DNA of 64,000 nt, from positions 11,204,001 to 11,268,000 of the forward strand of contig JAZHRO010000063.1 of assembly GCA_037157565.1 (NCBI GenBank), read 5' to 3'. Origin of the DNA: Thalassia testudinum (Eukaryota; Streptophyta; Magnoliopsida; Alismatales; Hydrocharitaceae). The translations under genes were made by a program, and so were the position numbers. Of the stretch, positions 1 to 64,000 are shown in pieces (positions within the stretch are counted from its first letter, which is position 1; every line of letters begins with the position of its first letter). The notes under the pieces were generated by a model. It was not told where the DNA came from. It did not search any database and saw only the letters and a list, made by a program, of their open reading frames with translations.

Positions 1-1176
1 AGACAAAGGTGACGATGAGAGAATCAGTGACAAAGAAGAGGTCGTGAGCGGTTTTGCTTTGGGCGAGAAGACTCGCGAGGAAAAGGGGAAGAGGTCGACA
101 GTGTTCGTTGGTGGAGAGCACGCGTGGAGGAGGTCAGAGAGGGTTCATCGGAGCTCGAGAAATGGTGGTCGGAGGAGGAAGAGGAGTAATTCTGGTTGTC
201 TCTTGGTTGTCTTGATCGTGGAATGATAGAGGGTTCTTATAGAGCTCAGATTTGAGCTCCAAATGAGGCAATTAGCTTGATTAGGTCTCGGATTTGAAAG
301 AAGACTCTCGATTTCCTCAAGCTCGCCTAAGCTCTAGGATCAATTTCAATCTTTAAAATGGGGTTGGCTGGATTCCTTATTGTTTGAACAACAATCCCTC
401 CAATTTTAGAGGGATTTGATGCTGATTTAAGAGAAATTTCCTTTCTCGAAGGTCAGCTATAGGTGTGTTCACACGTTAATGGTGGCAGGGCCCTAGGTTT
501 GAAAACATTGACAAAGTTAGGGACCTGAATGCAATAAACTCAAAACATAGGGGTCTAAATGTGAGAATAAGAGTTTCTAAGGGCTAAATGCAAATGAGGA
601 AAAGATGAACTCTGATTGGACCTAAATTTTGATGTTAACCTAATTTGGACCGAAGGAATTTAAATATTGAACATGGATTTGAGTTTGAATCACGTTTGAT
701 TGGGTAAATTGCACAGAAGATCAAATCAAGGCCAATTCCTGTTTGAAACTCTGTTCTAGGTCAAAATGAGATCAAATGGTCAAATCAATGGCACCAAACC
801 TCTTAGAATATTTTTCAATGATTTTTAGGACATTTATATTAATTTTATCTTGACCAGAACCTTTTCAATTTAAGTGGGGTTGATAATTAGGATTTTCAAT
901 ACTATTTTCACACTCGAAATACGTGAAGCCCTGATTCAGTCAGTGTGACCCCACTTTTTAGTCTTTTATGCTTATTTGAACTTTCATTAACCCTTGAGTA
1001 ACCCCGTGGTTAATCTATATTTGTGATATGCTGTTAAAACAGTAGAATTAGCCCTATTTTCTTATCTTCTCAAATCAGATTATTACGAAATTGTGACCCT
1101 TAAACGATTAAGTAGCTTTTACCAATTGAATTTGACTAATTGTGGCTAGGTAGGACCTATGATGGTGTTACCATCA
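1..1176 (-). repeat. Family C LTR, 3'-cut by window edge, reverse orientation
   Basis: This is the end of a long LTR of family C read on the minus strand. The right edge carries the palindromic terminus GATGGTGTTACCATCA, the reverse complement of the family C start TGATGGGAACACCATCA seen at 32635. The body matches the solo LTRs ending at 16946 and 28344. It is followed by a candidate 5-bp target repeat AGAAT (1177-1181), whose partner lies outside the window. It lies inside the 5' LTR of element A, because the sequence resumes at a point matching about 100 bases into that LTR. A reversed TATA-like box lies near 230-240. Short ORFs here are not genes. Confidence 0.85.
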
Positions 1177-1670
1177 AGAATAGATTGTCCGAATTATAGA
1201 TTAATTTACCCTTTTTGTGGTTAAGGATAGGGTGATATTTTTCTAGGCCTCGGATTGAAGATCTAACAGTATGGATCTAACTAGGGTGACGATCAGAGTC
1301 CAACACCTACAAGATTGCCTCGATCAGACCTCCGTAGTATTAGATGCAGTTCAAGGAAGATCAGAGGCCAAGGGGCAAGGGGGTGAAAATCCATACTCCA
1401 TACGACAAATCCAATTGCATAGATGGGTTCGAATCGACAATCACAACCCAAAAGTGCGAAATCAACCCAATCCGACATCCGTGGCACCACCTATGAGCAA
1501 AAAAAGATAGACGACCACAATGACACCACCCTCCTCTTCTCATCAAGCACCCCTTGATCTCAGCTGTTGGATCTTCATCCAACAACTAAGAACTCGCAGA
1601 CGAAAAATCAAAAAGTCGACAAAAATACGGACATGGCACAACGGTCGTGTGTCTTACGCGAATTGCGTGG

Positions 1671-2050
1671 TATACATTCGAATCGTAGTGGGAGGATTTA
1701 ATCTATGAAAACTTGGACTGTCAGATCAAGATTGAGCAACTGAGGAGCAGCGATGTGGCGCACTCCCATGCACCAGATGGGTGAGCGTGCTGAACGCGTG
1801 TGATGACGTGCCATAAGACGCGCCATCATACGCGGGCACTACGTGTGAAGAAGGTGATGGTATACGTTCGAATCGCAGCAGGTGGATTTAATCTACGAAA
1901 AATTGGATTGTTGGATCGAGATTGAGCAGCTGACGAGCAGCGACGTGGTGCACTCCCATGCACCGAATGGGTGAGCGCGCTGAATGCGTGTGATGACGTG
2001 CCATCAAACACACCATCGTACGCGGGCACTACGCGTTAGGAAGGTGATGC
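1671..2050 (+). repeat. 190-bp tandem duplication inside LTR A
   Basis: Two adjacent copies (1671-1860 and 1861-2050) both start TATAC[A/G]TTCGAATCG and both end at GAAGGTGATG or AGGAAGGTGATG. They share landmarks such as CACTCCCATGCACC and GATGACGTGCCAT at a constant offset of 190 bases. The copies differ at many positions, so the duplication is not recent. The matching region of the 3' LTR (about 18205-18400) holds one copy only. Confidence 0.9.
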
Positions 2051-2330
2051 ACGTTGAGATGAAGAGGCGAACGCTCATGGATTCTTTTTTTGAAACAGGC
2101 GCTCGCGGATTTTAAGTCGTCCGATCAAGCAATTGGACGGTTGAGATTGCTTCACGCCGCAACTCTTGGAGATGAAGAGGCGGTGATGCTGCTGCACAAT
2201 CAGTGATGAGTGGTCCACGTTTGAGGCATGGCTTCAATGATGTGCAACTACAGTGATGCTCATAAACGTCACTAAAGACCCTGATATTAATGTTTAAGCG
2301 TTGAAATGACCTTTCTACCCCCATCTCAAT

Positions 2331-2338
2331 TATAAAAA
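2331..2338 (+). promoter_or_regulatory. TATA box of 5' LTR A
   Basis: TATAAAAA lies about 690 bases before the LTR end, followed by a C/T-rich segment, as expected at the U3/R boundary. The equivalent box in the 3' LTR is TATAAAAG at 18647. Confidence 0.6.
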
Positions 2339-3028
2339 GGACCCTACGCCCCACATATTTGACCATCCCTTCTCTTCTTCTCTTACCCTCTCCAAAGTTA
2401 TAAGGAGCTAGTCACAAACCTAGGATGCTCTTCTAAAGTAAAAAGCATCAAAATTTTGTCCATCTTCGCACCCCCTTCATAGAGCATCTCATGGTTGTCT
2501 TCTCACCACCATTCGAGAAGTGGATCCCGCTGCAACGCCGCCCTCCTTTGTCCTCCATCCTCCAACCTTATTCTCCCTTGTCTAACATCTCACCATCCTC
2601 TTTCGAGTGCTCCATCAATGTGGCTCGTCCTCCAAACAGCTGTTGAGGAGGATCTTCTCATCCATATCTTTTTACCACTTTCTAGTGTAGTTTTAATTTT
2701 GCAAATAAATGTAATGGACAAGATTCTATGGTTATGAAATACTTGTTCATTCTCTCTCTATTTTTCTCTTTCTTTCTATTTTCTCTCTTTCTTCTATTGT
2801 TTATTCTTTAAGTAGTTTAGCTTGAGTAGATTAATTTCAATCAACTACTCTATTTTGTGAGAATAATTCCAAATATTATTTTTAGTCAAACGTTTGCCTC
2901 CCTGTGTTCGACCTGAGACTCATCAGAGTTTCGACTATAAACTTTATCTGATAGTGGATTTTTTTACGCAACTACAACGATAGGTTTTTAACTCAAACTT
3001 TTCGCGTACGAAATCTCATTTATCATTT

Positions 3029-3046
3029 TGGCACCATTGCCGGGGA
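3029..3046 (+). promoter_or_regulatory. Primer binding site of A (tRNA-Asp)
   Basis: TGGCACCATTGCCGGGGA begins three bases after the LTR end. It is the complement of the 3' end of plant tRNA-Asp (TGGCGCCGTTGCCGGGGA) with two G-to-A changes, both at CpG. Element F carries the same two changes, and B has a different single change. Confidence 0.85.
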
Positions 3047-3125
3047 AGCAATGCTCTTTGATTTCATGTGTTTTCTATCTTACTTATTGTTTACCTCATT
3101 GTCTCCATTCTTATTGTGATTGCAG

Positions 3126-4224
3126 GTACTTTCTCGAGGCAAGCAAAAGCGGTAGATTGGAGCAAAGTGCAGTTGAAGGGTTTGTAAGTGTACCCCACCT
3201 CCTTCCCCCTTAGATTTCATTCCACCACCTAATAACGCAAACCCTAATTAGCTTAGGAGATTACAAAAGCCCTAAGGTTAGTCTTGATTGTTTTTCTGTC
3301 ACTCCCATCCACATCACCCCTGTATATATATATATAAATCTAATTTTGAGATTTATTTAAACTTACCTTATACACCCACACACATACTAAAGTCCACTAC
3401 TCTTGTCTGATCCAATCACTTAACCAAGGAGCTAACCTAAGGACCTGTTACACCTCAACACACTATACGAATAAGTGATTAGACATCAGATTGGGCTAAA
3501 ATTTTTTGGGTGCCTTAATTAAGTGGTGCAAGAGGCCAATTGATTGAGTTGTTTGGGTCACACCACTTAATATAAAATGATCCATCAATTGCTTGCCTCA
3601 TAGGATTCAATTTTTAGGGCTGAACTAGACACACCACATTATTTTTTATTTATAAAGGAATATATCTTCACTTGTGCTTACAAAACGTGGTGTGCCTTAC
3701 AAAAGCTTGTCTGAATATACCTAAAATATAAATCCTAAAAGTTACTAGGCAAGTTTCAAACCCTAAAATTCATTACATCCAAAAATAATCTTGCTTGAAA
3801 ACCATTGGTTGTGCGCGCACACACATCAAAACTGATCTTTAAGGGCACAACCTATCTAAAAGGCCCATCACATTTCAGAGCACAATCAAACCTAAGCCTA
3901 ATTAAAATAGAGTAGACATTGTCCTTAAGGATTTGACTCACTCTTTGGGGCCCAGATCAAGATTATTTTCGATTAATCTACTTCTATTGGTCCATCTGAT
4001 GTCTAGCTAGGGGAGTAGTATCAAATGACTGCAGTTGGGGGGTCTTAAAGGAACTTAAGGCAAAAGTCAAGGGAAGAACCTTCTCCCCAATCTCTCCCTC
4101 GACTGGTTGGATTGACTGGATAGAATTAGAGCAAATCATTTCTTTCATCTCAAGATGGGTTTTAAGAGTCTATTGATCTTTAGGCTACCCCACCTAAGGA
4201 TAATTTTGATTGCTTGTACTGCAG
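3126..4224 (+). other. Putative leader intron of element A
   Basis: A donor-like site GCAG|GTACTT (intron from 3126) lies about 80 bases after the primer site. An acceptor-like site TTGTACTGCAG|G ends at 4224, 36 bases before the URF start codon. Element B has both sites at matching places (9771 and 10821), and element E keeps the acceptor (35813). Retaining both sites while the intervening sequence diverges suggests splicing of the leader. No transcript evidence is available here. The leader has no ORF of note. Confidence 0.45.
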
Positions 4225-4260
4225 GGTACCTTTCTGTTCTCGTTTTCCTCCTATTTTGTC

Positions 4261-5689
4261 ATGGATCCTTCCACATCCTACTTGCATTTTCACTCTTACC
4301 CTCCTACCACCACTTATTCCCAAGATGATTACTATGCCAACCCGACTTATGACCATCCATCCACCAATTGGGATAACTTTGATTGGGAATACAATTCTAG
4401 ACCTCAGTGTCTAGGACCTAACCCTGGACATCATGATTACGATTATTATCTTTCACAGAGCTATACTAGTTATAGAACTCCACCCTTTAATGATCAACCT
4501 AACCCAATCTACAATCAAGAAGGATATGTGGATTATAATCCCTACCCTCCTCAGGACTACATTGCATATAGGTCACCACCTTCCTTTGAACAACCTAAAA
4601 TGACCTATTATCAAGGAGGGCACCAGGAGCCTCAATTTCTTGACTCCCATGGATTGAACCCAAACCCACCCAACCCTTAATCAAACCATTTGGTTCAGGT
4701 GAACCAAGTCTAAGATAAGGTGTTGGCTAACTTAAGGAACACCATTCAATCTTTAGAAGCTCAGCTAACAGCCTACATTAAGGAATTGGAGCCTCGCATT
4801 CAAATGATTGATGATCTTAATAAGTATTTATTGGATTGGCTCCAAGATGTTGAGGATAAGGACCCGGGTGAGTTTTTACTTGGGAAATTGTCAAAATTGA
4901 AGATTAGATTTGCAATTACTCTAGTCCAATCTTGGGATGATTCCTATGATGAACCTCCTTCAGGAGAGCCAATATCAGAACCTACTCAGGCACCTATAGG
5001 GGGGATACATTTTACGAGACTGGGGATGACCAGGTTGGTCTAGAGCAACTAATTGAGGATGAATTGATTTCTTCACTTGAGATCCCTGAACTAGGGCATG
5101 AGGAAAACTATCTCTGTGGACCAACAACATATGATCTTGAGACATATATTAATGCAGATCTAGAATTCTTTAATTATGAAGGTGAAGAATCATTATGTGA
5201 AGTCTCACCTGAGTTTAAGGAAGATAATTTTAGTGAGATATACGAGCTTGAGGAGTAGGATGGATCATTCAATAGCCTAATAATTGAGGATTGTGATCCC
5301 ATCGAGGATAGCATGGAAGTTTCAGATCCTGTTTTCATGGATGATTCAATCAATAGCCCCATTCCTCAATCACACCCTAAAGAGATGAATGATGATGTTT
5401 TTGAAATCATTATACCCAAGTCAATTCTGATTGAGCCACAATTGTTAGACTCGGATATTGTATATGGGCTGTGTAATAACCTAGAGGTCCCGAGTAGGTC
5501 CCGAAAATCCTGATTGTGGAGGATAGGAATCTGAAAATGAAGATCTAGGAAGCCAATTCTAGGGGAAGTAGAATTCTTGATCTAAGGGCTCCTGTATACG
5601 TGAAATTACCGACTTTTTACTAGGATCCTTATGATCTTTTTGTGGATATGAAATCCAAGTGCATAATAATGGATTATCTTTTTGAGTAA
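4261..5689 (+). pseudogene. URF of element A, decayed (gag-less element protein)
   Basis: The start is the ATG at 4261 (MDPSTSYLHF), chosen because B begins alike (MNPSTYCTHC) just after the shared acceptor site. Residues 1-145 are rich in Tyr, Pro, Asn, Asp and Ser. A Leu/Ile heptad region (about residues 155-205, with ANLRNTIQSLEAQ) looks like a coiled coil and ends in LLDWLQDVEDK. The rest is strongly acidic, with SPEFKEDNFSE and similar. The frame holds stops at codons 140 and 151, shifts near the G-run at about 4999-5004, and has further stops before its probable end at 5689. It has no zinc knuckle, protease or polymerase motif. It aligns with the B URF over its whole length, so it is an inactivated copy. 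The function is unknown. Confidence 0.8.
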
Positions 5690-6537
5690 ACCGATAACTG
5701 GACAAACAAGCCCATTGATTTAGATCTATCTATTGTCTGACATTTCAGACTTGGGTTGCAAACCACTAAATCACAGGTCTAGCCCCACTTGCAAAATGAT
5801 CTCCGGTTCTAGGTAATTTTCATCTAGAACCTTAAAACCACTCGACCATGGGGCATGGTCAGCATCACAATCTCGTCCACATCTGTGGACATCTTCTCCT
5901 TGCAGGTGCTAAAATCGATCTTATTTTCATCTTGACTCATACCTGTGAATTCGTGATTTCTTCTTTATTTGTATAGTGTGCTTAGCTGAAGGCAGTAAAC
6001 TTAGCACGTATACAGTTTGTTTTCATCTCGGAGCTGACTTGTTAATCATGAAATTTAGGTGCTTTCTTCTCTACTCCTCTCCTTTTCATATCTTTTTAAT
6101 ACAATGAGGACAATGCATTAGATAGGCATGAGGGGGTGGATATCCTTATCTGAATTATTTTATTAACTCCGTAGATTCTTTTTATTTTCTCTTTACATAT
6201 GAAAAATAAAATTGAATTAGGAAAAGAGAACTTGAACATTAGAAATTTCTCAACTTTAGAAAATGATATAATAGGACCTAAACACTTAGATTCTTTAGGT
6301 CTTCAGGCTTAATAAGTCCAGGTGTCCACTAAAAAGTTGACTTGTTTCTTGAGTCCTCGCCATCTTTAATTTGTTTCTAATTGGTTAATAAGTTTAGGTG
6401 ATAAATACATGACTTATCAACCCACCCTCTGATTTAAGGAAACTTTAAGTTTAAAGCATTTGCACACTATTTGCACTGACCACTTTTTGGCAGTTTTAAC
6501 GGAAATTGTGTAGCTAATGAACTTTTTAGGGTAGTAT
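5690..6537 (+). other. 3' untranslated region of A, first part
   Basis: No gene is seen. The segment is collinear with B 12350-13073. Shared landmarks are a short hairpin (5875-5890), AGCTGAAGGCA followed by TAAACTTAGCAC, AATACAATGAGGACA followed by ATTAGATAGGCATG, and a GTCCTCGCC block. Confidence 0.7.
5875..5890 (+). repeat. Conserved hairpin after the URF (A)
   Basis: GTCCACA-TC-TGTGGAC is a perfect 7-bp inverted repeat. Element B keeps it as an 8-bp arm version at 12411-12428, at the same place after the ORF. Confidence 0.6.
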
Positions 6538-6806
6538 GGCTGGCAAGTTGTCGTGCGTAACAGCCCATTGGTCAGTTGTCTAGAGCCCAACTATACGACC
6601 ATTCTCATTCTACTACCTTAAGGTAAATATTAGATTAGGGAAGCCACTAACTCAGAAAAAAAGAAAAATAGAGAAATACCCAAAAAGAAAAGAAAAACAA
6701 AAGAAATAGAAAAGAAGAAAAAAATAAATAAGCCACACTTCATCGCAGGAGTATGGCTGGCATGTCAAGGATTTGATGCCTCATTGGCCGGTTGTCTAGA
6801 ACCCAG
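6538..6806 (+). repeat. Repeat pair flanking an A-rich tract in the A 3' region
   Basis: Two related modules (6538-6591 and 6755-6806) begin GGCTGGCA and end GGTTGTCTAGA or AGTTGTCTAGA, then RCCCA. They flank a nearly pure A/G tract at about 6655-6735. Element B has the same arrangement at 13074-13127 and 13263-13312. The second A module is cut at CCCAG (6802-6806), the target site of the family C solo LTR. Confidence 0.75.
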
Positions 6807-8034
6807 TGTTAGTCACTCTAAAATGGGTTTTAAAAATCGTTGCGTTGTAGTATAGATGGAATCAGTGAAAAAACATATAAAATTTATTACTAGAAAGAAA
6901 TCCGAGGTCAAACACAGGGAGCAAATGGCAATTTAATACTCAAGATCACAATAAAAGGTATAAGAATTTGCAATCAATAATGATATATAAATGAAATTTA
7001 ATGTCAATAATGCAAAAAGATGAGAGGGTAAAATGGTGATTTGAATCACCAAATTACCCTACAATGTTAAGCTAAGCAAGCTACTCAAAGTACAGATTAG
7101 ATAAGCACAACTCAATTTAACCAACAGAACCAAGGTATCAGATATCAGATGACAGATTTAGGCTTAGATGCCTTAACAGAGGCAAAGGCCTCTTCCTCTT
7201 TCTTCTTCAAGCCTCAGGGAGAGGCTTCTCTTTTCTCTTCTTTTTCCTTCTCTTCTTCCCTTAGCTTCAGAGAAGGTGCAGCACAGGACTTAGCACGCTA
7301 TCAAAGGCAAAGGCCTCTCAGATCTCACAAGAGTTAAGAGGAGGGCAGCAAAGCAAACCCCCCCTCTCCTCTTTTTCCATTCTTCCTCTCTTAGAACCAT
7401 CAAACCATACCAGACCTCAGGTATCCGGGTAATCGGACTAAGCCCAGACTCATGGGGTGTGAGCGTAGGCGAGGGCATGCGTGGGGCGCACGTGAGGGGA
7501 CCTCACCCTGTGCTTACTGTGGCGAACAGGTTGTAGAACAAAATCAATTTAAGTCCGCGCACCACTTCGTCAGCAATAGAGGTGGGACTAAAGTCCCACC
7601 CTTTCTTTGTGTGCGCTGTTGCAGTAATGATGCCTCAAATTGAGGCAGTTTCAGGCACTGATGACCCCAATCAAGGACCTGGGAAGGGTCCTGAGACCAC
7701 TCCGCATGAACTGGGGCAGAACTCTAGAGCGGATGTGGTCGAAGGACTGAAGGCATAGTCGGTGTAGCTGGGGTGGTGGCGAAGCTTCGGTGGAAGATCT
7801 GCAAGCACAAGAATGGCCTCGTTGCCACATCAGATATGCTTAGGAGGATCGCCTAAGGATGGCAAATGTGATGGTGGTCTTGGTGGTGCACAGGAGTGAG
7901 TGAAGAGGTCAGACGACCTAAAAATGACAGTGCAGTGAGCGTGGAGTTCAGCAGGTGATTAGGGTGAGAGATAGGTAGATTTAGGTTAGGGCATTAGTCG
8001 TTGGAGTTGTGGCGAAGCTGATAGGGGTGGAAGC

Positions 8035-9666
8035 TGATGTAAACACATTTACACTACTTAAGATGTCTATTTATGCATGTTCTTAAGCATAGGATTACAT
8101 TGCATGCTATAAATAGTACATAACATGCATCATCTTGCATTTACATTAGTTTAAATAAAATGAAGGTTAATTGTCTCCTTTTATGTGCTTGGATAGGGCA
8201 AACCTTTTATCGGGACCTCGGATCGAAGATCCAACCATACATATGTGATCAGGGAGATGATTGGAGTTCAACGACTCCAAGATCGCCCTAATCAGGCATC
8301 TGTAGCATCAGATATTGACCGGGGAACCCTAGAAGACCAAGGGCCAAGATAGTGTAAATCCACACTTCAAACGATAAATTCGACTGCATGGATGGATTCA
8401 AATCGACGATCGCAGCCTAACGGGGTGAAAATCGACTCAATCCGACAACCGTGGCACCATCTACAGCATCCAGAAGGACGGCGCATCTCAGTCGTCCAAC
8501 CGGCCCCAAACACCGCCGCACCTTCTCTTCTTCAATTAGAGCGTTGCTTCTCCGCCATTGGATCAAGATCCAACGGCTGTGGATGCGATGCCTTGAAAAC
8601 GTCCGTGCGACCATTTGGACGATGCAGCACAGCGGTCCAGCGCCTTATCGTGAGGCGCTGTCACTGGATCGAGCCCCCGCGAGCTTCCAATCGCGATCCA
8701 ACGGCTACGCGCGCCCGATAGCACCCACGTGCTATTGCATGCGCGACGGTAACGTGGCATTGCACGCGGGCGGCGTGCGTTGAGGAGCGGGGAAGGTGCA
8801 TATTAAGCCGTCCGATCTCGCGATCGGAAAGCCGAGATTCAGCGGATGTGTGCAAGCGTTAAGCGCACGTGAAAGCCAGCAGCCGCGCGGGCAGTGCCCA
8901 CTACACCCACGATGGGGCTTTAGCGACGATTTTATCCATCACTAAAGACCCCTTATTTAATGTTTTGAGATTTAAATGACCAAATTTCCCTCACTCTTTG
9001 AAACTATAAAAGGAGACCCCCTCCACATGAAATTCTCATCCGTTCCTTCTCTTCTCTCCCTCTCCAAAGCTCAAGAGGAACTTGTCCCACACCCGGGATG
9101 CTTCTTGCGAGATAAGTCAAATTTTCATCCCCCTTCGGAAGTGGATCCCGTGACGACGACGACGTGCTGCCCCGTTCCCGTTCTTTTGCTTCGTCCGCCT
9201 TCATCCAGACGTCATCCCGTCCGGCTCGTCCTCCAAGCGACCGTCGAGGAGGATATTTCTCTCTCCATTATTTTAATACTTTTTAAAGTAAATGCACTGC
9301 TTTCTAGTGTAATTATTTTTGACTTTTTAGTTGTAATGATAAGTGAAACAAACAATCTCTTTAATGATGAATTCCATGTTCATTCTACATCTCATTTTGA
9401 TTTCTATTTGTAATATTCTCTCTCTCTTACTCTCTCTCTCTTCTATTTATTGTAAATAGTTAAAAAGTTTTAATCAATTGAATTACCTCGTGACAAATAA
9501 AATCAAACGCATAGTTTTTAAATCAAAGATTCGCCTCCCTGTGTTGTACCCGGAATTTCAATTTCGATATAAATTTTATTTATTAAACACGAGTTCTTCG
9601 ATTTCAAGCTACAACGACAAGGTTTTAAAACCAAACACGTTAGCGTAGCAATTCGTACGTCCAACA
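8035..9666 (+). repeat. 5' LTR of element B
   Basis: Starts TGATGTAAACAC and ends CGTACGTCCAACA, directly before the primer site. About 1632 bases. It contains a GC-rich U3 part (about 8440-8900), a TATA box at 9005 and an AT-rich end with the block CTCCCTGTGTTGTACCC. ORFs here on either strand reflect GC bias and are not supported as genes. Confidence 0.93.
9005..9012 (+). promoter_or_regulatory. TATA box of LTR B
   Basis: TATAAAAG is followed by GAGACCCCC and a C/T-rich stretch. The same box is at 14888-14895 in the 3' LTR. This is the likely promoter for the element RNA. Confidence 0.65.
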
Positions 9667-9669
9667 TTT

Positions 9670-9687
9670 TGGCGCCGTTGTCGGGGA
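9670..9687 (+). promoter_or_regulatory. Primer binding site of B (tRNA-Asp)
   Basis: TGGCGCCGTTGTCGGGGA lies three bases after the LTR. It matches the plant tRNA-Asp 3' end complement at 17 of 18 positions. Confidence 0.9.
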
Positions 9688-9770
9688 AGCGACGCTCTTT
9701 GATTTCTCTTCGCGTTTTCTAACTTACAAATCATTTACCTCACTTCTCTCATTTCTTATTGTGATTGCAG

Positions 9771-10821
9771 GTACTCTTTCAAGACAGGAAAAAGCGGTAG
9801 ATTGGAGTAAAGTGCTGTGGAAGATTTTTTAAGTTATCCCCCACATCCCACCTATTAGATTTCATTCCACAACATAATAACACAAACATCAATCAACCTA
9901 AGTGTTCTTATAAACTCTATGATTAGATTGTTTGTTGTTTGACATTCACACCTGGCCAAACTCCCACATTAAAAAAAAAAATTAAAATTAAAAAATCTCA
10001 CAGAGGTACACAACCTCATCTGATTTTCAAACTCAACCGGTAAACCAATCTTTGGAGCCGGTATATACATCCAAACACATAATTGAGTAGAAATCAGATT
10101 AGGTAATCACTTGTGTGCCTAATAAAGTGGTGCAACAGGCCGATTGTTTAAGTTGATTGGGTCGCACCACTTCAATTAAAATCAACTTATCAAGTAGCTG
10201 CCATTTAGGTTCAACTCTTAGGGATTTACCAGGCACTCCACATTCTTTTTAAGCTTTAAAGGAAAACAGCTTTACCTGTGCTTTCAAAAACCTAGTGTGC
10301 CAACAAAACCTATTTGAAAACACCTAAAGTTGAATCCTAAAAGCTACTAAGCAAGATTTGAATCCTAAAATTCACTGCATCGAAAATAATCTTACTTGAA
10401 AACCACTGGTTGTGCATGCACACACAAATCAATCAATCATTAAGGGCACAACCCATTTAAAGGGCCCATCACATTCCAAAGCACATTCAAACCTAGCCCT
10501 AAATAAAACAGAGTAGACGTTGGCGTTAAGGATTTGACTCACTCTTCAGAGCCCAGAACGAGATTATTTTCGATTAGTCTATTTCTACTGTTCAATCTGA
10601 CGTCTAGCTAGGGAGCAGAATCAAACGATCGCGGCTGGGGGGAACACTAGGAACCGGAGGCGCAAGCCGAAGGAAGAACCTTCTCCCCAATCCCTCCTAA
10701 CTGGTTGGATTGAATAGACAGAAGTAGATCAAATCGTTCCTTTATCTCAAGACGGGTTTTGGGAGTCTGTAGGTCTGTAGGCTAACCCACTTAAGGACAG
10801 GTTTGATTGATTGTATTGCAG
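9771..10821 (+). other. Putative leader intron of element B
   Basis: The donor-like GATTGCAG|GTACTC starts an intron at 9771, and the acceptor-like TTGTATTGCAG|G ends it at 10821, 25 bases before the URF ATG at 10847. Both positions match element A. Multiple short ATG ORFs in the unspliced leader would hinder translation of the URF, which fits removal by splicing. Inferred from sequence only. Confidence 0.45.
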
Positions 10822-10846
10822 GGCACCTTTCTTCCTTCCACTTATC

Positions 10847-12349
10847 ATGAATCCTTCCACATATTGCACGCATTGCCACTCTTTTCCTCCTGTTGTGAAT
10901 TATCCTCAACATAACGAATATCCTAACTCGTACTGTAATCAACCATCAGTTAGTTGGGATAACTCAGATTGGGGATACAGTTCTGGACCTCCGTGTTTAG
11001 GGTCTAACCCTGAACACTATGATTGCGATTTCTATCCTTCTTAAAGCCACATCGATTATATATCTTCAACCTTTCATGAACAACCTAGTACGATCTACAA
11101 TCAAGAAGGATACACTAATCCTTACCCATCCTCTGATTACACTGCCTTTAGGTCATCACCACCTTTTGAACAATCTGAAATGACCTATTATCAGGAAGGG
11201 TATAACGAATCTCAATTCGTTAATTCCCCTTCTTTGACCCCAAACCCACCCAATCCTGGACCAACTCATTTGGCTCAGGGTAACCAGGTTCAAGATAAGA
11301 TTCTGGCTAACTTGAGGAATATCATTCAATCTTTAGAAGTTCAACCAATACCTTGCATTGAGAGATTGGAGCCCCTGATTGAAATGATTGATAATTTGAA
11401 CAAGTCGTTGTTGGATTGGCTCTAGGATGTTAAGGATAAGAACCCGAGTGAGTTTCTACTTTGGAAATTAGGGAAATTGAGGATGAGATTCGTGGCCGCA
11501 TTAGTTCAGTCGTGGGATGATTCCCAGGATGAACTCCCTTCAGGAGAGCCAATGACAAAACCCGCTCAAGCACGTGTTGGGGGGGACACGTGTTACAGGG
11601 CTGACCAGATTAAATTAGAGCAACCAATTAAGGAAGATTTGATTTCTTCACTTGAGATCCTTGAGCCGGGGTACGAAGAAACGTATGTCTCCTTGGAACA
11701 GAAAGTGACAGATGATTTTGGGACATACATTGATATGGATCTTGATTTCTTTGATGGTGAAGATTCAAGTTGCGAAGTCTCACGTAAGTTTTCTGAACAC
11801 GATTTCTGTGAGACGATTGGGCATGAGGAATCTGAAAGATCATTTGATAGCCCAAGAACTGAGGAAACTGATCCTATTGGGGCACACATTACGGATCCAG
11901 AATCCCATTTTCTGGAGGATTCAATTCAATGCCCTGATTGTCAGTTACACCCCGTTGAGCTTATCGATGATTCTATTTCTAAGATAATTAGACCCAAGTC
12001 AATTCTAATTCAGCCACATCATTTAGACTTGGAGATTTCAGATGGGGTGATTAATATGCAAGAGGTCTCGGAATTTGACATACTGAATGAGGAGGACAGG
12101 AGTCGAGAAATTTTGATTTGGGAAGCTAACATTGGAGGAAGTACAAGACTGAGTCGAAGGGTGCCTATTAAGCTGAAACCATCAAACCAAGACCCTTACG
12201 ACATATGTTTTGGGGATGTCCAACCCAAGCACGCATTCAATGATTATTCTTTTGAGCTTCAATTCTCTGTAACCCAAATTTTTGGTCTTGGGTTGCATCC
12301 TCATAAATTGCAGGCCCGACCCTGCTTGCATACAGATTTTAGGTTTTGA
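10847..12349 (+). pseudogene. URF of element B, 500-codon frame with two stops
   Basis: One frame runs from ATG 10847 to the stop at 12349 and is broken only by TAA at codon 66 and TAG at codon 193. Layout: Tyr/Asn/Pro/Ser-rich N terminus (1-145); probable coiled coil (about 150-195, with LANLRNIIQSLEVQ); VAALVQSWDDS and PSGEP, which A also has (ITLVQSWDDS and PSGEP); then a long acidic half with repeated I/L-D/E-S clusters; a basic patch (LSRRVPIKLK) near residue 437; and a short C terminus. No enzyme motif, zinc knuckle, signal peptide or membrane segment is visible. By position and composition it could be a Gag-derived accessory protein. The function is unknown. The TAG at codon 193 replaces the CAA codon seen in A. 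Confidence 0.85.
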
Positions 12350-13073
12350 CTAATTTTATCCAGAACCTAAGATATTCTCGATTATAAGATATGGGTCTGC
12401 ACCACAATCTGGTCCACATCTGTGGACCTCTACTGACAGGTCGGAGGATTCTTCTATTTATTCTGATTCTGACCTGCACCTGTGAATTCTTCATTTCTCT
12501 TCTTTGTATAATGTGCCTAGCTGAAGGCACTAAACTTAGCACTTATACAGTTCTTTTTAGTTTCTATCTCGGAGCGGACCTGACATTCACGCAATTCAGG
12601 TGCTTTCTACGCTATTCCACTCTGTTTTATGTCTTTTTAATACAATGAGGACATTGCATTAGATAGGCATGGGGGGTGGATATTCATCTCTTAATTTATT
12701 TGTCAGCTCCGTAGATTTGTTTATTTTTATTAATAAAAAAAATTATGGAATTAGGAATGAAAACTTGGGTTTAAGAAAATTTTCAATCTTATGAAATACT
12801 ACATTATGATCTGAACACAAAGACCCTTCAGGTCTTTGGATTTAATTAGCCCGTGTATCCACTAAAATGTGGATTTGTTTTCGAGTCCTCGCCAACCTAA
12901 ATTCTATTTTAATTAGAGTAGATAAGTTTGGGTGATAAGTACACGACTTATCTACTCGCCCTCTGATTTGAGGAAATTTTTTAGTTTTAAGCATCTACAC
13001 ACTTTCTTTGCACTGACTCGTTCGGCGATTCTAACGGAAATTGGGTAGCTAATGAACCTTCTAAGGTGATATA
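12350..13073 (+). other. 3' untranslated region of B, first part
   Basis: Non-coding and collinear with A 5690-6537. Holds the hairpin at 12411-12428, AGCTGAAGGCAC followed by TAAACTTAGCAC, AATACAATGAGGACA and the GAGTCCTCGCC block. Confidence 0.7.
12411..12428 (+). repeat. Conserved hairpin after the URF (B)
   Basis: GGTCCACA-TC-TGTGGACC is a perfect 8-bp inverted repeat about 60 bases after the URF stop. Element A keeps it with 7-bp arms. Confidence 0.65.
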
Positions 13074-13312
13074 GCTGGCAACTTATCGTGGGTAATAGCC
13101 CATAGGTAGGTTGTCCAGAGCCCAGTCACTAGACATTTCTCTTTTTGCTGTCTTTAAGTAAATCTTAGACTAGGGAAGCCACCTACTTTAAAAGAAAAAA
13201 TGAAAAAAAATCAAGAAAAGGAGAAAAAAAAAGAAATAAACCACACTTCCCGCACCAGTATGGCTGGCAAGTTGTCGGTAGTAACAACTCATCGACTGGT
13301 TGTTCAGAACCC
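13074..13312 (+). repeat. Repeat pair flanking an A-rich tract in the B 3' region
   Basis: Modules at 13074-13127 and 13263-13312 begin GCTGGCAA and end GTTGTYCAGARCCCAG. An A-rich purine tract (about 13190-13240) lies between them. The order is the same as in A. Confidence 0.75.
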
Positions 13313-13856
13313 AGCTTAGTAAATACACTGAAAATTCCCAAAACACTTAGGAAAAAGCGGAGAAGTAGAATAAACCGGGGAGATATACACTGGATTCACC
13401 CTTGTGTTGACCCCGTAAAAATAAAAGTAGGGAGAAAGCTACTGGTTGTAAAGATACACCTTTAGGCAGAATTCTTTTTGAGGTCACCTAGAGGTGTAGA
13501 AATCCGAAGTCTGTTTTAATTGACGGTCAACGAGTCTATCACATTTACAATAAGATGCTTAGAACTTAGAGTTCTCATCAAATCTTTGATGAGTTGAATG
13601 GCCATAAAAAGCCACTCTTAAACCCTAAAACTTGAAAATCCAAAAAATTAGAAAAGAGGAAAAAGAGAGAAATTTTTCTTTGAATAAGGCGAGGGCATGA
13701 GGCAGTCTGCATTTTGGTAGATACTTGGGCACTGTTATGTCTTTGAAAGTTCGGTTCCTAAGTAGACATTTTCTTAATGATTGAAAATAACTCATGTCCA
13801 AATAATCAAACCTAATTCTTTTATAAATAGCATATAGTTCTTACTAGGGACTAGCA

Positions 13857-13875
13857 AAAGATAGGTATGGGGGTA
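13857..13875 (+). promoter_or_regulatory. Polypurine tract of B
   Basis: AAAGATAGGTATGGGGGTA lies directly before the 3' LTR. Near-identical tracts precede the 3' LTRs of A (17511), C (32616), E (60149) and, on minus, F (42611). It would prime plus-strand DNA synthesis. Confidence 0.8.
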
Positions 13876-15563
13876 AGATGTAAACACATTTACACTACTT
13901 AAGATGTCTATTTATGCATGTTCTTAAGCATAGGATTGCATTGCATGCTATAAATGGTACATAACATGCATCATCATTTATTTAGATTAGTTTAAATAAA
14001 ATGGAGGTTAATTGTCTCCTTTTATGTGCTTGGACAGGGCAAACCTTTTATTGGGGCCTCAGATCGAAGATCCAACCGTACATATGTGATCAGGGTGACG
14101 ATTGGAGTTCAACGACAACAAGATCGCCCTAATCAGGCATCTGTAGCATCAGATAGCGACCGAGGAACCCTAGAAGATCAAGGGCCAAGATGGTGTAAAT
14201 CCGCACTTCAAACGACAAATCCGACTGCACGGATGGATTCAGATCAACGATCGAAGCCTAACGGCACGAAAATCGACTCAATGCGATAACCGTGGCACCA
14301 TCTACATCATCCAAAAGATGGACGGACAAGATGGCGCCATCTCAATCGTCCAACCAGCCCCCAACACCACCGCACCTTCTCTTCTTCAATCAGAGCGCCG
14401 CTTCTCCGCCGTTGGATCAAGATCCAACAGCTGTGGATGCGGCGCCTTGAAAACGTCCGCGCGACCATTTGGACGATGCAGCACAGCGGTCCAGTACCTT
14501 CTCGCGAGGCGCTGGTGCGGGATCGAGCCCCCGCGAGCCTCAAATCAGGCGCGGGCGAGCGGGCGCATGGAGCGTCAGATCGCGTTCGAATGGCCGCGCG
14601 CGCCCGATAGCACCCACGCGCTATTGCACGTGCGGCGGTAATGCGGCATTGCACGCGGGCGGGCGTGCATTGAGGAGCAGGGAAGGCGCATCTTAAGCTG
14701 TCCGATTGCGATGGTTGAGATTCAACAAACATGTGCAAGCGTTAAGCGCGCGTGAAAGCCAGCAGCCGCACGTGCAGCGCCCACTACGCCCACGATGGGG
14801 CTTTAGCAACAGTTTTATCCGTCACTAAAGACCCCTTATTTAATGTTTTGAGATTTAAATGAAAAAATTGCCCTCACTCCTTGCAACTATAAAAGCAGAC
14901 CCCCTCTACACGAAATTTTCATCCCTTCCTTCTCTTCTCTCCTCTCTAAAGCTCAAGAGAAGCTTGTCCCACACCCGGGATGCTTCTCGCGAGATAAAGT
15001 CAAATTTTCGTCCCCCTTCGGAAGTGGATCCCGCGACGACGACGACGTGCTACCCCGTTCCCGTTCTTCTGCTTTGTCCTCCTTTGTCCTGCTTCGTCCT
15101 CCTTCGTCCAGGCGTCGTCCCGTCCAACTCGTCCTCCAAGTGACCGTCGAGGAGGATATTTCTCTCTCCATTCTTTTAATGCTTTCTAGAGTAAATTTAC
15201 TGCTTTCTAGTGTAATTGTTTTCAGCTTTCTAGTTGTAATGATTAGTGAAACAATCTCTTTAATGATGAATTCCCTGTTCATTCTATATCTCATTTTGAT
15301 TTCTGTTTGTAATATTCTCTCTCTCACTCTCTTTCTCTTCTATTTATTGTAAATAGTTAGATAGTTTTAATCAATTGAATTACTTCGTGACAAATAAAAT
15401 CAAACGCGTAATTTTTAAATCAAACGTCCGCCTCCCTGTGTTCGACCCAGAATTTCAATTTCGATATAAATTTTATTTATTGAACACGAGTTCTTCGCTT
15501 TCAAGCTACAACGACAAGGTTTTAAAACCAAACACGTTAGCGTAGCAATTCGTACGTCCAACA
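13876..15563 (+). repeat. 3' LTR of element B
   Basis: Same sequence as the 5' LTR with small insertions, about 1688 bases, ending GTCCAACA. The first base is A where the 5' LTR has T (AGATGTAAAC against TGATGTAAAC), so the TG terminus is damaged by one change. The target repeat GAAGC follows. Confidence 0.93.
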
Positions 15564-16951
15564 GAAGCGGCAAGTTTCGAGTAGTGTGGCAGTGTGTAGG
15601 CGTCGCCGGTGGTGAAGATGATGGCATTGACGGAGAAGCGGTGGTCGTGCGTGTGTTGCGAGAGTGGGAGAGCAAAATAGAATGAAAGAGTAAGAGGACT
15701 TAGCAAGGTGGGAGAGAGGTGGAGGTAGCTGGTTTTGATCGACTGGCATCGGAGGAGGTAGAAGCGGTGAGGCGACGATGATGAATCAGACAGAGGAACT
15801 CCCTCCCTTTGGCTGGGGAGGGTCGCGAGGAATAGAGGAAGCTAGTCGGCCGACCAATTTGGTCGTTGGACGGCCAGAGGAGGGTCGAACAGGTCGTCGG
15901 AGCAAGGGTCAACGGTGGTCGAAGGTAGGTTTTTAGGGCCTTTTTGACGCGCCAAGACTTACTAAAAAGCTTGGCCGTGCGACAGGGGTTCTTTTATAGG
16001 CCATAGGAAGCCCTTCCAAGCTTGGAAAGAAGCTTCCAATCTTGGAAGGTTTTTGCGAAATAGGATACCCGAACCTTTGAAAGGTTCACATGGCCTTTTG
16101 GGAAAGACTTAGAGCCCAAGGAATGGCTCAAATGGAAGGTAACTTCCCAAGGAACCCTCGTATCAATTTTGGAAGAGATTGATTGAGAATCGTGCGAGAA
16201 ATCCTCACTTGAAACTCGATGGTGAAGGTTTAACCTTCCAAAAATGGTATGGGGACCTATTTGTGAAAATGATGACAAAGTTAAGGGCCTTTTTGTAAGA
16301 ATTTTGAAAGTTAAGGGCATATGTGTGATAGAAAAGAATCAGACATGATCAAATTGCAAACTAGGTCAAGATGATTTCAGATTAAGCCCAAATTTTGGTA
16401 CAAATCTAATTTGGACCTAAGGAATCCAATAGTGAAGTTAGATTTTGATATTGACTAAGTTTGACTGAGTAATTTATGCAAAAACCTAAATTAAGGCAAA
16501 TGTTTGTCTAGGACTCTATTTTTGGGTCAAGATAGGTTTTAATGATCAAATTGAAGGTACCAAACCCTAGAGAATATTTTTCTATAAATTTTAGAGGGTT
16601 TAGTTGAATTTCATCCTGACCAGAACCTCAGTTAACTAAGTAGGTCAGTTTTTAGGATTTTAGAAGTCATTTAATTCTCAAAACATGCGAAAGCCCTTTT
16701 CTGTCTGTATGAACCCACTTGTTGGATATTTAAGATCATTTGACCCTTAATTACCCCCTTGGAAAACCCGTGGTTGTATTGCATTCATGATATGATGGTA
16801 AAATTATAGTTTTAACCCTTTTTTCTTACCTTTCTCTCAGAATAATTATGTAATGAATTACAGTCCTCTGGCGGTTATGTAGGAGCATTTAATGACTTAA
16901 TCAGATCAAATTGAGCTAGTTATGGCTCATGATGGTGTTCCCATCACCCAG

Positions 16952-17529
16952 CTTACAAAATGCACAATTAATTCCTAAACACTTAGGAAGAAATAGAAAG
17001 CAGAATAAAATGGGGAGATATACACTGGGTTTACCCTTATGTTAACCTCATAAAAATAAAACGTAGGGAGAAAGTTACTGGTTGAATAGAAACATCTTTA
17101 GGAAAAAATTCTTATTAAGGTCACCCAAGGTCACCAAGGGGTGTAGAAACCTGAAGTCTGTTCTAATTACCGATTAGTGAGTCTATCACAATTTCACAAA
17201 AAGATGCTTAGAACTTAAAGTTCTTTCCAAGTCTTAGATGGGTTGGGTAGCCATAGAAAACTGTCCCGAAACTCTAAACTCAAAAGATCCAAAAAAATTA
17301 GAAAAGAAGATAAAAAGGAAAAAATGTATTCATTTTTGAATAAGGTGAGGGCTTGGGCAATTTGTATTTTGGAAGACACCCAGGCACTGTTGAGTCTTTG
17401 TAGTTCAGGTCTTTAGCAGAAATTTCTTAATGTTGAGAAATAACTACTGCCCAAGTAATTTGATCCTAATTCTGTTTATAAATAGCATGCAATTTTGCTA
17501 AGGACTAGCAAAAGATAGGCATGGGGGTG
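16952..17529 (+). other. 3' internal end of element A with polypurine tract
   Basis: Element A resumes after the solo LTR. Collinear with B 13312-13875: AACACTTAGGAA, GGGGAGATATACACTGG, AAAAGATGCTTAGAACTTA. It ends in the polypurine tract AAAGATAGGCATGGGGGTG (17511-17529). No gene. Confidence 0.85.
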
Positions 17530-19344
17530 TGATATAGACACATCTATTTCACATAAATTATTTATTAATGCATGTTCTTAGGCATATAATTACATTCAGC
17601 ATTATAAATATTGCATAACATGCATCATTCTGCATTTAGAATACATTATACAAATTATAAGTTAATTTACCCTTTTTGTGGTCAGGAGACAGGGTATGGA
17701 TCCAACCATATGGGCCTCGGATCCAACATTATAAAATTATAGGTTGATTTTTGGGCCTCGGATTGAAGATCCAACCGTATGGATCTGATCAGGGCGACTA
17801 TCGGAGTCCAACACCTCCTAGATCACTTCGATCGAACCTCTGTAGTATCAAATGCAATCTGAGGAAGATCCGAGGCCAATAGGTAAGGTGGTGAAAATAT
17901 AGACTCCAGACAACAAATCCAACCGCACGGATGGGTTCGAATCGACGATTACAGCCTAACAGCGTAAAAATAAACCCAATCTGACATCCATGGCACCGCT
18001 TATGAGCAAAAGACGATGGACGGCCATGATGGCATCACGTGGCGCCACATAACTGCCCAATGTCGCCAGCCTTCCTCATCTCATCAAGAACCCCTTGATC
18101 TTAGTTGTTGGATCTTCATCCAACGGCTGAGAATGCACGAATGAAAAATCAAAAACTCCACATAAACACAAGTGAGGTGCAACGATCGAGTGTCTTATGC
18201 GAACTGCACGGTGCATATTCGAATGCAGTGAGTGGATTTAATCTGTGAGAAGAGGTGCATGAGAAATTGGACCATCGAATCAAGATCGAGTGACTGAGGA
18301 GGGCGACGTGCCGTACTCCCGTGCACTAGATGGGCGAGCTAGTTGAATGCGTGCGATGACATGCCATCAGACGTGGGCGCTATGCGTGAAGAAGGTGAGG
18401 TGCACTCGCAAATTTTAAGTCATTCGATCGTGCGATCAGATGGCTGAGATTTCTCCACGCCTCAATGCTTGGAGATGAAGAGGCGGTGACGCGACCACAC
18501 GAGAGCCGTCGGATCAGTGATGAGTGGTCCACTTTTGAGGCGCGGCTTCAGTGACGTGTAGCTACAGTGACGCTCATAAACATCACAAAGACCTTGATAT
18601 TAATGTTTAAGCTTTGAAATAACCTTTCTACCCCCATCTCCTCAACTATAAAAGGGACCCTACACCCTACATATTTGACCATCCCTTCTCTTTTTCTCTT
18701 ACCCTCTCCAAAGCTCTAAGGAAATAGTCCCAAACTCAGGATGCTCCTCTAGAGTAAAAAAAATCAAAATTTTGTTCATCTTCTCACACCCTTCGTGGAG
18801 CATCCTGTGGTTATCTTCTCACTACCATTCGGGAAGCAGATCTCGTTGCGACGCCACCCAGGTTCGTCCCCCATCCTCCAGCTTCATTCTCCCTCGTCTA
18901 GCATCTCACCATCCTCTTCCGAGTGCTCCGTCAATGCGGCTCGTCCTCCAAGTAATCGTCGAGAAGGATTTTCTCATCCATTTCTTTTTACTACTTTCTA
19001 GTGTAGTTTTAATTTTGCAAGTAGATGTAATGGATATGATTCTATGGTTATGAAATACTTGTTCATTCTCTTTCTCTATTTTTCTCTTTCTTTGTATTAT
19101 TCTCTCTTTCTTCTATTGTTTTTTCTTTAAGTAGTTTAGCTTGCGTAAATTAATTTCAACCAGCTACTTTGCTTTGTGAGAATAATTCCAAACGCGACTT
19201 TTAATCAAACGTTCGCCTCCCTATGTTTAACCCGAGACTCACCAGAGTTTCGGTTATAAATTTTATCTGATAGCAAATTTTTTTACGCGACTACAAGGAT
19301 GGGCTTTTAACTCAAACTTTTCGCGTACGAAATCTCGTTTATCA
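17530..19344 (+). repeat. 3' LTR of element A
   Basis: Starts TGATATAGACAC directly after the polypurine tract and ends CTCGTTTATCA. About 1815 bases. TATAAAAG at 18647-18654 is the probable promoter TATA. It carries one copy of the 190-bp segment that is doubled in the 5' LTR. The start is related to LTR B (TGATGTAAACAC), so A and B are sister families. Confidence 0.92.
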
Positions 19345-20126
19345 CTTAATTAGATTCTCAAGAAATCCCAAGCCCAAGGTCATTATGGCCTTAAAAACAT
19401 GTAGACACATTGTCAAATGTCCAGTAAGACGTCTAACCTCTATACACTAGAACCATATTTGGATCTGATCTAATCCATGAACCAACCTGCATATTTTTAG
19501 ACGTCCAAATATTGCATCAGACATCTTAAAATAGAACATAAGATGTCTAACCTTTAGTGATTAGAACACTATTTAGATCCAATTCAATCCAAAATTCTAA
19601 CCCTTCATATCAGACATCCAAAACTTTAATTAGATGTCTGACCAAACATTTGACCCATATATTAGATGTTTGATTCTACTGCCAGAGAATTTAATTGCCT
19701 AATTTGATTTGGATTTCGACCAAATATATTGGGAAATGCCCCCAATGGCCAGGGGGAGCCTCCCAAGCCTTCTTGAAGGTTCCTTTGAGGCCTATGTATA
19801 TCCCTTACCCCTCTTTGGCTAAACACACTAATTAAAGATAATCCACATGCACAAACTCTAGCTCTAATTACTCTCATTGCCCTACTAGTGTGAAACTCTA
19901 TTCCTTGGGCATACACTTCCCTCACAATTGCGCTGCTACCATCAACTTTAGGGAATCCGCTCACCCTTAGTTGCTAAATTATTTTTATATCTATTTGGGG
20001 AGCTCTATAAGGTTCTTTATTTTCATTTGAACTTTTGTTGTACTTAGGTATCCAGCCTGTCGGATCCCCATCTCTTCCTTGCGAAGGGAAAACCTCCGTT
20101 TAGGGATAGGAGGTGAGAATTGTATT
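19345..20126 (+). repeat. Probable copia-like LTR fragment, 3' half
   Basis: No gene. The stretch has several AGACATCT or AGACGTCT motifs, a TATA-like site near 19796, and a tail (GGAGCTCTATAAGG ... TTCCTTGCGAAGGGAAAACC) that resembles the 3' half of LTR G when G is reversed. It is followed at 20127 by the start of an LTR of the same kind. The assignment rests on partial resemblance only. Confidence 0.4.
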
Positions 20127-20880
20127 TGTTGGTACAAGAGCACAACAATCATTGATTTTGACGATAGCCAAACACTTGGTATTTAACATTGGCATTAAGT
20201 TTAAGCTTTCAGGATAAATGTAAGTAGATTTAAGTGTGAAGGAGCCCAAGCTCGTATCGATAGCAGATTGGAGGAGCTTAATGGAGGAGAAGAGAAGATG
20301 GAGCCTCGCGTGGAGCGGGAGCCTAGAGATGAAGAATAGGATAAAAGTACATCTTATTCTTATAATTTGTAATTGTCTTATTGTACTTTGCTCTTTTATT
20401 TCCTTAGATTCATGCAAATAGCCCAAAGTACCTTGCCTTAGTCCTAGGAGCACTATTCCATCAGTAGGACACTTAGGCAAACCTTATAATAGAATCAGAA
20501 AATCAATATAGTAATCAGACAGTGCAATCAGACATCTAACATGATTATCAGGCTTCTGATTATGGACTTTAAGACGTCTGATAGTTTGTATAGACATCCA
20601 AACACTTAGGTTGGATTTAGTGGTCTCTGACCGAAGCTTTTAAACAACAAGCCCATAGTCAGATGTCTTCGAAGACATCTGATGACATTGCTAGAAGTCC
20701 AATTAAAGGATCGTTGGCCTATTAAATGAATATCTTCGAGGTTTGGCTTATGGTTGCATTATTAGTATTTCCAGACATTCGTAGAACCTTCCAGACGTCT
20801 AACACACATTATTTTTTAGGCATATTTAATTTCGATTCTTTTTTGTGAGAGGTACACATCTCTTACATCTTGCTACACTA
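20127..20880 (+). repeat. SIRE/Maximus-like copia LTR fragment
   Basis: Starts TGTTGGTACAAGAGCACAAC, the typical start of SIRE-type copia LTRs. It matches the reverse complement of solo LTR G (TGTTGGTGCTAGAGCACCAC), including the shared later block GATTGGAGGAGCTTAATGGA. The 3' end matching LTR G is not found, so it is truncated, and the right limit is approximate. A 24-bp perfect palindrome lies at 20659-20682. Confidence 0.7.
20659..20682. repeat. 24-bp perfect palindrome
   Basis: The half TCAGATGTCTTC is followed at once by its reverse complement, centred at TTCGAA. It lies among other GAC[A/G]TCTGA motifs of the copia LTR. Confidence 0.85.
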
Positions 20881-22033
20881 GCCTCAGAGATCAAGTGACC
20901 ATTGACGTCACCAGTGGGCCACACATTGGAAGCAACATAGCCGCCGCATGCACAATTAAGGTGGACCTTGAGCCACGATTCAAAGGAGAACATTTCGAGG
21001 GAGCTGCAATCGTCATCTCCTCCATTCTGAGTAGATAGAATTTAAGCTTTAGAACTTTATTTATCTTCTCTTTATTCTTACACATTCATTTAGTTTGAGA
21101 CCCTTGTTCTGGGGCATATTTTAGGTGTTTGTTCCCCGACTTTCTTTTAGGCTCGTGTTGGGTAATTTTTCATGAGTCTGTTCCCATTTCTTTTGACTTA
21201 TGTTTTTATTTTCTTCTGTGGTCATTTTCCTTAATTATGCATGAGTAAAAAAAAAAAAAACACGAGTTACCTGCTAAAAGCTGCTTACGCCTAGGGATAA
21301 GCATTTAGGATTGTATGAGTAGCATCTAGATTTCATTTTCTGCATTGCATGCATTTCATTGAAGATTGCTGGAGACAAAGTACGTTCTTTCTTTGCATCC
21401 TATTCTGATCACGCATTGCATTTTGGACTTAAAGACAAGACCACCTATATTGTTTTGAAAGAATTAACCATTGGTCATCTCAATTTCTGAAAAAGGATTT
21501 TAACTAAAGCAGGAACATTAAAACCTAAGGAGTTGATTTGAGACATTTTGCTGTGGTTCAAAATTCAAACTCAAACTTTTACAGTGTATGCACACTTGTT
21601 TGATCTTTGCATCAAGGCACACATTTAGACACTGCTAGGTTTTTGAGCTGGTAGGAAAGAACCCTCCTACCGTTGGATACCAAAGTGCTTGAAACTTAAG
21701 ATCAAAGGTTTTGTAACTCCAAGGAGGGGGATACCCTGTCATGGATTTTCGAGGATAGTTAAGAAGCACCGCGAAAGCACAAGCTTCAAAGGAAGGCTTA
21801 GGCCTACTTGCATCCTTTAATCTTCCATCCTTGGAGTACTTTACCATTTAAACTTTAGAGCAGAGCACCTAAGTTCCAACTAGGTCTTCATTAAGGTATT
21901 TCGTAGGTTGACAATAGACACGTAATTAATTGGGCAATTTGTATTGACACCTACAATTGCACTAAAATCTCAAAGGCCTTCATTGATTAAAGACATAAAA
22001 AGTCCTTTTGAATTGTGTTTGTGTTGTTAGTGT
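20881..22033 (+). other. Untranslated leader before gag of D
   Basis: No gene or RNA is recognised. The segment includes a poly-A run at about 21248 and AT-rich sequence, and runs into the gag start codon. A short acceptor-like TTGTGTTGTTAG precedes the ATG. No LTR end or primer site for D is visible, so its 5' part is lost or too diverged. Confidence 0.4.
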
Positions 22034-23830
22034 ATGCTTGGTAAGCGATCTCTGAGGAGACAACTTGTCTTTAATCCAGAACCTGAAAGAATCCTTAGGA
22101 AAGCCAACCAAGAGAGAAGAGAGATGGCTGAGGAAGGAGAAAATAGAATTGTGGAAAACCAACGATCTTTGAGAGACTATTTTAACCCTACCAACCAACC
22201 TGGCCATACACTAAGAAGACCTGGGGTAACAATCCTTATGAAATCAAGAGTAGTATCATCTCTATTGCCCTCATTCTATGGTACTTCTAGGGAGGACCCC
22301 TACAAGTATTTGGAGGAATTCACCGAGGTCTGTTCCACGGTGAGCTTGCAGGGTGTTACTGATGACGGCCAAATACGAACTCTCTTTCCCTTTTCCCTCA
22401 AGGATGAGGCGAAGCATTGATATAACACTCTAGATGGTAGAGTGGATACTTGGGATGCCTTAAAGGGAGAGTTTTGAAAAAATATTTTCCCATGAGCAAA
22501 ACTAATCATTATAAGAGAGAAATCATAGGTTTTGCTCAACAAGATAGAGAGCAATTTCATGATGCATGGGAGTGCTTTAAAGATTTGTTATGCTTATGTC
22601 CCCATCATCAGATGCCAAGATGGCAACTTGTAGAAAGGTTCTACATTGGATTGAATGACAAGCACAAACAAATAATAGATGGTGCTTGTGTAGGAACCTT
22701 TCTCACAAAAGCTGAAGAAGTGGCTTGGGAGCTTTTTGAGACCTCGAGTGAGAATTCTATCCACCTAAATTCTGCCTATTTGGATAGGAAACCCACTCTT
22801 ATGCAACGAAAGATTGAGGCAAATGAGGCTAGGGATACCCAGAATTTAGCCTTCCAAATTCAGTTGTTGAACCAAAATATGGAAAGGCTTATGTCGAACC
22901 CTAACCAACTCATGTCGAATGCCTCCATTTCCAAAGCTTCAGAATGCTCCATTTGTCGAGGCACTACGCATGCCACTGTGGTCACTTGGCCTCCCAATTC
23001 CCTGAGCTTATACGGGCAGATCTGAATGTCGCCCAAGGGTTTTGTCCCAAACCCCGTAATGATCCTTTCTCCAACACTTATAACGAGGGCTGGAGAAACC
23101 ACCCAAACTTTTCATGGAGACAAGGGAATGTCTCAAATTCAGGGAATTACAAACCATAACCCTTTCAGAACCAACAAATGAACTAACCTCAAACCTTTTC
23201 CCAACCAAAGATCTCTGAGATGGATGAATTGAAGGCAATGCTGAGAACTATGCAAGAAAGTCAAAGTGCCATCATCCAATCTCATGACAAGGCTATACAG
23301 GAAATGAAATCACAGATAGGACACCTTGTCGAGGTTGTTAGATAGAGAGACTGGGAAGCTTCCCAGTGCAGCTGAGGAGAATCCTAAAGGAAAAGGGATT
23401 GTCCTTAGGGAGCATGCTCAGGCAGTGACTATTCTGAGGAGTGGGAAAGAAATTTTCAAACCTGATGCTCCTATAGTCCCACCTTCTGAAAACCCATCCA
23501 CCCTGACCTTTGCCCCCACTAGAGAAGAGCTGCCCAACTCTCCACTTGAAATCACCTCATCAGAAGAGGTCCCCATTCCACCCCTTACCCGACATGACAA
23601 CCCTTCCACCTAGAGACAGAGAGTGCCCTTTCCAGAGCACTTATCTGACTCTGGGCAGACTTCTGCTGGCTCATCTGGAGCCAAAGATAGGACAGATGAA
23701 ATCATGGAGACTTTCAAGCAAATGCAGATTAACCTGCCTTTGCTTGAGGCTATCAGGCATATTCCGTCCTATGCCTACTTTATAAAGAACCTGTGCACAA
23801 AAAAGCGGCAATCGAGGAAACAGGTTTAAT
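22034..23830 (+). pseudogene. gag: Athila-type Gag of remnant D, decayed
   Basis: The start MLGKRSLRRQ parallels the E Gag start (MLGRRLL). A capsid-like region follows: FYGTSREDPYKYLEEF, LFPFSLKDEAKH, DREQFHDAWECFKDLL and CPHHQMPRWQLVERFY, all hallmarks of Athila Gag. A zinc-knuckle remnant CSICRGTTHATVVT lacks its last Cys. Then come NTYNEGWRNHPNFSW, a coiled-coil stretch (MDELKAMLRTMQESQ) and AVTILRSGKE before the protease. Stops at about 22418 and 22476 and at least two frameshifts (near 22490 and in the knuckle) inactivate it. In an intact element it would form the virus-like particle in the cytoplasm. D is the second autonomous-type gag in the window and differs from that of E. Confidence 0.88.
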
Positions 23831-23879
23831 CAAAAGTTATCCTACTTGATTCTATTAGCTCAATTAGACAACACAGGAC

Positions 23880-24608
23880 ACCCTCGAAACTTACGGACCA
23901 GGAGTCCCATACATCTCGATGGTCGTTGGCGACCTACATATAGACGAGGTTCTACTTGATTTGGGTGCGAGGGTAAACATCCTTCCGAACTATGTATATG
24001 AACAACTTAGTGGAGGTAATCTGAAGCCTTCCCCCGTAATCCTCCAAGTTACAGACCCATCCTTGAAGACACCACGGGGCCTATTGGAGGATGTCCTCGT
24101 GAGAGTGGAGGATTTCTTCTTCCCCATTGACTTTCTGGTATTGAACACTAACCCTACCAACAAACCAACCAAGCCCTCCATCATCTTGGGCCGCCCTTTT
24201 CTTAGGACTTCTAATGCTTCAATTAATTGTAACACTGGGGTGTTAAAAATGGGCTTTTGGAATAGGAAAATTTGACTTAATGTGTTTGATGTTTATAAAC
24301 AAGTTGGATTTGAGGATTGTTCCCAAGTTGAGGTGGTAGATGACCTGATTGAAGAGACAACTCCTGCAATTTTATGTGATGACTCCCTTTAGCATGTCAT
24401 GCTAAATGAGCATTCCCATCTCTTGGAGGAATGTGAAGGGGATGTACTAGAATTTGAGAAGTTGCTTGGAGTTTCTACTAAGTCTCTCTCCTCATCATAC
24501 CTGCCTAAGGTAGATCGGCTACCTGAGATGGGGACATTTATTATGAAACCCTCAACCATACAAGCCCCAACCTTGAACTGAAACCCCTCCTGGACACTCT
24601 CAAGTATT
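23880..24608 (+). pseudogene. pro: Retropepsin-like protease of remnant D, pol truncated
   Basis: The clean part (23919-24275) reads VGDLHIDEVLLDLGARVNIL: an aspartic protease with DLGA-type active site (Asp codon near 23958), followed by KTPRGLLEDVLVRV and the flap-distal motif IILGRPFLRT, as in Athila protease. The frame then runs through stops into ELKPL, the usual entry to reverse transcriptase, but homology stops at about 24608. Reverse transcriptase and integrase are absent. What follows is the leader of a non-autonomous element, so the copy is a recombinant or deletion product. Confidence 0.85.
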
Positions 24609-25486
24609 CACGTTTGATTGCACAAATTATTCAATCATTGACTAAGGTTCATAATAGACTATAGGACCCCTGGTGCACTTTAAATCTTGAAAATTTGAGA
24701 AACGTGCTTTAAATTCCTGGAAAAATATTTTTTCAGTGCCTACTTAGTGGTACAACATGACCAATTGATTGTATTATTTTGGTCACACCACATTTCTGAA
24801 TTTTGGACTTAAAAGAATCATCCTAGCAGCTATTCATTTCTAGGTTTTCAAACCTTAAGGTAGAGCACCTTTTGCATTGCATACTTCTAAAGGAAATCTA
24901 TCTCATAGATTGGGACTTGTAAAGAAACTCTTGTGTGCTCATCAAAACCTTACTTGAATTTATCTAACTATGAAACCCTAAAAACACATTTATACAAACA
25001 ATTGAACCTTAAAATTCACTTCATCATAAAAATTGCTTGTGAACCCCTTACCTGTGCACTTCACACTCTTGAAATCAATTTTAACGGCAACACCCTCTAA
25101 CGTCCATCAAATTCCAACAGCACTTCAAGTTGAAGCCTAAAATTGAGTAAACGTGCCCTAGATAAGACTAATTTTCTTGGTAACCTGAAGTTGATTGGGC
25201 CAAGATCAAGGCCTTATCTACTTGAACCAACTGGTGACAACAAAGGTTAGTGTGGTAACCGTGTTAACCCTTAGTGATGTCCCGCCGTGCGGGGTATCCT
25301 AGGGGGTTCCACCCTTCTGGAAAGCCAAGTAATTCAAGGATTAGTCTAACCTAATCGTATTTTGGGGAGCCAGGATTTGGTTTAATTAGGGTCTACATGC
25401 TAAGGACTAGTTTGATTGCTTGTATTATGAGGACAGTATTCTCTCATCTGTCTTCTCTCTGTCATCTATTAACTTTCCTCTAGTAT
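24609..25486 (+). other. Leader of non-autonomous element H
   Basis: No ORF of note. The segment matches the leaders of A and B: a tract with GACCAATTGATTG and GGTCACACCAC, then repeated CTTTAAAGG-type blocks and a TTTGATTGCTTGTATTATGAG site before the ORF. That site is the A/B acceptor TTG[C/T]AG changed to TATGAG. There is no LTR or primer site upstream. Confidence 0.65.
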
Positions 25487-25773
25487 ATGAATGCTAGAAG
25501 GTCTCTGAACCCTAATTTTGTACCACCTTTAAAGAGTGATCTAAGGAGAAGACCTAATTTTTCTATTTCTAAATCCTTTCCAATGGCTAATTACCATGAG
25601 GAAGAACTGATTGAGGTAAAGAACTTGGACCCATACTCTTTTGCTCCCCACTACTCCTTTTCTCCCTATCCCAACCCTTTCCTTACTCCAACTTTTTAGG
25701 ATGGAAGAACTCTCCTCAACACCCAAGGCTTGATTTCCTTGCCTACACCTCATATTTCTCAAGTATAGCTAGG
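25487..25773 (+). pseudogene. URF of element H, N-terminal part
   Basis: The start ATG at 25487 (MNARRSLNPNF) is followed by a Ser/Pro/Tyr/Phe-rich stretch (SFAPHYSFSPYPNPF) like the N termini of the other URFs. A TAG at 25697 and a second stop near the end break the frame. It is then interrupted by the family C solo LTR at 25779 and resumes at 28350. The start is short of homology to A/B but in the same position after the leader. Confidence 0.6.
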
Positions 25774-25778
25774 CCTAC

Positions 25779-28344
25779 TGTTGGTCGCGAAAATCAATGT
25801 TTTAAAGTCTAGTGTTATAGTATAGGACAAAAATCATGATAACACTTAAATTTATAAACTCGAAATCAATCTGAGTCTGAGGTCGTGAGTAGGGAGCAAA
25901 TTGGCAATTCAATCACTAATCATAATTATCAAGAGAGATGCAAATATAAAAATAATGCTCAATAAACAGATTAGAATAATATCTCAAGAGTCAAATGCAA
26001 AAAGATGGGGTTAAAATAATGGTTTGAACCACACAAGATTTAACCCTACAATTAAGCTCTAATAATTCAAATAAATCAATAGTAACCTGCAACCACTAAT
26101 GTCAATTTCCACATCTGCGTGGATGTCCACAGTAACCCCAAGAATCAGAACCAAGTCAAGGCCTCAGAAGATGAGGCAAAGGTTCAAACGCCTTAACCTC
26201 AAGGCACCAACACATAATAGCACCAGCAGAGAGACACAAGGGCCTCACAAGCGCAGGAGAGGGGGGGTGAATCCCAAGGTCTAAACAATGCAAAAACCCC
26301 CTCTTCCCTCTTAGAGTTCTTTTCTTTAGAACCAGACCAAACCAGGGTAATCAGACCCAAACCCAGACCTGCGTGGCGTGAATAGCTAGCAAGGGCACAT
26401 GCGATGGAGCATGCGAGCGAGATCTCACCTTGCTGCACTCAGAGGCAAACAACTGCAGGCAGTGATTCAATTTATCCGTTGTTGCTAGCTCTTTCCCACA
26501 TGATGTGGGACTAAAGAGCTGCACCTTCCTTCACGCACAGCTGCAGGTGAAGACTTAGAAGAATTTGGCTGCTACGTCGTTGCTTACTATCGATTGAAGA
26601 CCAGGAGCTCTTGAAGGAGGTGTTCTGCAGGTGCTCAAGGTGGGCACGAAGTCTAGGTCCATCAGAGCACGACAAACGAAGGTGATGATAACGGAGGCGG
26701 CGGCTGACGTCCGACGAAGACCTGACAAGCAAGAGTACAGCCTCACAACCTAATCAATATAGCTCAAAGGCCTTGTTGTGAGACGAGGGACGTGATGGTG
26801 TGGGTGGTGGGGTGATTTGAGTGGTGTTGGAGGTCCGGCAAAGGTGGAGTTGCAGATGGAGTGTAGGTGTGTTCGAGGAGGAGTTTCAATGGCCAAAGTC
26901 CCCAATAAACTTGGGGCTTTTGGTCACTGGAACTCGTGGATGGTTGCAGTGGGGGTAAAAGGGTGATTGTGCGTGTGTGGCGATTGTGCGAACTCATTGG
27001 AGTTTTGCCGATCGTGAGGAAGAAGTGTGAGTAGGCAGTGCAGTGGTTGAAAGTGAAGCTAAAGTGAAGCGGAGAAGTAGAGGAGGAGATTAGAGGGAAG
27101 AGAGAGTAGGAATAGGGAGGAGTAGGCGCTAGCATTGGCAGGCGGGCGTCGAAGAAGACGAAGTTGGCAGCGAGGTGGGACGACGCCGAAGAAGAGAAAG
27201 GAGACTCCTACGATGGCTGGCGAGGAGCGGAAGACCAAAACGAAGATGCAGAACCTCCCAATTTGATTGTCGGGAGGCCGGACGAAGGGGGTTGGAGAAC
27301 GTCGCCAGAGCTCAAGTAGGGTTGGCCGAAGGAGAGAAAAGAAGAGGGAATCCAGCTCAAAACTTGGCTAACAAGAACAATCAGAAATTAGGGCCTCTTT
27401 ATAGAGTTCAAATTGAGCTCATAAGCACGGGAGAGCTTAGTTTGGCCGCGCAATTAGGGAAGAAGATCCCTTGATTTTCTCAAGCTCGTCTAAGCTTGAG
27501 GGCCTGATTTTGAGACCATGAGGCAGTTCGAGAGATTGGGGATCTCCTCAAGAATCTTCCCTCCAAATTTGGAGGAGATTGGAATTGATTTGAGGGAGAA
27601 ATCCTCCCTCGAATCTCGCTGCTGAGTTTGATTTCACACCAATGGCAGTAGGAACCGAAATGAAAAAAACGACGAGAAGTTAGAGACCCATTTGCAATAA
27701 ATTCGAGACCTGAGGGCCTAAATCTAAGAAATAGAGTTTTAAATGGTTAAATTGCAAACTATGTCAATATAGACTCTGATTGGGCCCAAATTTTGGCCTT
27801 AACCTAGTTTAGACCCAATAAATCTAATGGTGAACTTAGATTTGAGTTTTGACCATGTTTGACTGAAAAATTTACACAGAAGCCCAAATTAGGGTAGAAT
27901 TCCATCTAAAACTCTGTTCTAGGTCAAAATGACTTCAGATGGTTAAACTAAGGGTATCAAACCTCTTAGAACATTTTTATATACATTTTAGGAGGTTTAG
28001 ATGAATTTTATCCTAACCAAAACCTCCTTAATTTAAGTGGATTGATAATTAGGGTTTTTTATGCGATTTCAGTTGTCAATATGCGTGAAACCCCGTTTCT
28101 GTCAGTGTTGACCCATTTTTTGGACTTTCGAGCTCATTTAACCTTGATTTAACCCCTAAGTGAACCGATGGTTAATCTATGTTTGAGATGTGCTATTAAA
28201 ATTATGAAATTAACCATGATTTCCCATTCTTTCCTCAAATTAGAACAATGCGGAGTTATGACCCTTAGTTGATTAGGTAGGAGCTTTTATCAATCAAACC
28301 CAACTAAATGTGGCTAGTTAAGGATCATGATGGTATTCCCATCA
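25779..28344 (-). repeat. Family C solo LTR in element H
   Basis: Plus-strand limits are TGTTGGTCGCGAAA at 25779 and GGTATTCCCATCA at 28344, about 2566 bases. Perfect target repeats CCTAC lie at 25774-25778 and 28345-28349. Reverse orientation, no internal sequence. A reversed TATA-like box (CTCTTTATA) lies at 27396-27404. The Arg/Gly-rich ORF at 27175-27474 and others lie in its G-rich part and are not considered genes. Confidence 0.93.
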
Positions 28345-28349
28345 CCTAC

Positions 28350-29984
28350 CTCATCCTTACAAAATCCCACATGAATCTTAGGATATCAAGGATCTTTACA
28401 ATCTCAAGAGACACTCTCCATACAGGACCAACACCTAATCGGCATGAGCAACTAACTTGACCGATTCAACCAGACTCATCTCTCGCCTAGTTGGGGATAT
28501 GCCTCAGAGTCCCAATACCTAGGATATCAATCTTATCCCCGAAATCACTTTGCATATTATCTCAATTTTACCCAACCAACTACACCTTCTTATTGGGATG
28601 ACCCTACACCACCCAACCAAGGATATGATTCTTACCCTAGATATTCAAATCCTGATGATGATAGATATTCTGATTTGACTGAGGTTAGAAATCCTGAAAA
28701 TTATTATCCTCAGCCCACCCAAACCCTTGACCATGGCGGTGATCCCGAGGTTACCCAATCGCTCCAAATGATACAGGAGATGAGAGAATCTAATAAAAGA
28801 AACACTAAGAACATGTTGAAGGAGCTTAATAGAATCCAAGAAGCATAACTTGATAAACCTAGTCTGAGTGTGTCACAAGTTGGTGGTGAGCCACTCAGGG
28901 TTGAGGATCCGACCTTAAGTATGACATCTTATTCAGTCCCAACCTTTACTTCCACCGAGACCACCCACCAGTCCTGTGATTATCCAGAACATATCTTACT
29001 TAGGCTTACATCTGAACCAAAGGACAATTCTGATGCCCTAAAGACTGACTTTGAGGAGGAAGACTCATTCGAGAATCTAAACCTTGATTCAGGCCCTAAA
29101 TTACAATCATTTTATTTTGAGGAACAAATATCTAGTGGGCCTGAGTACGAATCCTTTATGCTAGAAGATGCATGATTGGACCATACGGATGATTTGGATT
29201 TGGATATCTTGGAAATTTTGGGAGAATCAAAACAAGATGAAAATTATAAAGAGCCCCCTCAAGAAGATAGAGGGATTGAGAATAATGACACTCCCAGCCA
29301 AGCACATTTGGATGATTCTGATATAATTTTGTCTAAGGATTATGATGATCGTATGTGCTTGGATGATTCAATTATGATATCTAAATTCAATGGTACTGAT
29401 CATTCTAAGATATTCCATATAGAAGCCTAATTTATTTTCACTTCTGTACCAACTGATTCTCCCCCTTCTCTTCCCATCCATTAAAGTCCTGAGGAAAACC
29501 CTGACTTTACATTCCCTCCTCCTGACTCTAATCCCCAACCTCTTGAGATTGAACAAAATAGACAATCACCCTATGAAAGAGATGTTCAAGAGATTACAAA
29601 ATTATTGGAGATGACTTATGATGATTTACCTGAGGAAGCAAAGAAGTCATCTAAATCGTGGAATTTCAAGGAAATTGATTTGATTTATGAGAAACAAGAA
29701 GATATTTCCTCAGAAGATATAGTTCAAGATAGAACCAATTGGGGTCAAATTTATAATCCTACTAATCATAATCGCTTGATTCTAAGAGAGACGAATTCTG
29801 ATGAGCATGAGATTATTTCTAATGATGAAGAGATAACATTTGATGAAGATTTTAGTGAATTCTACACAAAATTCCCAATCTCACAACCTTTCCCTTTAGC
29901 CTCATATGACCTAAGGACTGGAGAACTCATGATTTTTTATGTCAATCACCATTATGAAAATCCTTATAACTCAGACTCTGAAGC
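28350..29984 (+). pseudogene. URF of element H, main part
   Basis: From about 28486 to 29984 one frame is kept apart from stops (near 28846, 29173, 29428 and 29482). Tyr/Pro/Asn-rich sequence (YPRNHFAYYLNF, QGYDSYPRYSNPDDDRYSD) is followed by a coiled-coil stretch (MIQEMRESNKRNTKNMLKEL) and then a long acidic part with repeated D/E-D-S and LD-D-SI motifs. Layout and order match URFs A, B and F although primary similarity is low. The C terminus is replaced by the LTR at 29985; the last residues before the stop at 30018 are LTR sequence. Function unknown. Confidence 0.75.
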
Positions 29985-30530
29985 TGATGGGGCGAAAATT
30001 CGTCGCAAAAAGGTTTGAGTTTGGAAAACCTATCGTCGTAGTTTGATTTGCAAGAAAATCCATCGATCAGATAATTTTTTTAACCAAAACACCAAGGGAG
30101 TCCCAGGTCGAACACAGGGAGACGACGTTTACTTTCGTTGAAATCCACGCTTCATATTATTTCTTTTGTTTTTGCAATAAAGAGGCAAGCAGAATAATTT
30201 CACAAAGTGGAGAACACAAATGGATATGTCACAATGTCATTCAAACATCAATTACAACATGCGAAAATATAAGAGATAGGGGTGAGAAGAAATCTCCCAA
30301 ATCAGCTGTTTGGCGAGATGACAACACTTGGCGATAGCCTGGACGAAGTGGGTGAGGTGCTGGATGACGAAGGTGAGATGCAGGAGGACGCCGGCTAAAG
30401 GAATGCTTCACCAAGGCTTTGGTGTGGGGATGAGGAGATGGAGGTGATCTTCTACTGGAATGGAGGTGGGAGGACGACTCCAAGGTTTCCTATGCAGGTG
30501 GTGAGATAGATGAATATTTGGTAAGATATA
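29985..30530 (-). repeat. A-like LTR fragment, reverse
   Basis: The reverse complement ends AACTCAAACC ... CCCCATCA, homologous to the LTR A end (AACTCAAACTTTTCGCG ... TTTATCA), and carries the typical block GGTCGAACACAGGGAG (plus strand). Only about 546 bases of the LTR 3' part are present. The rest is cut by the family C LTR starting at 30531. It terminates the URF of H. Confidence 0.75.
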
Positions 30531-31284
30531 TGATGGGACCACCATCATAAGCCATAATTAGCTCATTTTGACCCAATTAAGTCAATAAATGCTCCTACAT
30601 AACCGCCAGAGAGTCACAAGTCATTGCATAATCATCCTGAAGGAAAAATAAGAAACTAGGGATAAAATTGTAATTTTACCAACTCATCATGAATGCAATT
30701 CAACCACAGGTTTTTTCAGGGGTTGAATGAAGGTCAATTCATCTTAAAAAGATAACAAGTGGGATAGAACAATCAGAAAAGGATTTGCACGTGTTCTGGG
30801 AATTAAATGACTTTTAAAACCCTAAAAACATATCCGCTTAATTAACTGAGGTTCTGATCAAAATAAAATTCACCTAAACCCTCTAAAAATCATAGAAAAA
30901 TATTCTCTAGGGTTTAAAACCCTCAATTTGACCATCAGACCTCGTTTTGACCCAAAACAAAATCACAGACAAATATGTGCTCTAATTTACGTTTTTGCAA
31001 AAATTACATAGTCAAACATGGTCAAAACCAAAATCCAACTTCACCATTGGATTCCTTAGGTCCAAACTAGATTTGTATCAAAATTTGGACCAAAGATGAA
31101 TTTGTCATGACCTAGTTTGCAAATTGCTTCTGTCTAATTACATTTCTACCTTTAACTTGCAAAACCCTTTCAAACAGGCCCCAAACTTTGTCGTCGTTCT
31201 TACAAACAAGCCCCTGCCGCCATTAAACCTATTCCTACTTGCTTCGGCGACCTTAAAAAGGAAAGAACTCCCTGATTTCTTGAC
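30531..31284 (+). repeat. Family C 5' LTR fragment
   Basis: TGATGGGACCACCATCATAAGCC onwards runs nearly identical to 32635-33388 and stops at a deletion junction near 31284. Confidence 0.88.
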
Positions 31285-32634
31285 CTTAATGTGTAAAACG
31301 CCATGAAAATCATTTCACAAGAAAGGATTTCATCAAAAAATCACATATTCCAAAAATACCAAAAAAATAAAAAATTCTTGAAAAAGAACAAAAATATGAA
31401 AGGGGAGGAAATTTTGATGGCATATCAGATTTTGATGTGCGTAAGGGAAGAAAAAATGTCAGAAAGGAGCACAATTTGAAAAGAAAAGAAAAAGAGGTAG
31501 TCATTAGTAAAAGATTAAAGAATTGACCTAGTTTTAGACAATATCAAAAGAAAAAAAATGAAAGGCAAAAAAGTACTAATAAAACAGAGAAGATATTAGT
31601 AGGAACGTTGATTTTAGGCCTCTTGGGCTATAATCCTAGGCTTAAAAATTCAAGTACTAAATAAGATTTGGATAATCCTCAAGAGGTTGGGGAAAATGCA
31701 AAACTTAAGTATTAGGTCTAAGGCTTAGGGATTATTTGGCCTCGTTAACTAACCTCTGGTTTGCGGGATTCGGTAACCTAAGCACTTCAATCCACACAGC
31801 TTGGTTCAGTGCGCGTAGGTATCAAAATCATGCAAATGCATTTAACTTGTTTTGAAAAAGTCACCTAGATTAGGAGCGGCTAATCAACACAAGTTGATTT
31901 GGACGAGTTCCCAATGCGGAGAGTCGAGAAATTCCCCTCGAAGATGCGCAATAACATATCGTCTCTTCGATGCTTGTCTCCTAGGATATCTACATATCCT
32001 ATCAGGGGCATGTAAGCACCCTGTGCTAGTTCAGATGCCATGGGTGGCACTATCTCGAAATGTCGATTGCCAGGGTCTGGATTTAGTTACAGAACGTCAT
32101 GGGCGGGATTATCTCAAAATCTCGAAAGCCAGGATTCTGAGGGTTGTCATGGGCGGTGGTATCTCGAAGCATCGATTGCCAGGGACCCTACGATGATTGA
32201 TGGTGGGGACTAGAAATCCGATACAGGCCATGTTGTAAAGCCAATTCGAAGCTAGAAACAAAAAGAAAACGAGAGAGAAAACTCTCCAAAAATAAAGAAA
32301 AATTACTCTCTCTCTCTGACCAAAACACACTGCAAACTGAACCTAGGCTAAAACATGTTACAAGCACGGGTTCTTTAACCGTGGAGTTCAACGAACCTTA
32401 GGTTAGTTTTTGTGGGCCTTAAAAACCTTCACGGTAGACTGAGGCTAGAGTTGGTCAAGTCCGGATCTTGGTTGGTATTTGAGTACCTCTACGCCTACTA
32501 TCGGCATTTTAACCTAATCTACAAAAGGAAGCACACAACAAAGTTTTTAAGCATCAAAAGGTTTTATGGTCTAGAATCAAAGTTAATACCTTGAAATTTT
32601 ACTAAGGGACTAGCAAAAGCTAAGCCTGGGGGTA
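31285..32634 (+). other. Internal 3' region of family C with purine tract
   Basis: No gene. An A-rich stretch (about 31330-31560) is followed by sequence shared with 62510-63487, including CTTAGGGATTATTTGG, a cloverleaf-like block with ATAACATATCRTCTC, and a threefold repeat at 32039-32186. It ends in the polypurine tract AAAGCTAAGCCTGGGGGTA (32616-32634). Confidence 0.75.
32039..32186 (+). repeat. Threefold repeat in the family C 3' region
   Basis: Three units start CATGGG at 32039, 32098 and 32148, each continuing to a TATCTC-AA-like core and a GCCAGG end. Start-to-start spacing is 59 and 50. The second family C copy has the units at 62894, 62953 and 63003, with the same 59 and 50 spacing. 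Confidence 0.8.
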
Positions 32635-35266
32635 TGATGGGAACACCATCATGAGCCATAACTAGCTCATTTTGACCTAATTAAGTCAATAAATGCTCCT
32701 ACATAACCGCCAGAGAGTCACAAGTCATTACATAATCATCCTGAAAGAAAAATAAGAAACTAAGGCTAAAACTGTAATTTTACCAACTCATCATGAATGC
32801 AATACAACCACAAGTTTTCTCAGGAGTTGAATGAAGGCCAATTGGTCTTAAAAAGATAACAAGTGGGATAGAACAATCGGAAAAGAGTTTGCATGTATTA
32901 TGGGAATTAAATGACTTTTGAAACCTTAAAAACAGACAAGTCTAATTAACTAAGGTTCTGATCCATATAAAATTCACCTAAATCCTCTAAAAATCATATA
33001 AAAATATTCTCTACTGTTTAGAACCTTCAATTTGACCATCAGAACCCGTTCTGACCCAAAACAGAATCACAGATAGACATTTGCCTAATTTAGGTTTTTG
33101 CATAAATTACCCATACAAACATGGTCAAAACCAAAATCCAACTTCACCATTAGATTTCTTAGGGCAAAATTAGGTTTGCATCAAAATTTGAACCCAAGAT
33201 CAATTTGTCTTGACCTAGTTTGCTAATTGGTCCTGTCTAATTACATTTCTATCCTTAACTTACAAAACCCTTTCAAATAGGCTCCTAACTTTGTCGTCGT
33301 TCTCACAAACAGGTCCTTGCCACCATTAAACATATTCCTACTTGCTTTGGCAACCTTAAAAATGAAGGAACTCCCTGATTTCTTGACGAATTCCTTTCAA
33401 ATTTGAAAGAAAAGTTCGTCAAGAAATTCCCTTCCTTTTGGACCTAATCCTAAGCCCTAAAACATACCCAATCTCTAATGCAAATGCATGAGAGATTTGG
33501 GTATCAAGAAACTTCCAACTCTGATGAGCTTTCCAAGCTTGGGAAGCTTTCTTCCCAAGCTCTAACCAACCTCTGATGACCTATAAAAGACTCCCCAGAT
33601 CACAACGGATTTCCCAAGCTTGAATTCGACCAGCGAATCCTTCAAATTCCTCTCCCCTCCTCCAGTCGATTTGCTCTTCAAGCTCCAGCAACCTTCCCCA
33701 CCTCCCCTCATCATCTGACCACAATACCAGTGGAACACTCTTCCTCCTTACTTTCTTCTATGTTGTGCAGCACCCGCCGGCGTGCCTGCCCCCCTTCATC
33801 CTCACCAATCACCTCTCTCTGAGTAGCTTCATCTCCGGCGTCGGCCGCACCTCACCCGGCGCCAACTCCGCTCCCCTTCGTCTGCCTCCCCTCCTAAATA
33901 AATCAACTTCCCCTCTTCGTTTTCAGACCCTCACCGCTTCGTTTCAACCGCCGACTCGACTCGTCGCCCTCCTTCCACCTCGCCAGCGTACCTTCGACGA
34001 GCTCGCACGGCCACTACACTCCACCAATCCGGCCGCCGTTCATCTCCACACCTCCACCGTGTTCTAGAGAGCAAAAGCCCTCCAGTCTTCAAGGCTATTG
34101 GCCTCCCCACTGCCCTGTCAAACACCACACTGTTGCACCTCACCTTCCGTCACTGTCCGGCCACCCAACGCACTCCCACACCTCACGAACACCGCCATTC
34201 AATTCCCAACCTCACAGCGAAGCTTATGAACTATTTTAATCAGGGCTCTTAGCCCGTTTTCTTGCTTTCAGGTTCCCAGGTCTTGACCGCCATTAAAGAA
34301 GCTTCGATTGAAGCTTTAAGGTCTCATCACGTATGCAGGTTCCAGGCGTCGGCTCTAGGCACTGCGGATTACCTCCAGGTGTATCCTTGTGTGGTCAATT
34401 GAAGCTTTTGACCAACTCCTCTATGCCAATTCGACGAAGGAAGCTGTTGCTGCTACGCAAAGAAAAGCGGGTGGGATAGTCCCACATCGAAAGCGGCAAA
34501 GGACCTAAGCACACATAAATTGAATTTGTTCTTTAGGCTTATCGCCTCAGCATGCACAGGGGGTGAGGTCCCCGCACGCCCCCCTCACGCGCCTCATCCG
34601 CAACATCTTCCCCGCAGACCTGGTGCACCCAATAACATGCCTAAGCCCTGCACTCCTCAACTACGATCCACGCCCACAGCCCTAGTCCCGGGTACGCTCT
34701 AGGTCCAATTACCCATATACCCGAACTGTTGGCTCTGGGAGAGCATGACCCAAAGAGAGAGAGAGAGAGAGAGATTGCGCGGGGGTAGGGGGATTTTTGT
34801 TGCAGAAGACATTGGATGACACTTAGCCAATTTGAGAAGTTCCCCTCCCCAGTGTGAAAGAAGGAGAAGGTAAAAGAAGCAAAGAGAAAGAAAGAAGGTT
34901 GTGCACTATAGCATCAGACATTTAAGTCGTCTGATCCCATCTTCAAATGTCTGATTTGAGTTTCTAAAGCTCTAATTAAATCTGATATTATGCTTCTACT
35001 TGCTATTACTGTATAAGGGTAATTGGTGATTTAAATCATCATTTTACCCTCTTCATTTTGCAGATTGATCATTGATTGTTATATCATTTTGTATTAAACT
35101 TTTACTCATTTACATTATAAACTGTGATCTTGAGCTTTAAATTTCATTACTCCATGTGTTCAACCTTGGAATCTTTTTCGAGTAATAAAATTTATTTATT
35201 TGAGCGCTATTTTGGCTATACTACAACACAACAATCTTAAAACACTGATCTAACGTTCGAGCAACA
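32635..35266 (+). repeat. Family C 3' LTR, complete
   Basis: Starts TGATGGGAACACC after the polypurine tract and ends CGTTCGAGCAACA. 2632 bases, the forward reference copy for this family. TATAAAAG lies at 33582-33589, preceded by a perfect inverted repeat (33537-33560). A (GA)n run is at about 34757-34775. The C/T-rich stretch after the TATA gives long but unsupported ORFs (33765-34067). Confidence 0.9.
33537..33589 (+). promoter_or_regulatory. Inverted repeat and TATA box of LTR C
   Basis: GCTTGGGAAG-CTTT-CTTCCCAAGC (33537-33560) is a perfect 10-bp inverted repeat, ending 21 bases before TATAAAAG (33582-33589). A diverged version is seen in the reversed LTR near 16010-16050 (CTTCCAAGCTTGGAA and CTTCCAATCTTGGAAG). 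Confidence 0.65.
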
Positions 35267-35851
35267 TGCTTTCAAACTTGGTTTGCCTCTCGAACATTTG
35301 GCTGAATATACCTAATACTTGAATCCTAAAAGCTACTAAGCAAGATCTGAATCCTAAAACTCACTTCATCCTCAATAATCTTGCTTGAAAACTTTTTGGT
35401 TGTGCACATACACACATTCTCAAATGAATCATTAAGGGCACAACCCATTAAGGGCCCATCACATTCGAGAAGCACCAATATCCCAAGCCTAACTAAAATT
35501 GATTAGACGTTGGCCTTAAGGATTAATTCACTCTTTGGGGCCCAGATTGAAATTGTTCTTGATTAACCTACTTATACTGATCAATCTGATGTCCAGCTAG
35601 GGGAGTAGCATCAAACGACCCCGGTTGGGGGTATCAAAAGAATCAAAGGTGCAAGCAAAAGGAAGACCCTTCTCCCTAGCCCCTCATTCTAACTAGTTGA
35701 ATTGACCGAATAAAAATAGAGTAAATAATTTATAATCTTAAGACAGATTCTGAAAGTGTGTAGATCTTTAGGCTACCCAACCTAAGGACAGGCTTGCAGT
35801 TTTTCTGTTGCAGGGTTCCTTTTTCCCATCCTTCCAACTTCCTTCCAGTGT
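35267..35851 (+). other. Leader of E with splice-acceptor-like site
   Basis: Collinear with A and B leaders (AATCCTAAAAGCTACTAAGCA, GGTTGTGCACATACAC, AAGGGCCCATCACATTC). It ends in TTTTTCTGTTGCAG|G (35813), 38 bases before the gag ATG at 35852. The donor lies in the missing part. Confidence 0.65.
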
Positions 35852-38560
35852 ATGCTTGGAAGGAGGTTATTGAACCCTTGCTTAGGACCTATACACCATT
35901 CCCAGAGGTGGAGGTTGACTTTTAGCCAACAGATCCCATGGTTGATCAATAATCACCTCCCTCGCCCCTGAACAAGCAGGAGCTGATTCAGAGGAGTTAG
36001 ACCAATTGCAGTAGATACAGCAATGGTTCCAACAAATGAATGGTCAGGGCGCTCATCCCTTGAAGGATTTTTATGATCCTTCGAATTATGAGGATCGACC
36101 CGGCGTTGTGATCCCCGTCAATGATGTTAAGATCAAGCCCTAGGTTTTGAGTTTAATTAAACACTTTCACGGGCTTGGCTCAGAGGATCCATTCCAACAT
36201 TTGGTGGACCTGATCACCCTGGTTTAGACCACCAAATCACGAAATGTGGATGAATAGATGCTCATGAAGCTTTTCCCCCATTCACTCAGGGATAAGGTCG
36301 TGCATTAGTATTGAACCATTAGAAGACTGATTGCTACTTGAACAGCTTTGAAATCAGCCTTCCTGAAGAAATTCTTCCCAATTGAGCGAACCAATGTGTT
36401 GCGACGGGCAATTACCACTTTTTCCCAACGGTAGGGGGAACTATTTCATGGGGCCTGGGAGCGATTCCAGGATCTATTGCAGAAGTGTCCACACCACGAG
36501 ATGCCTAAATGGCAACTTGTGCAGACTTTTTATCATAGGTTGAATGAACACCTACGTAATCATGTGGATGCTTCTTGCAGAGGCAATTTCCTCAACAAAG
36601 ACGCAAATAGCACGTATGATTTGTTTGAGGAAATGAGCGAAAACTCTTTAAACCATGCCTCCATGGAAACCTTCAACTGATCCCAACAAACTAGATCAAA
36701 TGCCAATGATGTCTAAGATTCTCATACATTTGATATGTTATTGATCTACAATAAATTAGATAACGTGGATCTGGTTGCTAAACGAATGGAAGAGTGGATG
36801 TCCGAAAACTCTAATTTTTCTAGATGCACTCAATCCCAGGGCTCGGGATTCTATTCTTCGCAAGCTCTTATGGGACGGGAGTTTGTGAACCAGCTGGAGT
36901 CGGCTCGACCTTCGAACCAGCTCTTCTCGGAACCTTATGGGTTTCAAACTACGGCCTTTGATCCTAATTTTTCTGATCCTTCTTCATCCTCATCTTATGT
37001 GGATGTTCATGCTGTACAAGAGAATATTAGCTCCAACCCTTACTCGAATTCCTACAATCCTGGTTGCAAAAATCACCCTAACTTCTCTTGAAAAGATCAG
37101 GGGCGGTAGACCCAATATTGACCCAACAATTATGTACCGCAAAAACCAATGGGACAGGGTCATGTATACACTCATTTGCCCCCGAATCAGGTTAAGAAAT
37201 TCATGTGGAATGCTCAACAACCCACCGGGTAAGCTAATTTAAACCTGAAGATGGTAGAAATGCAAGGGTTAATGCTCCAGCTCATGCAACAAATGAAAAC
37301 ATTACTGGACACCTTGCAATCCGGACTTAGTGCAAACAACTGACAACTCAAATCTCTACCATCCAAACCGATACCAAATCCAAGGAATGTACAGAGCTGA
37401 GTCATTGGGCCTTAAGGGTTTGGTAATGGTGGGAAGCTGCATGCTCAAGCTCATGCTATCTATTAGGCTACCCCAGCCCCTCCCGGAGCGAACCAAGTTC
37501 CTGATGGCCTAACTTAGTAGATTAGGTGCCATCTGGCTATACCGATGTTTCCGCACTAATCTTTACATCTGGGTATACCATGATGTACTCACTCGGGATG
37601 CATCTTCTCCTTATTTACAAGATCCCGCATATCAGGATCCCGTAAACAATCCAGTTTTGGCACCTTACGACCAGGGTTACGCACCACCCACAGATTATAA
37701 CACGTATCCCCTTTACGGATATACATCTCAGACATCTTCGGCCTACGAGGATGTCAGTGCTATCCAAGGATACGGGTGTAATAACACATATTCAGAGACG
37801 TATAACCCTGGTTGCTGCCAGCATCCGAACTTCTACTGGTCTGGTAATTCACAAAAACCACATCAAGATCCACACTATCAAACCAGGCAATACGAGAATG
37901 CGAAAAGCACGTACCCTAGGCAGCAGCCATTCCTGCATCAATAGCAACCCCATTCTTTATACCAGCTACTGCACCAAGCTGCCAGTCACCCTCCAAAGCG
38001 GGCTAACCCTTTAGAGGCAATGAAAGAGGAGCTGCAAGAATCGATGAGGAAATCTACACAAGATAGCTTGCAGATTATGAAGGCGATGGCTGACCAAATA
38101 CAGACTATACAGAACACACAAAACCAGCTATTGCAGGAGCATAGAACTCAAGAAGCCTTGCCCTTCCAACCCGTCCCGAACCCCTGATATGTGCAGAACC
38201 AAGATGCCCCGCCTAAGTTTCGGGCACCGCAAGAACAGGCACACGCCATACTACAGGCGCCTCCTGCACCACCTGGTTACGCGAAAGGCCAGCCACCTTT
38301 ACAGAACCCCGCATATTCTACCCCTTCCGCTCCCCCACCACCTCATGGACAGTAAGCCAATGCACATGCTGTCTCTTTGAGGAGCAGAAGGAAGACATTC
38401 GACCCACCACATAGGTAGGCGGGTCCTGATTTTTCCCACACTTCGCCGCAGGCAGGTTCGACTCCATCTCAAGAGCCACCTGCGATAGATAAGAGTAAGA
38501 GGCCACTTGACCCTGAGATTCCCGTCCCTTTTCCTAAGGCTCTAACACAGAATGCAATAC
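35852..38560 (+). pseudogene. gag: Athila-type Gag of E, with a duplicated C-terminal module
   Basis: The start ATGCTTGGAAGG matches that of D. The capsid region reads LKDFYDPSNYEDRPGVVIP, LGSEDPFQHLVDL, LFPHSLRDKV, LFHGAWERFQDLLQKCPHHE and MPKWQLVQTFYHRL. Many TAG and TGA stops and at least one frameshift break it. After the capsid there are two similar modules. One has NPYSNSYNPGCKNHPNFS (about 37035-37090) and a coiled coil (MVEMQGLMLQLMQQMKTLL). The other has NTYSETYNPGCCQHPNFYW (about 37785-37845), a Tyr/Pro/Gln-rich stretch and a coiled coil (IMKAMADQIQTIQNTQNQLL). No intact zinc knuckle is seen. The region ends with SLRSRRKTFDPP, the counterpart of ILRSGKE. Capsid assembly is the family role. 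Confidence 0.85.
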
Positions 38561-39170
38561 ACTAAAAGGACACGAAATTTTGAGGATCTGAAATCGATGT
38601 TCAAGGAAGTACATATTTAGGTTCCCCTCCTCGAGGCAATTGATCACATTCCCGCTGTCGCTAGGTTCTTCAAGGACTATTGTACCCCGAAGCAACAGCC
38701 GAGAATTGGACAGGCGATACTGTCGAAAGAGGCTAGCGCCGTGATTCTAGTTGACTTACCGTCAAAAAAGAAAGACCCTAGTACCCCACTCATATCCTGC
38801 TTCTTGTAGGATTCTCCATTTGATCGGGTCCTTTTAGATCTAGGTTCATCCATCAACCTAACTCCCATTATCGTATTTGATCGATTTCGATTTGGGGAGT
38901 TGAAGCCCACCTCTGTCACGAGTCAGTTGGCTGATAGATCAGTCAAAACACCGAGAGGGGTGGTTGAGAACGTGACAGTGAAAGGCCGCAGGTTCTGCTT
39001 TCCCGCAGACTTTTTCGTTCTCAATATGGAAGTTCCTCCTAATCTCCGAGATGCACCAATTATTTTGGGTCACCCATTTCTAGCGACAGCACGAGCGAAC
39101 ATTGATTGTGCATCCGGGTGTATGGAGATAGCCCTAGGTAATGAGCGACTTCGACTTGACATATTCAGGG
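38561..39170 (+). pseudogene. pro: Retropepsin-like protease of E
   Basis: LLEAIDHIP and FFKDYCTPK lead into FDRVLLDLGSSINLTP, the aspartic protease site (DLGSS, Asp codon near 38836), then SVKTPRGVVENVTVKG and APIILGHPFLATARANIDC. This is the Athila protease order. A TAG near 38809 breaks it. The 3' half is open in a frame from 38900 that also leads into the reverse transcriptase. It would cut Gag and Gag-Pol. Confidence 0.85.
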
Positions 39171-40622
39171 CAGCAAAGAACTTCGACTGTGATCGAATAG
39201 AGGAGGATGGTGAAGACAAAGATGTGGCATACTGTGCTAACATTGGGCTCCTCTGTGACAACCCAATGTCTCATTCGTCTACACTATTATGGTTCTTGGA
39301 CCTCGATCCACACGGGACTGAGACCACTGCACTACACATATCTCCCCGAGGATCTGACTGTTTAGGGTGTGCTTCTGACCATAGCACCCCTGAATCTAGC
39401 TATCCTTATCCACACACTACTGAATCGCCCCTGTTGCAGGAAGACATGACCACAGCTAACGGGTTTCCTGTTAACGCAGCCACAACTGATTATCTCACAG
39501 GAAGCGACTCGGCGGGAATTCACGTGCATAAGGATCAGCAGATTCCCACCCTCGATTCTGCACCACCCACCCCCATTTCTAACTCTGACCCACCCATGAT
39601 TGAATTGAAGCCCTTACCTAACTCACTTAAGTATGTGTTCTTGGGTGAAAGTGAGACATACCCAGTCATTATTAATGCTCACTTAACTCAAGAACAGGAG
39701 CATCAGTTGATTTCTACACTACAAGATCATAGGACTGCTATCGGGTGGAGTATTGCTGATCTCCGCAGTATTCACCCCTCGTATTGCACTCATCATATTT
39801 ACACAGTTGAAGGGGTGAAACCTTTGAGACAACCTCAAAGACGGCTTAACCCGAATATGCTAGAGGTTGTTAAGAAGGAAATATCAAATGGCTGGATGCA
39901 GGTATTGTATACCCAATCTCAGACAGCCAATAGGTGAGTCCGATCTAGATAGTGCCCAAGAAAGCAGGACTCATCGTCGTAAAAAATGATAAGGGTGAAT
40001 CCATCCCGACCTGCATTGCGACATCTTGGCGGGTCCGCATCGACTATAGGAAACTGAACACGGCTACCCAGAAGGATCACTTTCCTTTGCATTTCATTGA
40101 TCGGATCTTGAACGATTAGCCGAACGCAGTTTCTTTTGCTTTCTAGATGGATACTCCGAGTATAATCAAGTAGCGATTAGCCCAGAAGATCAAGACAAGA
40201 CCACATTCACATGCCCCTTTGGAACATTCGCTTTCAAGCGGATGCCCTTTGGCCTCTGCAACGCACCAGCGACATTTCAGCGTTGTATGATGGCCATCTT
40301 CTCTGACAAGATTGGGGACTATGTGGAGGTATTAATGGATGACTTCTCCGTTTTCGGAGATGATTTCGCATCTTGTCTTGATAACCTCACCAAGATCCTG
40401 AAACGGTGTATTGAGGTAAACCTAGTACTATCCCGAGAGAAAAGCCACTTCATGGTGAGGGATGGCATAATACTGGGACACAGGATCTCCAAAAATGGAC
40501 TCGAGGTCGATCAAGCTAAATCTGAGATTATTTCCCACTTACCACCACCTAGCTCGGTCAAGCATATCAAATCATTCTTGGGTCACATCAGCTTCTATCG
40601 AAGATTTATACGCGATTTCTAG
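39171..40622 (+). pseudogene. pol: Reverse transcriptase of E
   Basis: After a linker rich in Ser/Pro/Thr, the RT begins IELKPLPNSLKYVFLG and GWSIADLRSIHPSYCTHHI. A frameshift near 39890 is followed by VYPISDSQ, VPKKAGLIVVKNDKGE and WRVRIDYRKLNTATQKDHFP. A second shift comes before FGTFAFKRMPFGLCNAPATF. The catalytic block reads YVEVLMDDFSVFGD; the two Asp of the (F/Y)xDD motif are present (near 40337). GHRISKNGLEVDQAK and HIKSFLGHISFYRRFIRDF mark the thumb and end. Stops such as TAG at about 40118 and 40147 inactivate it. This is a Ty3/gypsy Athila-type RT. Confidence 0.9.
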
Positions 40623-40758
40623 CAAATTACACGACCTTTGACGAATCTCCTGATTGCCTATGTCCCATTTGAATTCGACACCTCGTGTCTCAACGCCTTC
40701 AAGCCTTTACGAAGTGTTGTCTCTGACTCCCCGATTCTCCAACCACCCGACTAGTCGC
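40623..40758 (+). pseudogene. pol: RNase H of E, part 1
   Basis: Reads ITRPLTNLLIAYVPFEFD, then SPILQPPD followed by TAG where Trp (W) is usual. It breaks at 40758, where antisense element F begins. The frame resumes at 49274. Confidence 0.85.
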
Positions 40759-42610
40759 TGACGGATCGATTTTCACTTTGAATAATTAATATTAAGATAA
40801 TAAATCGTTGCAGTACAAAAGGTGGTGGAAAATCTCTCAATCAAAGATTAAATAGATATGAATTTAAACCACAATAACGGATGTCGTGTCCACAAGGAGG
40901 AATAGACCAATAAATTCATGATAAATTTTCCTCTTGTTTACTTAAAAGTAATTTTATTCATTCATCTGAATCCCAAAGAAAGAACACTAATAGATGAACA
41001 AAATAACCAATTTCTGAAAAAATATGGACCAATCACGTAAATTCCCCTTTACTAGAATACTCCTATAAAATAAATCAACCCCAAAATATTCAATGGCATC
41101 CAATGTAAAACATAATATCACCATTTAATGCAAAGCTAATAGATGGGGGAAGATAATCATGCAATTTGATAGGCCAATTAATTGGAGTAAACTAAAGGGG
41201 CTTGGCTTTATATTCATTCAATTAATAAAATAATAAATCAAAAATCAAGTTTTGGCAATGGCAGCAAATGTAATAACTATTGAAGTCAAAAAGAGCATTT
41301 GCTCTCTCTCCTCATCGCGAGAGAGAGAGAGCACCGGCGGGGCTGTTAACCGCAAGGGAGGTTGGCAAAAACGAGGCCGATCCGATGGAGGTTGCAGCGT
41401 CAACGGAGATGGCCGGAGGTGGCCGGTCGATGGAGGAGAACCGCCTGTCTGTTAGAGGAGCCTGTGGGGCAACGCTAGCAATGAAGGGCGCACAGCAGAT
41501 GGCGCACACCTGCGGGTGCCGCAGGAGGGTGCGAGGATGAGGGCAGTGCAGCGCCTTCAGTGAAGGGCGCTGGCAGAGCGCTTGCGATGCGGCTGGAGCA
41601 AGCGCTGGACACCTGCGGGAGACGGGTGTTGGCGTGCGGTTGCAAAGGCGGGCGCTAGAGAAGGGCGCGCTTGCGGGAGCGGGCAAGGTGGAGCGGGCGC
41701 CTGGTGGTGTGCCTGAAGGCGGTGGAGGCTGAGGCGCGCGTCTGCAGGTGCGCAAGGTGAAGGTGTAGGCACCTGCAGGTGGCTAGTGCAGTCTGCAGAG
41801 GGGAAGCGCTACGGGTGTGAAGGCAGGTGCTGGTGCGGTGCTTGCGGTGCTTGGCAGTGGCACGGCTGAGCGGAGCGACTATGCAGCACCTGCGGGTGCT
41901 GGCCTGGCAGTGGAGAAGGCGCGGCTGGAGGATGAAGGCGGGCGGACGCCTGCAGGCGTGAAGGCGTGTAGTGCCTGCGGGCGCGGCTGGAGGTGGGCAC
42001 TGGACGATGTGCGCCTGCAGGAGGGGGGCACTATGGTGTGCTCGGCCTGGCAGGGGCACGCAAGGTGGAGTGGCGCGGTTGCGTGAGCGCGTGCAGGCGT
42101 TGGGCGTGAGGCAGACTCGTGCAGTGATTTGAGAGGCGGCTGGAGATGGGCGATGGAAGGTAGGATGCGGTGATGGCACTGGAAGGGAGGATGGGGTGCA
42201 CAGTGCACGCGATGAAGTAGTTCCCCGCAGGGGGGAAGATGCAGATGCCCCTCTCCTTTCTCCGCCACCTCTTTAACTCCTCTCCTTTGCGCGTGCGTAA
42301 GTTAAGGGATTTTCAAATCCCTTAGCTATTTCTGGCCGGCGACTGTTGAGGGTGCCCGAAGGATGGGGAAAAGAATTGCCACCGGTTGTTTGAAAGGGTA
42401 ATTTACCCTCCCCTCCTTATTCTTTTACCAAATATTTTTCCTCCACATAAAAAGAACATAAAATCATTACATATTAAGTTATAGAATAGATGTAAACCTA
42501 AATCATGATGCATGCAAACATTCTATAACTTAATGTAGTTATTGATAAACCTAAAAGATACAATTAAAGTTACTTAGGCATAATATTAGTCCATTAAAAT
42601 GGACTCTTCA
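40759..42610 (-). repeat. 3' LTR of F (minus)
   Basis: 1852 bases, plus-strand limits TGACGGATCG and GGACTCTTCA. Highly similar to 47426-49273. AT-rich ends surround a GC-rich core (about 41330-42300) with many CACCTGC/GCAGGTG boxes. Long Ala/Pro/Arg ORFs in the core are present in both LTRs but look like composition effects. Confidence 0.92.
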
Positions 42611-42629
42611 AATACCCTCATGCCTAAGA
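42611..42629 (-). promoter_or_regulatory. Polypurine tract of F
   Basis: On minus it reads CTTAGGCATGAGGGTATT, directly before the 3' LTR start TGAAGAGTCC. It is close to TAGGCATGGGGGT of A. It would prime plus-strand synthesis. Confidence 0.7.
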
Positions 42630-44192
42630 TTTACTAGTCCCTAGCAAAAATAAAAAATAATAGAAGTAATCAGAAGATTTCTTCTTTTCTTACTTCAAAA
42701 CTTTAGAAATCCAGACAAATGTGAAGTGCTGATAGCCTTGGTAACAGATCCAAGTGAAAAAGCCAATTCATATTGGGAGTTCGTACTTCACCCTTGGTAA
42801 ATATTTCTGCTGGGATAGGCAACTACTTCCCTCGGGGATAAAGCAGACGATAATCTGTAATTTGACCACGGCGTTTGGCTTAGGTAGGAGATATCGAGTT
42901 GAATGGATTTGTATTTTGTGGCACACACTCATCTGGTGCTACATGTAGTCTAGTACTACAGACTCTAGATCTCTAGACTATTAGACAAGTCAACTCTGAG
43001 AGAGGCTACACAATTGTGCTCTCTTGATGTTCCTGGGCACTCCCTCTTTTCTTTCTTTCCGAGATCACGAATCTCGCCAGATTTACAAATTGTACTCACT
43101 ATTTGGTGGCCTCACATGGCATCCACACTTCAATTAAAGTCCTAATAACACTACAACTAAGTTAGAGTCCTCAACCAGTATTCGGGCGATCAGAAATACT
43201 AAAAGGTAGGTATGGGTCATATTTGGTGGAACACGATAGGTGTTCTAATGCCTCGGAAATAATGTTACATTATAACTTGGACCTTTTTTTTTCTTTTTTC
43301 TTTGTAATATAAATATTTCTTCTTTTTCTGTTTCTTCTTTTTCTTCTTTTCTATTCTTTTTTTCTTTTTATAATATAGATCAACATAATATGACACAGAC
43401 TTTTATTTATGAGGCATTATTCGGGATGATGATGGTTAAGAGGATATTGTGTGGCTTATTTGGTAGAAGTGTCTATTCTCGACACCGGGAAGGAATGGAT
43501 AAGACAGGCATATTTCTGACCTTTGACACTATTACCCTCCTTCAGCCGAGGACTTTATGAAGGACGATCGTAACCATCCACCATAATTATAGCTTTATTA
43601 AGACTCAATCTCTGTGTATCTATCTTATTTAGTGACTCTCAGAAATTCACACAAAGTACGCATACAAGAATAGAGAGTGAAAACTATGCCTAACTCTGAA
43701 GTATCATCTAATTATCCAAAACTTAAGAGTCCTTGAACTAGACTTAACGCACCAGTAATCTCTCTACTTTCTTCTCACAAATATGAGGTGGATCTACTGG
43801 AAGATAGTATGCCTGACTCCCTATGAACTGTCCAAGGGTTTAGTGGACTACAAATGCTTATTGATTTTCCTCAAGGATCCATTACCAAGTCTACGTGTAT
43901 GTGAAATAAATGTACTGGATTTTAATCTTAAGAAATAATTCCGGAAGAAAAACCTCCAATGACAAATTTATTTTGCTAGGGCTAACCCAATCAGCACAAG
44001 AAAAGAGTTTTTTTTTCATATATGCTAACCTAAATGCATGAATACTTCCTAACATGCAAATGCACTCCCCCATGCCTAAATCCTACAATGTCCCCATTGT
44101 AAAATTAAAACAGGAGGAGAAAGGAAAAACATCACCTGACACTGTGTTATTCTAACCGCTGGGTTGCCTCCTAACAAGCACTGCATTTTCTG
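42630..44192 (-). other. 3' untranslated region of F
   Basis: No gene. On minus it holds TAGGAGGCAACCCAGCGG just after the URF, a long A/G-rich tract (plus 43285-43375 as T/C-rich), and CCACCAAATA boxes (plus complements at 43100-43109 and 43220-43229, and a variant at about 43457). Element E has the same boxes in its 3' region. Confidence 0.65.
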
Positions 44193-46190
44193 TCAGCAGC
44201 CAAACATAGAAGGAACCTGTAAGTCTGGTTCCAAACAGACAAAGTTAGGCCCAAAAAATATGCATAACAGTGCAGGCCTAGAAAACAGGTAGCCACGAAT
44301 GTTGACGAGCTGATGATGCAACGTAATACCAAATGCTCGCCAGAAGACATGAAAGCAAAGAACCTCGTTGGCTATCTTGGGAGGTCTAAGAATAATAAAC
44401 GGAATATGAAAAGAGACCTCCCGAAATGGAATAAGTGGAGGATAACAAGGATCCTCCAGAGCAGGACGGGTTTTAAAAGATACAAACATTATTAGTTCAA
44501 ACCCTTAAATGGCGAAAGTAAAAGTACAAGCATCAATCCACACTCGCCATTCTACCCGAGGATGTACTGGCCTAATATGTTCTCTAGAAACGATGTACAT
44601 GAGCAGAGATTTGAGCCAAGGATCGGTAAGGGAGTATAAGGGTTGTTTGTAGTGTTGGAAGGTAATGGTTAAGTCCAATGAGGGCTTAGTCGGTGTTAGA
44701 TCTAATTCCAACAATGATTCAGATTGTGCATACTCCCAAACAGTTGTAGACAGCTGCATATTACCCTGCCTAGCATTAATGATTAGAGCCATATTTGAAT
44801 CAAGGGTTGACTCCAAATTACAACTCTTTGATGACAGGGTCAAAATGTCAGAATCATTATCATTCAACTCATCCCCAGATTCGTTTGGTTCAATAAAATT
44901 TTTGTCGGGGTGTATATGTGATTCATTAATGAAGACAGGAGTTGAATCAGTATCCTTAATTATGTCTAAAGGAGAATCAGTCTTAATATTTTGGAGCAAG
45001 CCTATATCATTGAATTCGTTATTATTGTCGGGGTATAAATCCTCAATTGACATGTTTAGTCCCCAAGAGTCTCCCAAAGACTTCTCATTATTTTGTTTGT
45101 CTTCCTCTAATATCAACTCCTGTTTTGATGGAGGATAGCCCTCAAAAGAAAAGAAGAATCTGGATTTAATCATATTATTTCCATCCTCTGGAGGTAAATC
45201 CTCAAATGATGAATAATTCCCCTGTGGTTCACTCCAGATTTTCAGTCCAAGTTCCTCTATTAGGGTATCCCCATCCTCTGAAATAGACTCTTCATATCCC
45301 TGTGACCAAAATTGATCTAATTCATCCTCCATTCCCTTAGGGTCACCTTCATTAGGTGCATTTAAATCCTCAGGATATTGAATGGTAGGTGTTAATTCCC
45401 TAAGTGGAGGGTTATGGGTTGGCTCACTAAGGGTAGAATGGGATTCCACCAAATAATCAATAGGGGAAGTGATAGGAACAATACAACCTTGACCCGGGTT
45501 GGTAGGGGTAAGGAGAATACTATCATTGGGGTCAAGGTCCTCAAGAGGTATCATCTTCCCTTGCTTTTGACTCCAATACAGTTCAGGTGGATAATCACTA
45601 TAATCGTTGTCCTCTAGTGGACGTGTCTCATTAGGAGAGTCTAAGTGATAATTACATAAAATTGGATCCCTAATGTCAATAGATTCCTCAGAATTATTTT
45701 CATGATCATGATCGGATGGGTAGGAATCAGGATTATTGGGAAGCGTGTAGCTAAGTTATCATATTTCTTTATTTAACCGTTGACTATTCCTCAACATCTC
45801 ACCCATTGATTCCATCACTTCCTTTTGCTGTTTTTGCATTTCTATCATAAAAGAGGAGAGGCTACCATTATCAGGTTGGGGAAGATAGTCAATTTCAGGC
45901 TCTGGTTGCCTAAGGGTATCAGTCCAACCTCGATAAGGAAAATCATGAAGGGTGGGAGGGTTGGGTGTTTGCATGGAAATAGGGATTTCAGGGTTGGAAA
46001 ATCCCGCTCTTAGGCTCTACTTAAAAGTAGGAGTTATCAAGTCAGTACTCCCAGGATAAGAAAAAGAATGGTCCCATGAATTGTCAATGTACCCAGCAAA
46101 GGATGGATACGCTCGGGGCAGGGGATCCTGATTAAAAGATGGGAAGTATTGACTCTAATAATCTAAATGATAGGAGTAAGGGTAATCCAT
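44193..46190 (-). pseudogene. URF of element F, one frame with five stops
   Basis: On minus one frame runs from ATG 46190 (MDYPYSYHLDY) to TGA 44193, 666 codons. Internal stops are at codons 12 and 58, a pair at 144-145 (45761-45756), and TAA at 44507-44505. The clean middle piece (45554-44505) is 349 codons. Layout: Tyr/Pro/Ser-rich N terminus, a coiled-coil stretch (FMIEMQKQQKEVMESMGEML), a very acidic body (EDLPPEDGNN, SIEDLYPDNNNEFND, ESGDELNDNDSDIL), and a C-terminal hydrophobic/aromatic part after the TAA (FREVSFHIPFIILRPPKIAN). It has no enzyme motif. The order matches URFs A, B and H. Function unknown. Confidence 0.8.
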
Positions 46191-47404
46191 TTCTTTAAGC
46201 AAAACAATTTTAACTCTCTTAGGATTTAGAAGAAATCATAATACAAGCAGAAACTTCCTAGAGAGTTTTACTATCAAAGCAAATGAAAATTCAAAGAGAT
46301 CTATTTTTTTTAGTAGATTGTAGCTCTTAGAATTAAATGTTCAGTTGGTGGTCAAACAAGTTTTCCAAAAATTACGCTTCCTAAGCCAACCTTCGCAGGT
46401 GCCTATAACCTACTCGCAAGGGATGGCAGTCTCAAATCGAGCCTACACACGAGAAACCAAAGTAACTTGGTGGATAGGCTTGTTAATTTCTAACTAACTT
46501 CCCTTGTAGTGCAAAAGAGGAGAGGTAGAAATTTATCCAGTGACCGTATGTGTGAGGTGCACAGTGTCTCAAGTGTGCAAACATACGATCGTGTTTTGAT
46601 TTTTGAAATTTCGCAAACAAGATCCTTTTGCACACAATTTTCAGTCACAGATTTTAAAGTCCAACCTCTTAGTAGTCCCAATTTTTAAAGTGACCACTGA
46701 ATTAATTTGATTCAAGCAAAATAGTGGTCTTAGATTTAGGTTCAATGCATATGCATAACAGGTAATTGATGCTCAAGAAAAGATGTACCTTACTCCAGCT
46801 TTCTTTGTGCAATAATGAATGCAATGCAATAAAAATAAACTAGATGCTGCTCATTCAGTCCCAGATGGTCGTCCTATAGATATGCAGCTTCTAGTAGGCA
46901 GTTCGATTTTTTTTTTAATAACAATAACAAACAGACCTAATCTAACTAACTAACCGAAATGCAGTTCAAATAATCCTATAATCTAAATAAATGGGAACAC
47001 GCTCCCGAAAATACGCTCCCACATACAAGAGCGATAAGAAATAAAATGGCACTGGGGACACGTTCCCAAAAATACCCAACAAGGGTCCAAAAGACAGAAT
47101 TTAAATTCTAATGTCTATCTAACTAAATCTAACTAAGATCTACTGACTAAATCAGAAATAAGCCTCTCCGTAAGCCTATGTGGATGGGATCAAGGCCCAC
47201 GTGTTCCTGGCTATGGCCTCCAGGTGGCGTCAAGGTCCACCAAAAAGATCGTCTCTGCCGTGCACGTCATTCAGGTTCAATGTCGTCGCTCTGCTACGCC
47301 TGTCGCTGTGTCAGATTCCTTACACAATAATAAAAATGATCAGATGATTGCACAACTCAGAATATTCAAAAAAATAATAACGTGAATCTATTGCGCCTGT
47401 TACC
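46191..47404 (-). other. Leader of element F
   Basis: Untranslated segment between primer site and URF. AT-rich, with no convincing ORF. Two short direct repeats (AACACGCTCCCGAAAATACGC and a similar ACACGTTCCCAAAAATACCC) lie at about 46987-47080. A leader intron is less clear here than in A and B. Confidence 0.5.
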
Positions 47405-47422
47405 TCCCCGGCAATGGTGCCA
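47405..47422 (-). promoter_or_regulatory. Primer binding site of F (tRNA-Asp)
   Basis: On minus TGGCACCATTGCCGGGGA starts three bases after the LTR end CCGTCA. It is identical to the A primer site, including both G-to-A differences from the tRNA-Asp complement. Confidence 0.88.
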
Positions 47423-47425
47423 ATT

Positions 47426-49273
47426 TGACGGATCGATTTTCACTTTGAATAATTAATATTAAGATAATTAATCGTTACAGTACAAAAGGTGGTGGAAAAT
47501 CTCTCAATCAAATATTAAATATATATGAATTTAAACTACAATAACAGATGTCGTATCCATACGGAGGAATAGACCAATAAATTCACAATAAATTTTCCTC
47601 TTATTTACTTAAAAGTAATTTCATTCATTCATCTGAATCCCAAAGAAAGAACACTAATAGATGAATCAAATAACCAATTTCTGAAAAAATATGGACCAAT
47701 CACGTAAATTCTCCTTTACTAGAATACTCCTATAAAATTAATCAACCCCAAAATATTCAATGGCATCCAATGTAAAGCATAATATCACCATTTAATGCAA
47801 GGCTAATAGATGGGGGAAGATAATCATGCAATTTGATAGGCCAATTAATTGGAGAAACTAAAGGGGCTTGGCTATAAATTCATTCAATTAATAAAATAAT
47901 AAATCAAAAATCATGTTTTGGCAATGGCAGTAAATGTAATAACTAATTGAAGTCAAAACAAAGCATTTGTTCTCTCTCCTCGCGAGAGAGAGCACCGGCG
48001 GGGCTGTTAACCGCAAGGGAGGTTGGCGAAAACGAGGCCGATCCGATGGAGGTTACAACGTCAACGGAGATGGCCGGAGGTGGCCAGCCGACGGAGGAGA
48101 ACCACCGGTCTGTTGGAGGAGCTTGTGGGGCAACGCCAGCAGTGAAGGGCACGCTGCAGATGGCGCGCGCCTGCAGGTGCGGTAGGAGGGCACGAGGACG
48201 AGGGCGGTGCAGCGCCTTTAGTGAAGGGCGCGGGTAGAGCGTCTGCGGTGCGGCTGCAGTGAGCGCTGGACACCTGCGGGAGACGGGTGTTGGCGTGCGG
48301 TTGCGAAGGCGGGCACTAGAGAAGGGCGCGCTTGCGAGAGTGGGCAAGGTGGAGCGGGCTCCTGGTGGTGTGCCTGAAGGCGGTGGAGGCTGAGGCGCAC
48401 GCCTGTTGGCGCACAAGGTGGAGGAGCGGGCGCCTGCATGTGGCTAGGGTGGTCTGCAAAGAGGGAAAGCACTGCGGGTGCGAAGGCAGGCACTGGTGCG
48501 GTGCCTGCGGTGCTTGGCAGGGGTGCGGGTGAGCGGAGCGGCTATGCAGCTCCTACGGGTGCTGGCCTAGCAGTGGTGAAGGCGCGGCTGGAGGATGAAG
48601 GCGGGCAGACGTCTGCAGGCGTGAAGGCGTGCAGTGCCAGCAGGTGCGGCTACAGGTGGGCGATGGCCGGTGTGCGCCTGCAGGAAGGGGGGAGCTGTGG
48701 TGTGCACGGCCTGGTAGGGGCGCGCAAGGTGGAGTGGCGCGGTTGCGTGAGCGCCTGCAGGTATTAGGTGTGAGGCAAACTGGTGCGGTGGTTGGAGAGG
48801 CGGCTGGAGATGGGCGCTGGAAGGGAGGATGCGGTGATGGCGCTGCAAGGGAGGATGGGCTACACAGTGCACGTGGGGAAGCAGTTCCCCGCAGGGGGGA
48901 AGATGCAGATGCCCCTCTCCTTTCTCTACCTCCTCTTTAACTCCACTCCTTTGCGCGTGCGTGAGTTAAGGGATTTTCAAATCCCTTAGCTATTTCTGGC
49001 CGGCGGCTGTTGAGGGTGCTCGGAGGATGGGGAAAAGAACTACCGCTGATTTTTGAAAGGGTAATTTACCTTCCCCTCCTTATTCTTTTGCCAAATATTT
49101 TTCATGCACATAAAAAGAACATAAAATCATTACATATTAAGTTATAAAATAAATGTAAACCTAAACAACGATACATGCAAACATTCTATAACTGAATGTA
49201 GTTATTAACAAACCTAAAAGATACAATTAAATTTACTTAGGCGTAATATTAGTTCATTAAAATGGACTCATCA
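47426..49273 (-). repeat. 5' LTR of F (minus)
   Basis: 1848 bases, plus-strand limits TGACGGATCG and GGACTCATCA, near-identical to 40759-42610. The GC-rich core lies at about 47985-48960. The E RNase H sequence resumes directly afterwards (49274). Confidence 0.92.
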
Positions 49274-49421
49274 ATCACTCGATTTAGAGATGATGTACGA
49301 CACTTCTAATTTTGCCGTCGGTGCTATTTTAGGCCAACGTCGGTAGAAACAACCTTTTCTCATATACATGCTAGCAAGACGCTGAATGAGGCTCAGCGCA
49401 ATTACACTGTCACCGAAAAAG
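49274..49421 (+). pseudogene. pol: RNase H of E, part 2
   Basis: Reads SLDLEMMYDTSNFAVGAILG (first residues overlap the target repeat), the RNase H region with the catalytic Asp (YDTSN for CDASD), then, after frame changes, NEAQRNYTVTEK. It stops at the AAAAG target site of LTR G. Confidence 0.85.
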
Positions 49422-51141
49422 TGTAATTTCCTGGTTGGACAGGGTGAGATTTGCATGACATAATATAAAGTGATTGCGTAATTAAAATAGACAGTCTTAC
49501 AATAGAATAATCACACAAAGGGCACAAGTATTTTTAGGTGGAAACCCAAACCAGGTGAAAATCACCACCTAACCCTCTCAAGTTAAGATTTTCCGATCGA
49601 CCTAGTCAATCAAAACCACTAAACCCAATCACTTAAACGAGTGTGACTAAACCTCAATTACAACCACACTATTTAGACCGAGGGTAGTGCACCTCAATAC
49701 CCCTTCTCTTCACAAGAAGGAATTTGTCTCGCGAAGGAGACGGGAATTCGCAAAGCGAATACTCAACCAAAGACTATAAAATATAACAATCCTATAGAGC
49801 CTCAAATATTTAATCATAGCTTTTATAGGAGTTAGGAAACTTCCCTTTGGTGGAAGTGCATCAAAGTGACGACCCAAATGCGTGAACCACGCGACGGCGC
49901 TTTGTCACTCTCATAATCGCGGAGGGAGAGCGGGTGCGCAAAGGGATCAAGCTCTCTAGATATGAAATAGATGCTCGGAGAGCTAGAGCTTCAATTACTT
50001 CTCTTGGACACAAAAGATGTGGAAAGTGGTTTGCTTAGTATGTCTTGGTGTATTGTTCAAGCCAAGGGTTCTCCTTTATTTATAGAGGACCTAGAAAGAC
50101 TTTGGAAGGCCTGGAAGGCTTCCATAACCGTTGGGTGCAAATCCAAGGCAAATCAGGCTTAAGTCAGAATTAATCATGATTCTGACAGGGTCATCAATCG
50201 TCTAGTCTTGGCATCAGAAGTCTGGAAAACCCGTTTAAGACATCTGGGAACTAAGTCAGATGTCTGATTTTAGGCAGGTTTCCTTCCTAACTTGAATCAG
50301 ATCTAAGCAGAGCTCTAGTGTATGTCCATAAGATGACACACAGGACGTCGGGCATTAGGTCTGGACGCCTAGAAACCTATTATTCTGCGAAAATGGATTC
50401 CCAAGGGAGTACAACGGCTAGAAAATCTCTGAGAAGAGATTTTGGGTCAGCCGAGGCAAAATGGTCATATATCAGACGTCTGGGGTCCTCTACGAACGTC
50501 TGATACGAAGCTAACGGTCATTTTCTCAACGTTTGCTAAGGAAACCAACGGTCCACTAATTGGACGTCTAGCAAAGGCATCAGACGTCTCCTAAGACGTC
50601 TGAACTAGGGTCTGGACATCTGATTTCATCAGACAGAACTAAGTCCAGCCTAAATAATCGGACGTCTGAGTCAACAGTCAGACGTCTTAAAAGTTTTTAT
50701 CAGACGTCTGAAATCCAGATTAGACGTCTCAAAAGGTTGTTTGATCCTTATTTTGGTTTTCTAAGTTCTCTATAGAAAACCTAAGTATCCTAGGGTAGTA
50801 CAGGTGTTCCTAGGACTACTTTAAGGATCCTTTGAGGCTCTTTAACATAAGATCTAAGATAGAAATAAAGAGCAAAACAAAGAAACAAAATTACATAAAA
50901 TAGGATAAAATGAAATCTATCATATTCTTCATCTCCTTCCTTCTTCAAGCTTTCAGTCCTCGCGAAGCTAATCCGCCTCTATCAAGCTCCTCCAATTCGC
51001 TATGGATGCAAGCTCGAACTCTGTCTAAACACTTGTCTCCATTTGCAATTTGACCTGAAAACTATGACTCAAAAGCAAATGTTAAAAGATACGTGTTTTG
51101 TTATCATCAAAATAAACGATCGTGGTGCTCTAGCACCAACA
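49422..51141 (-). repeat. Solo LTR G, SIRE/Maximus-like copia
   Basis: Plus limits are TGTAATTTCC at 49422 and GCACCAACA at 51141, 1720 bases. Perfect target repeats AAAAG lie at 49417-49421 and 51142-51146. Reversed, it begins TGTTGGTGCTAGAGCACCAC and TTTTGATGATAACAAAACAC, a start typical of SIRE-type copia LTRs. TATAAATAAA on minus at 50075-50084 may be its TATA box. No internal sequence is left. Nine ACGTCT motifs lie in 50470-50730. Confidence 0.9.
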
Positions 51142-51370
51142 AAAAGAACTACTAGCAGTAGTATTTGGGTTAGAGAAATTCAGATCGTACTTATTAGGGT
51201 CCAAGGTCATCATTTTCACTGACCACTCCGCCCTCCGGCATTTGTTGGCAAAGAAAGATGCCAAATCACGACTCATTAGATGGATCCTTCTATTGCAGGA
51301 ATTTAATATCGAAATCCGCAACAAAGCCGGAAAGCAGAATGTTGTGGAGGATCATCTATCTAGACTGGAC
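51142..51370 (+). pseudogene. pol: RNase H of E, part 3
   Basis: Continues [19 protein letters not shown], then [40 protein letters not shown] and [12 protein letters not shown]: the end of RNase H with the DHSALR motif and the tether to integrase. The frame is open over most of this part. Confidence 0.88.
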
Positions 51371-52692
51371 CCAGGCCACATTCCTTATTCCCTGCCTATC
51401 CATGAGCAATTTTCGGATGAATCTCTTTTGGCAGTTCGTTCCGTTGACTTCCCTTGGTATGCGGATATCACGAACTACCTTGCCGCAGGCAAGATTCCCG
51501 CGAACCTATCCAAGGACCAGAAACTCAAATTCACTGCCAAAGCCAAATACTACCTCTGGGATGACCCACTGCTCTTCTGCATTGGAGCGAACCAGATTAT
51601 TCAAAGATGCACCCAACTCTGAGATCCCCAGTATGTTATCTTTTTGCCATAATGATGCCTGTGGTGGTCATTTCTCGGGACAGAAAACCGCTGCAAAAAT
51701 TTTGCAGTCGGGATTTTTCTAGCCAATCATTTTTAGAGATACACACGAATACACCCAACATTGCAAACGATGACAGTCGGTCACTTCTATGACCAAGAAA
51801 GACATGATGCCACTCCAACCCATCATGGTCATAGAAGTGTTCGACGTCTGGGGCATCGATTTTATGGGCCCTTTTTCCGAATTGGCATGGCTTTGAGTAC
51901 ATATTGCTAGCCGTTGACTATGTCTTGAAGTGGGTCGAGGCCATCCCGGCGAGACGACCTGATCATAAGACCATCATTTCTTTCATACGGTAGTATATCT
52001 TCGTGAGATTCGGAATACCCCGCGCTCTGATTAGCGACGGAGGAAGCCACTTCACTCATGCCCACTTCAAGTCATTATTAAAGAAATACGAGGTACGTCA
52101 CCGTATAGCCACCCCGTATCACCCGCAGACCAATGGGCAGGCTGAAGCGTCTAACCGTCAGATCAAGCTGATTCTCCAGAAGACGGTTAGACCAGACAAG
52201 AAGGACCGGTCTGATAAATTAGTTGACGCACTTTAGGCATATCAAACCGCATATAAGGCCCCACTCGGAATGTCACCATATCACATGGTATATGGAAAGG
52301 CCAGTCACCTTCCTGTAGAGCTGGAACACCGCGCCTTTTGGGCGGTGCGAAAATGTAACCTTGACCTCGATGCAAGAGGTCAAGAACGGAAACTCCAGCT
52401 CAGCGAATTAGAAGAGATCCGACGGGAGCCCTATGAGAACTCATTGATATACAAGGACAAGACCAAGGCCTTTCATGACCGCCACATCCAGAGGAAAGCA
52501 TTCACACCCAACCAGCAGGTCTGGTTGTTTGATTCACGACTGAAACTGTTCGCAGGGAAGCTCAAGTCCAAGTGGACTGGCCCGTATGTTGTGATTCATC
52601 CATATCCTAATGGGGCAACCCAAATTAGGGACCCAAAATTCGGGCATATATCTACGGTAAATGGCCAGCACCTCAAGCAATTTTTGGCCTAG
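51371..52692 (+). pseudogene. int: Integrase of E
   Basis: The zinc-binding region has HNDACGGHFSGQKTAAKIL and a later YTQHCKR, with the next Cys changed. The catalytic core has [10 protein letters not shown] (Asp at 51858), LISDGGSHF (Asp at 52036) and [12 protein letters not shown] (Glu at 52144), so D-D-35-E spacing is exact. The C-terminal part has LGMSPYHMVYGKASHLPVEL, QVWLFDSRLKLFAGKLKSKW and GPYVVIHPYPNGA and ends at 52692 with QHLKQFLA. Stops (TAG near 51720, 51994 and 52234) and two frame changes break it. In an intact element it would insert the cDNA in the nucleus. Confidence 0.92.
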
Positions 52693-52815
52693 GAACCTCC
52701 TCCACCTGACGAGATCATTAATCTTATTGAGGACGTGTGATTGAATGCTCGCCCAGCTGGAGACATTAACTTAAGATGTATAGATAGCATCTATCCCGCA
52801 TTCCATCATTTATAC
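52693..52815 (+). other. Start of the E 3' untranslated region
   Basis: Non-coding sequence after integrase, interrupted by the LINE at its AT-rich site. Continues at 58222. Confidence 0.75.
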
Positions 52816-52827
52816 ATAACCATTTTT

Positions 52828-53115
52828 TTTTTTTTGAAACAGAAAGGAAAGCTATCGTCCTGCGATAGCAGTCCAGAGTAGTATATTATGTGCAAAGAAG
52901 GGAGATTACAAAGAGGATCCCCAAGACTGTATGAGGGACTAGCACTCTCTTACAATATTCTCACAACATACCGGCCTCTCCTAAAAAAGTCTCTCATTCC
53001 TTGCCTTCCATACGCACCAAATAGAAGCAGCCATGTGGACATGTGGTTTCCCTCTCATCTCAAATCCATGCCACAAAGAATTCCACTCTGGTAAAGGCTC
53101 CTGACAAATATTTCT
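52828..53115 (-). other. 3' untranslated tail of the LINE
   Basis: Non-coding on minus after the ORF2 stop, ending in poly-A. An inverted repeat CTATCGTCCTGCGATAG lies at about 52852-52868, just before the tail, and could form a 3' hairpin. Confidence 0.6.
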
Positions 53116-56100
53116 CTAGATGACATCAGTGATAAGGCAAGAAGAGAAGAGGTGATTTACATTATCAGTGCTCATCTCACATAAAAAACACACATGATGA
53201 TCTGTACCCAATCTTCTGTGGCGTAGATCACTTGTGATTAACCCATCTCTCCTGCACAGCCAAAGGAAGATTTGTACCTTGAGAGGAATTTTTAACATCC
53301 ATATCTTCTTATCAATGGAATCATGTCTCCATCCCTCTTCAAAATTTAAAATTCTGTTATACCCAGATTGGGCACTATAGATCCCATCCCACAGATATCT
53401 GTCCTCCATTCCAGGCCTAGGTCTGAAATTTTCAAGGTCTAATAAAAGCCTTCTCTTCTCATCCCATAACCGGGTAGTTCTTCTACTGCTGCTGGATTCC
53501 ACATCATCCAGATTCCAACTGCTGCTACTGCAAGACCAGATCTTGTTGACCGTAGCATTCTTGTCAGCTGCTGCATCAAAAGCTCTCGGATAGAGCTCCT
53601 TCAAGACCCCCAATTCAGACCATTCCTCCCAGAATCTGAAAGACCTGCCATCTCCAAGTGAAGGTTGCAGCAGATGGAACTGATCAGCCAAAGCCTTAGT
53701 TACTGATTTCCAGAAAGGTGATGGACAGTTTGGCTGAAGTCTGGAAAACCTACTGTTGGAAGCTCCATATCTATCTCTGATCAGATCAGACCACTGTTTC
53801 AGATCACCTTGCAGCAGCTTAACAGCCCATTTGAGTAGGAAGGCATCATTAAAATGCTGCAAGGACTTGATCCCAAGACCACCTAGCTCCTTAGGATAGC
53901 AGATTTGATCCCATTTAAGAGGCTGCAAGAAGCTGCCCTTGTGTCTAGCTCCCTTCCAAAAAAATCTCCTCATCACATCCAATCTTTTCCAAATGGATCT
54001 TGGTGCTTTGAAAATGGAGAAGTAGAAAACAGTGATGGAGGTGATCACCGAATTGAGTAAGATAAGCCTTCCACCTCTGGATAAGAATCTGCTGTGCCAA
54101 CCATCAAGTTTCATAGAGATCTTGTCAAAAAAGCAATTCCAATCACCTCTCTTCAACCTGGGAAACCTCAAAGGCAACCCAAGATATCTGATAGGAAGAC
54201 TAATGCGGGGAGTCTTCAGGATGGTTGCTAAGGCTTCTTGCTCCTTCTCAAGTAAACCAAAGCAGACCAAACCAGACTTGTCCCTATTTAACCTCAGTTC
54301 AGAAAGCTCACCAAAGATATCAACCAAGTAATGCAAGGCCAACGCTCCATCCATGGATCCTTCAACAAAAAAGACAGTATCATCTGCGTACTAAAGAATG
54401 GGAGCCAGACTATTCCTGCAAGAGAGTGAATATCCTCTAACAAGACCCGCTTCAGAAAGCTTACAAGCAAACCAAGCTAAACTGTAAACTGACAAATTAA
54501 AGATCAATGGGGCCAGCAGGCATCCTTGCCTGATGCCACATTCAGGCTAGATCCATGCACCACAGGGTTTCCCATTTATTAGAGGGGTAAAGGAGGCCCT
54601 GGTAATACATCTCTTAACCCAAGCTATCCAAGTAGGGGGAAAGCCCCATCTTTTAAGCACATCCCATAAATAAGGCCAGTTGATTGAGTCATAAGCCTTA
54701 CGAAAATCAACCTTCCACATGAAGGCCTTGCATCTTCTTTTATGCCAGCCACAAACCATCTCTTGGGCCAAGATAAAAGATTCTTGTAGGGATCTACCCG
54801 GGAGGAAAGCAGACTGAGCAGGATGGATCAAGTCTTGCAATACAGGCCTCAATCTATTAACCAGGACCTTTCCAATCACCAGATACAAGGAGTTAGAAAG
54901 AGCAATGGGTCTAAATTCCTGGAAAGATTCAGCACCCGGAGTTTTAGGCAAAAGAAATAGAAAAGATCTATTAATTCTTTCAAAGCCAAAATTGCCACTT
55001 TGGAATTCTCTAATTACCCCCATAACCTCTGAGCCCACAATGTCCCATAGTTCTTTGTAAAAAAAAACCTAGATTCCATCAGGACCAGGCGATCCTTCAC
55101 AATTGAGATCATTAATAGCCTTCAATACTTTAGCCTCAGAAATAGATTCAATCAGGCTGGCCCCTTGAGACTCATTAATCCTGGGCAAATCATATGTTGT
55201 CATTCTCCAATTACCCCTACCTGCAGCTCTTGAAGATTCCTTGAAGTACCTGACGGCCTCAGCTCTGATATCAGATAAGGAGGTAATTCTCTGCCCCTTT
55301 ACAAACATTGACGAGATCAGATTTGTTCTCTTCCTAGAGCTAGCAGCCAATTGAAAAAATTTGGTGTTTGCATCCCCCTCACTTAGCCATAGCTGTCTAG
55401 ATCGCTCTCTCCAATCCATCTCCAATTTCAGGTCTTCCTCAATTACCACCCCCTACCATCTTCTATCAGCAAGATCAAGTTCAGATAGATGGTCCACAGC
55501 TTCCTTGGTATCCAATTCCTGAATTTTCAGCAAGGCCTCATGACGCTTCTGATATCTAAGAACTGAGACAATATCTCCATACTCCTTCAGCATGCCTTTC
55601 AGAGCCATAAGCTTAGAAGCCAGTCTGGAGGTGGCTGTGCCCTCACCCTGCTGTGACCTCCACCAGCTGGCAAGCATGTCTCTGAACACTGTTTCCCTCA
55701 GCCAAGATCTCCTAAATTTAAAATAGGAACCAGCCACCACCTGCTCACCATTGTCCCACACCAAAGGTGTATGGTCAGAAAATGGACGTTCAAGACCACA
55801 CACAAATGACATCTGGAAGAGATCCAACAGCTCAGCATTCCCAAAAAATCTGCCAATCTTGGACATGAGCCCATTGCCATTCCTCCAAGTGAATTCAGCC
55901 CCTAATGATGGAAATTCGCACATCCCCAAGGCCTGGACCACCAACTGAAATCCTATGGAGGAGCTATCGACCACCCCATTAGGTCTGTCACTCCCCACTA
56001 AAGTACAATTAAAGTCACCTCCAACAAGCCAAGCCCCCCCACCTACAAATTTTGCAGCTAGATTCCAGTCCTCCCACAGTTCCTGCCTCCTGTTAGGATC

Positions 56101-56439
56101 GTTTGGCTCATATACACCAGTCACATAGAAGACACTATCCCCCTGGCCTCTTGTGAATCTGCAGGTCAGAAGGTGCCTAGCCATGGAAACCTCCTATAAG
56201 CATAGCATAGGCTTCCTCCACCAAATGGTAATTCCCCCAGATCTGCCAATGGAATTGACCACCACAAGGTCATTTGCAGATCCTGCCCTCATCTCTTCCC
56301 ATGCCTTATCAAAAGCACAGTCAATGTGTGTCTCCTGAAGGATGGCACAGTCGATTTCCCATTCACGCAGATATCTAATTAGCGACCCCCTCCTTCTTCT
56401 ATCGCACAGCCCACGCACATTCCAGCTCAAGATCTTCAT
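53116..56439 (-). pseudogene. LINE ORF2: endonuclease and reverse transcriptase, five TAG stops
   Basis: One frame of 1108 codons from ATG 56439 (MKILSWNVRGLCDRRRRG) to 53116, with no frameshift. The APE-type endonuclease has LQETH, GGDFN, EFTWRNGNG and FSDHTPLVW. The RT has SEGDANTKFF, PGPDGI, FRPIALSNSLY, QSAFLPGRS, KVDFRKAYDSINW, GIRQGCLLAP and YADD (codons 684-687), then LRLNRDKSG. A zf-RVT domain follows at the C terminus (VQIFLWLCRRDGL, CFLCEMSTDNVNHLF). Stops are TAG at codons 82, 329, 457, 631 and 683, the last just before YADD where LQYADD is usual. The start overlaps the ORF1 stop as ATGA. An intact form would carry out target-primed reverse transcription. Confidence 0.93.
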
Positions 56440-58151
56440 TTGGGAATCAAGTCTGTCCCCTTCACAGCTGCAGAAGTTCTGCTAACCTTCATCACAGCTG
56501 CAACGACTGATTCGTCAATCTTTTGTGTGGGAGTGTGCCTTCTTAACCTCAGCTTATAGGGAGGTTTCCAACTCCTAGTAATAGGAGTCTTTGACTTCGA
56601 ATGCATGACTTCAGCCACAGGAGAGCAGGTCTGCAAGTTCACAGGATTCACAGAGGGGTCCACCATATCCAAGACAACATGCTCATTAACCACATTCATA
56701 ATCATCCCTTCATCAGGCTCACCCAGATGGGTTTTCAGATCCTCACTCACAACTTCATTTGATAAACTCATTTCCTTTCCATTAGCATCCGTCACTGCAA
56801 CTGCCTCTTGGACCAAGTGTACATCATCTACAATGTCCTGAACTTCAGACCTCATCTCCATAATTCCCAGTCTCCCCACCTCATCTACCAGTTCCCTCTC
56901 TCTCAAGCATTCAGCCACCACCTCCTGACAGTCACCGTGTGGTTGCAAGGAAGGGTCTTTGGACTTCAGCACCTCAACACAGGAGGGGAGGTCTTGGATC
57001 AGAGATACTTCAGCCACACCTGCCAAAGCTTCAGTCCTCATCTCTACATCCCCCAGGTTCCCTACCCCATCCACCAATTCCCTGCCCTTAGAACATTCTG
57101 CCATCATATCCTGATTAGCACAATTTGGACACAGGGGAGGAGTTTTAGATTTCAACACCACAGTATAAGAGGGGGGACGATGTCTAGGGATGACCTCTCG
57201 ATCTGCCACAAAAAAATTCAGAAGGAGCATCCAAGAACTACCCCCACATCTGACGATCAGTTTATCAGGAATGGCACTAGCCCTGAAGACTTTTACCCTC
57301 ACATTCAGGACACTGGCATCTCCTTCAGTCAGCCCAACAGCAGCATCCACGGCCATAGATGCAAACCCAGCTATCATGTTTTCCACCACCTTCCTAGATC
57401 TCAGATGTAGAGGCAAACCTCCGATCTCAAGAACACCAGACCTAGCAGCTATTCTTTGAGGGGGATGTTCAAGCAAAGATCCATCAAAAGGGGATACCAG
57501 CCGCCAAATCACTGATAGCCCACCCAAAAAACTAGTTTGAAAGCAGTATCTTTCAACATCTCCCGCACCCACATCAAACAGCACAAATCGCGACGACGAA
57601 CCAATCGCAATCTTCCAATCATCAGTTGATAAAGAGAGAGATCTCACCAATTGTCGAATTCTGTCCATCGATATGGTGCCCATCATAACTTCTCCAATCA
57701 AAGCACTACGTAGGGCCAGTTCTGCTACTTTGACATCCTCAGTCAGGGGAACCTCGACATCCAAAGCGCAACCCCCGAGAATTTTGGGGGGAGGGGGGAG
57801 GGGCATCTGCAACTTACCCCGAGGCCACGAATGTGTATTGCAGTCCCTGCCCCCAGAACCATCACATGTCGCTAGGCAGGCGTCCCGTTTGTGACCAAAA
57901 CCTCTGCACGCCAGACATAGCAGTGGACGCCGGTAGGTCGCCGCTAGGTGCCCTCGAAAGCGACATCGATAGCAGGTCACCTCCCTGCGACCTCTGCCCC
58001 AACCATCTCGAAAATCCCTCCTGCCCATGTTCCTAACATTCACAGGGACACGTACACCACGCGCCTTCCTGCGCCAAGATCGCGGACGCCATACCACCCA
58101 TCCTTCAGAGTCACCGGCACCGGCGCCGGGCCCCCTCAGGCGGCCGGCCAT
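56436..58151 (-). CDS. LINE ORF1: nucleic-acid-binding protein, open frame
   Basis: The start chosen is ATG 58151 (MAGRLRGPGAG), because an upstream in-frame ATG lies outside the element beyond the target repeat. 571 residues with no stop. Two zinc knuckles near residues 55-85: the first reads CYRCRFRGHLAATY, with Tyr in place of the last Cys, and the second CLACRGFGHKRDAC is complete. Then comes DVEVPLTEDVKVAELALRSA and a DUF4283-like region (WRLVSPFDGSLLE, GVLEIGGLPLHLRS), followed by a low-complexity acidic tail. Knuckles before the DUF4283-like region are the layout I know from monocot LINEs. Family role: coats the LINE RNA. The stop overlaps the ORF2 start by four bases. Confidence 0.85.
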   Translation of the reverse strand: MAGRLRGPGAGAGDSEGWVVWRPRSWRRKARGVRVPVNVRNMGRRDFRDGWGRGRREVTCYRCRFRGHLAATYRRPLLCLACRGFGHKRDACLATCDGSGGRDCNTHSWPRGKLQMPLPPPPKILGGCALDVEVPLTEDVKVAELALRSALIGEVMMGTISMDRIRQLVRSLSLSTDDWKIAIGSSSRFVLFDVGAGDVERYCFQTSFLGGLSVIWRLVSPFDGSLLEHPPQRIAARSGVLEIGGLPLHLRSRKVVENMIAGFASMAVDAAVGLTEGDASVLNVRVKVFRASAIPDKLIVRCGGSSWMLLLNFFVADREVIPRHRPPSYTVVLKSKTPPLCPNCANQDMMAECSKGRELVDGVGNLGDVEMRTEALAGVAEVSLIQDLPSCVEVLKSKDPSLQPHGDCQEVVAECLRERELVDEVGRLGIMEMRSEVQDIVDDVHLVQEAVAVTDANGKEMSLSNEVVSEDLKTHLGEPDEGMIMNVVNEHVVLDMVDPSVNPVNLQTCSPVAEVMHSKSKTPITRSWKPPYKLRLRRHTPTQKIDESVVAAVMKVSRTSAAVKGTDLIPK

Positions 58152-58221
58152 CCAACGACTCTTCCCACTCAAAGGGAAATTCAAAATTCCCAAAGTGATT
58201 TCTATATAGATAACCATTTTT

Positions 58222-60148
58222 ATATATAGCATATTTTCTTTTAGCATATTTTCTTTCTGTATATTGCATGCTGACAGGTTGGCCGATGCTAAATGTATAA
58301 TTTCAGGAGCAATTACAAGTGATTTCTACCCACTCTCTCCCTGTTGTATTTATTTTCTTTTATATTCATGCATGAGGACATGCAAGAACTTAGGCATGGG
58401 GGGATAGATACAACAAAACTAAAAATTTTTATGCCAACATTTAGAAAAACCTCGAAGCTGCATGTAAACCGTACTTTAGGACCCTAAATAAAAGAACAAC
58501 CAACTCCACCTCCAATGTTCGCATTGGAGCTAGAAATCGTCCGCAACAGCCATTCCAACTCAACCGCTCACCTCTTATTCTAAATTTAGGGTCAAGCTGA
58601 ATGTAACTCGAAAGGGAAAGTTTATGAAGTACGAATATAAGAGGTTACTTGTTTATAGCATATATACATATTGCATTCATGAATAAGGTTACTTTATTAA
58701 GAGAATGCATTAGGGATTTTATCCTCTAGTTGATTTTTGTAATCTGAAATCCAGTACGACTTTTCACACACGTAGAATTTGCAATGGATCCAAGGTGAAG
58801 GCTGATAAACGTCGATAAATGTCTTTAGTCTGTCAAGAAGAAACAGTGCTTCTTCTCCTGAACCCCTGGACAGTATTTTGGGAGTAAGGCAGATTTTCTT
58901 CCAAAAATCTACCAAATAATGTGAGATGAGAGTAGAGTGTATTGGTGCTCTAAGATTAGTGCAAGGAATCCGGAATCCTAGATAATTAGGTGATGATACT
59001 TAAAAATTAGACATAGTTTTCGCTCCCGGTTCCTGTGTATACATTTTTGTGCGAATTTTGAGAGCCACCAAATAAGGCAAATACGTGGAGAGCGTGTTTT
59101 CATAAAACTAGGACTAAGGTAGATGATTACAACCATTCTTTACGGAATCCTCAGCTGAAGGAGGGTATTGATGTCAAGGTCAAAAATACACCGTCCTATC
59201 CATTTCTCTCGGTGCCGTGAGTAGGTACTTCCACCAAATAAGCCACTCAATATCTCTTGAGTACCACCAATCCCTAATAATGCCTCCTCAATAAAGTTCA
59301 TAGATGTGTACTAGTTGTGTTATATTGAAAAAAATGAAAAAAAAAATAAAAAAATGAAATGAAAATAAAAAATGATGAAAAGAAAGAAAAATTGAAAAAA
59401 ATTACAAAAAGAAGAAAAAGCAAAGAAAAAAGAGTGAATATTTAGTCCAGTTGCATGGAGGTAATACCACTAAATAAATTTGAGATCCACCAAATATGAC
59501 CTTAACCCACCTTTCTTATGGTTCTAACCGCCTGAATACCGGCTGAGGAATTTCGAGATAGTGTTAGGGTTATGGAAACTCAATTAAAGTGTTAATGCCT
59601 AGTAAGACCACCAAATACGAATCATACGTGAGAATCTGGTGAGATTGCGAGCTCTAAAAAAAAAAACAAAAGAAAAAGTGTGAGAGAATGAATACAAATG
59701 AATCAAAAGAGAGTATAGTTTTTCTCGTCTTTCTCTGAGTTAAGTTACGTAATAATTTGGAAATCTAGATTCTATAGTACTAATCTTTATGTAGCACTAA
59801 GTGAGAGTGAGCCACCAAGTATATAATCTTTTCCCTCAGAGATTCTCTACCTAAGCCTAAAGCCAGGGTGAAATTCATAGAATACTTTAAATACCCCGAG
59901 GGAAGAAGTCTGCCTATCCTGCTAGAAATTTAATAGGGGTCAAGTGCAAGCTTTAGAGGTGTATTAGTTTTTCACTCAAATCCGTTGCAAAAGCTACATA
60001 GCTGCACTTTCACGATTGTCTAGATTTTTAGAGCATAAGATGAAAATAAAAAGGAGAAAAATCTCTAGTCATACACTTAATAAAATAATCAGTCCCTTCG
60101 GGACCCTTGCTGTAAATAATTTAGTCTTGCATTGGCTAGGGACTAGCA
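58222..60148 (+). other. 3' untranslated region of E, main part
   Basis: No gene. Resumes after the LINE target repeat. Includes TCATGCATGAGGACATGCA and AGGCATGGGGGGATA (a second purine tract near 58392), A-rich purine tracts (about 59325-59430 and 59655-59690) and repeated CCACCAAATA boxes (59065, 59231, 59487, 59608 and 59812 as CCACCAAGTA). The layout matches the 3' regions of A, B and F. Confidence 0.7.
59065..59821 (+). repeat. Dispersed CCACCAAATA boxes in the E 3' region
   Basis: Exact copies start at 59065, 59231, 59487 and 59608, with a one-base variant at 59812. They lie on both sides of the A-rich tract. F has the same box on its sense (minus) strand. Confidence 0.8.
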
Positions 60149-60167
60149 AGATCTAGGCATAAGGGTA
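60149..60167 (+). promoter_or_regulatory. Polypurine tract of E
   Basis: AGATCTAGGCATAAGGGTA lies directly before the LTR start TGATTGCGCAGCAATCA. It is the same tract type as in A, B, C and F. Confidence 0.75.
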
Positions 60168-60595
60168 TGATTGCGCAGCAATCATAGGTCTTAATTGACC
60201 TAAATTAGGCCAAGACTTAACATAGGTTTGGGTTATTTGTGCATGCATAAGCATTATCTGCATCTTTACTACTTTACTTTAGCTATGCATAAAATAATGT
60301 TATAATGTGCTGATTAAGTACATTATGTCGATTGCAGGAAATAAGCTGATCAGAAGCTGGATCAGGAATACTGGGTGTTGCAGTAGAGCTGGAGCAGAAG
60401 ACTTAAATTAGACGTAGGAATAATAATGTAGGGGAGTCAAGGTTTGCCATTCTATTAAGTAGAAATAAAGCAGTAAAATGTAAAGAGCTTAGATCCATCC
60501 TAGGCCTAGGATAGCTTAGAGACTTCCCCCAAGCCTTAGCCACCCTTAAATTAGGCCACAGCACCCTAGGAAGCCCTAAAACCCTAGTTCCAACC

Positions 60596-60617
60596 CTTAT
60601 CTGGACGTCCAGATAAG
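60596..60617. repeat. 22-bp perfect palindrome in LTR E
   Basis: The half CTTATCTGGAC is followed by its reverse complement, centred on GGACGTCC. It lies upstream of the TATA box. Confidence 0.85.
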
Positions 60618-61512
60618 TTATAAGACATCCAGGACCCTTAGCCAACTCCCGCACACCTCAAACCCACTTCTGCAATGTAATTGGACATCCAACACTTTGT
60701 CAGACATCCAATTTCTGCAGAATACCCAAAACAGAACCTAGATTTCCCCCTGACTCAGATTGGACGTCCAGAACTAAAGTCTGGACTTTTGATTTTTGAG
60801 TATAAGTCGTCTGATCATGTTTTTGGATGTCTGGAACTGGTCTCCAGTTCCTGTTTTGAGATTCAAGCCTTGAACTTGGATCTCTAGCTCCCTAGACCAA
60901 ATCCCAATCCCATAGGAACCTAAATTAAGGTGTCCTAACCCTAGTACATCACCTCTAGACCTACCTAAGGACCTAATTAGGTCCTCACCAAACCCAATTA
61001 ACTTAGATCAAAGTCAATCACCATCACCTAAGTCAATTGGACTCATTGAGTCCAATTGAACTCAAATCTCAACCCACACAAGTTCAATTGGACTTAGTGA
61101 GAGTCCAATTGACCTAAACCCAACCTAATTAAATTATTTCACTCTCATTTAGGTTTACACTTATTCAATTAAACTTAGGTCAAGTTTAATTGCAATTTCC
61201 CCTTAGCAATTATGGTTTGCAACCCTAATTCAAGGCATACACCTACCCAAACCACTTAGGATATAACCTAGACCTCTTAGACAACTAGGGCATGACCCCA
61301 CACACACGCACACCAATTCACGCACACACACTTCTCTAGAGTTCTCTAGAACTCTCTTGAAGAGGCGCCAACTCTTGGTTGCCAAATTTAGCAACCAAGA
61401 GGCATTCAATTCTTAGATCCACAAATGGTGGATCTAAGAAACCACCAACCTCTCTCTTGGCCAGCCATTTTTGGGCTCTCTCTAGAGAGTTCCACACTTC
61501 TCTAGAGAAACT

Positions 61513-61540
61513 CCCTTAGGTCTATAAAAAGACCTAAGGG
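61513..61540 (+). promoter_or_regulatory. TATA box inside a perfect hairpin, LTR E
   Basis: CCCTTAGGTC (61513-61522), then TATAAAAA (61523-61530), then GACCTAAGGG (61531-61540). The arms are perfect 10-bp inverted repeats, and the whole TATA motif forms the loop. Confidence 0.75.
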
Positions 61541-62477
61541 GTGGCCATTTTCACCCATTCACTTTTGGCCATACATGCTTGTCTCCATCCACCTCCACTT
61601 AGGCTAGCCACTACCATCTCCACTCCATCTCCATGAGATGAGCACCACCAAGAAGGATACCACGCCAGGATGCTGAATCACTCCACCAACCTCTCTCCAA
61701 GGGCCGGCTAAGCTCCATTGGCCGCCCCTCATTCTCCTCTCAACCACTCCAAGGCCATCGGAGCCCACCTCCGAATGCCCTCACTTCTAATAGATTAGTA
61801 ACTAGCTCTCTACGTTTACTGCTTATATTTACTGCTTAGTAATGTAGTCCTGATTCTCCCCCAATGATGCATGCAAAATCCCTCCGTAGATTCTTATATG
61901 CGATCATTTTCTGATAGCTAGATTTACATTTTTAAGCATTCCTGTACAAGCTTTCCTCTACATTTCATGTTGCAAACACTTCTCCAAATGAATGAATAAA
62001 AGATACATTTTTATATATATCTCTATGTTTGAAATCATCATGAGCTTATTGGTTGCCATCTTTTCTACGTGATTCAAGTTGCCTATTTTTCACTTATATT
62101 TCGCAACAAGCATGTCGTTTCCGGAAAATATAGAAAATCTAACTATAGATGCATTTTCGGTAAACAGCCACCACATCAGTAGAATTGTGTGCACCGAAAC
62201 TCGCACTTTCACCTTTGTGATCTATTTTACACATGCACACGTAATTAAGGTTCATAATAGAACTAGTGAAATCTTAATCAGAAAACTGGAAATGGGCGTG
62301 CGATTTTAAACAAAGTAGAGCGGTAAAAGATCGAATTCAAAAGTAAAACAAAGGCCTCCTAGAGACGAACGACCGGAACTCAAAGTCCCGTTATCTCTTT
62401 GTAAATATTTTTGTTGATCGTATTGTGCACTATACTACGACGCTTTTCCTATCAGAACGTGCATTACGCACTCAACA

Positions 62478-63487
62478 TGGACCTATTTCAGGGTTTAAAC
62501 ATTCACGTATTTTTTAAGATCCGGATTAGTCCTCAAGAGGTTGAAGAAAGTATAAGGCTGATGTAGTAAGCTTAAGGCTTAGGGATTATTTGGTCCTTTT
62601 TCCTGCCCTTTGGTTTGCAGGACTTGGTAACCTAAAAATCACACACTAAGTCTGATTCAGTGTGTTTAATAAAGAAAATCATGTCAAAAGTGTTCTGTTC
62701 TGAAAAGCTATCTCGAAGATCTAGCCTAAGAGCGGCTCGACAACACAAGCTGATTAAATGAGTTCTCGACGTGGAGAGGTGGAAAATTCCCCTCGAAGAT
62801 GCGTAATAACATATCATCTCCTCAATACTTGCCTTCTAGGATATCTGAATATCCTACTGGGGGCATGTAAGCACCTTGTGCTAGTTCAGGTGCCATGGGC
62901 GGGATTATCCTGAAATATCAATTGCAAGGGCCTGAATTTAGCTACAAAACGTCATGAGCGACACTATCCTGAAGCGTCAAAAGCCAGAGTTCTGAGGCTT
63001 ACCATGGGTGGTGCTGTTTCGAATAATCGAAAGTCAAGAACCCTTCGAGTATTGATGTTGGGCACAAGGAATCTGATACAGACCATGTCCAGGGCCAATT
63101 CCAAGGCTATATTTAGGGAAACATAAAACGAAAAGAGAGAAAACTCTCTAAATGAAAAATCCTTCTCTATCTCTCTTATCAAAAATGCATTGGCAAACTG
63201 AACCTAGACATGTTACGTCTACGCACGGGTGCTTTAACTGCTGAGGCCAACGAACCTCTAGGTAGTTTTTACAGGCCATAGAACCTTAGCGGCATACTCA
63301 GGCTGAAGTTGGTCAGGTTTGGATCTTAGCTGGTACTTGAGTACCTCTGGGCCTATTATTAGTATTCTGATATGATTTCTAGAGATACAACTTAATATTG
63401 CATCCTGACAATTACATCCGACCTAACAACCTAGTTTGATCCATAAGATTTTTGCTAAGGGGCTTGTGAAAGCTAGGCATAGGGGTA
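62478..63487 (+). other. Family C internal 3' region, second copy
   Basis: No gene. Matches 31600-32634: TCCTCAAGAGGTTG, CTTAGGGATTATTTGG, GATGCGTAATAACATATCATC, the threefold repeat (62894, 62953 and 63003) and a closing purine tract GCTAGGCATAGGGGTA. It is the right flank of E, so E may lie inside a family C element. Confidence 0.75.
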
Positions 63488-64000
63488 TGATGGGAACACC
63501 ATCATAGGCCCTAGCTGGCCACTTTTCATCAGGCTTGAAAGATAAATACTCCTACATAACCATCTGAGGGTTATAACTCCACTTCATTCTGTTTTGAGAA
63601 GAGAATAGGAAACTAGGGTTAATTCTATAATTTTAACAGCATATCTAGAACATAGAATAATCAAGAGATTTGTCAGGGGTAAAACTGAAGGACAATTGAG
63701 CATTAAAGATCATAAAGTGGGTCCATGCAGACGGAAATAAGGTTTCACGCATTTCAAGAACTAATACAGCACCCAAAACCCTAATTTCAGACCTGTTAAA
63801 TTACAGAGGTTTTGGTCAGGATAAAATTCATTTAAATCTTCTAAAATTTATATAAAAATATTCCTTGAGGTTTGGTACCCTTGATTTGAGCATTTGAACC
63901 TATTTTAACCTTAAATAGAGTCATAAACAGATTTCTACCTTATTTTGGATTTTTATGCAAATTGCTTAGAACTTAGTCAAAATTGAAATCTAACTTCAAC
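63488..64000 (+). repeat. Family C LTR start, cut by window edge
   Basis: TGATGGGAACACCATCATAGGCC starts after the purine tract and matches 32635 onwards (CTCCTACATAACC, TAAAATTCAT). By position it is a 3' LTR. Confidence 0.88.

What the first reader, a model, noticed from the sequence alone, without database searches (positions are those of the whole stretch)
4261..46190. A family of gag-less element proteins (URF) with one shared layout in four elements
Elements A (4261-5689), B (10847-12349), H (25487-29984) and F (46190-44193, minus) each have one long frame where gag-pol should be. The proteins differ in sequence but keep the same order: a Tyr/Pro/Asn/Ser-rich N terminus, a coiled coil, then a long acidic body. 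No enzyme, zinc-knuckle or capsid motif is seen. The first two parts resemble the C-terminal part of the E Gag (Tyr/Pro-rich, then coiled coil, 37657-38160). The URF may descend from a Gag that lost its capsid domain and gained an acidic extension. A protein kept by several non-autonomous families suggests selection, perhaps for packaging or for use of a partner particle. Seen: layout and frames. Inferred: origin and role.
Basis: partly seen in the sequence, partly recalled or inferred. Interest (0 to 1): 0.75.

Follow-up and report, generated by a model that had tools for sequence, protein, structure and literature searches.

The report
Gag-less retrotransposons sharing one protein tail
Several abundant plant jumping genes have lost their usual replication genes but keep one strange protein, whose end piece is the same in three otherwise different families, which suggests that the protein does something useful for elements that borrow their machinery.

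Summary
The URFs are real. A and B are one family, so the four elements make three families (A/B, F, H). They are gag-less, pol-less Athila-type (Ty3/gypsy) LTR elements with thousands of first-look candidate copies in a 4.26-Gb plant genome. The layout (Tyr/Pro/Asn/Ser-rich start, helical or coiled-coil part, acidic body) is confirmed in composition, but the copies are broken. Front ends and bodies of different families show no similarity beyond composition. This tail (GLHHQLVHICG plus a hydrophobic stretch) is homologous in all three families with local composition controlled (at most 1 of 300 permutations). In A versus B the front end and tail are under purifying selection, the acidic body is not; the H tail is also low; F is inconclusive. 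Descent from a Gag that lost its capsid is not supported. Closest precedent: wheat RLG_Sabrina variants in which gag-pro is replaced by unique ORFs. New here: a conserved tail uniting several such families.

The parts
1240..3028 (+). A, 5' LTR (part aligned to its partner 17748-19347)
   Evidence: K2P 0.157 over 929 aligned sites of 2099-3028 vs 18402-19347
3029..3046 (+). A, primer binding site, 2 mismatches to the recalled Athila tRNA-Asp pattern
   Evidence: 0 expected by chance in shuffles
3047..4260 (+). A, leader; 3683-4233 is 76% identical to the leader of E
4261..6107 (+). A, URF (broken: frame change near 4950, several stops) including the tail; tail block at 5863; end approximate, by alignment to B
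8036..9666 (+). B, 5' LTR (partner 13877-15563)
   Evidence: K2P 0.101
9670..9687 (+). B, primer binding site (1 mismatch)
9688..10846 (+). B, leader; 10315-10839 is 77% identical to the leader of E
10847..11563 (+). B, URF front end (Tyr/Pro/Asn/Ser-rich part and helical part); dN/dS versus A 0.34
11564..12346 (+). B, URF acidic body, no measurable constraint
12347..12648 (+).
12649..12678 (+). B, internal polypurine-like motif GAGGACAT..TAGGCATGGGGGG
24609..25486 (+). H, leader, truncated and joined at about 24609 to a Gag-PR remnant that other copies lack
25487..29984 (+). H, URF, interrupted by an insertion (about 25.77-28.34 kb) and cut at about 29985; its tail is seen only in other copies
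44217..46190 (-). F, URF including the tail (44507-44217; block at 44321); coiled-coil part 45869-45762; body 45755-44508
44066..44094 (-). F, internal polypurine-like motif
47405..47422 (-). F, primer binding site (2 mismatches)
47426..49274 (-). F, 5' LTR (partner 40759-42611)
   Evidence: K2P 0.096
35274..60033 (+). E, Gag-Pol element holding F and a LINE: leader 35274-35822, Gag about 36015-38184, RNase H 51134-51619, integrase about 51994-52689, motif 58376, 3' region 58858-60033 shared with F
   Evidence: protease and RT by reading only

Best explanation
A/B, F and H are three high-copy families of gag-less, pol-less Athila-type LTR retrotransposons, probably moved in trans by Gag-Pol elements of the E type, with which they share leader or 3' regions. 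Each encodes one protein of roughly 600-660 codons in the place of gag-pol. The protein is modular: a Tyr/Pro/Asn-rich start with a helical or coiled-coil segment, a fast-changing acidic spacer, and a C-terminal tail of about 100 residues (GLHHQLVHICG plus a hydrophobic stretch) that is homologous in all three families; so the URFs share descent, at least in their C-terminal part. Most likely mechanism (inference): the protein self-associates through its front end and docks through its tail on the partner's particle or on a membrane, and so helps its own RNA to be packaged or delivered. Shown: architecture, shared flanks, shared tail in frame, selection on front end and tail in A/B and on the tail in H. 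Inferred: trans-mobilisation, the partner, and the molecular role (about 0.3 on its own).
For: Shared tail: B~H 0/300, H~F 0/300, B~F at most 1/300 under three kinds of permutation, with B~F bodies as negative control not significant (47-60 of 150); 23 of 29 H copies exceed all 300 nulls against B tails, 11 of 29 against F tails; B~F 0/200. Tail is in the URF frame: stops before it are private (B codon 12347 TGG in 7 of 7 others; F codon 44507 not a stop in 29 of 29 others) with common end stops. Selection: A vs 7 B copies front 0.34 (off-frames 0.67, 0.62) and tail 0.29 (0.86, 0.85), neutral simulation 0 of 600 and 0.1% of 1000; H tail 0.55 against 0.93 and 0.92. Partnership: PBS of one type in A, B, F and a PBS-like site in one H copy; A/B leader 76-77% identical to E's, E-F 3' regions 68%, F leader similar to the Gag element upstream of H; 2 of 4 H copies tested share the E/F 3' region. 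No gag in one H copy from a PBS-like site to the leader.
Against: Front ends are not similar between families beyond local composition. F shows no clear selection: within 30 F copies the real frame is no better than control frames (odds ratio 1.29; controls up to 2.39; front end 0.79, controls up to 5.5), and against four P0001-like copies the tail is 0.53 with an off-frame at 0.54. H body in frame 0.73 is higher than off-frames 0.50 and 0.62. Some stops recur in several copies (B up to 9 of 28, F 11 of 30), by recurrent C-to-T decay or inheritance from stop-bearing sources. The seven B copies are not independent of each other in the comparison with A. No direct evidence of transposition, expression or protein.
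Confidence: 0.62

Rival explanations
1. Mosaic origin: the families share flanks and the C-terminal tail through recombination, while front ends and bodies were acquired independently, as with the unique ORFs of wheat Sabrina variants; the common layout is convergent composition.
For: No front-end or body similarity beyond local composition between families; flanks are shared in a mosaic way; in wheat, GAG-Pro was replaced by several unrelated coding segments (PMC9744471, section read).
Against: Same order of parts in all three families, and bodies evolve too fast to keep similarity. B~H and F~H front ends are low under full permutation (3/150 and 0/150) though not under the local one (14/150 and 38/150).
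Confidence: 0.25
2. Gag remnant: the URF is a Gag that lost capsid and zinc knuckle and kept the Tyr/Pro-rich part and coiled coil.
For: Similar composition; the Gag upstream of H versus H front end 1/150 and versus B 4/150 with local composition kept.
Against: The YNPG..NHPNF block is absent; E Gag versus URFs not significant under the local null (21-137 of 150); the conserved tail has no counterpart in the E segments tested.
Confidence: 0.12
3. Env-like protein: the URF is a diverged env-like ORF left alone after loss of gag and pol; coiled coil plus hydrophobic tail would be the membrane-active part.
For: The best 19-residue hydrophobicity of the tail averages 2.40 in B, 1.63 in F and 1.88 in H copies, transmembrane-like in B; plant env-like ORFs often have such segments and splicing (PMC7264820, section 4 read); A, B and E leaders end in a splice-acceptor-like TGCAG (by eye). 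Arabidopsis Athila families keep gag plus env without pol (PMC2410132, parts 1-2 of 6 read).
Against: No Pfam match, no hydrophobic N-terminus by eye, and no env sequence was compared. The order Gag-PR-URF at H, which would place the URF in the env position, is a junction absent from the two other copies read.
Confidence: 0.12
4. No protein function: the URF is a decaying passenger frame, and the tail is conserved as RNA or DNA near the 3' end.
For: F within-family test negative; bodies neutral-like; DNA after the URF is conserved between B and F as well (score 27 against a maximum of 18 in 500 shuffles).
Against: Frame-specific low dN/dS in A/B front end and tail and H tail; tail in the URF frame in all three families with common end stops.
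Confidence: 0.1

Closest known systems
Wheat RLG_Sabrina_NA2-NA8, non-autonomous variants of an Athila-clade family (PMC9744471, section 2.7 read; clade from PMC5738225 passages)
   Same: Non-autonomous, high-copy; GAG-Pro replaced by other coding segments; part of a system with an autonomous partner (RLG_Wilma).
   Different: There the replacing proteins are short, four of them without homology to other wheat proteins and two capsid-like in predicted structure. Here about 600-660 codons with a tail shared by three families, and dN/dS measured. Sequence kinship with Sabrina was not tested.
Arabidopsis Athila non-autonomous families with gag or gag plus env (PMC2410132, parts 1-2 of 6 read)
   Same: Athila lineage, pol lost, remaining ORFs under purifying selection (omega mostly about 0.2-0.4 in the paper's table).
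   Different: They keep gag; the elements here have no gag.
RLG_Quinta, partner of RLG_Cereba in einkorn wheat (PMC11302176, passages read)
   Same: Autonomous/non-autonomous pair with shared PBS and LTR parts; the non-autonomous partner encodes a domain of unknown function (DUF1).
   Different: Quinta keeps GAG and belongs to a centromeric lineage.
Additional ORFs and env-like ORFs of plant LTR elements (PMC7264820, passages and section 4 read)
   Same: Extra element protein of unclear function; hydrophobic segments in env-like ones.
   Different: Those accompany gag-pol; here the ORF stands in their place.

Membership tests
Athila-type LTR element | PBS complementary to tRNA-Asp (pattern recalled) | tested here: met
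   A, B, F with 1-2 mismatches; one H copy with a PBS-like site, 3 differences by eye
Athila-type LTR element | RT phylogeny within the Athila clade | not testable with these tools
   the URF elements have no RT; E's RT was not placed in a tree
Athila-type LTR element | kinship of flanks with a Gag-Pol element of the lineage | tested here: met
   leaders and 3' regions shared with E; E has RNase H above and integrase and Gag below the Pfam cut-off; that E is Athila rests on recalled sequence features
Non-autonomous LTR element with gag-pol replaced (Sabrina_NA kind) | no gag, pro or pol; another long ORF in their place; many copies | tested here: met
   40 scored copies for each of three queries among 8832, 5643 and 2035 first-look candidates
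Non-autonomous LTR element with gag-pol replaced (Sabrina_NA kind) | sequence kinship with Sabrina | not tested
   no wheat sequence was at hand
Gag remnant | capsid or zinc-knuckle match | tested here: not met
   no Pfam match above cut-off in 12 URF pieces; the same scan finds Retrotrans_gag in 22450-23022 (6.5e-10)
Gag remnant | YNPG..NHPNF block of the Gag C-terminus | tested here: not met
Env-like protein | transmembrane segment | tested here: inconclusive
   hydrophobicity only: 2.40, 1.63, 1.88
Env-like protein | place downstream of pol | tested here: not met
   A, B, F have no pol upstream; the Gag-PR upstream of H is absent from two other copies read

The most novel reading that the evidence does not exclude
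The URF is a further kind of retrotransposon protein, neither Gag, Pol nor Env: a selected, modular accessory protein with its own conserved C-terminal domain, carried by thousands of gag-less elements in one plant genome and acting in a division of labour with a Gag-Pol partner.
Probability: 0.4. Interest if true: 0.7.

Novelty: new variant of a known kind. Interest (0 to 1): 0.52.

Why it matters
Non-autonomous retrotransposons are usually seen as parasites that need no protein of their own. A protein kept in several gag-less families, with selection focused on its two ends and a shared tail, would mean that such elements contribute something, for themselves or for their partner. The tail is a precise handle for finding the same protein in other plant genomes and for testing what it does.

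Tried and rejected
Led nowhere: relatives of F, B and a Gag piece in viral contigs (no confirmed hit); relatives of the H C-terminal piece in the protein database (none at E <= 1); NCBIfam for five proteins (one sub-threshold hit) and PDB sequences for P0004 (none); AlphaFold2 models of F and B bodies (mean pLDDT 34 and 40), too poor for a fold search, which I did not run; two compound paper searches (no paper).

Considered and rejected: four independent URFs (A and B are one family); H as a Gag-PR-URF element (the junction at about 24609 is absent from the two other copies read); NG86 dN/dS at face value (neutral expectation here is about 0.66, so 0.42 for A versus B is only modestly low and 0.60-0.63 for the acidic part is neutral); the single-pair tail match (2-9 of 2000 shuffles at default gap cost, 1-26 of 2000 at a laxer one, 2-6 of 500 against whole F) was weak and was settled only with many copies. 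In one search, 10 of 29 H tails, 6 of 7 B tails and 29 of 29 F tails passed filters, and at most 8 of a set were compared.
Full report
WHAT THE WINDOW IS. Its content is nested LTR elements and a LINE-like stretch, and Rfam finds a plant snoRNA, so it is plant DNA. Element B (LTRs 8036-9666 and 13877-15563) sits inside A (LTR parts 1240-3028 and 17748-19347). F (minus strand, LTRs 40759-42611 and 47426-49274) sits inside E. In E, Pfam finds RNase H above its cut-off (5e-17) and integrase core (5e-6) and Gag (9e-4) below theirs; protease and RT are by reading and recall, without a Pfam match. LTR distances (K2P) are 0.157 for A, 0.101 for B and 0.096 for F. A, B and F carry a PBS within 1-2 mismatches of the Athila tRNA-Asp pattern, which I recalled (0 expected in shuffles).

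CHECK OF THE OBSERVATION. The layout is there in composition: N-terminal parts 40-49% Y+P+N+S, bodies 19-24% D+E, against 2-9% D+E in the other five frames of the B, F and H bodies. No Pfam family reaches its cut-off in 12 URF pieces. But A and B are one family, the window copies carry 2 to 8 in-frame stops, A changes frame, and H is split by a 2.6-kb insertion that 20 of 29 other copies demonstrably lack and cut at about 29985. Among 128 pairwise comparisons of pieces the A-B pairs stood out, then the B body end versus the stretch after the F stop (0/200); others were at 2 of 200 or weaker.

THE MISSED TAIL. At B 12347 all 7 other copies examined have TGG; 4 of 7 have no stop before a common TGA at 12646, 2 of 7 have one earlier stop and share it, one has several. 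At F 44507 the TAA occurs only in F; of 29 other copies 27 have CAA, 1 CTA and 1 CAT; a common stop follows at 44219 (23 of 30) and another at 44195 (29 of 29 ungapped). The added stretch holds GLHHNLVHICGPLLTG in B and ITLHHQLVNIRGYLFS in F. In H, whose tail is cut off in the window, 10 of 29 other copies show the block by motif, and 23 of 29 exceed the maximum of 300 shuffled-DNA nulls against B tails, 11 of 29 against F tails. With permutations that keep relatedness, and two of three settings local composition, B~H and H~F give 0/300 each time and B~F 1/300, 0/300 and 0/300; B and F bodies as negative control give 47-60 of 150. In H the block lies in the URF frame. Three E segments show no tail.

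SELECTION. A against B by NG86 gives 0.42 (bootstrap 0.31-0.55), but neutral simulation with the same transition bias gives 0.66 +/- 0.10, and off-frame or non-coding comparisons of A and B give 0.56-0.85, so only differences from these count. A against 7 B-family copies: front end 0.34 (off-frames 0.67, 0.62), acidic body 0.79 (0.76, 0.79), tail 0.29 (0.86, 0.85). Simulations reach 0.34 in 0 of 600 for the front end and 0.29 in 0.1% of 1000 for the tail; the seven copies are not independent. H family: body 0.73 in frame, off-frames 0.50 and 0.62; tail 0.55 in frame, off-frames 0.93 and 0.92 (24 tails; pairs with dS 0.2-0.6). F against four P0001-like copies: tail 0.53 (0.54, 0.94), body 0.57 (0.71, 0.82), inconclusive. 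Within the B family (28 copies) shared variants are enriched for synonymous changes over singletons in the real frame of the front end (odds ratio 3.3; controls up to 2.1); the body is not above its controls (1.8; controls up to 2.5). Within the F family (30 copies) nothing is seen (1.3, controls up to 2.4; front end 0.8, controls up to 5.5). Singletons in B are even over codon positions (185, 179, 179), as expected of dead copies. Some stops recur in several copies (up to 9 of 28 in B, 11 of 30 in F).

PARTNERSHIP. A/B leaders are 76-77% identical to E's leader. Between A and B the leader (K2P 0.24) is less diverged than URF synonymous sites (dS 0.42-0.71), as expected of a cis-acting region. 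F shares about 1.2 kb of 3' region with E and 235 bp of leader with the Gag element upstream of H; 2 of 4 H copies tested share the 3' region of E and F. The motif GAGGACAT..TAGGCATGGGGG follows the coding part in B, E and F, and a similar motif precedes the 3' LTR in A, B and F. The Gag-PR just upstream of H is not part of H: one other copy matches the window only from 24609 on; another has a PBS-like site, and its best match to the window's Gag and PR pieces is at chance level (E 0.084).

ORIGIN. Front ends of the three families are not similar beyond local composition (B~F 37, B~H 14, F~H 38 of 150 as high; with full permutation 22, 3 and 0 of 150), nor to Gag C-termini except the marginal upstream Gag versus H (1/150) and versus B (4/150). 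The Gag signature block is absent. Loss of the capsid from Gag is not shown. The tail proves kinship; whether front ends share descent or were exchanged stays open.

RELATIVES. Protein searches found three relatives of F (69, 74, 81% identity) and one of B (72%), all on JGI contigs of 1.0-1.3 kb; H found none. P0001's best scored match in this genome is 85% (144 of 18982 candidates scored), so it may come from another plant.

LITERATURE. Seen: PMC9744471 passages and section 2.7, PMC2410132 parts 1-2 of 6, passages of PMC5738225, PMC11302176, PMC11963269 and PMC7264820, section 4 of PMC7264820. In the listings I saw no description of a tail shared between gag-less families; the library lacks most subscription journals and cannot be searched by sequence, so this says little.

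JUDGEMENT. Not an artefact and not a new kind of element, but a new variant: several gag-less Athila-type families with one modular protein whose conserved parts are the front end (shown in A/B) and a shared tail. The molecular role is inference.

Noticed in passing
36717-37340 and 37513-38184: The Gag of E reads as if its C-terminal module (YNPG..HPNF block, then coiled coil) were present twice.
   Followed up: no
22505-22613, minus strand: Rfam plant snoR71 match (49.3 bits, cut-off 40) antisense inside the capsid part of the Gag frame upstream of H.
   Followed up: no
12649-12678, 13863-13873, 17517-17527: The polypurine-like motif occurs twice per element, once after the coding part and once in front of the 3' LTR.
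   Followed up: partly
H family copies, for example G000:C9:62328974-62330095: About 20 of the 40 scored H copies match in two pieces about 215 bp apart, so one subfamily has an extra segment of about 72 codons in the acidic body.
   Followed up: no
24578-24730: Junction of a Gag-PR remnant with the H leader, without LTR between; not seen in the two other H copies read. A deletion or recombination between two elements.
   Followed up: partly
237-1176, 16064-16961, 27545-28351, 30516-33505, 63488-63998: A related repeat recurs in both orientations and abuts or interrupts elements A and H.
   Followed up: no
3047-4260 and 9688-10846: Leaders end in splice-acceptor-like sequence (TTGATTGCTTGTACTGCAG in A); they may be introns or packaging signals (by eye).
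   Followed up: no
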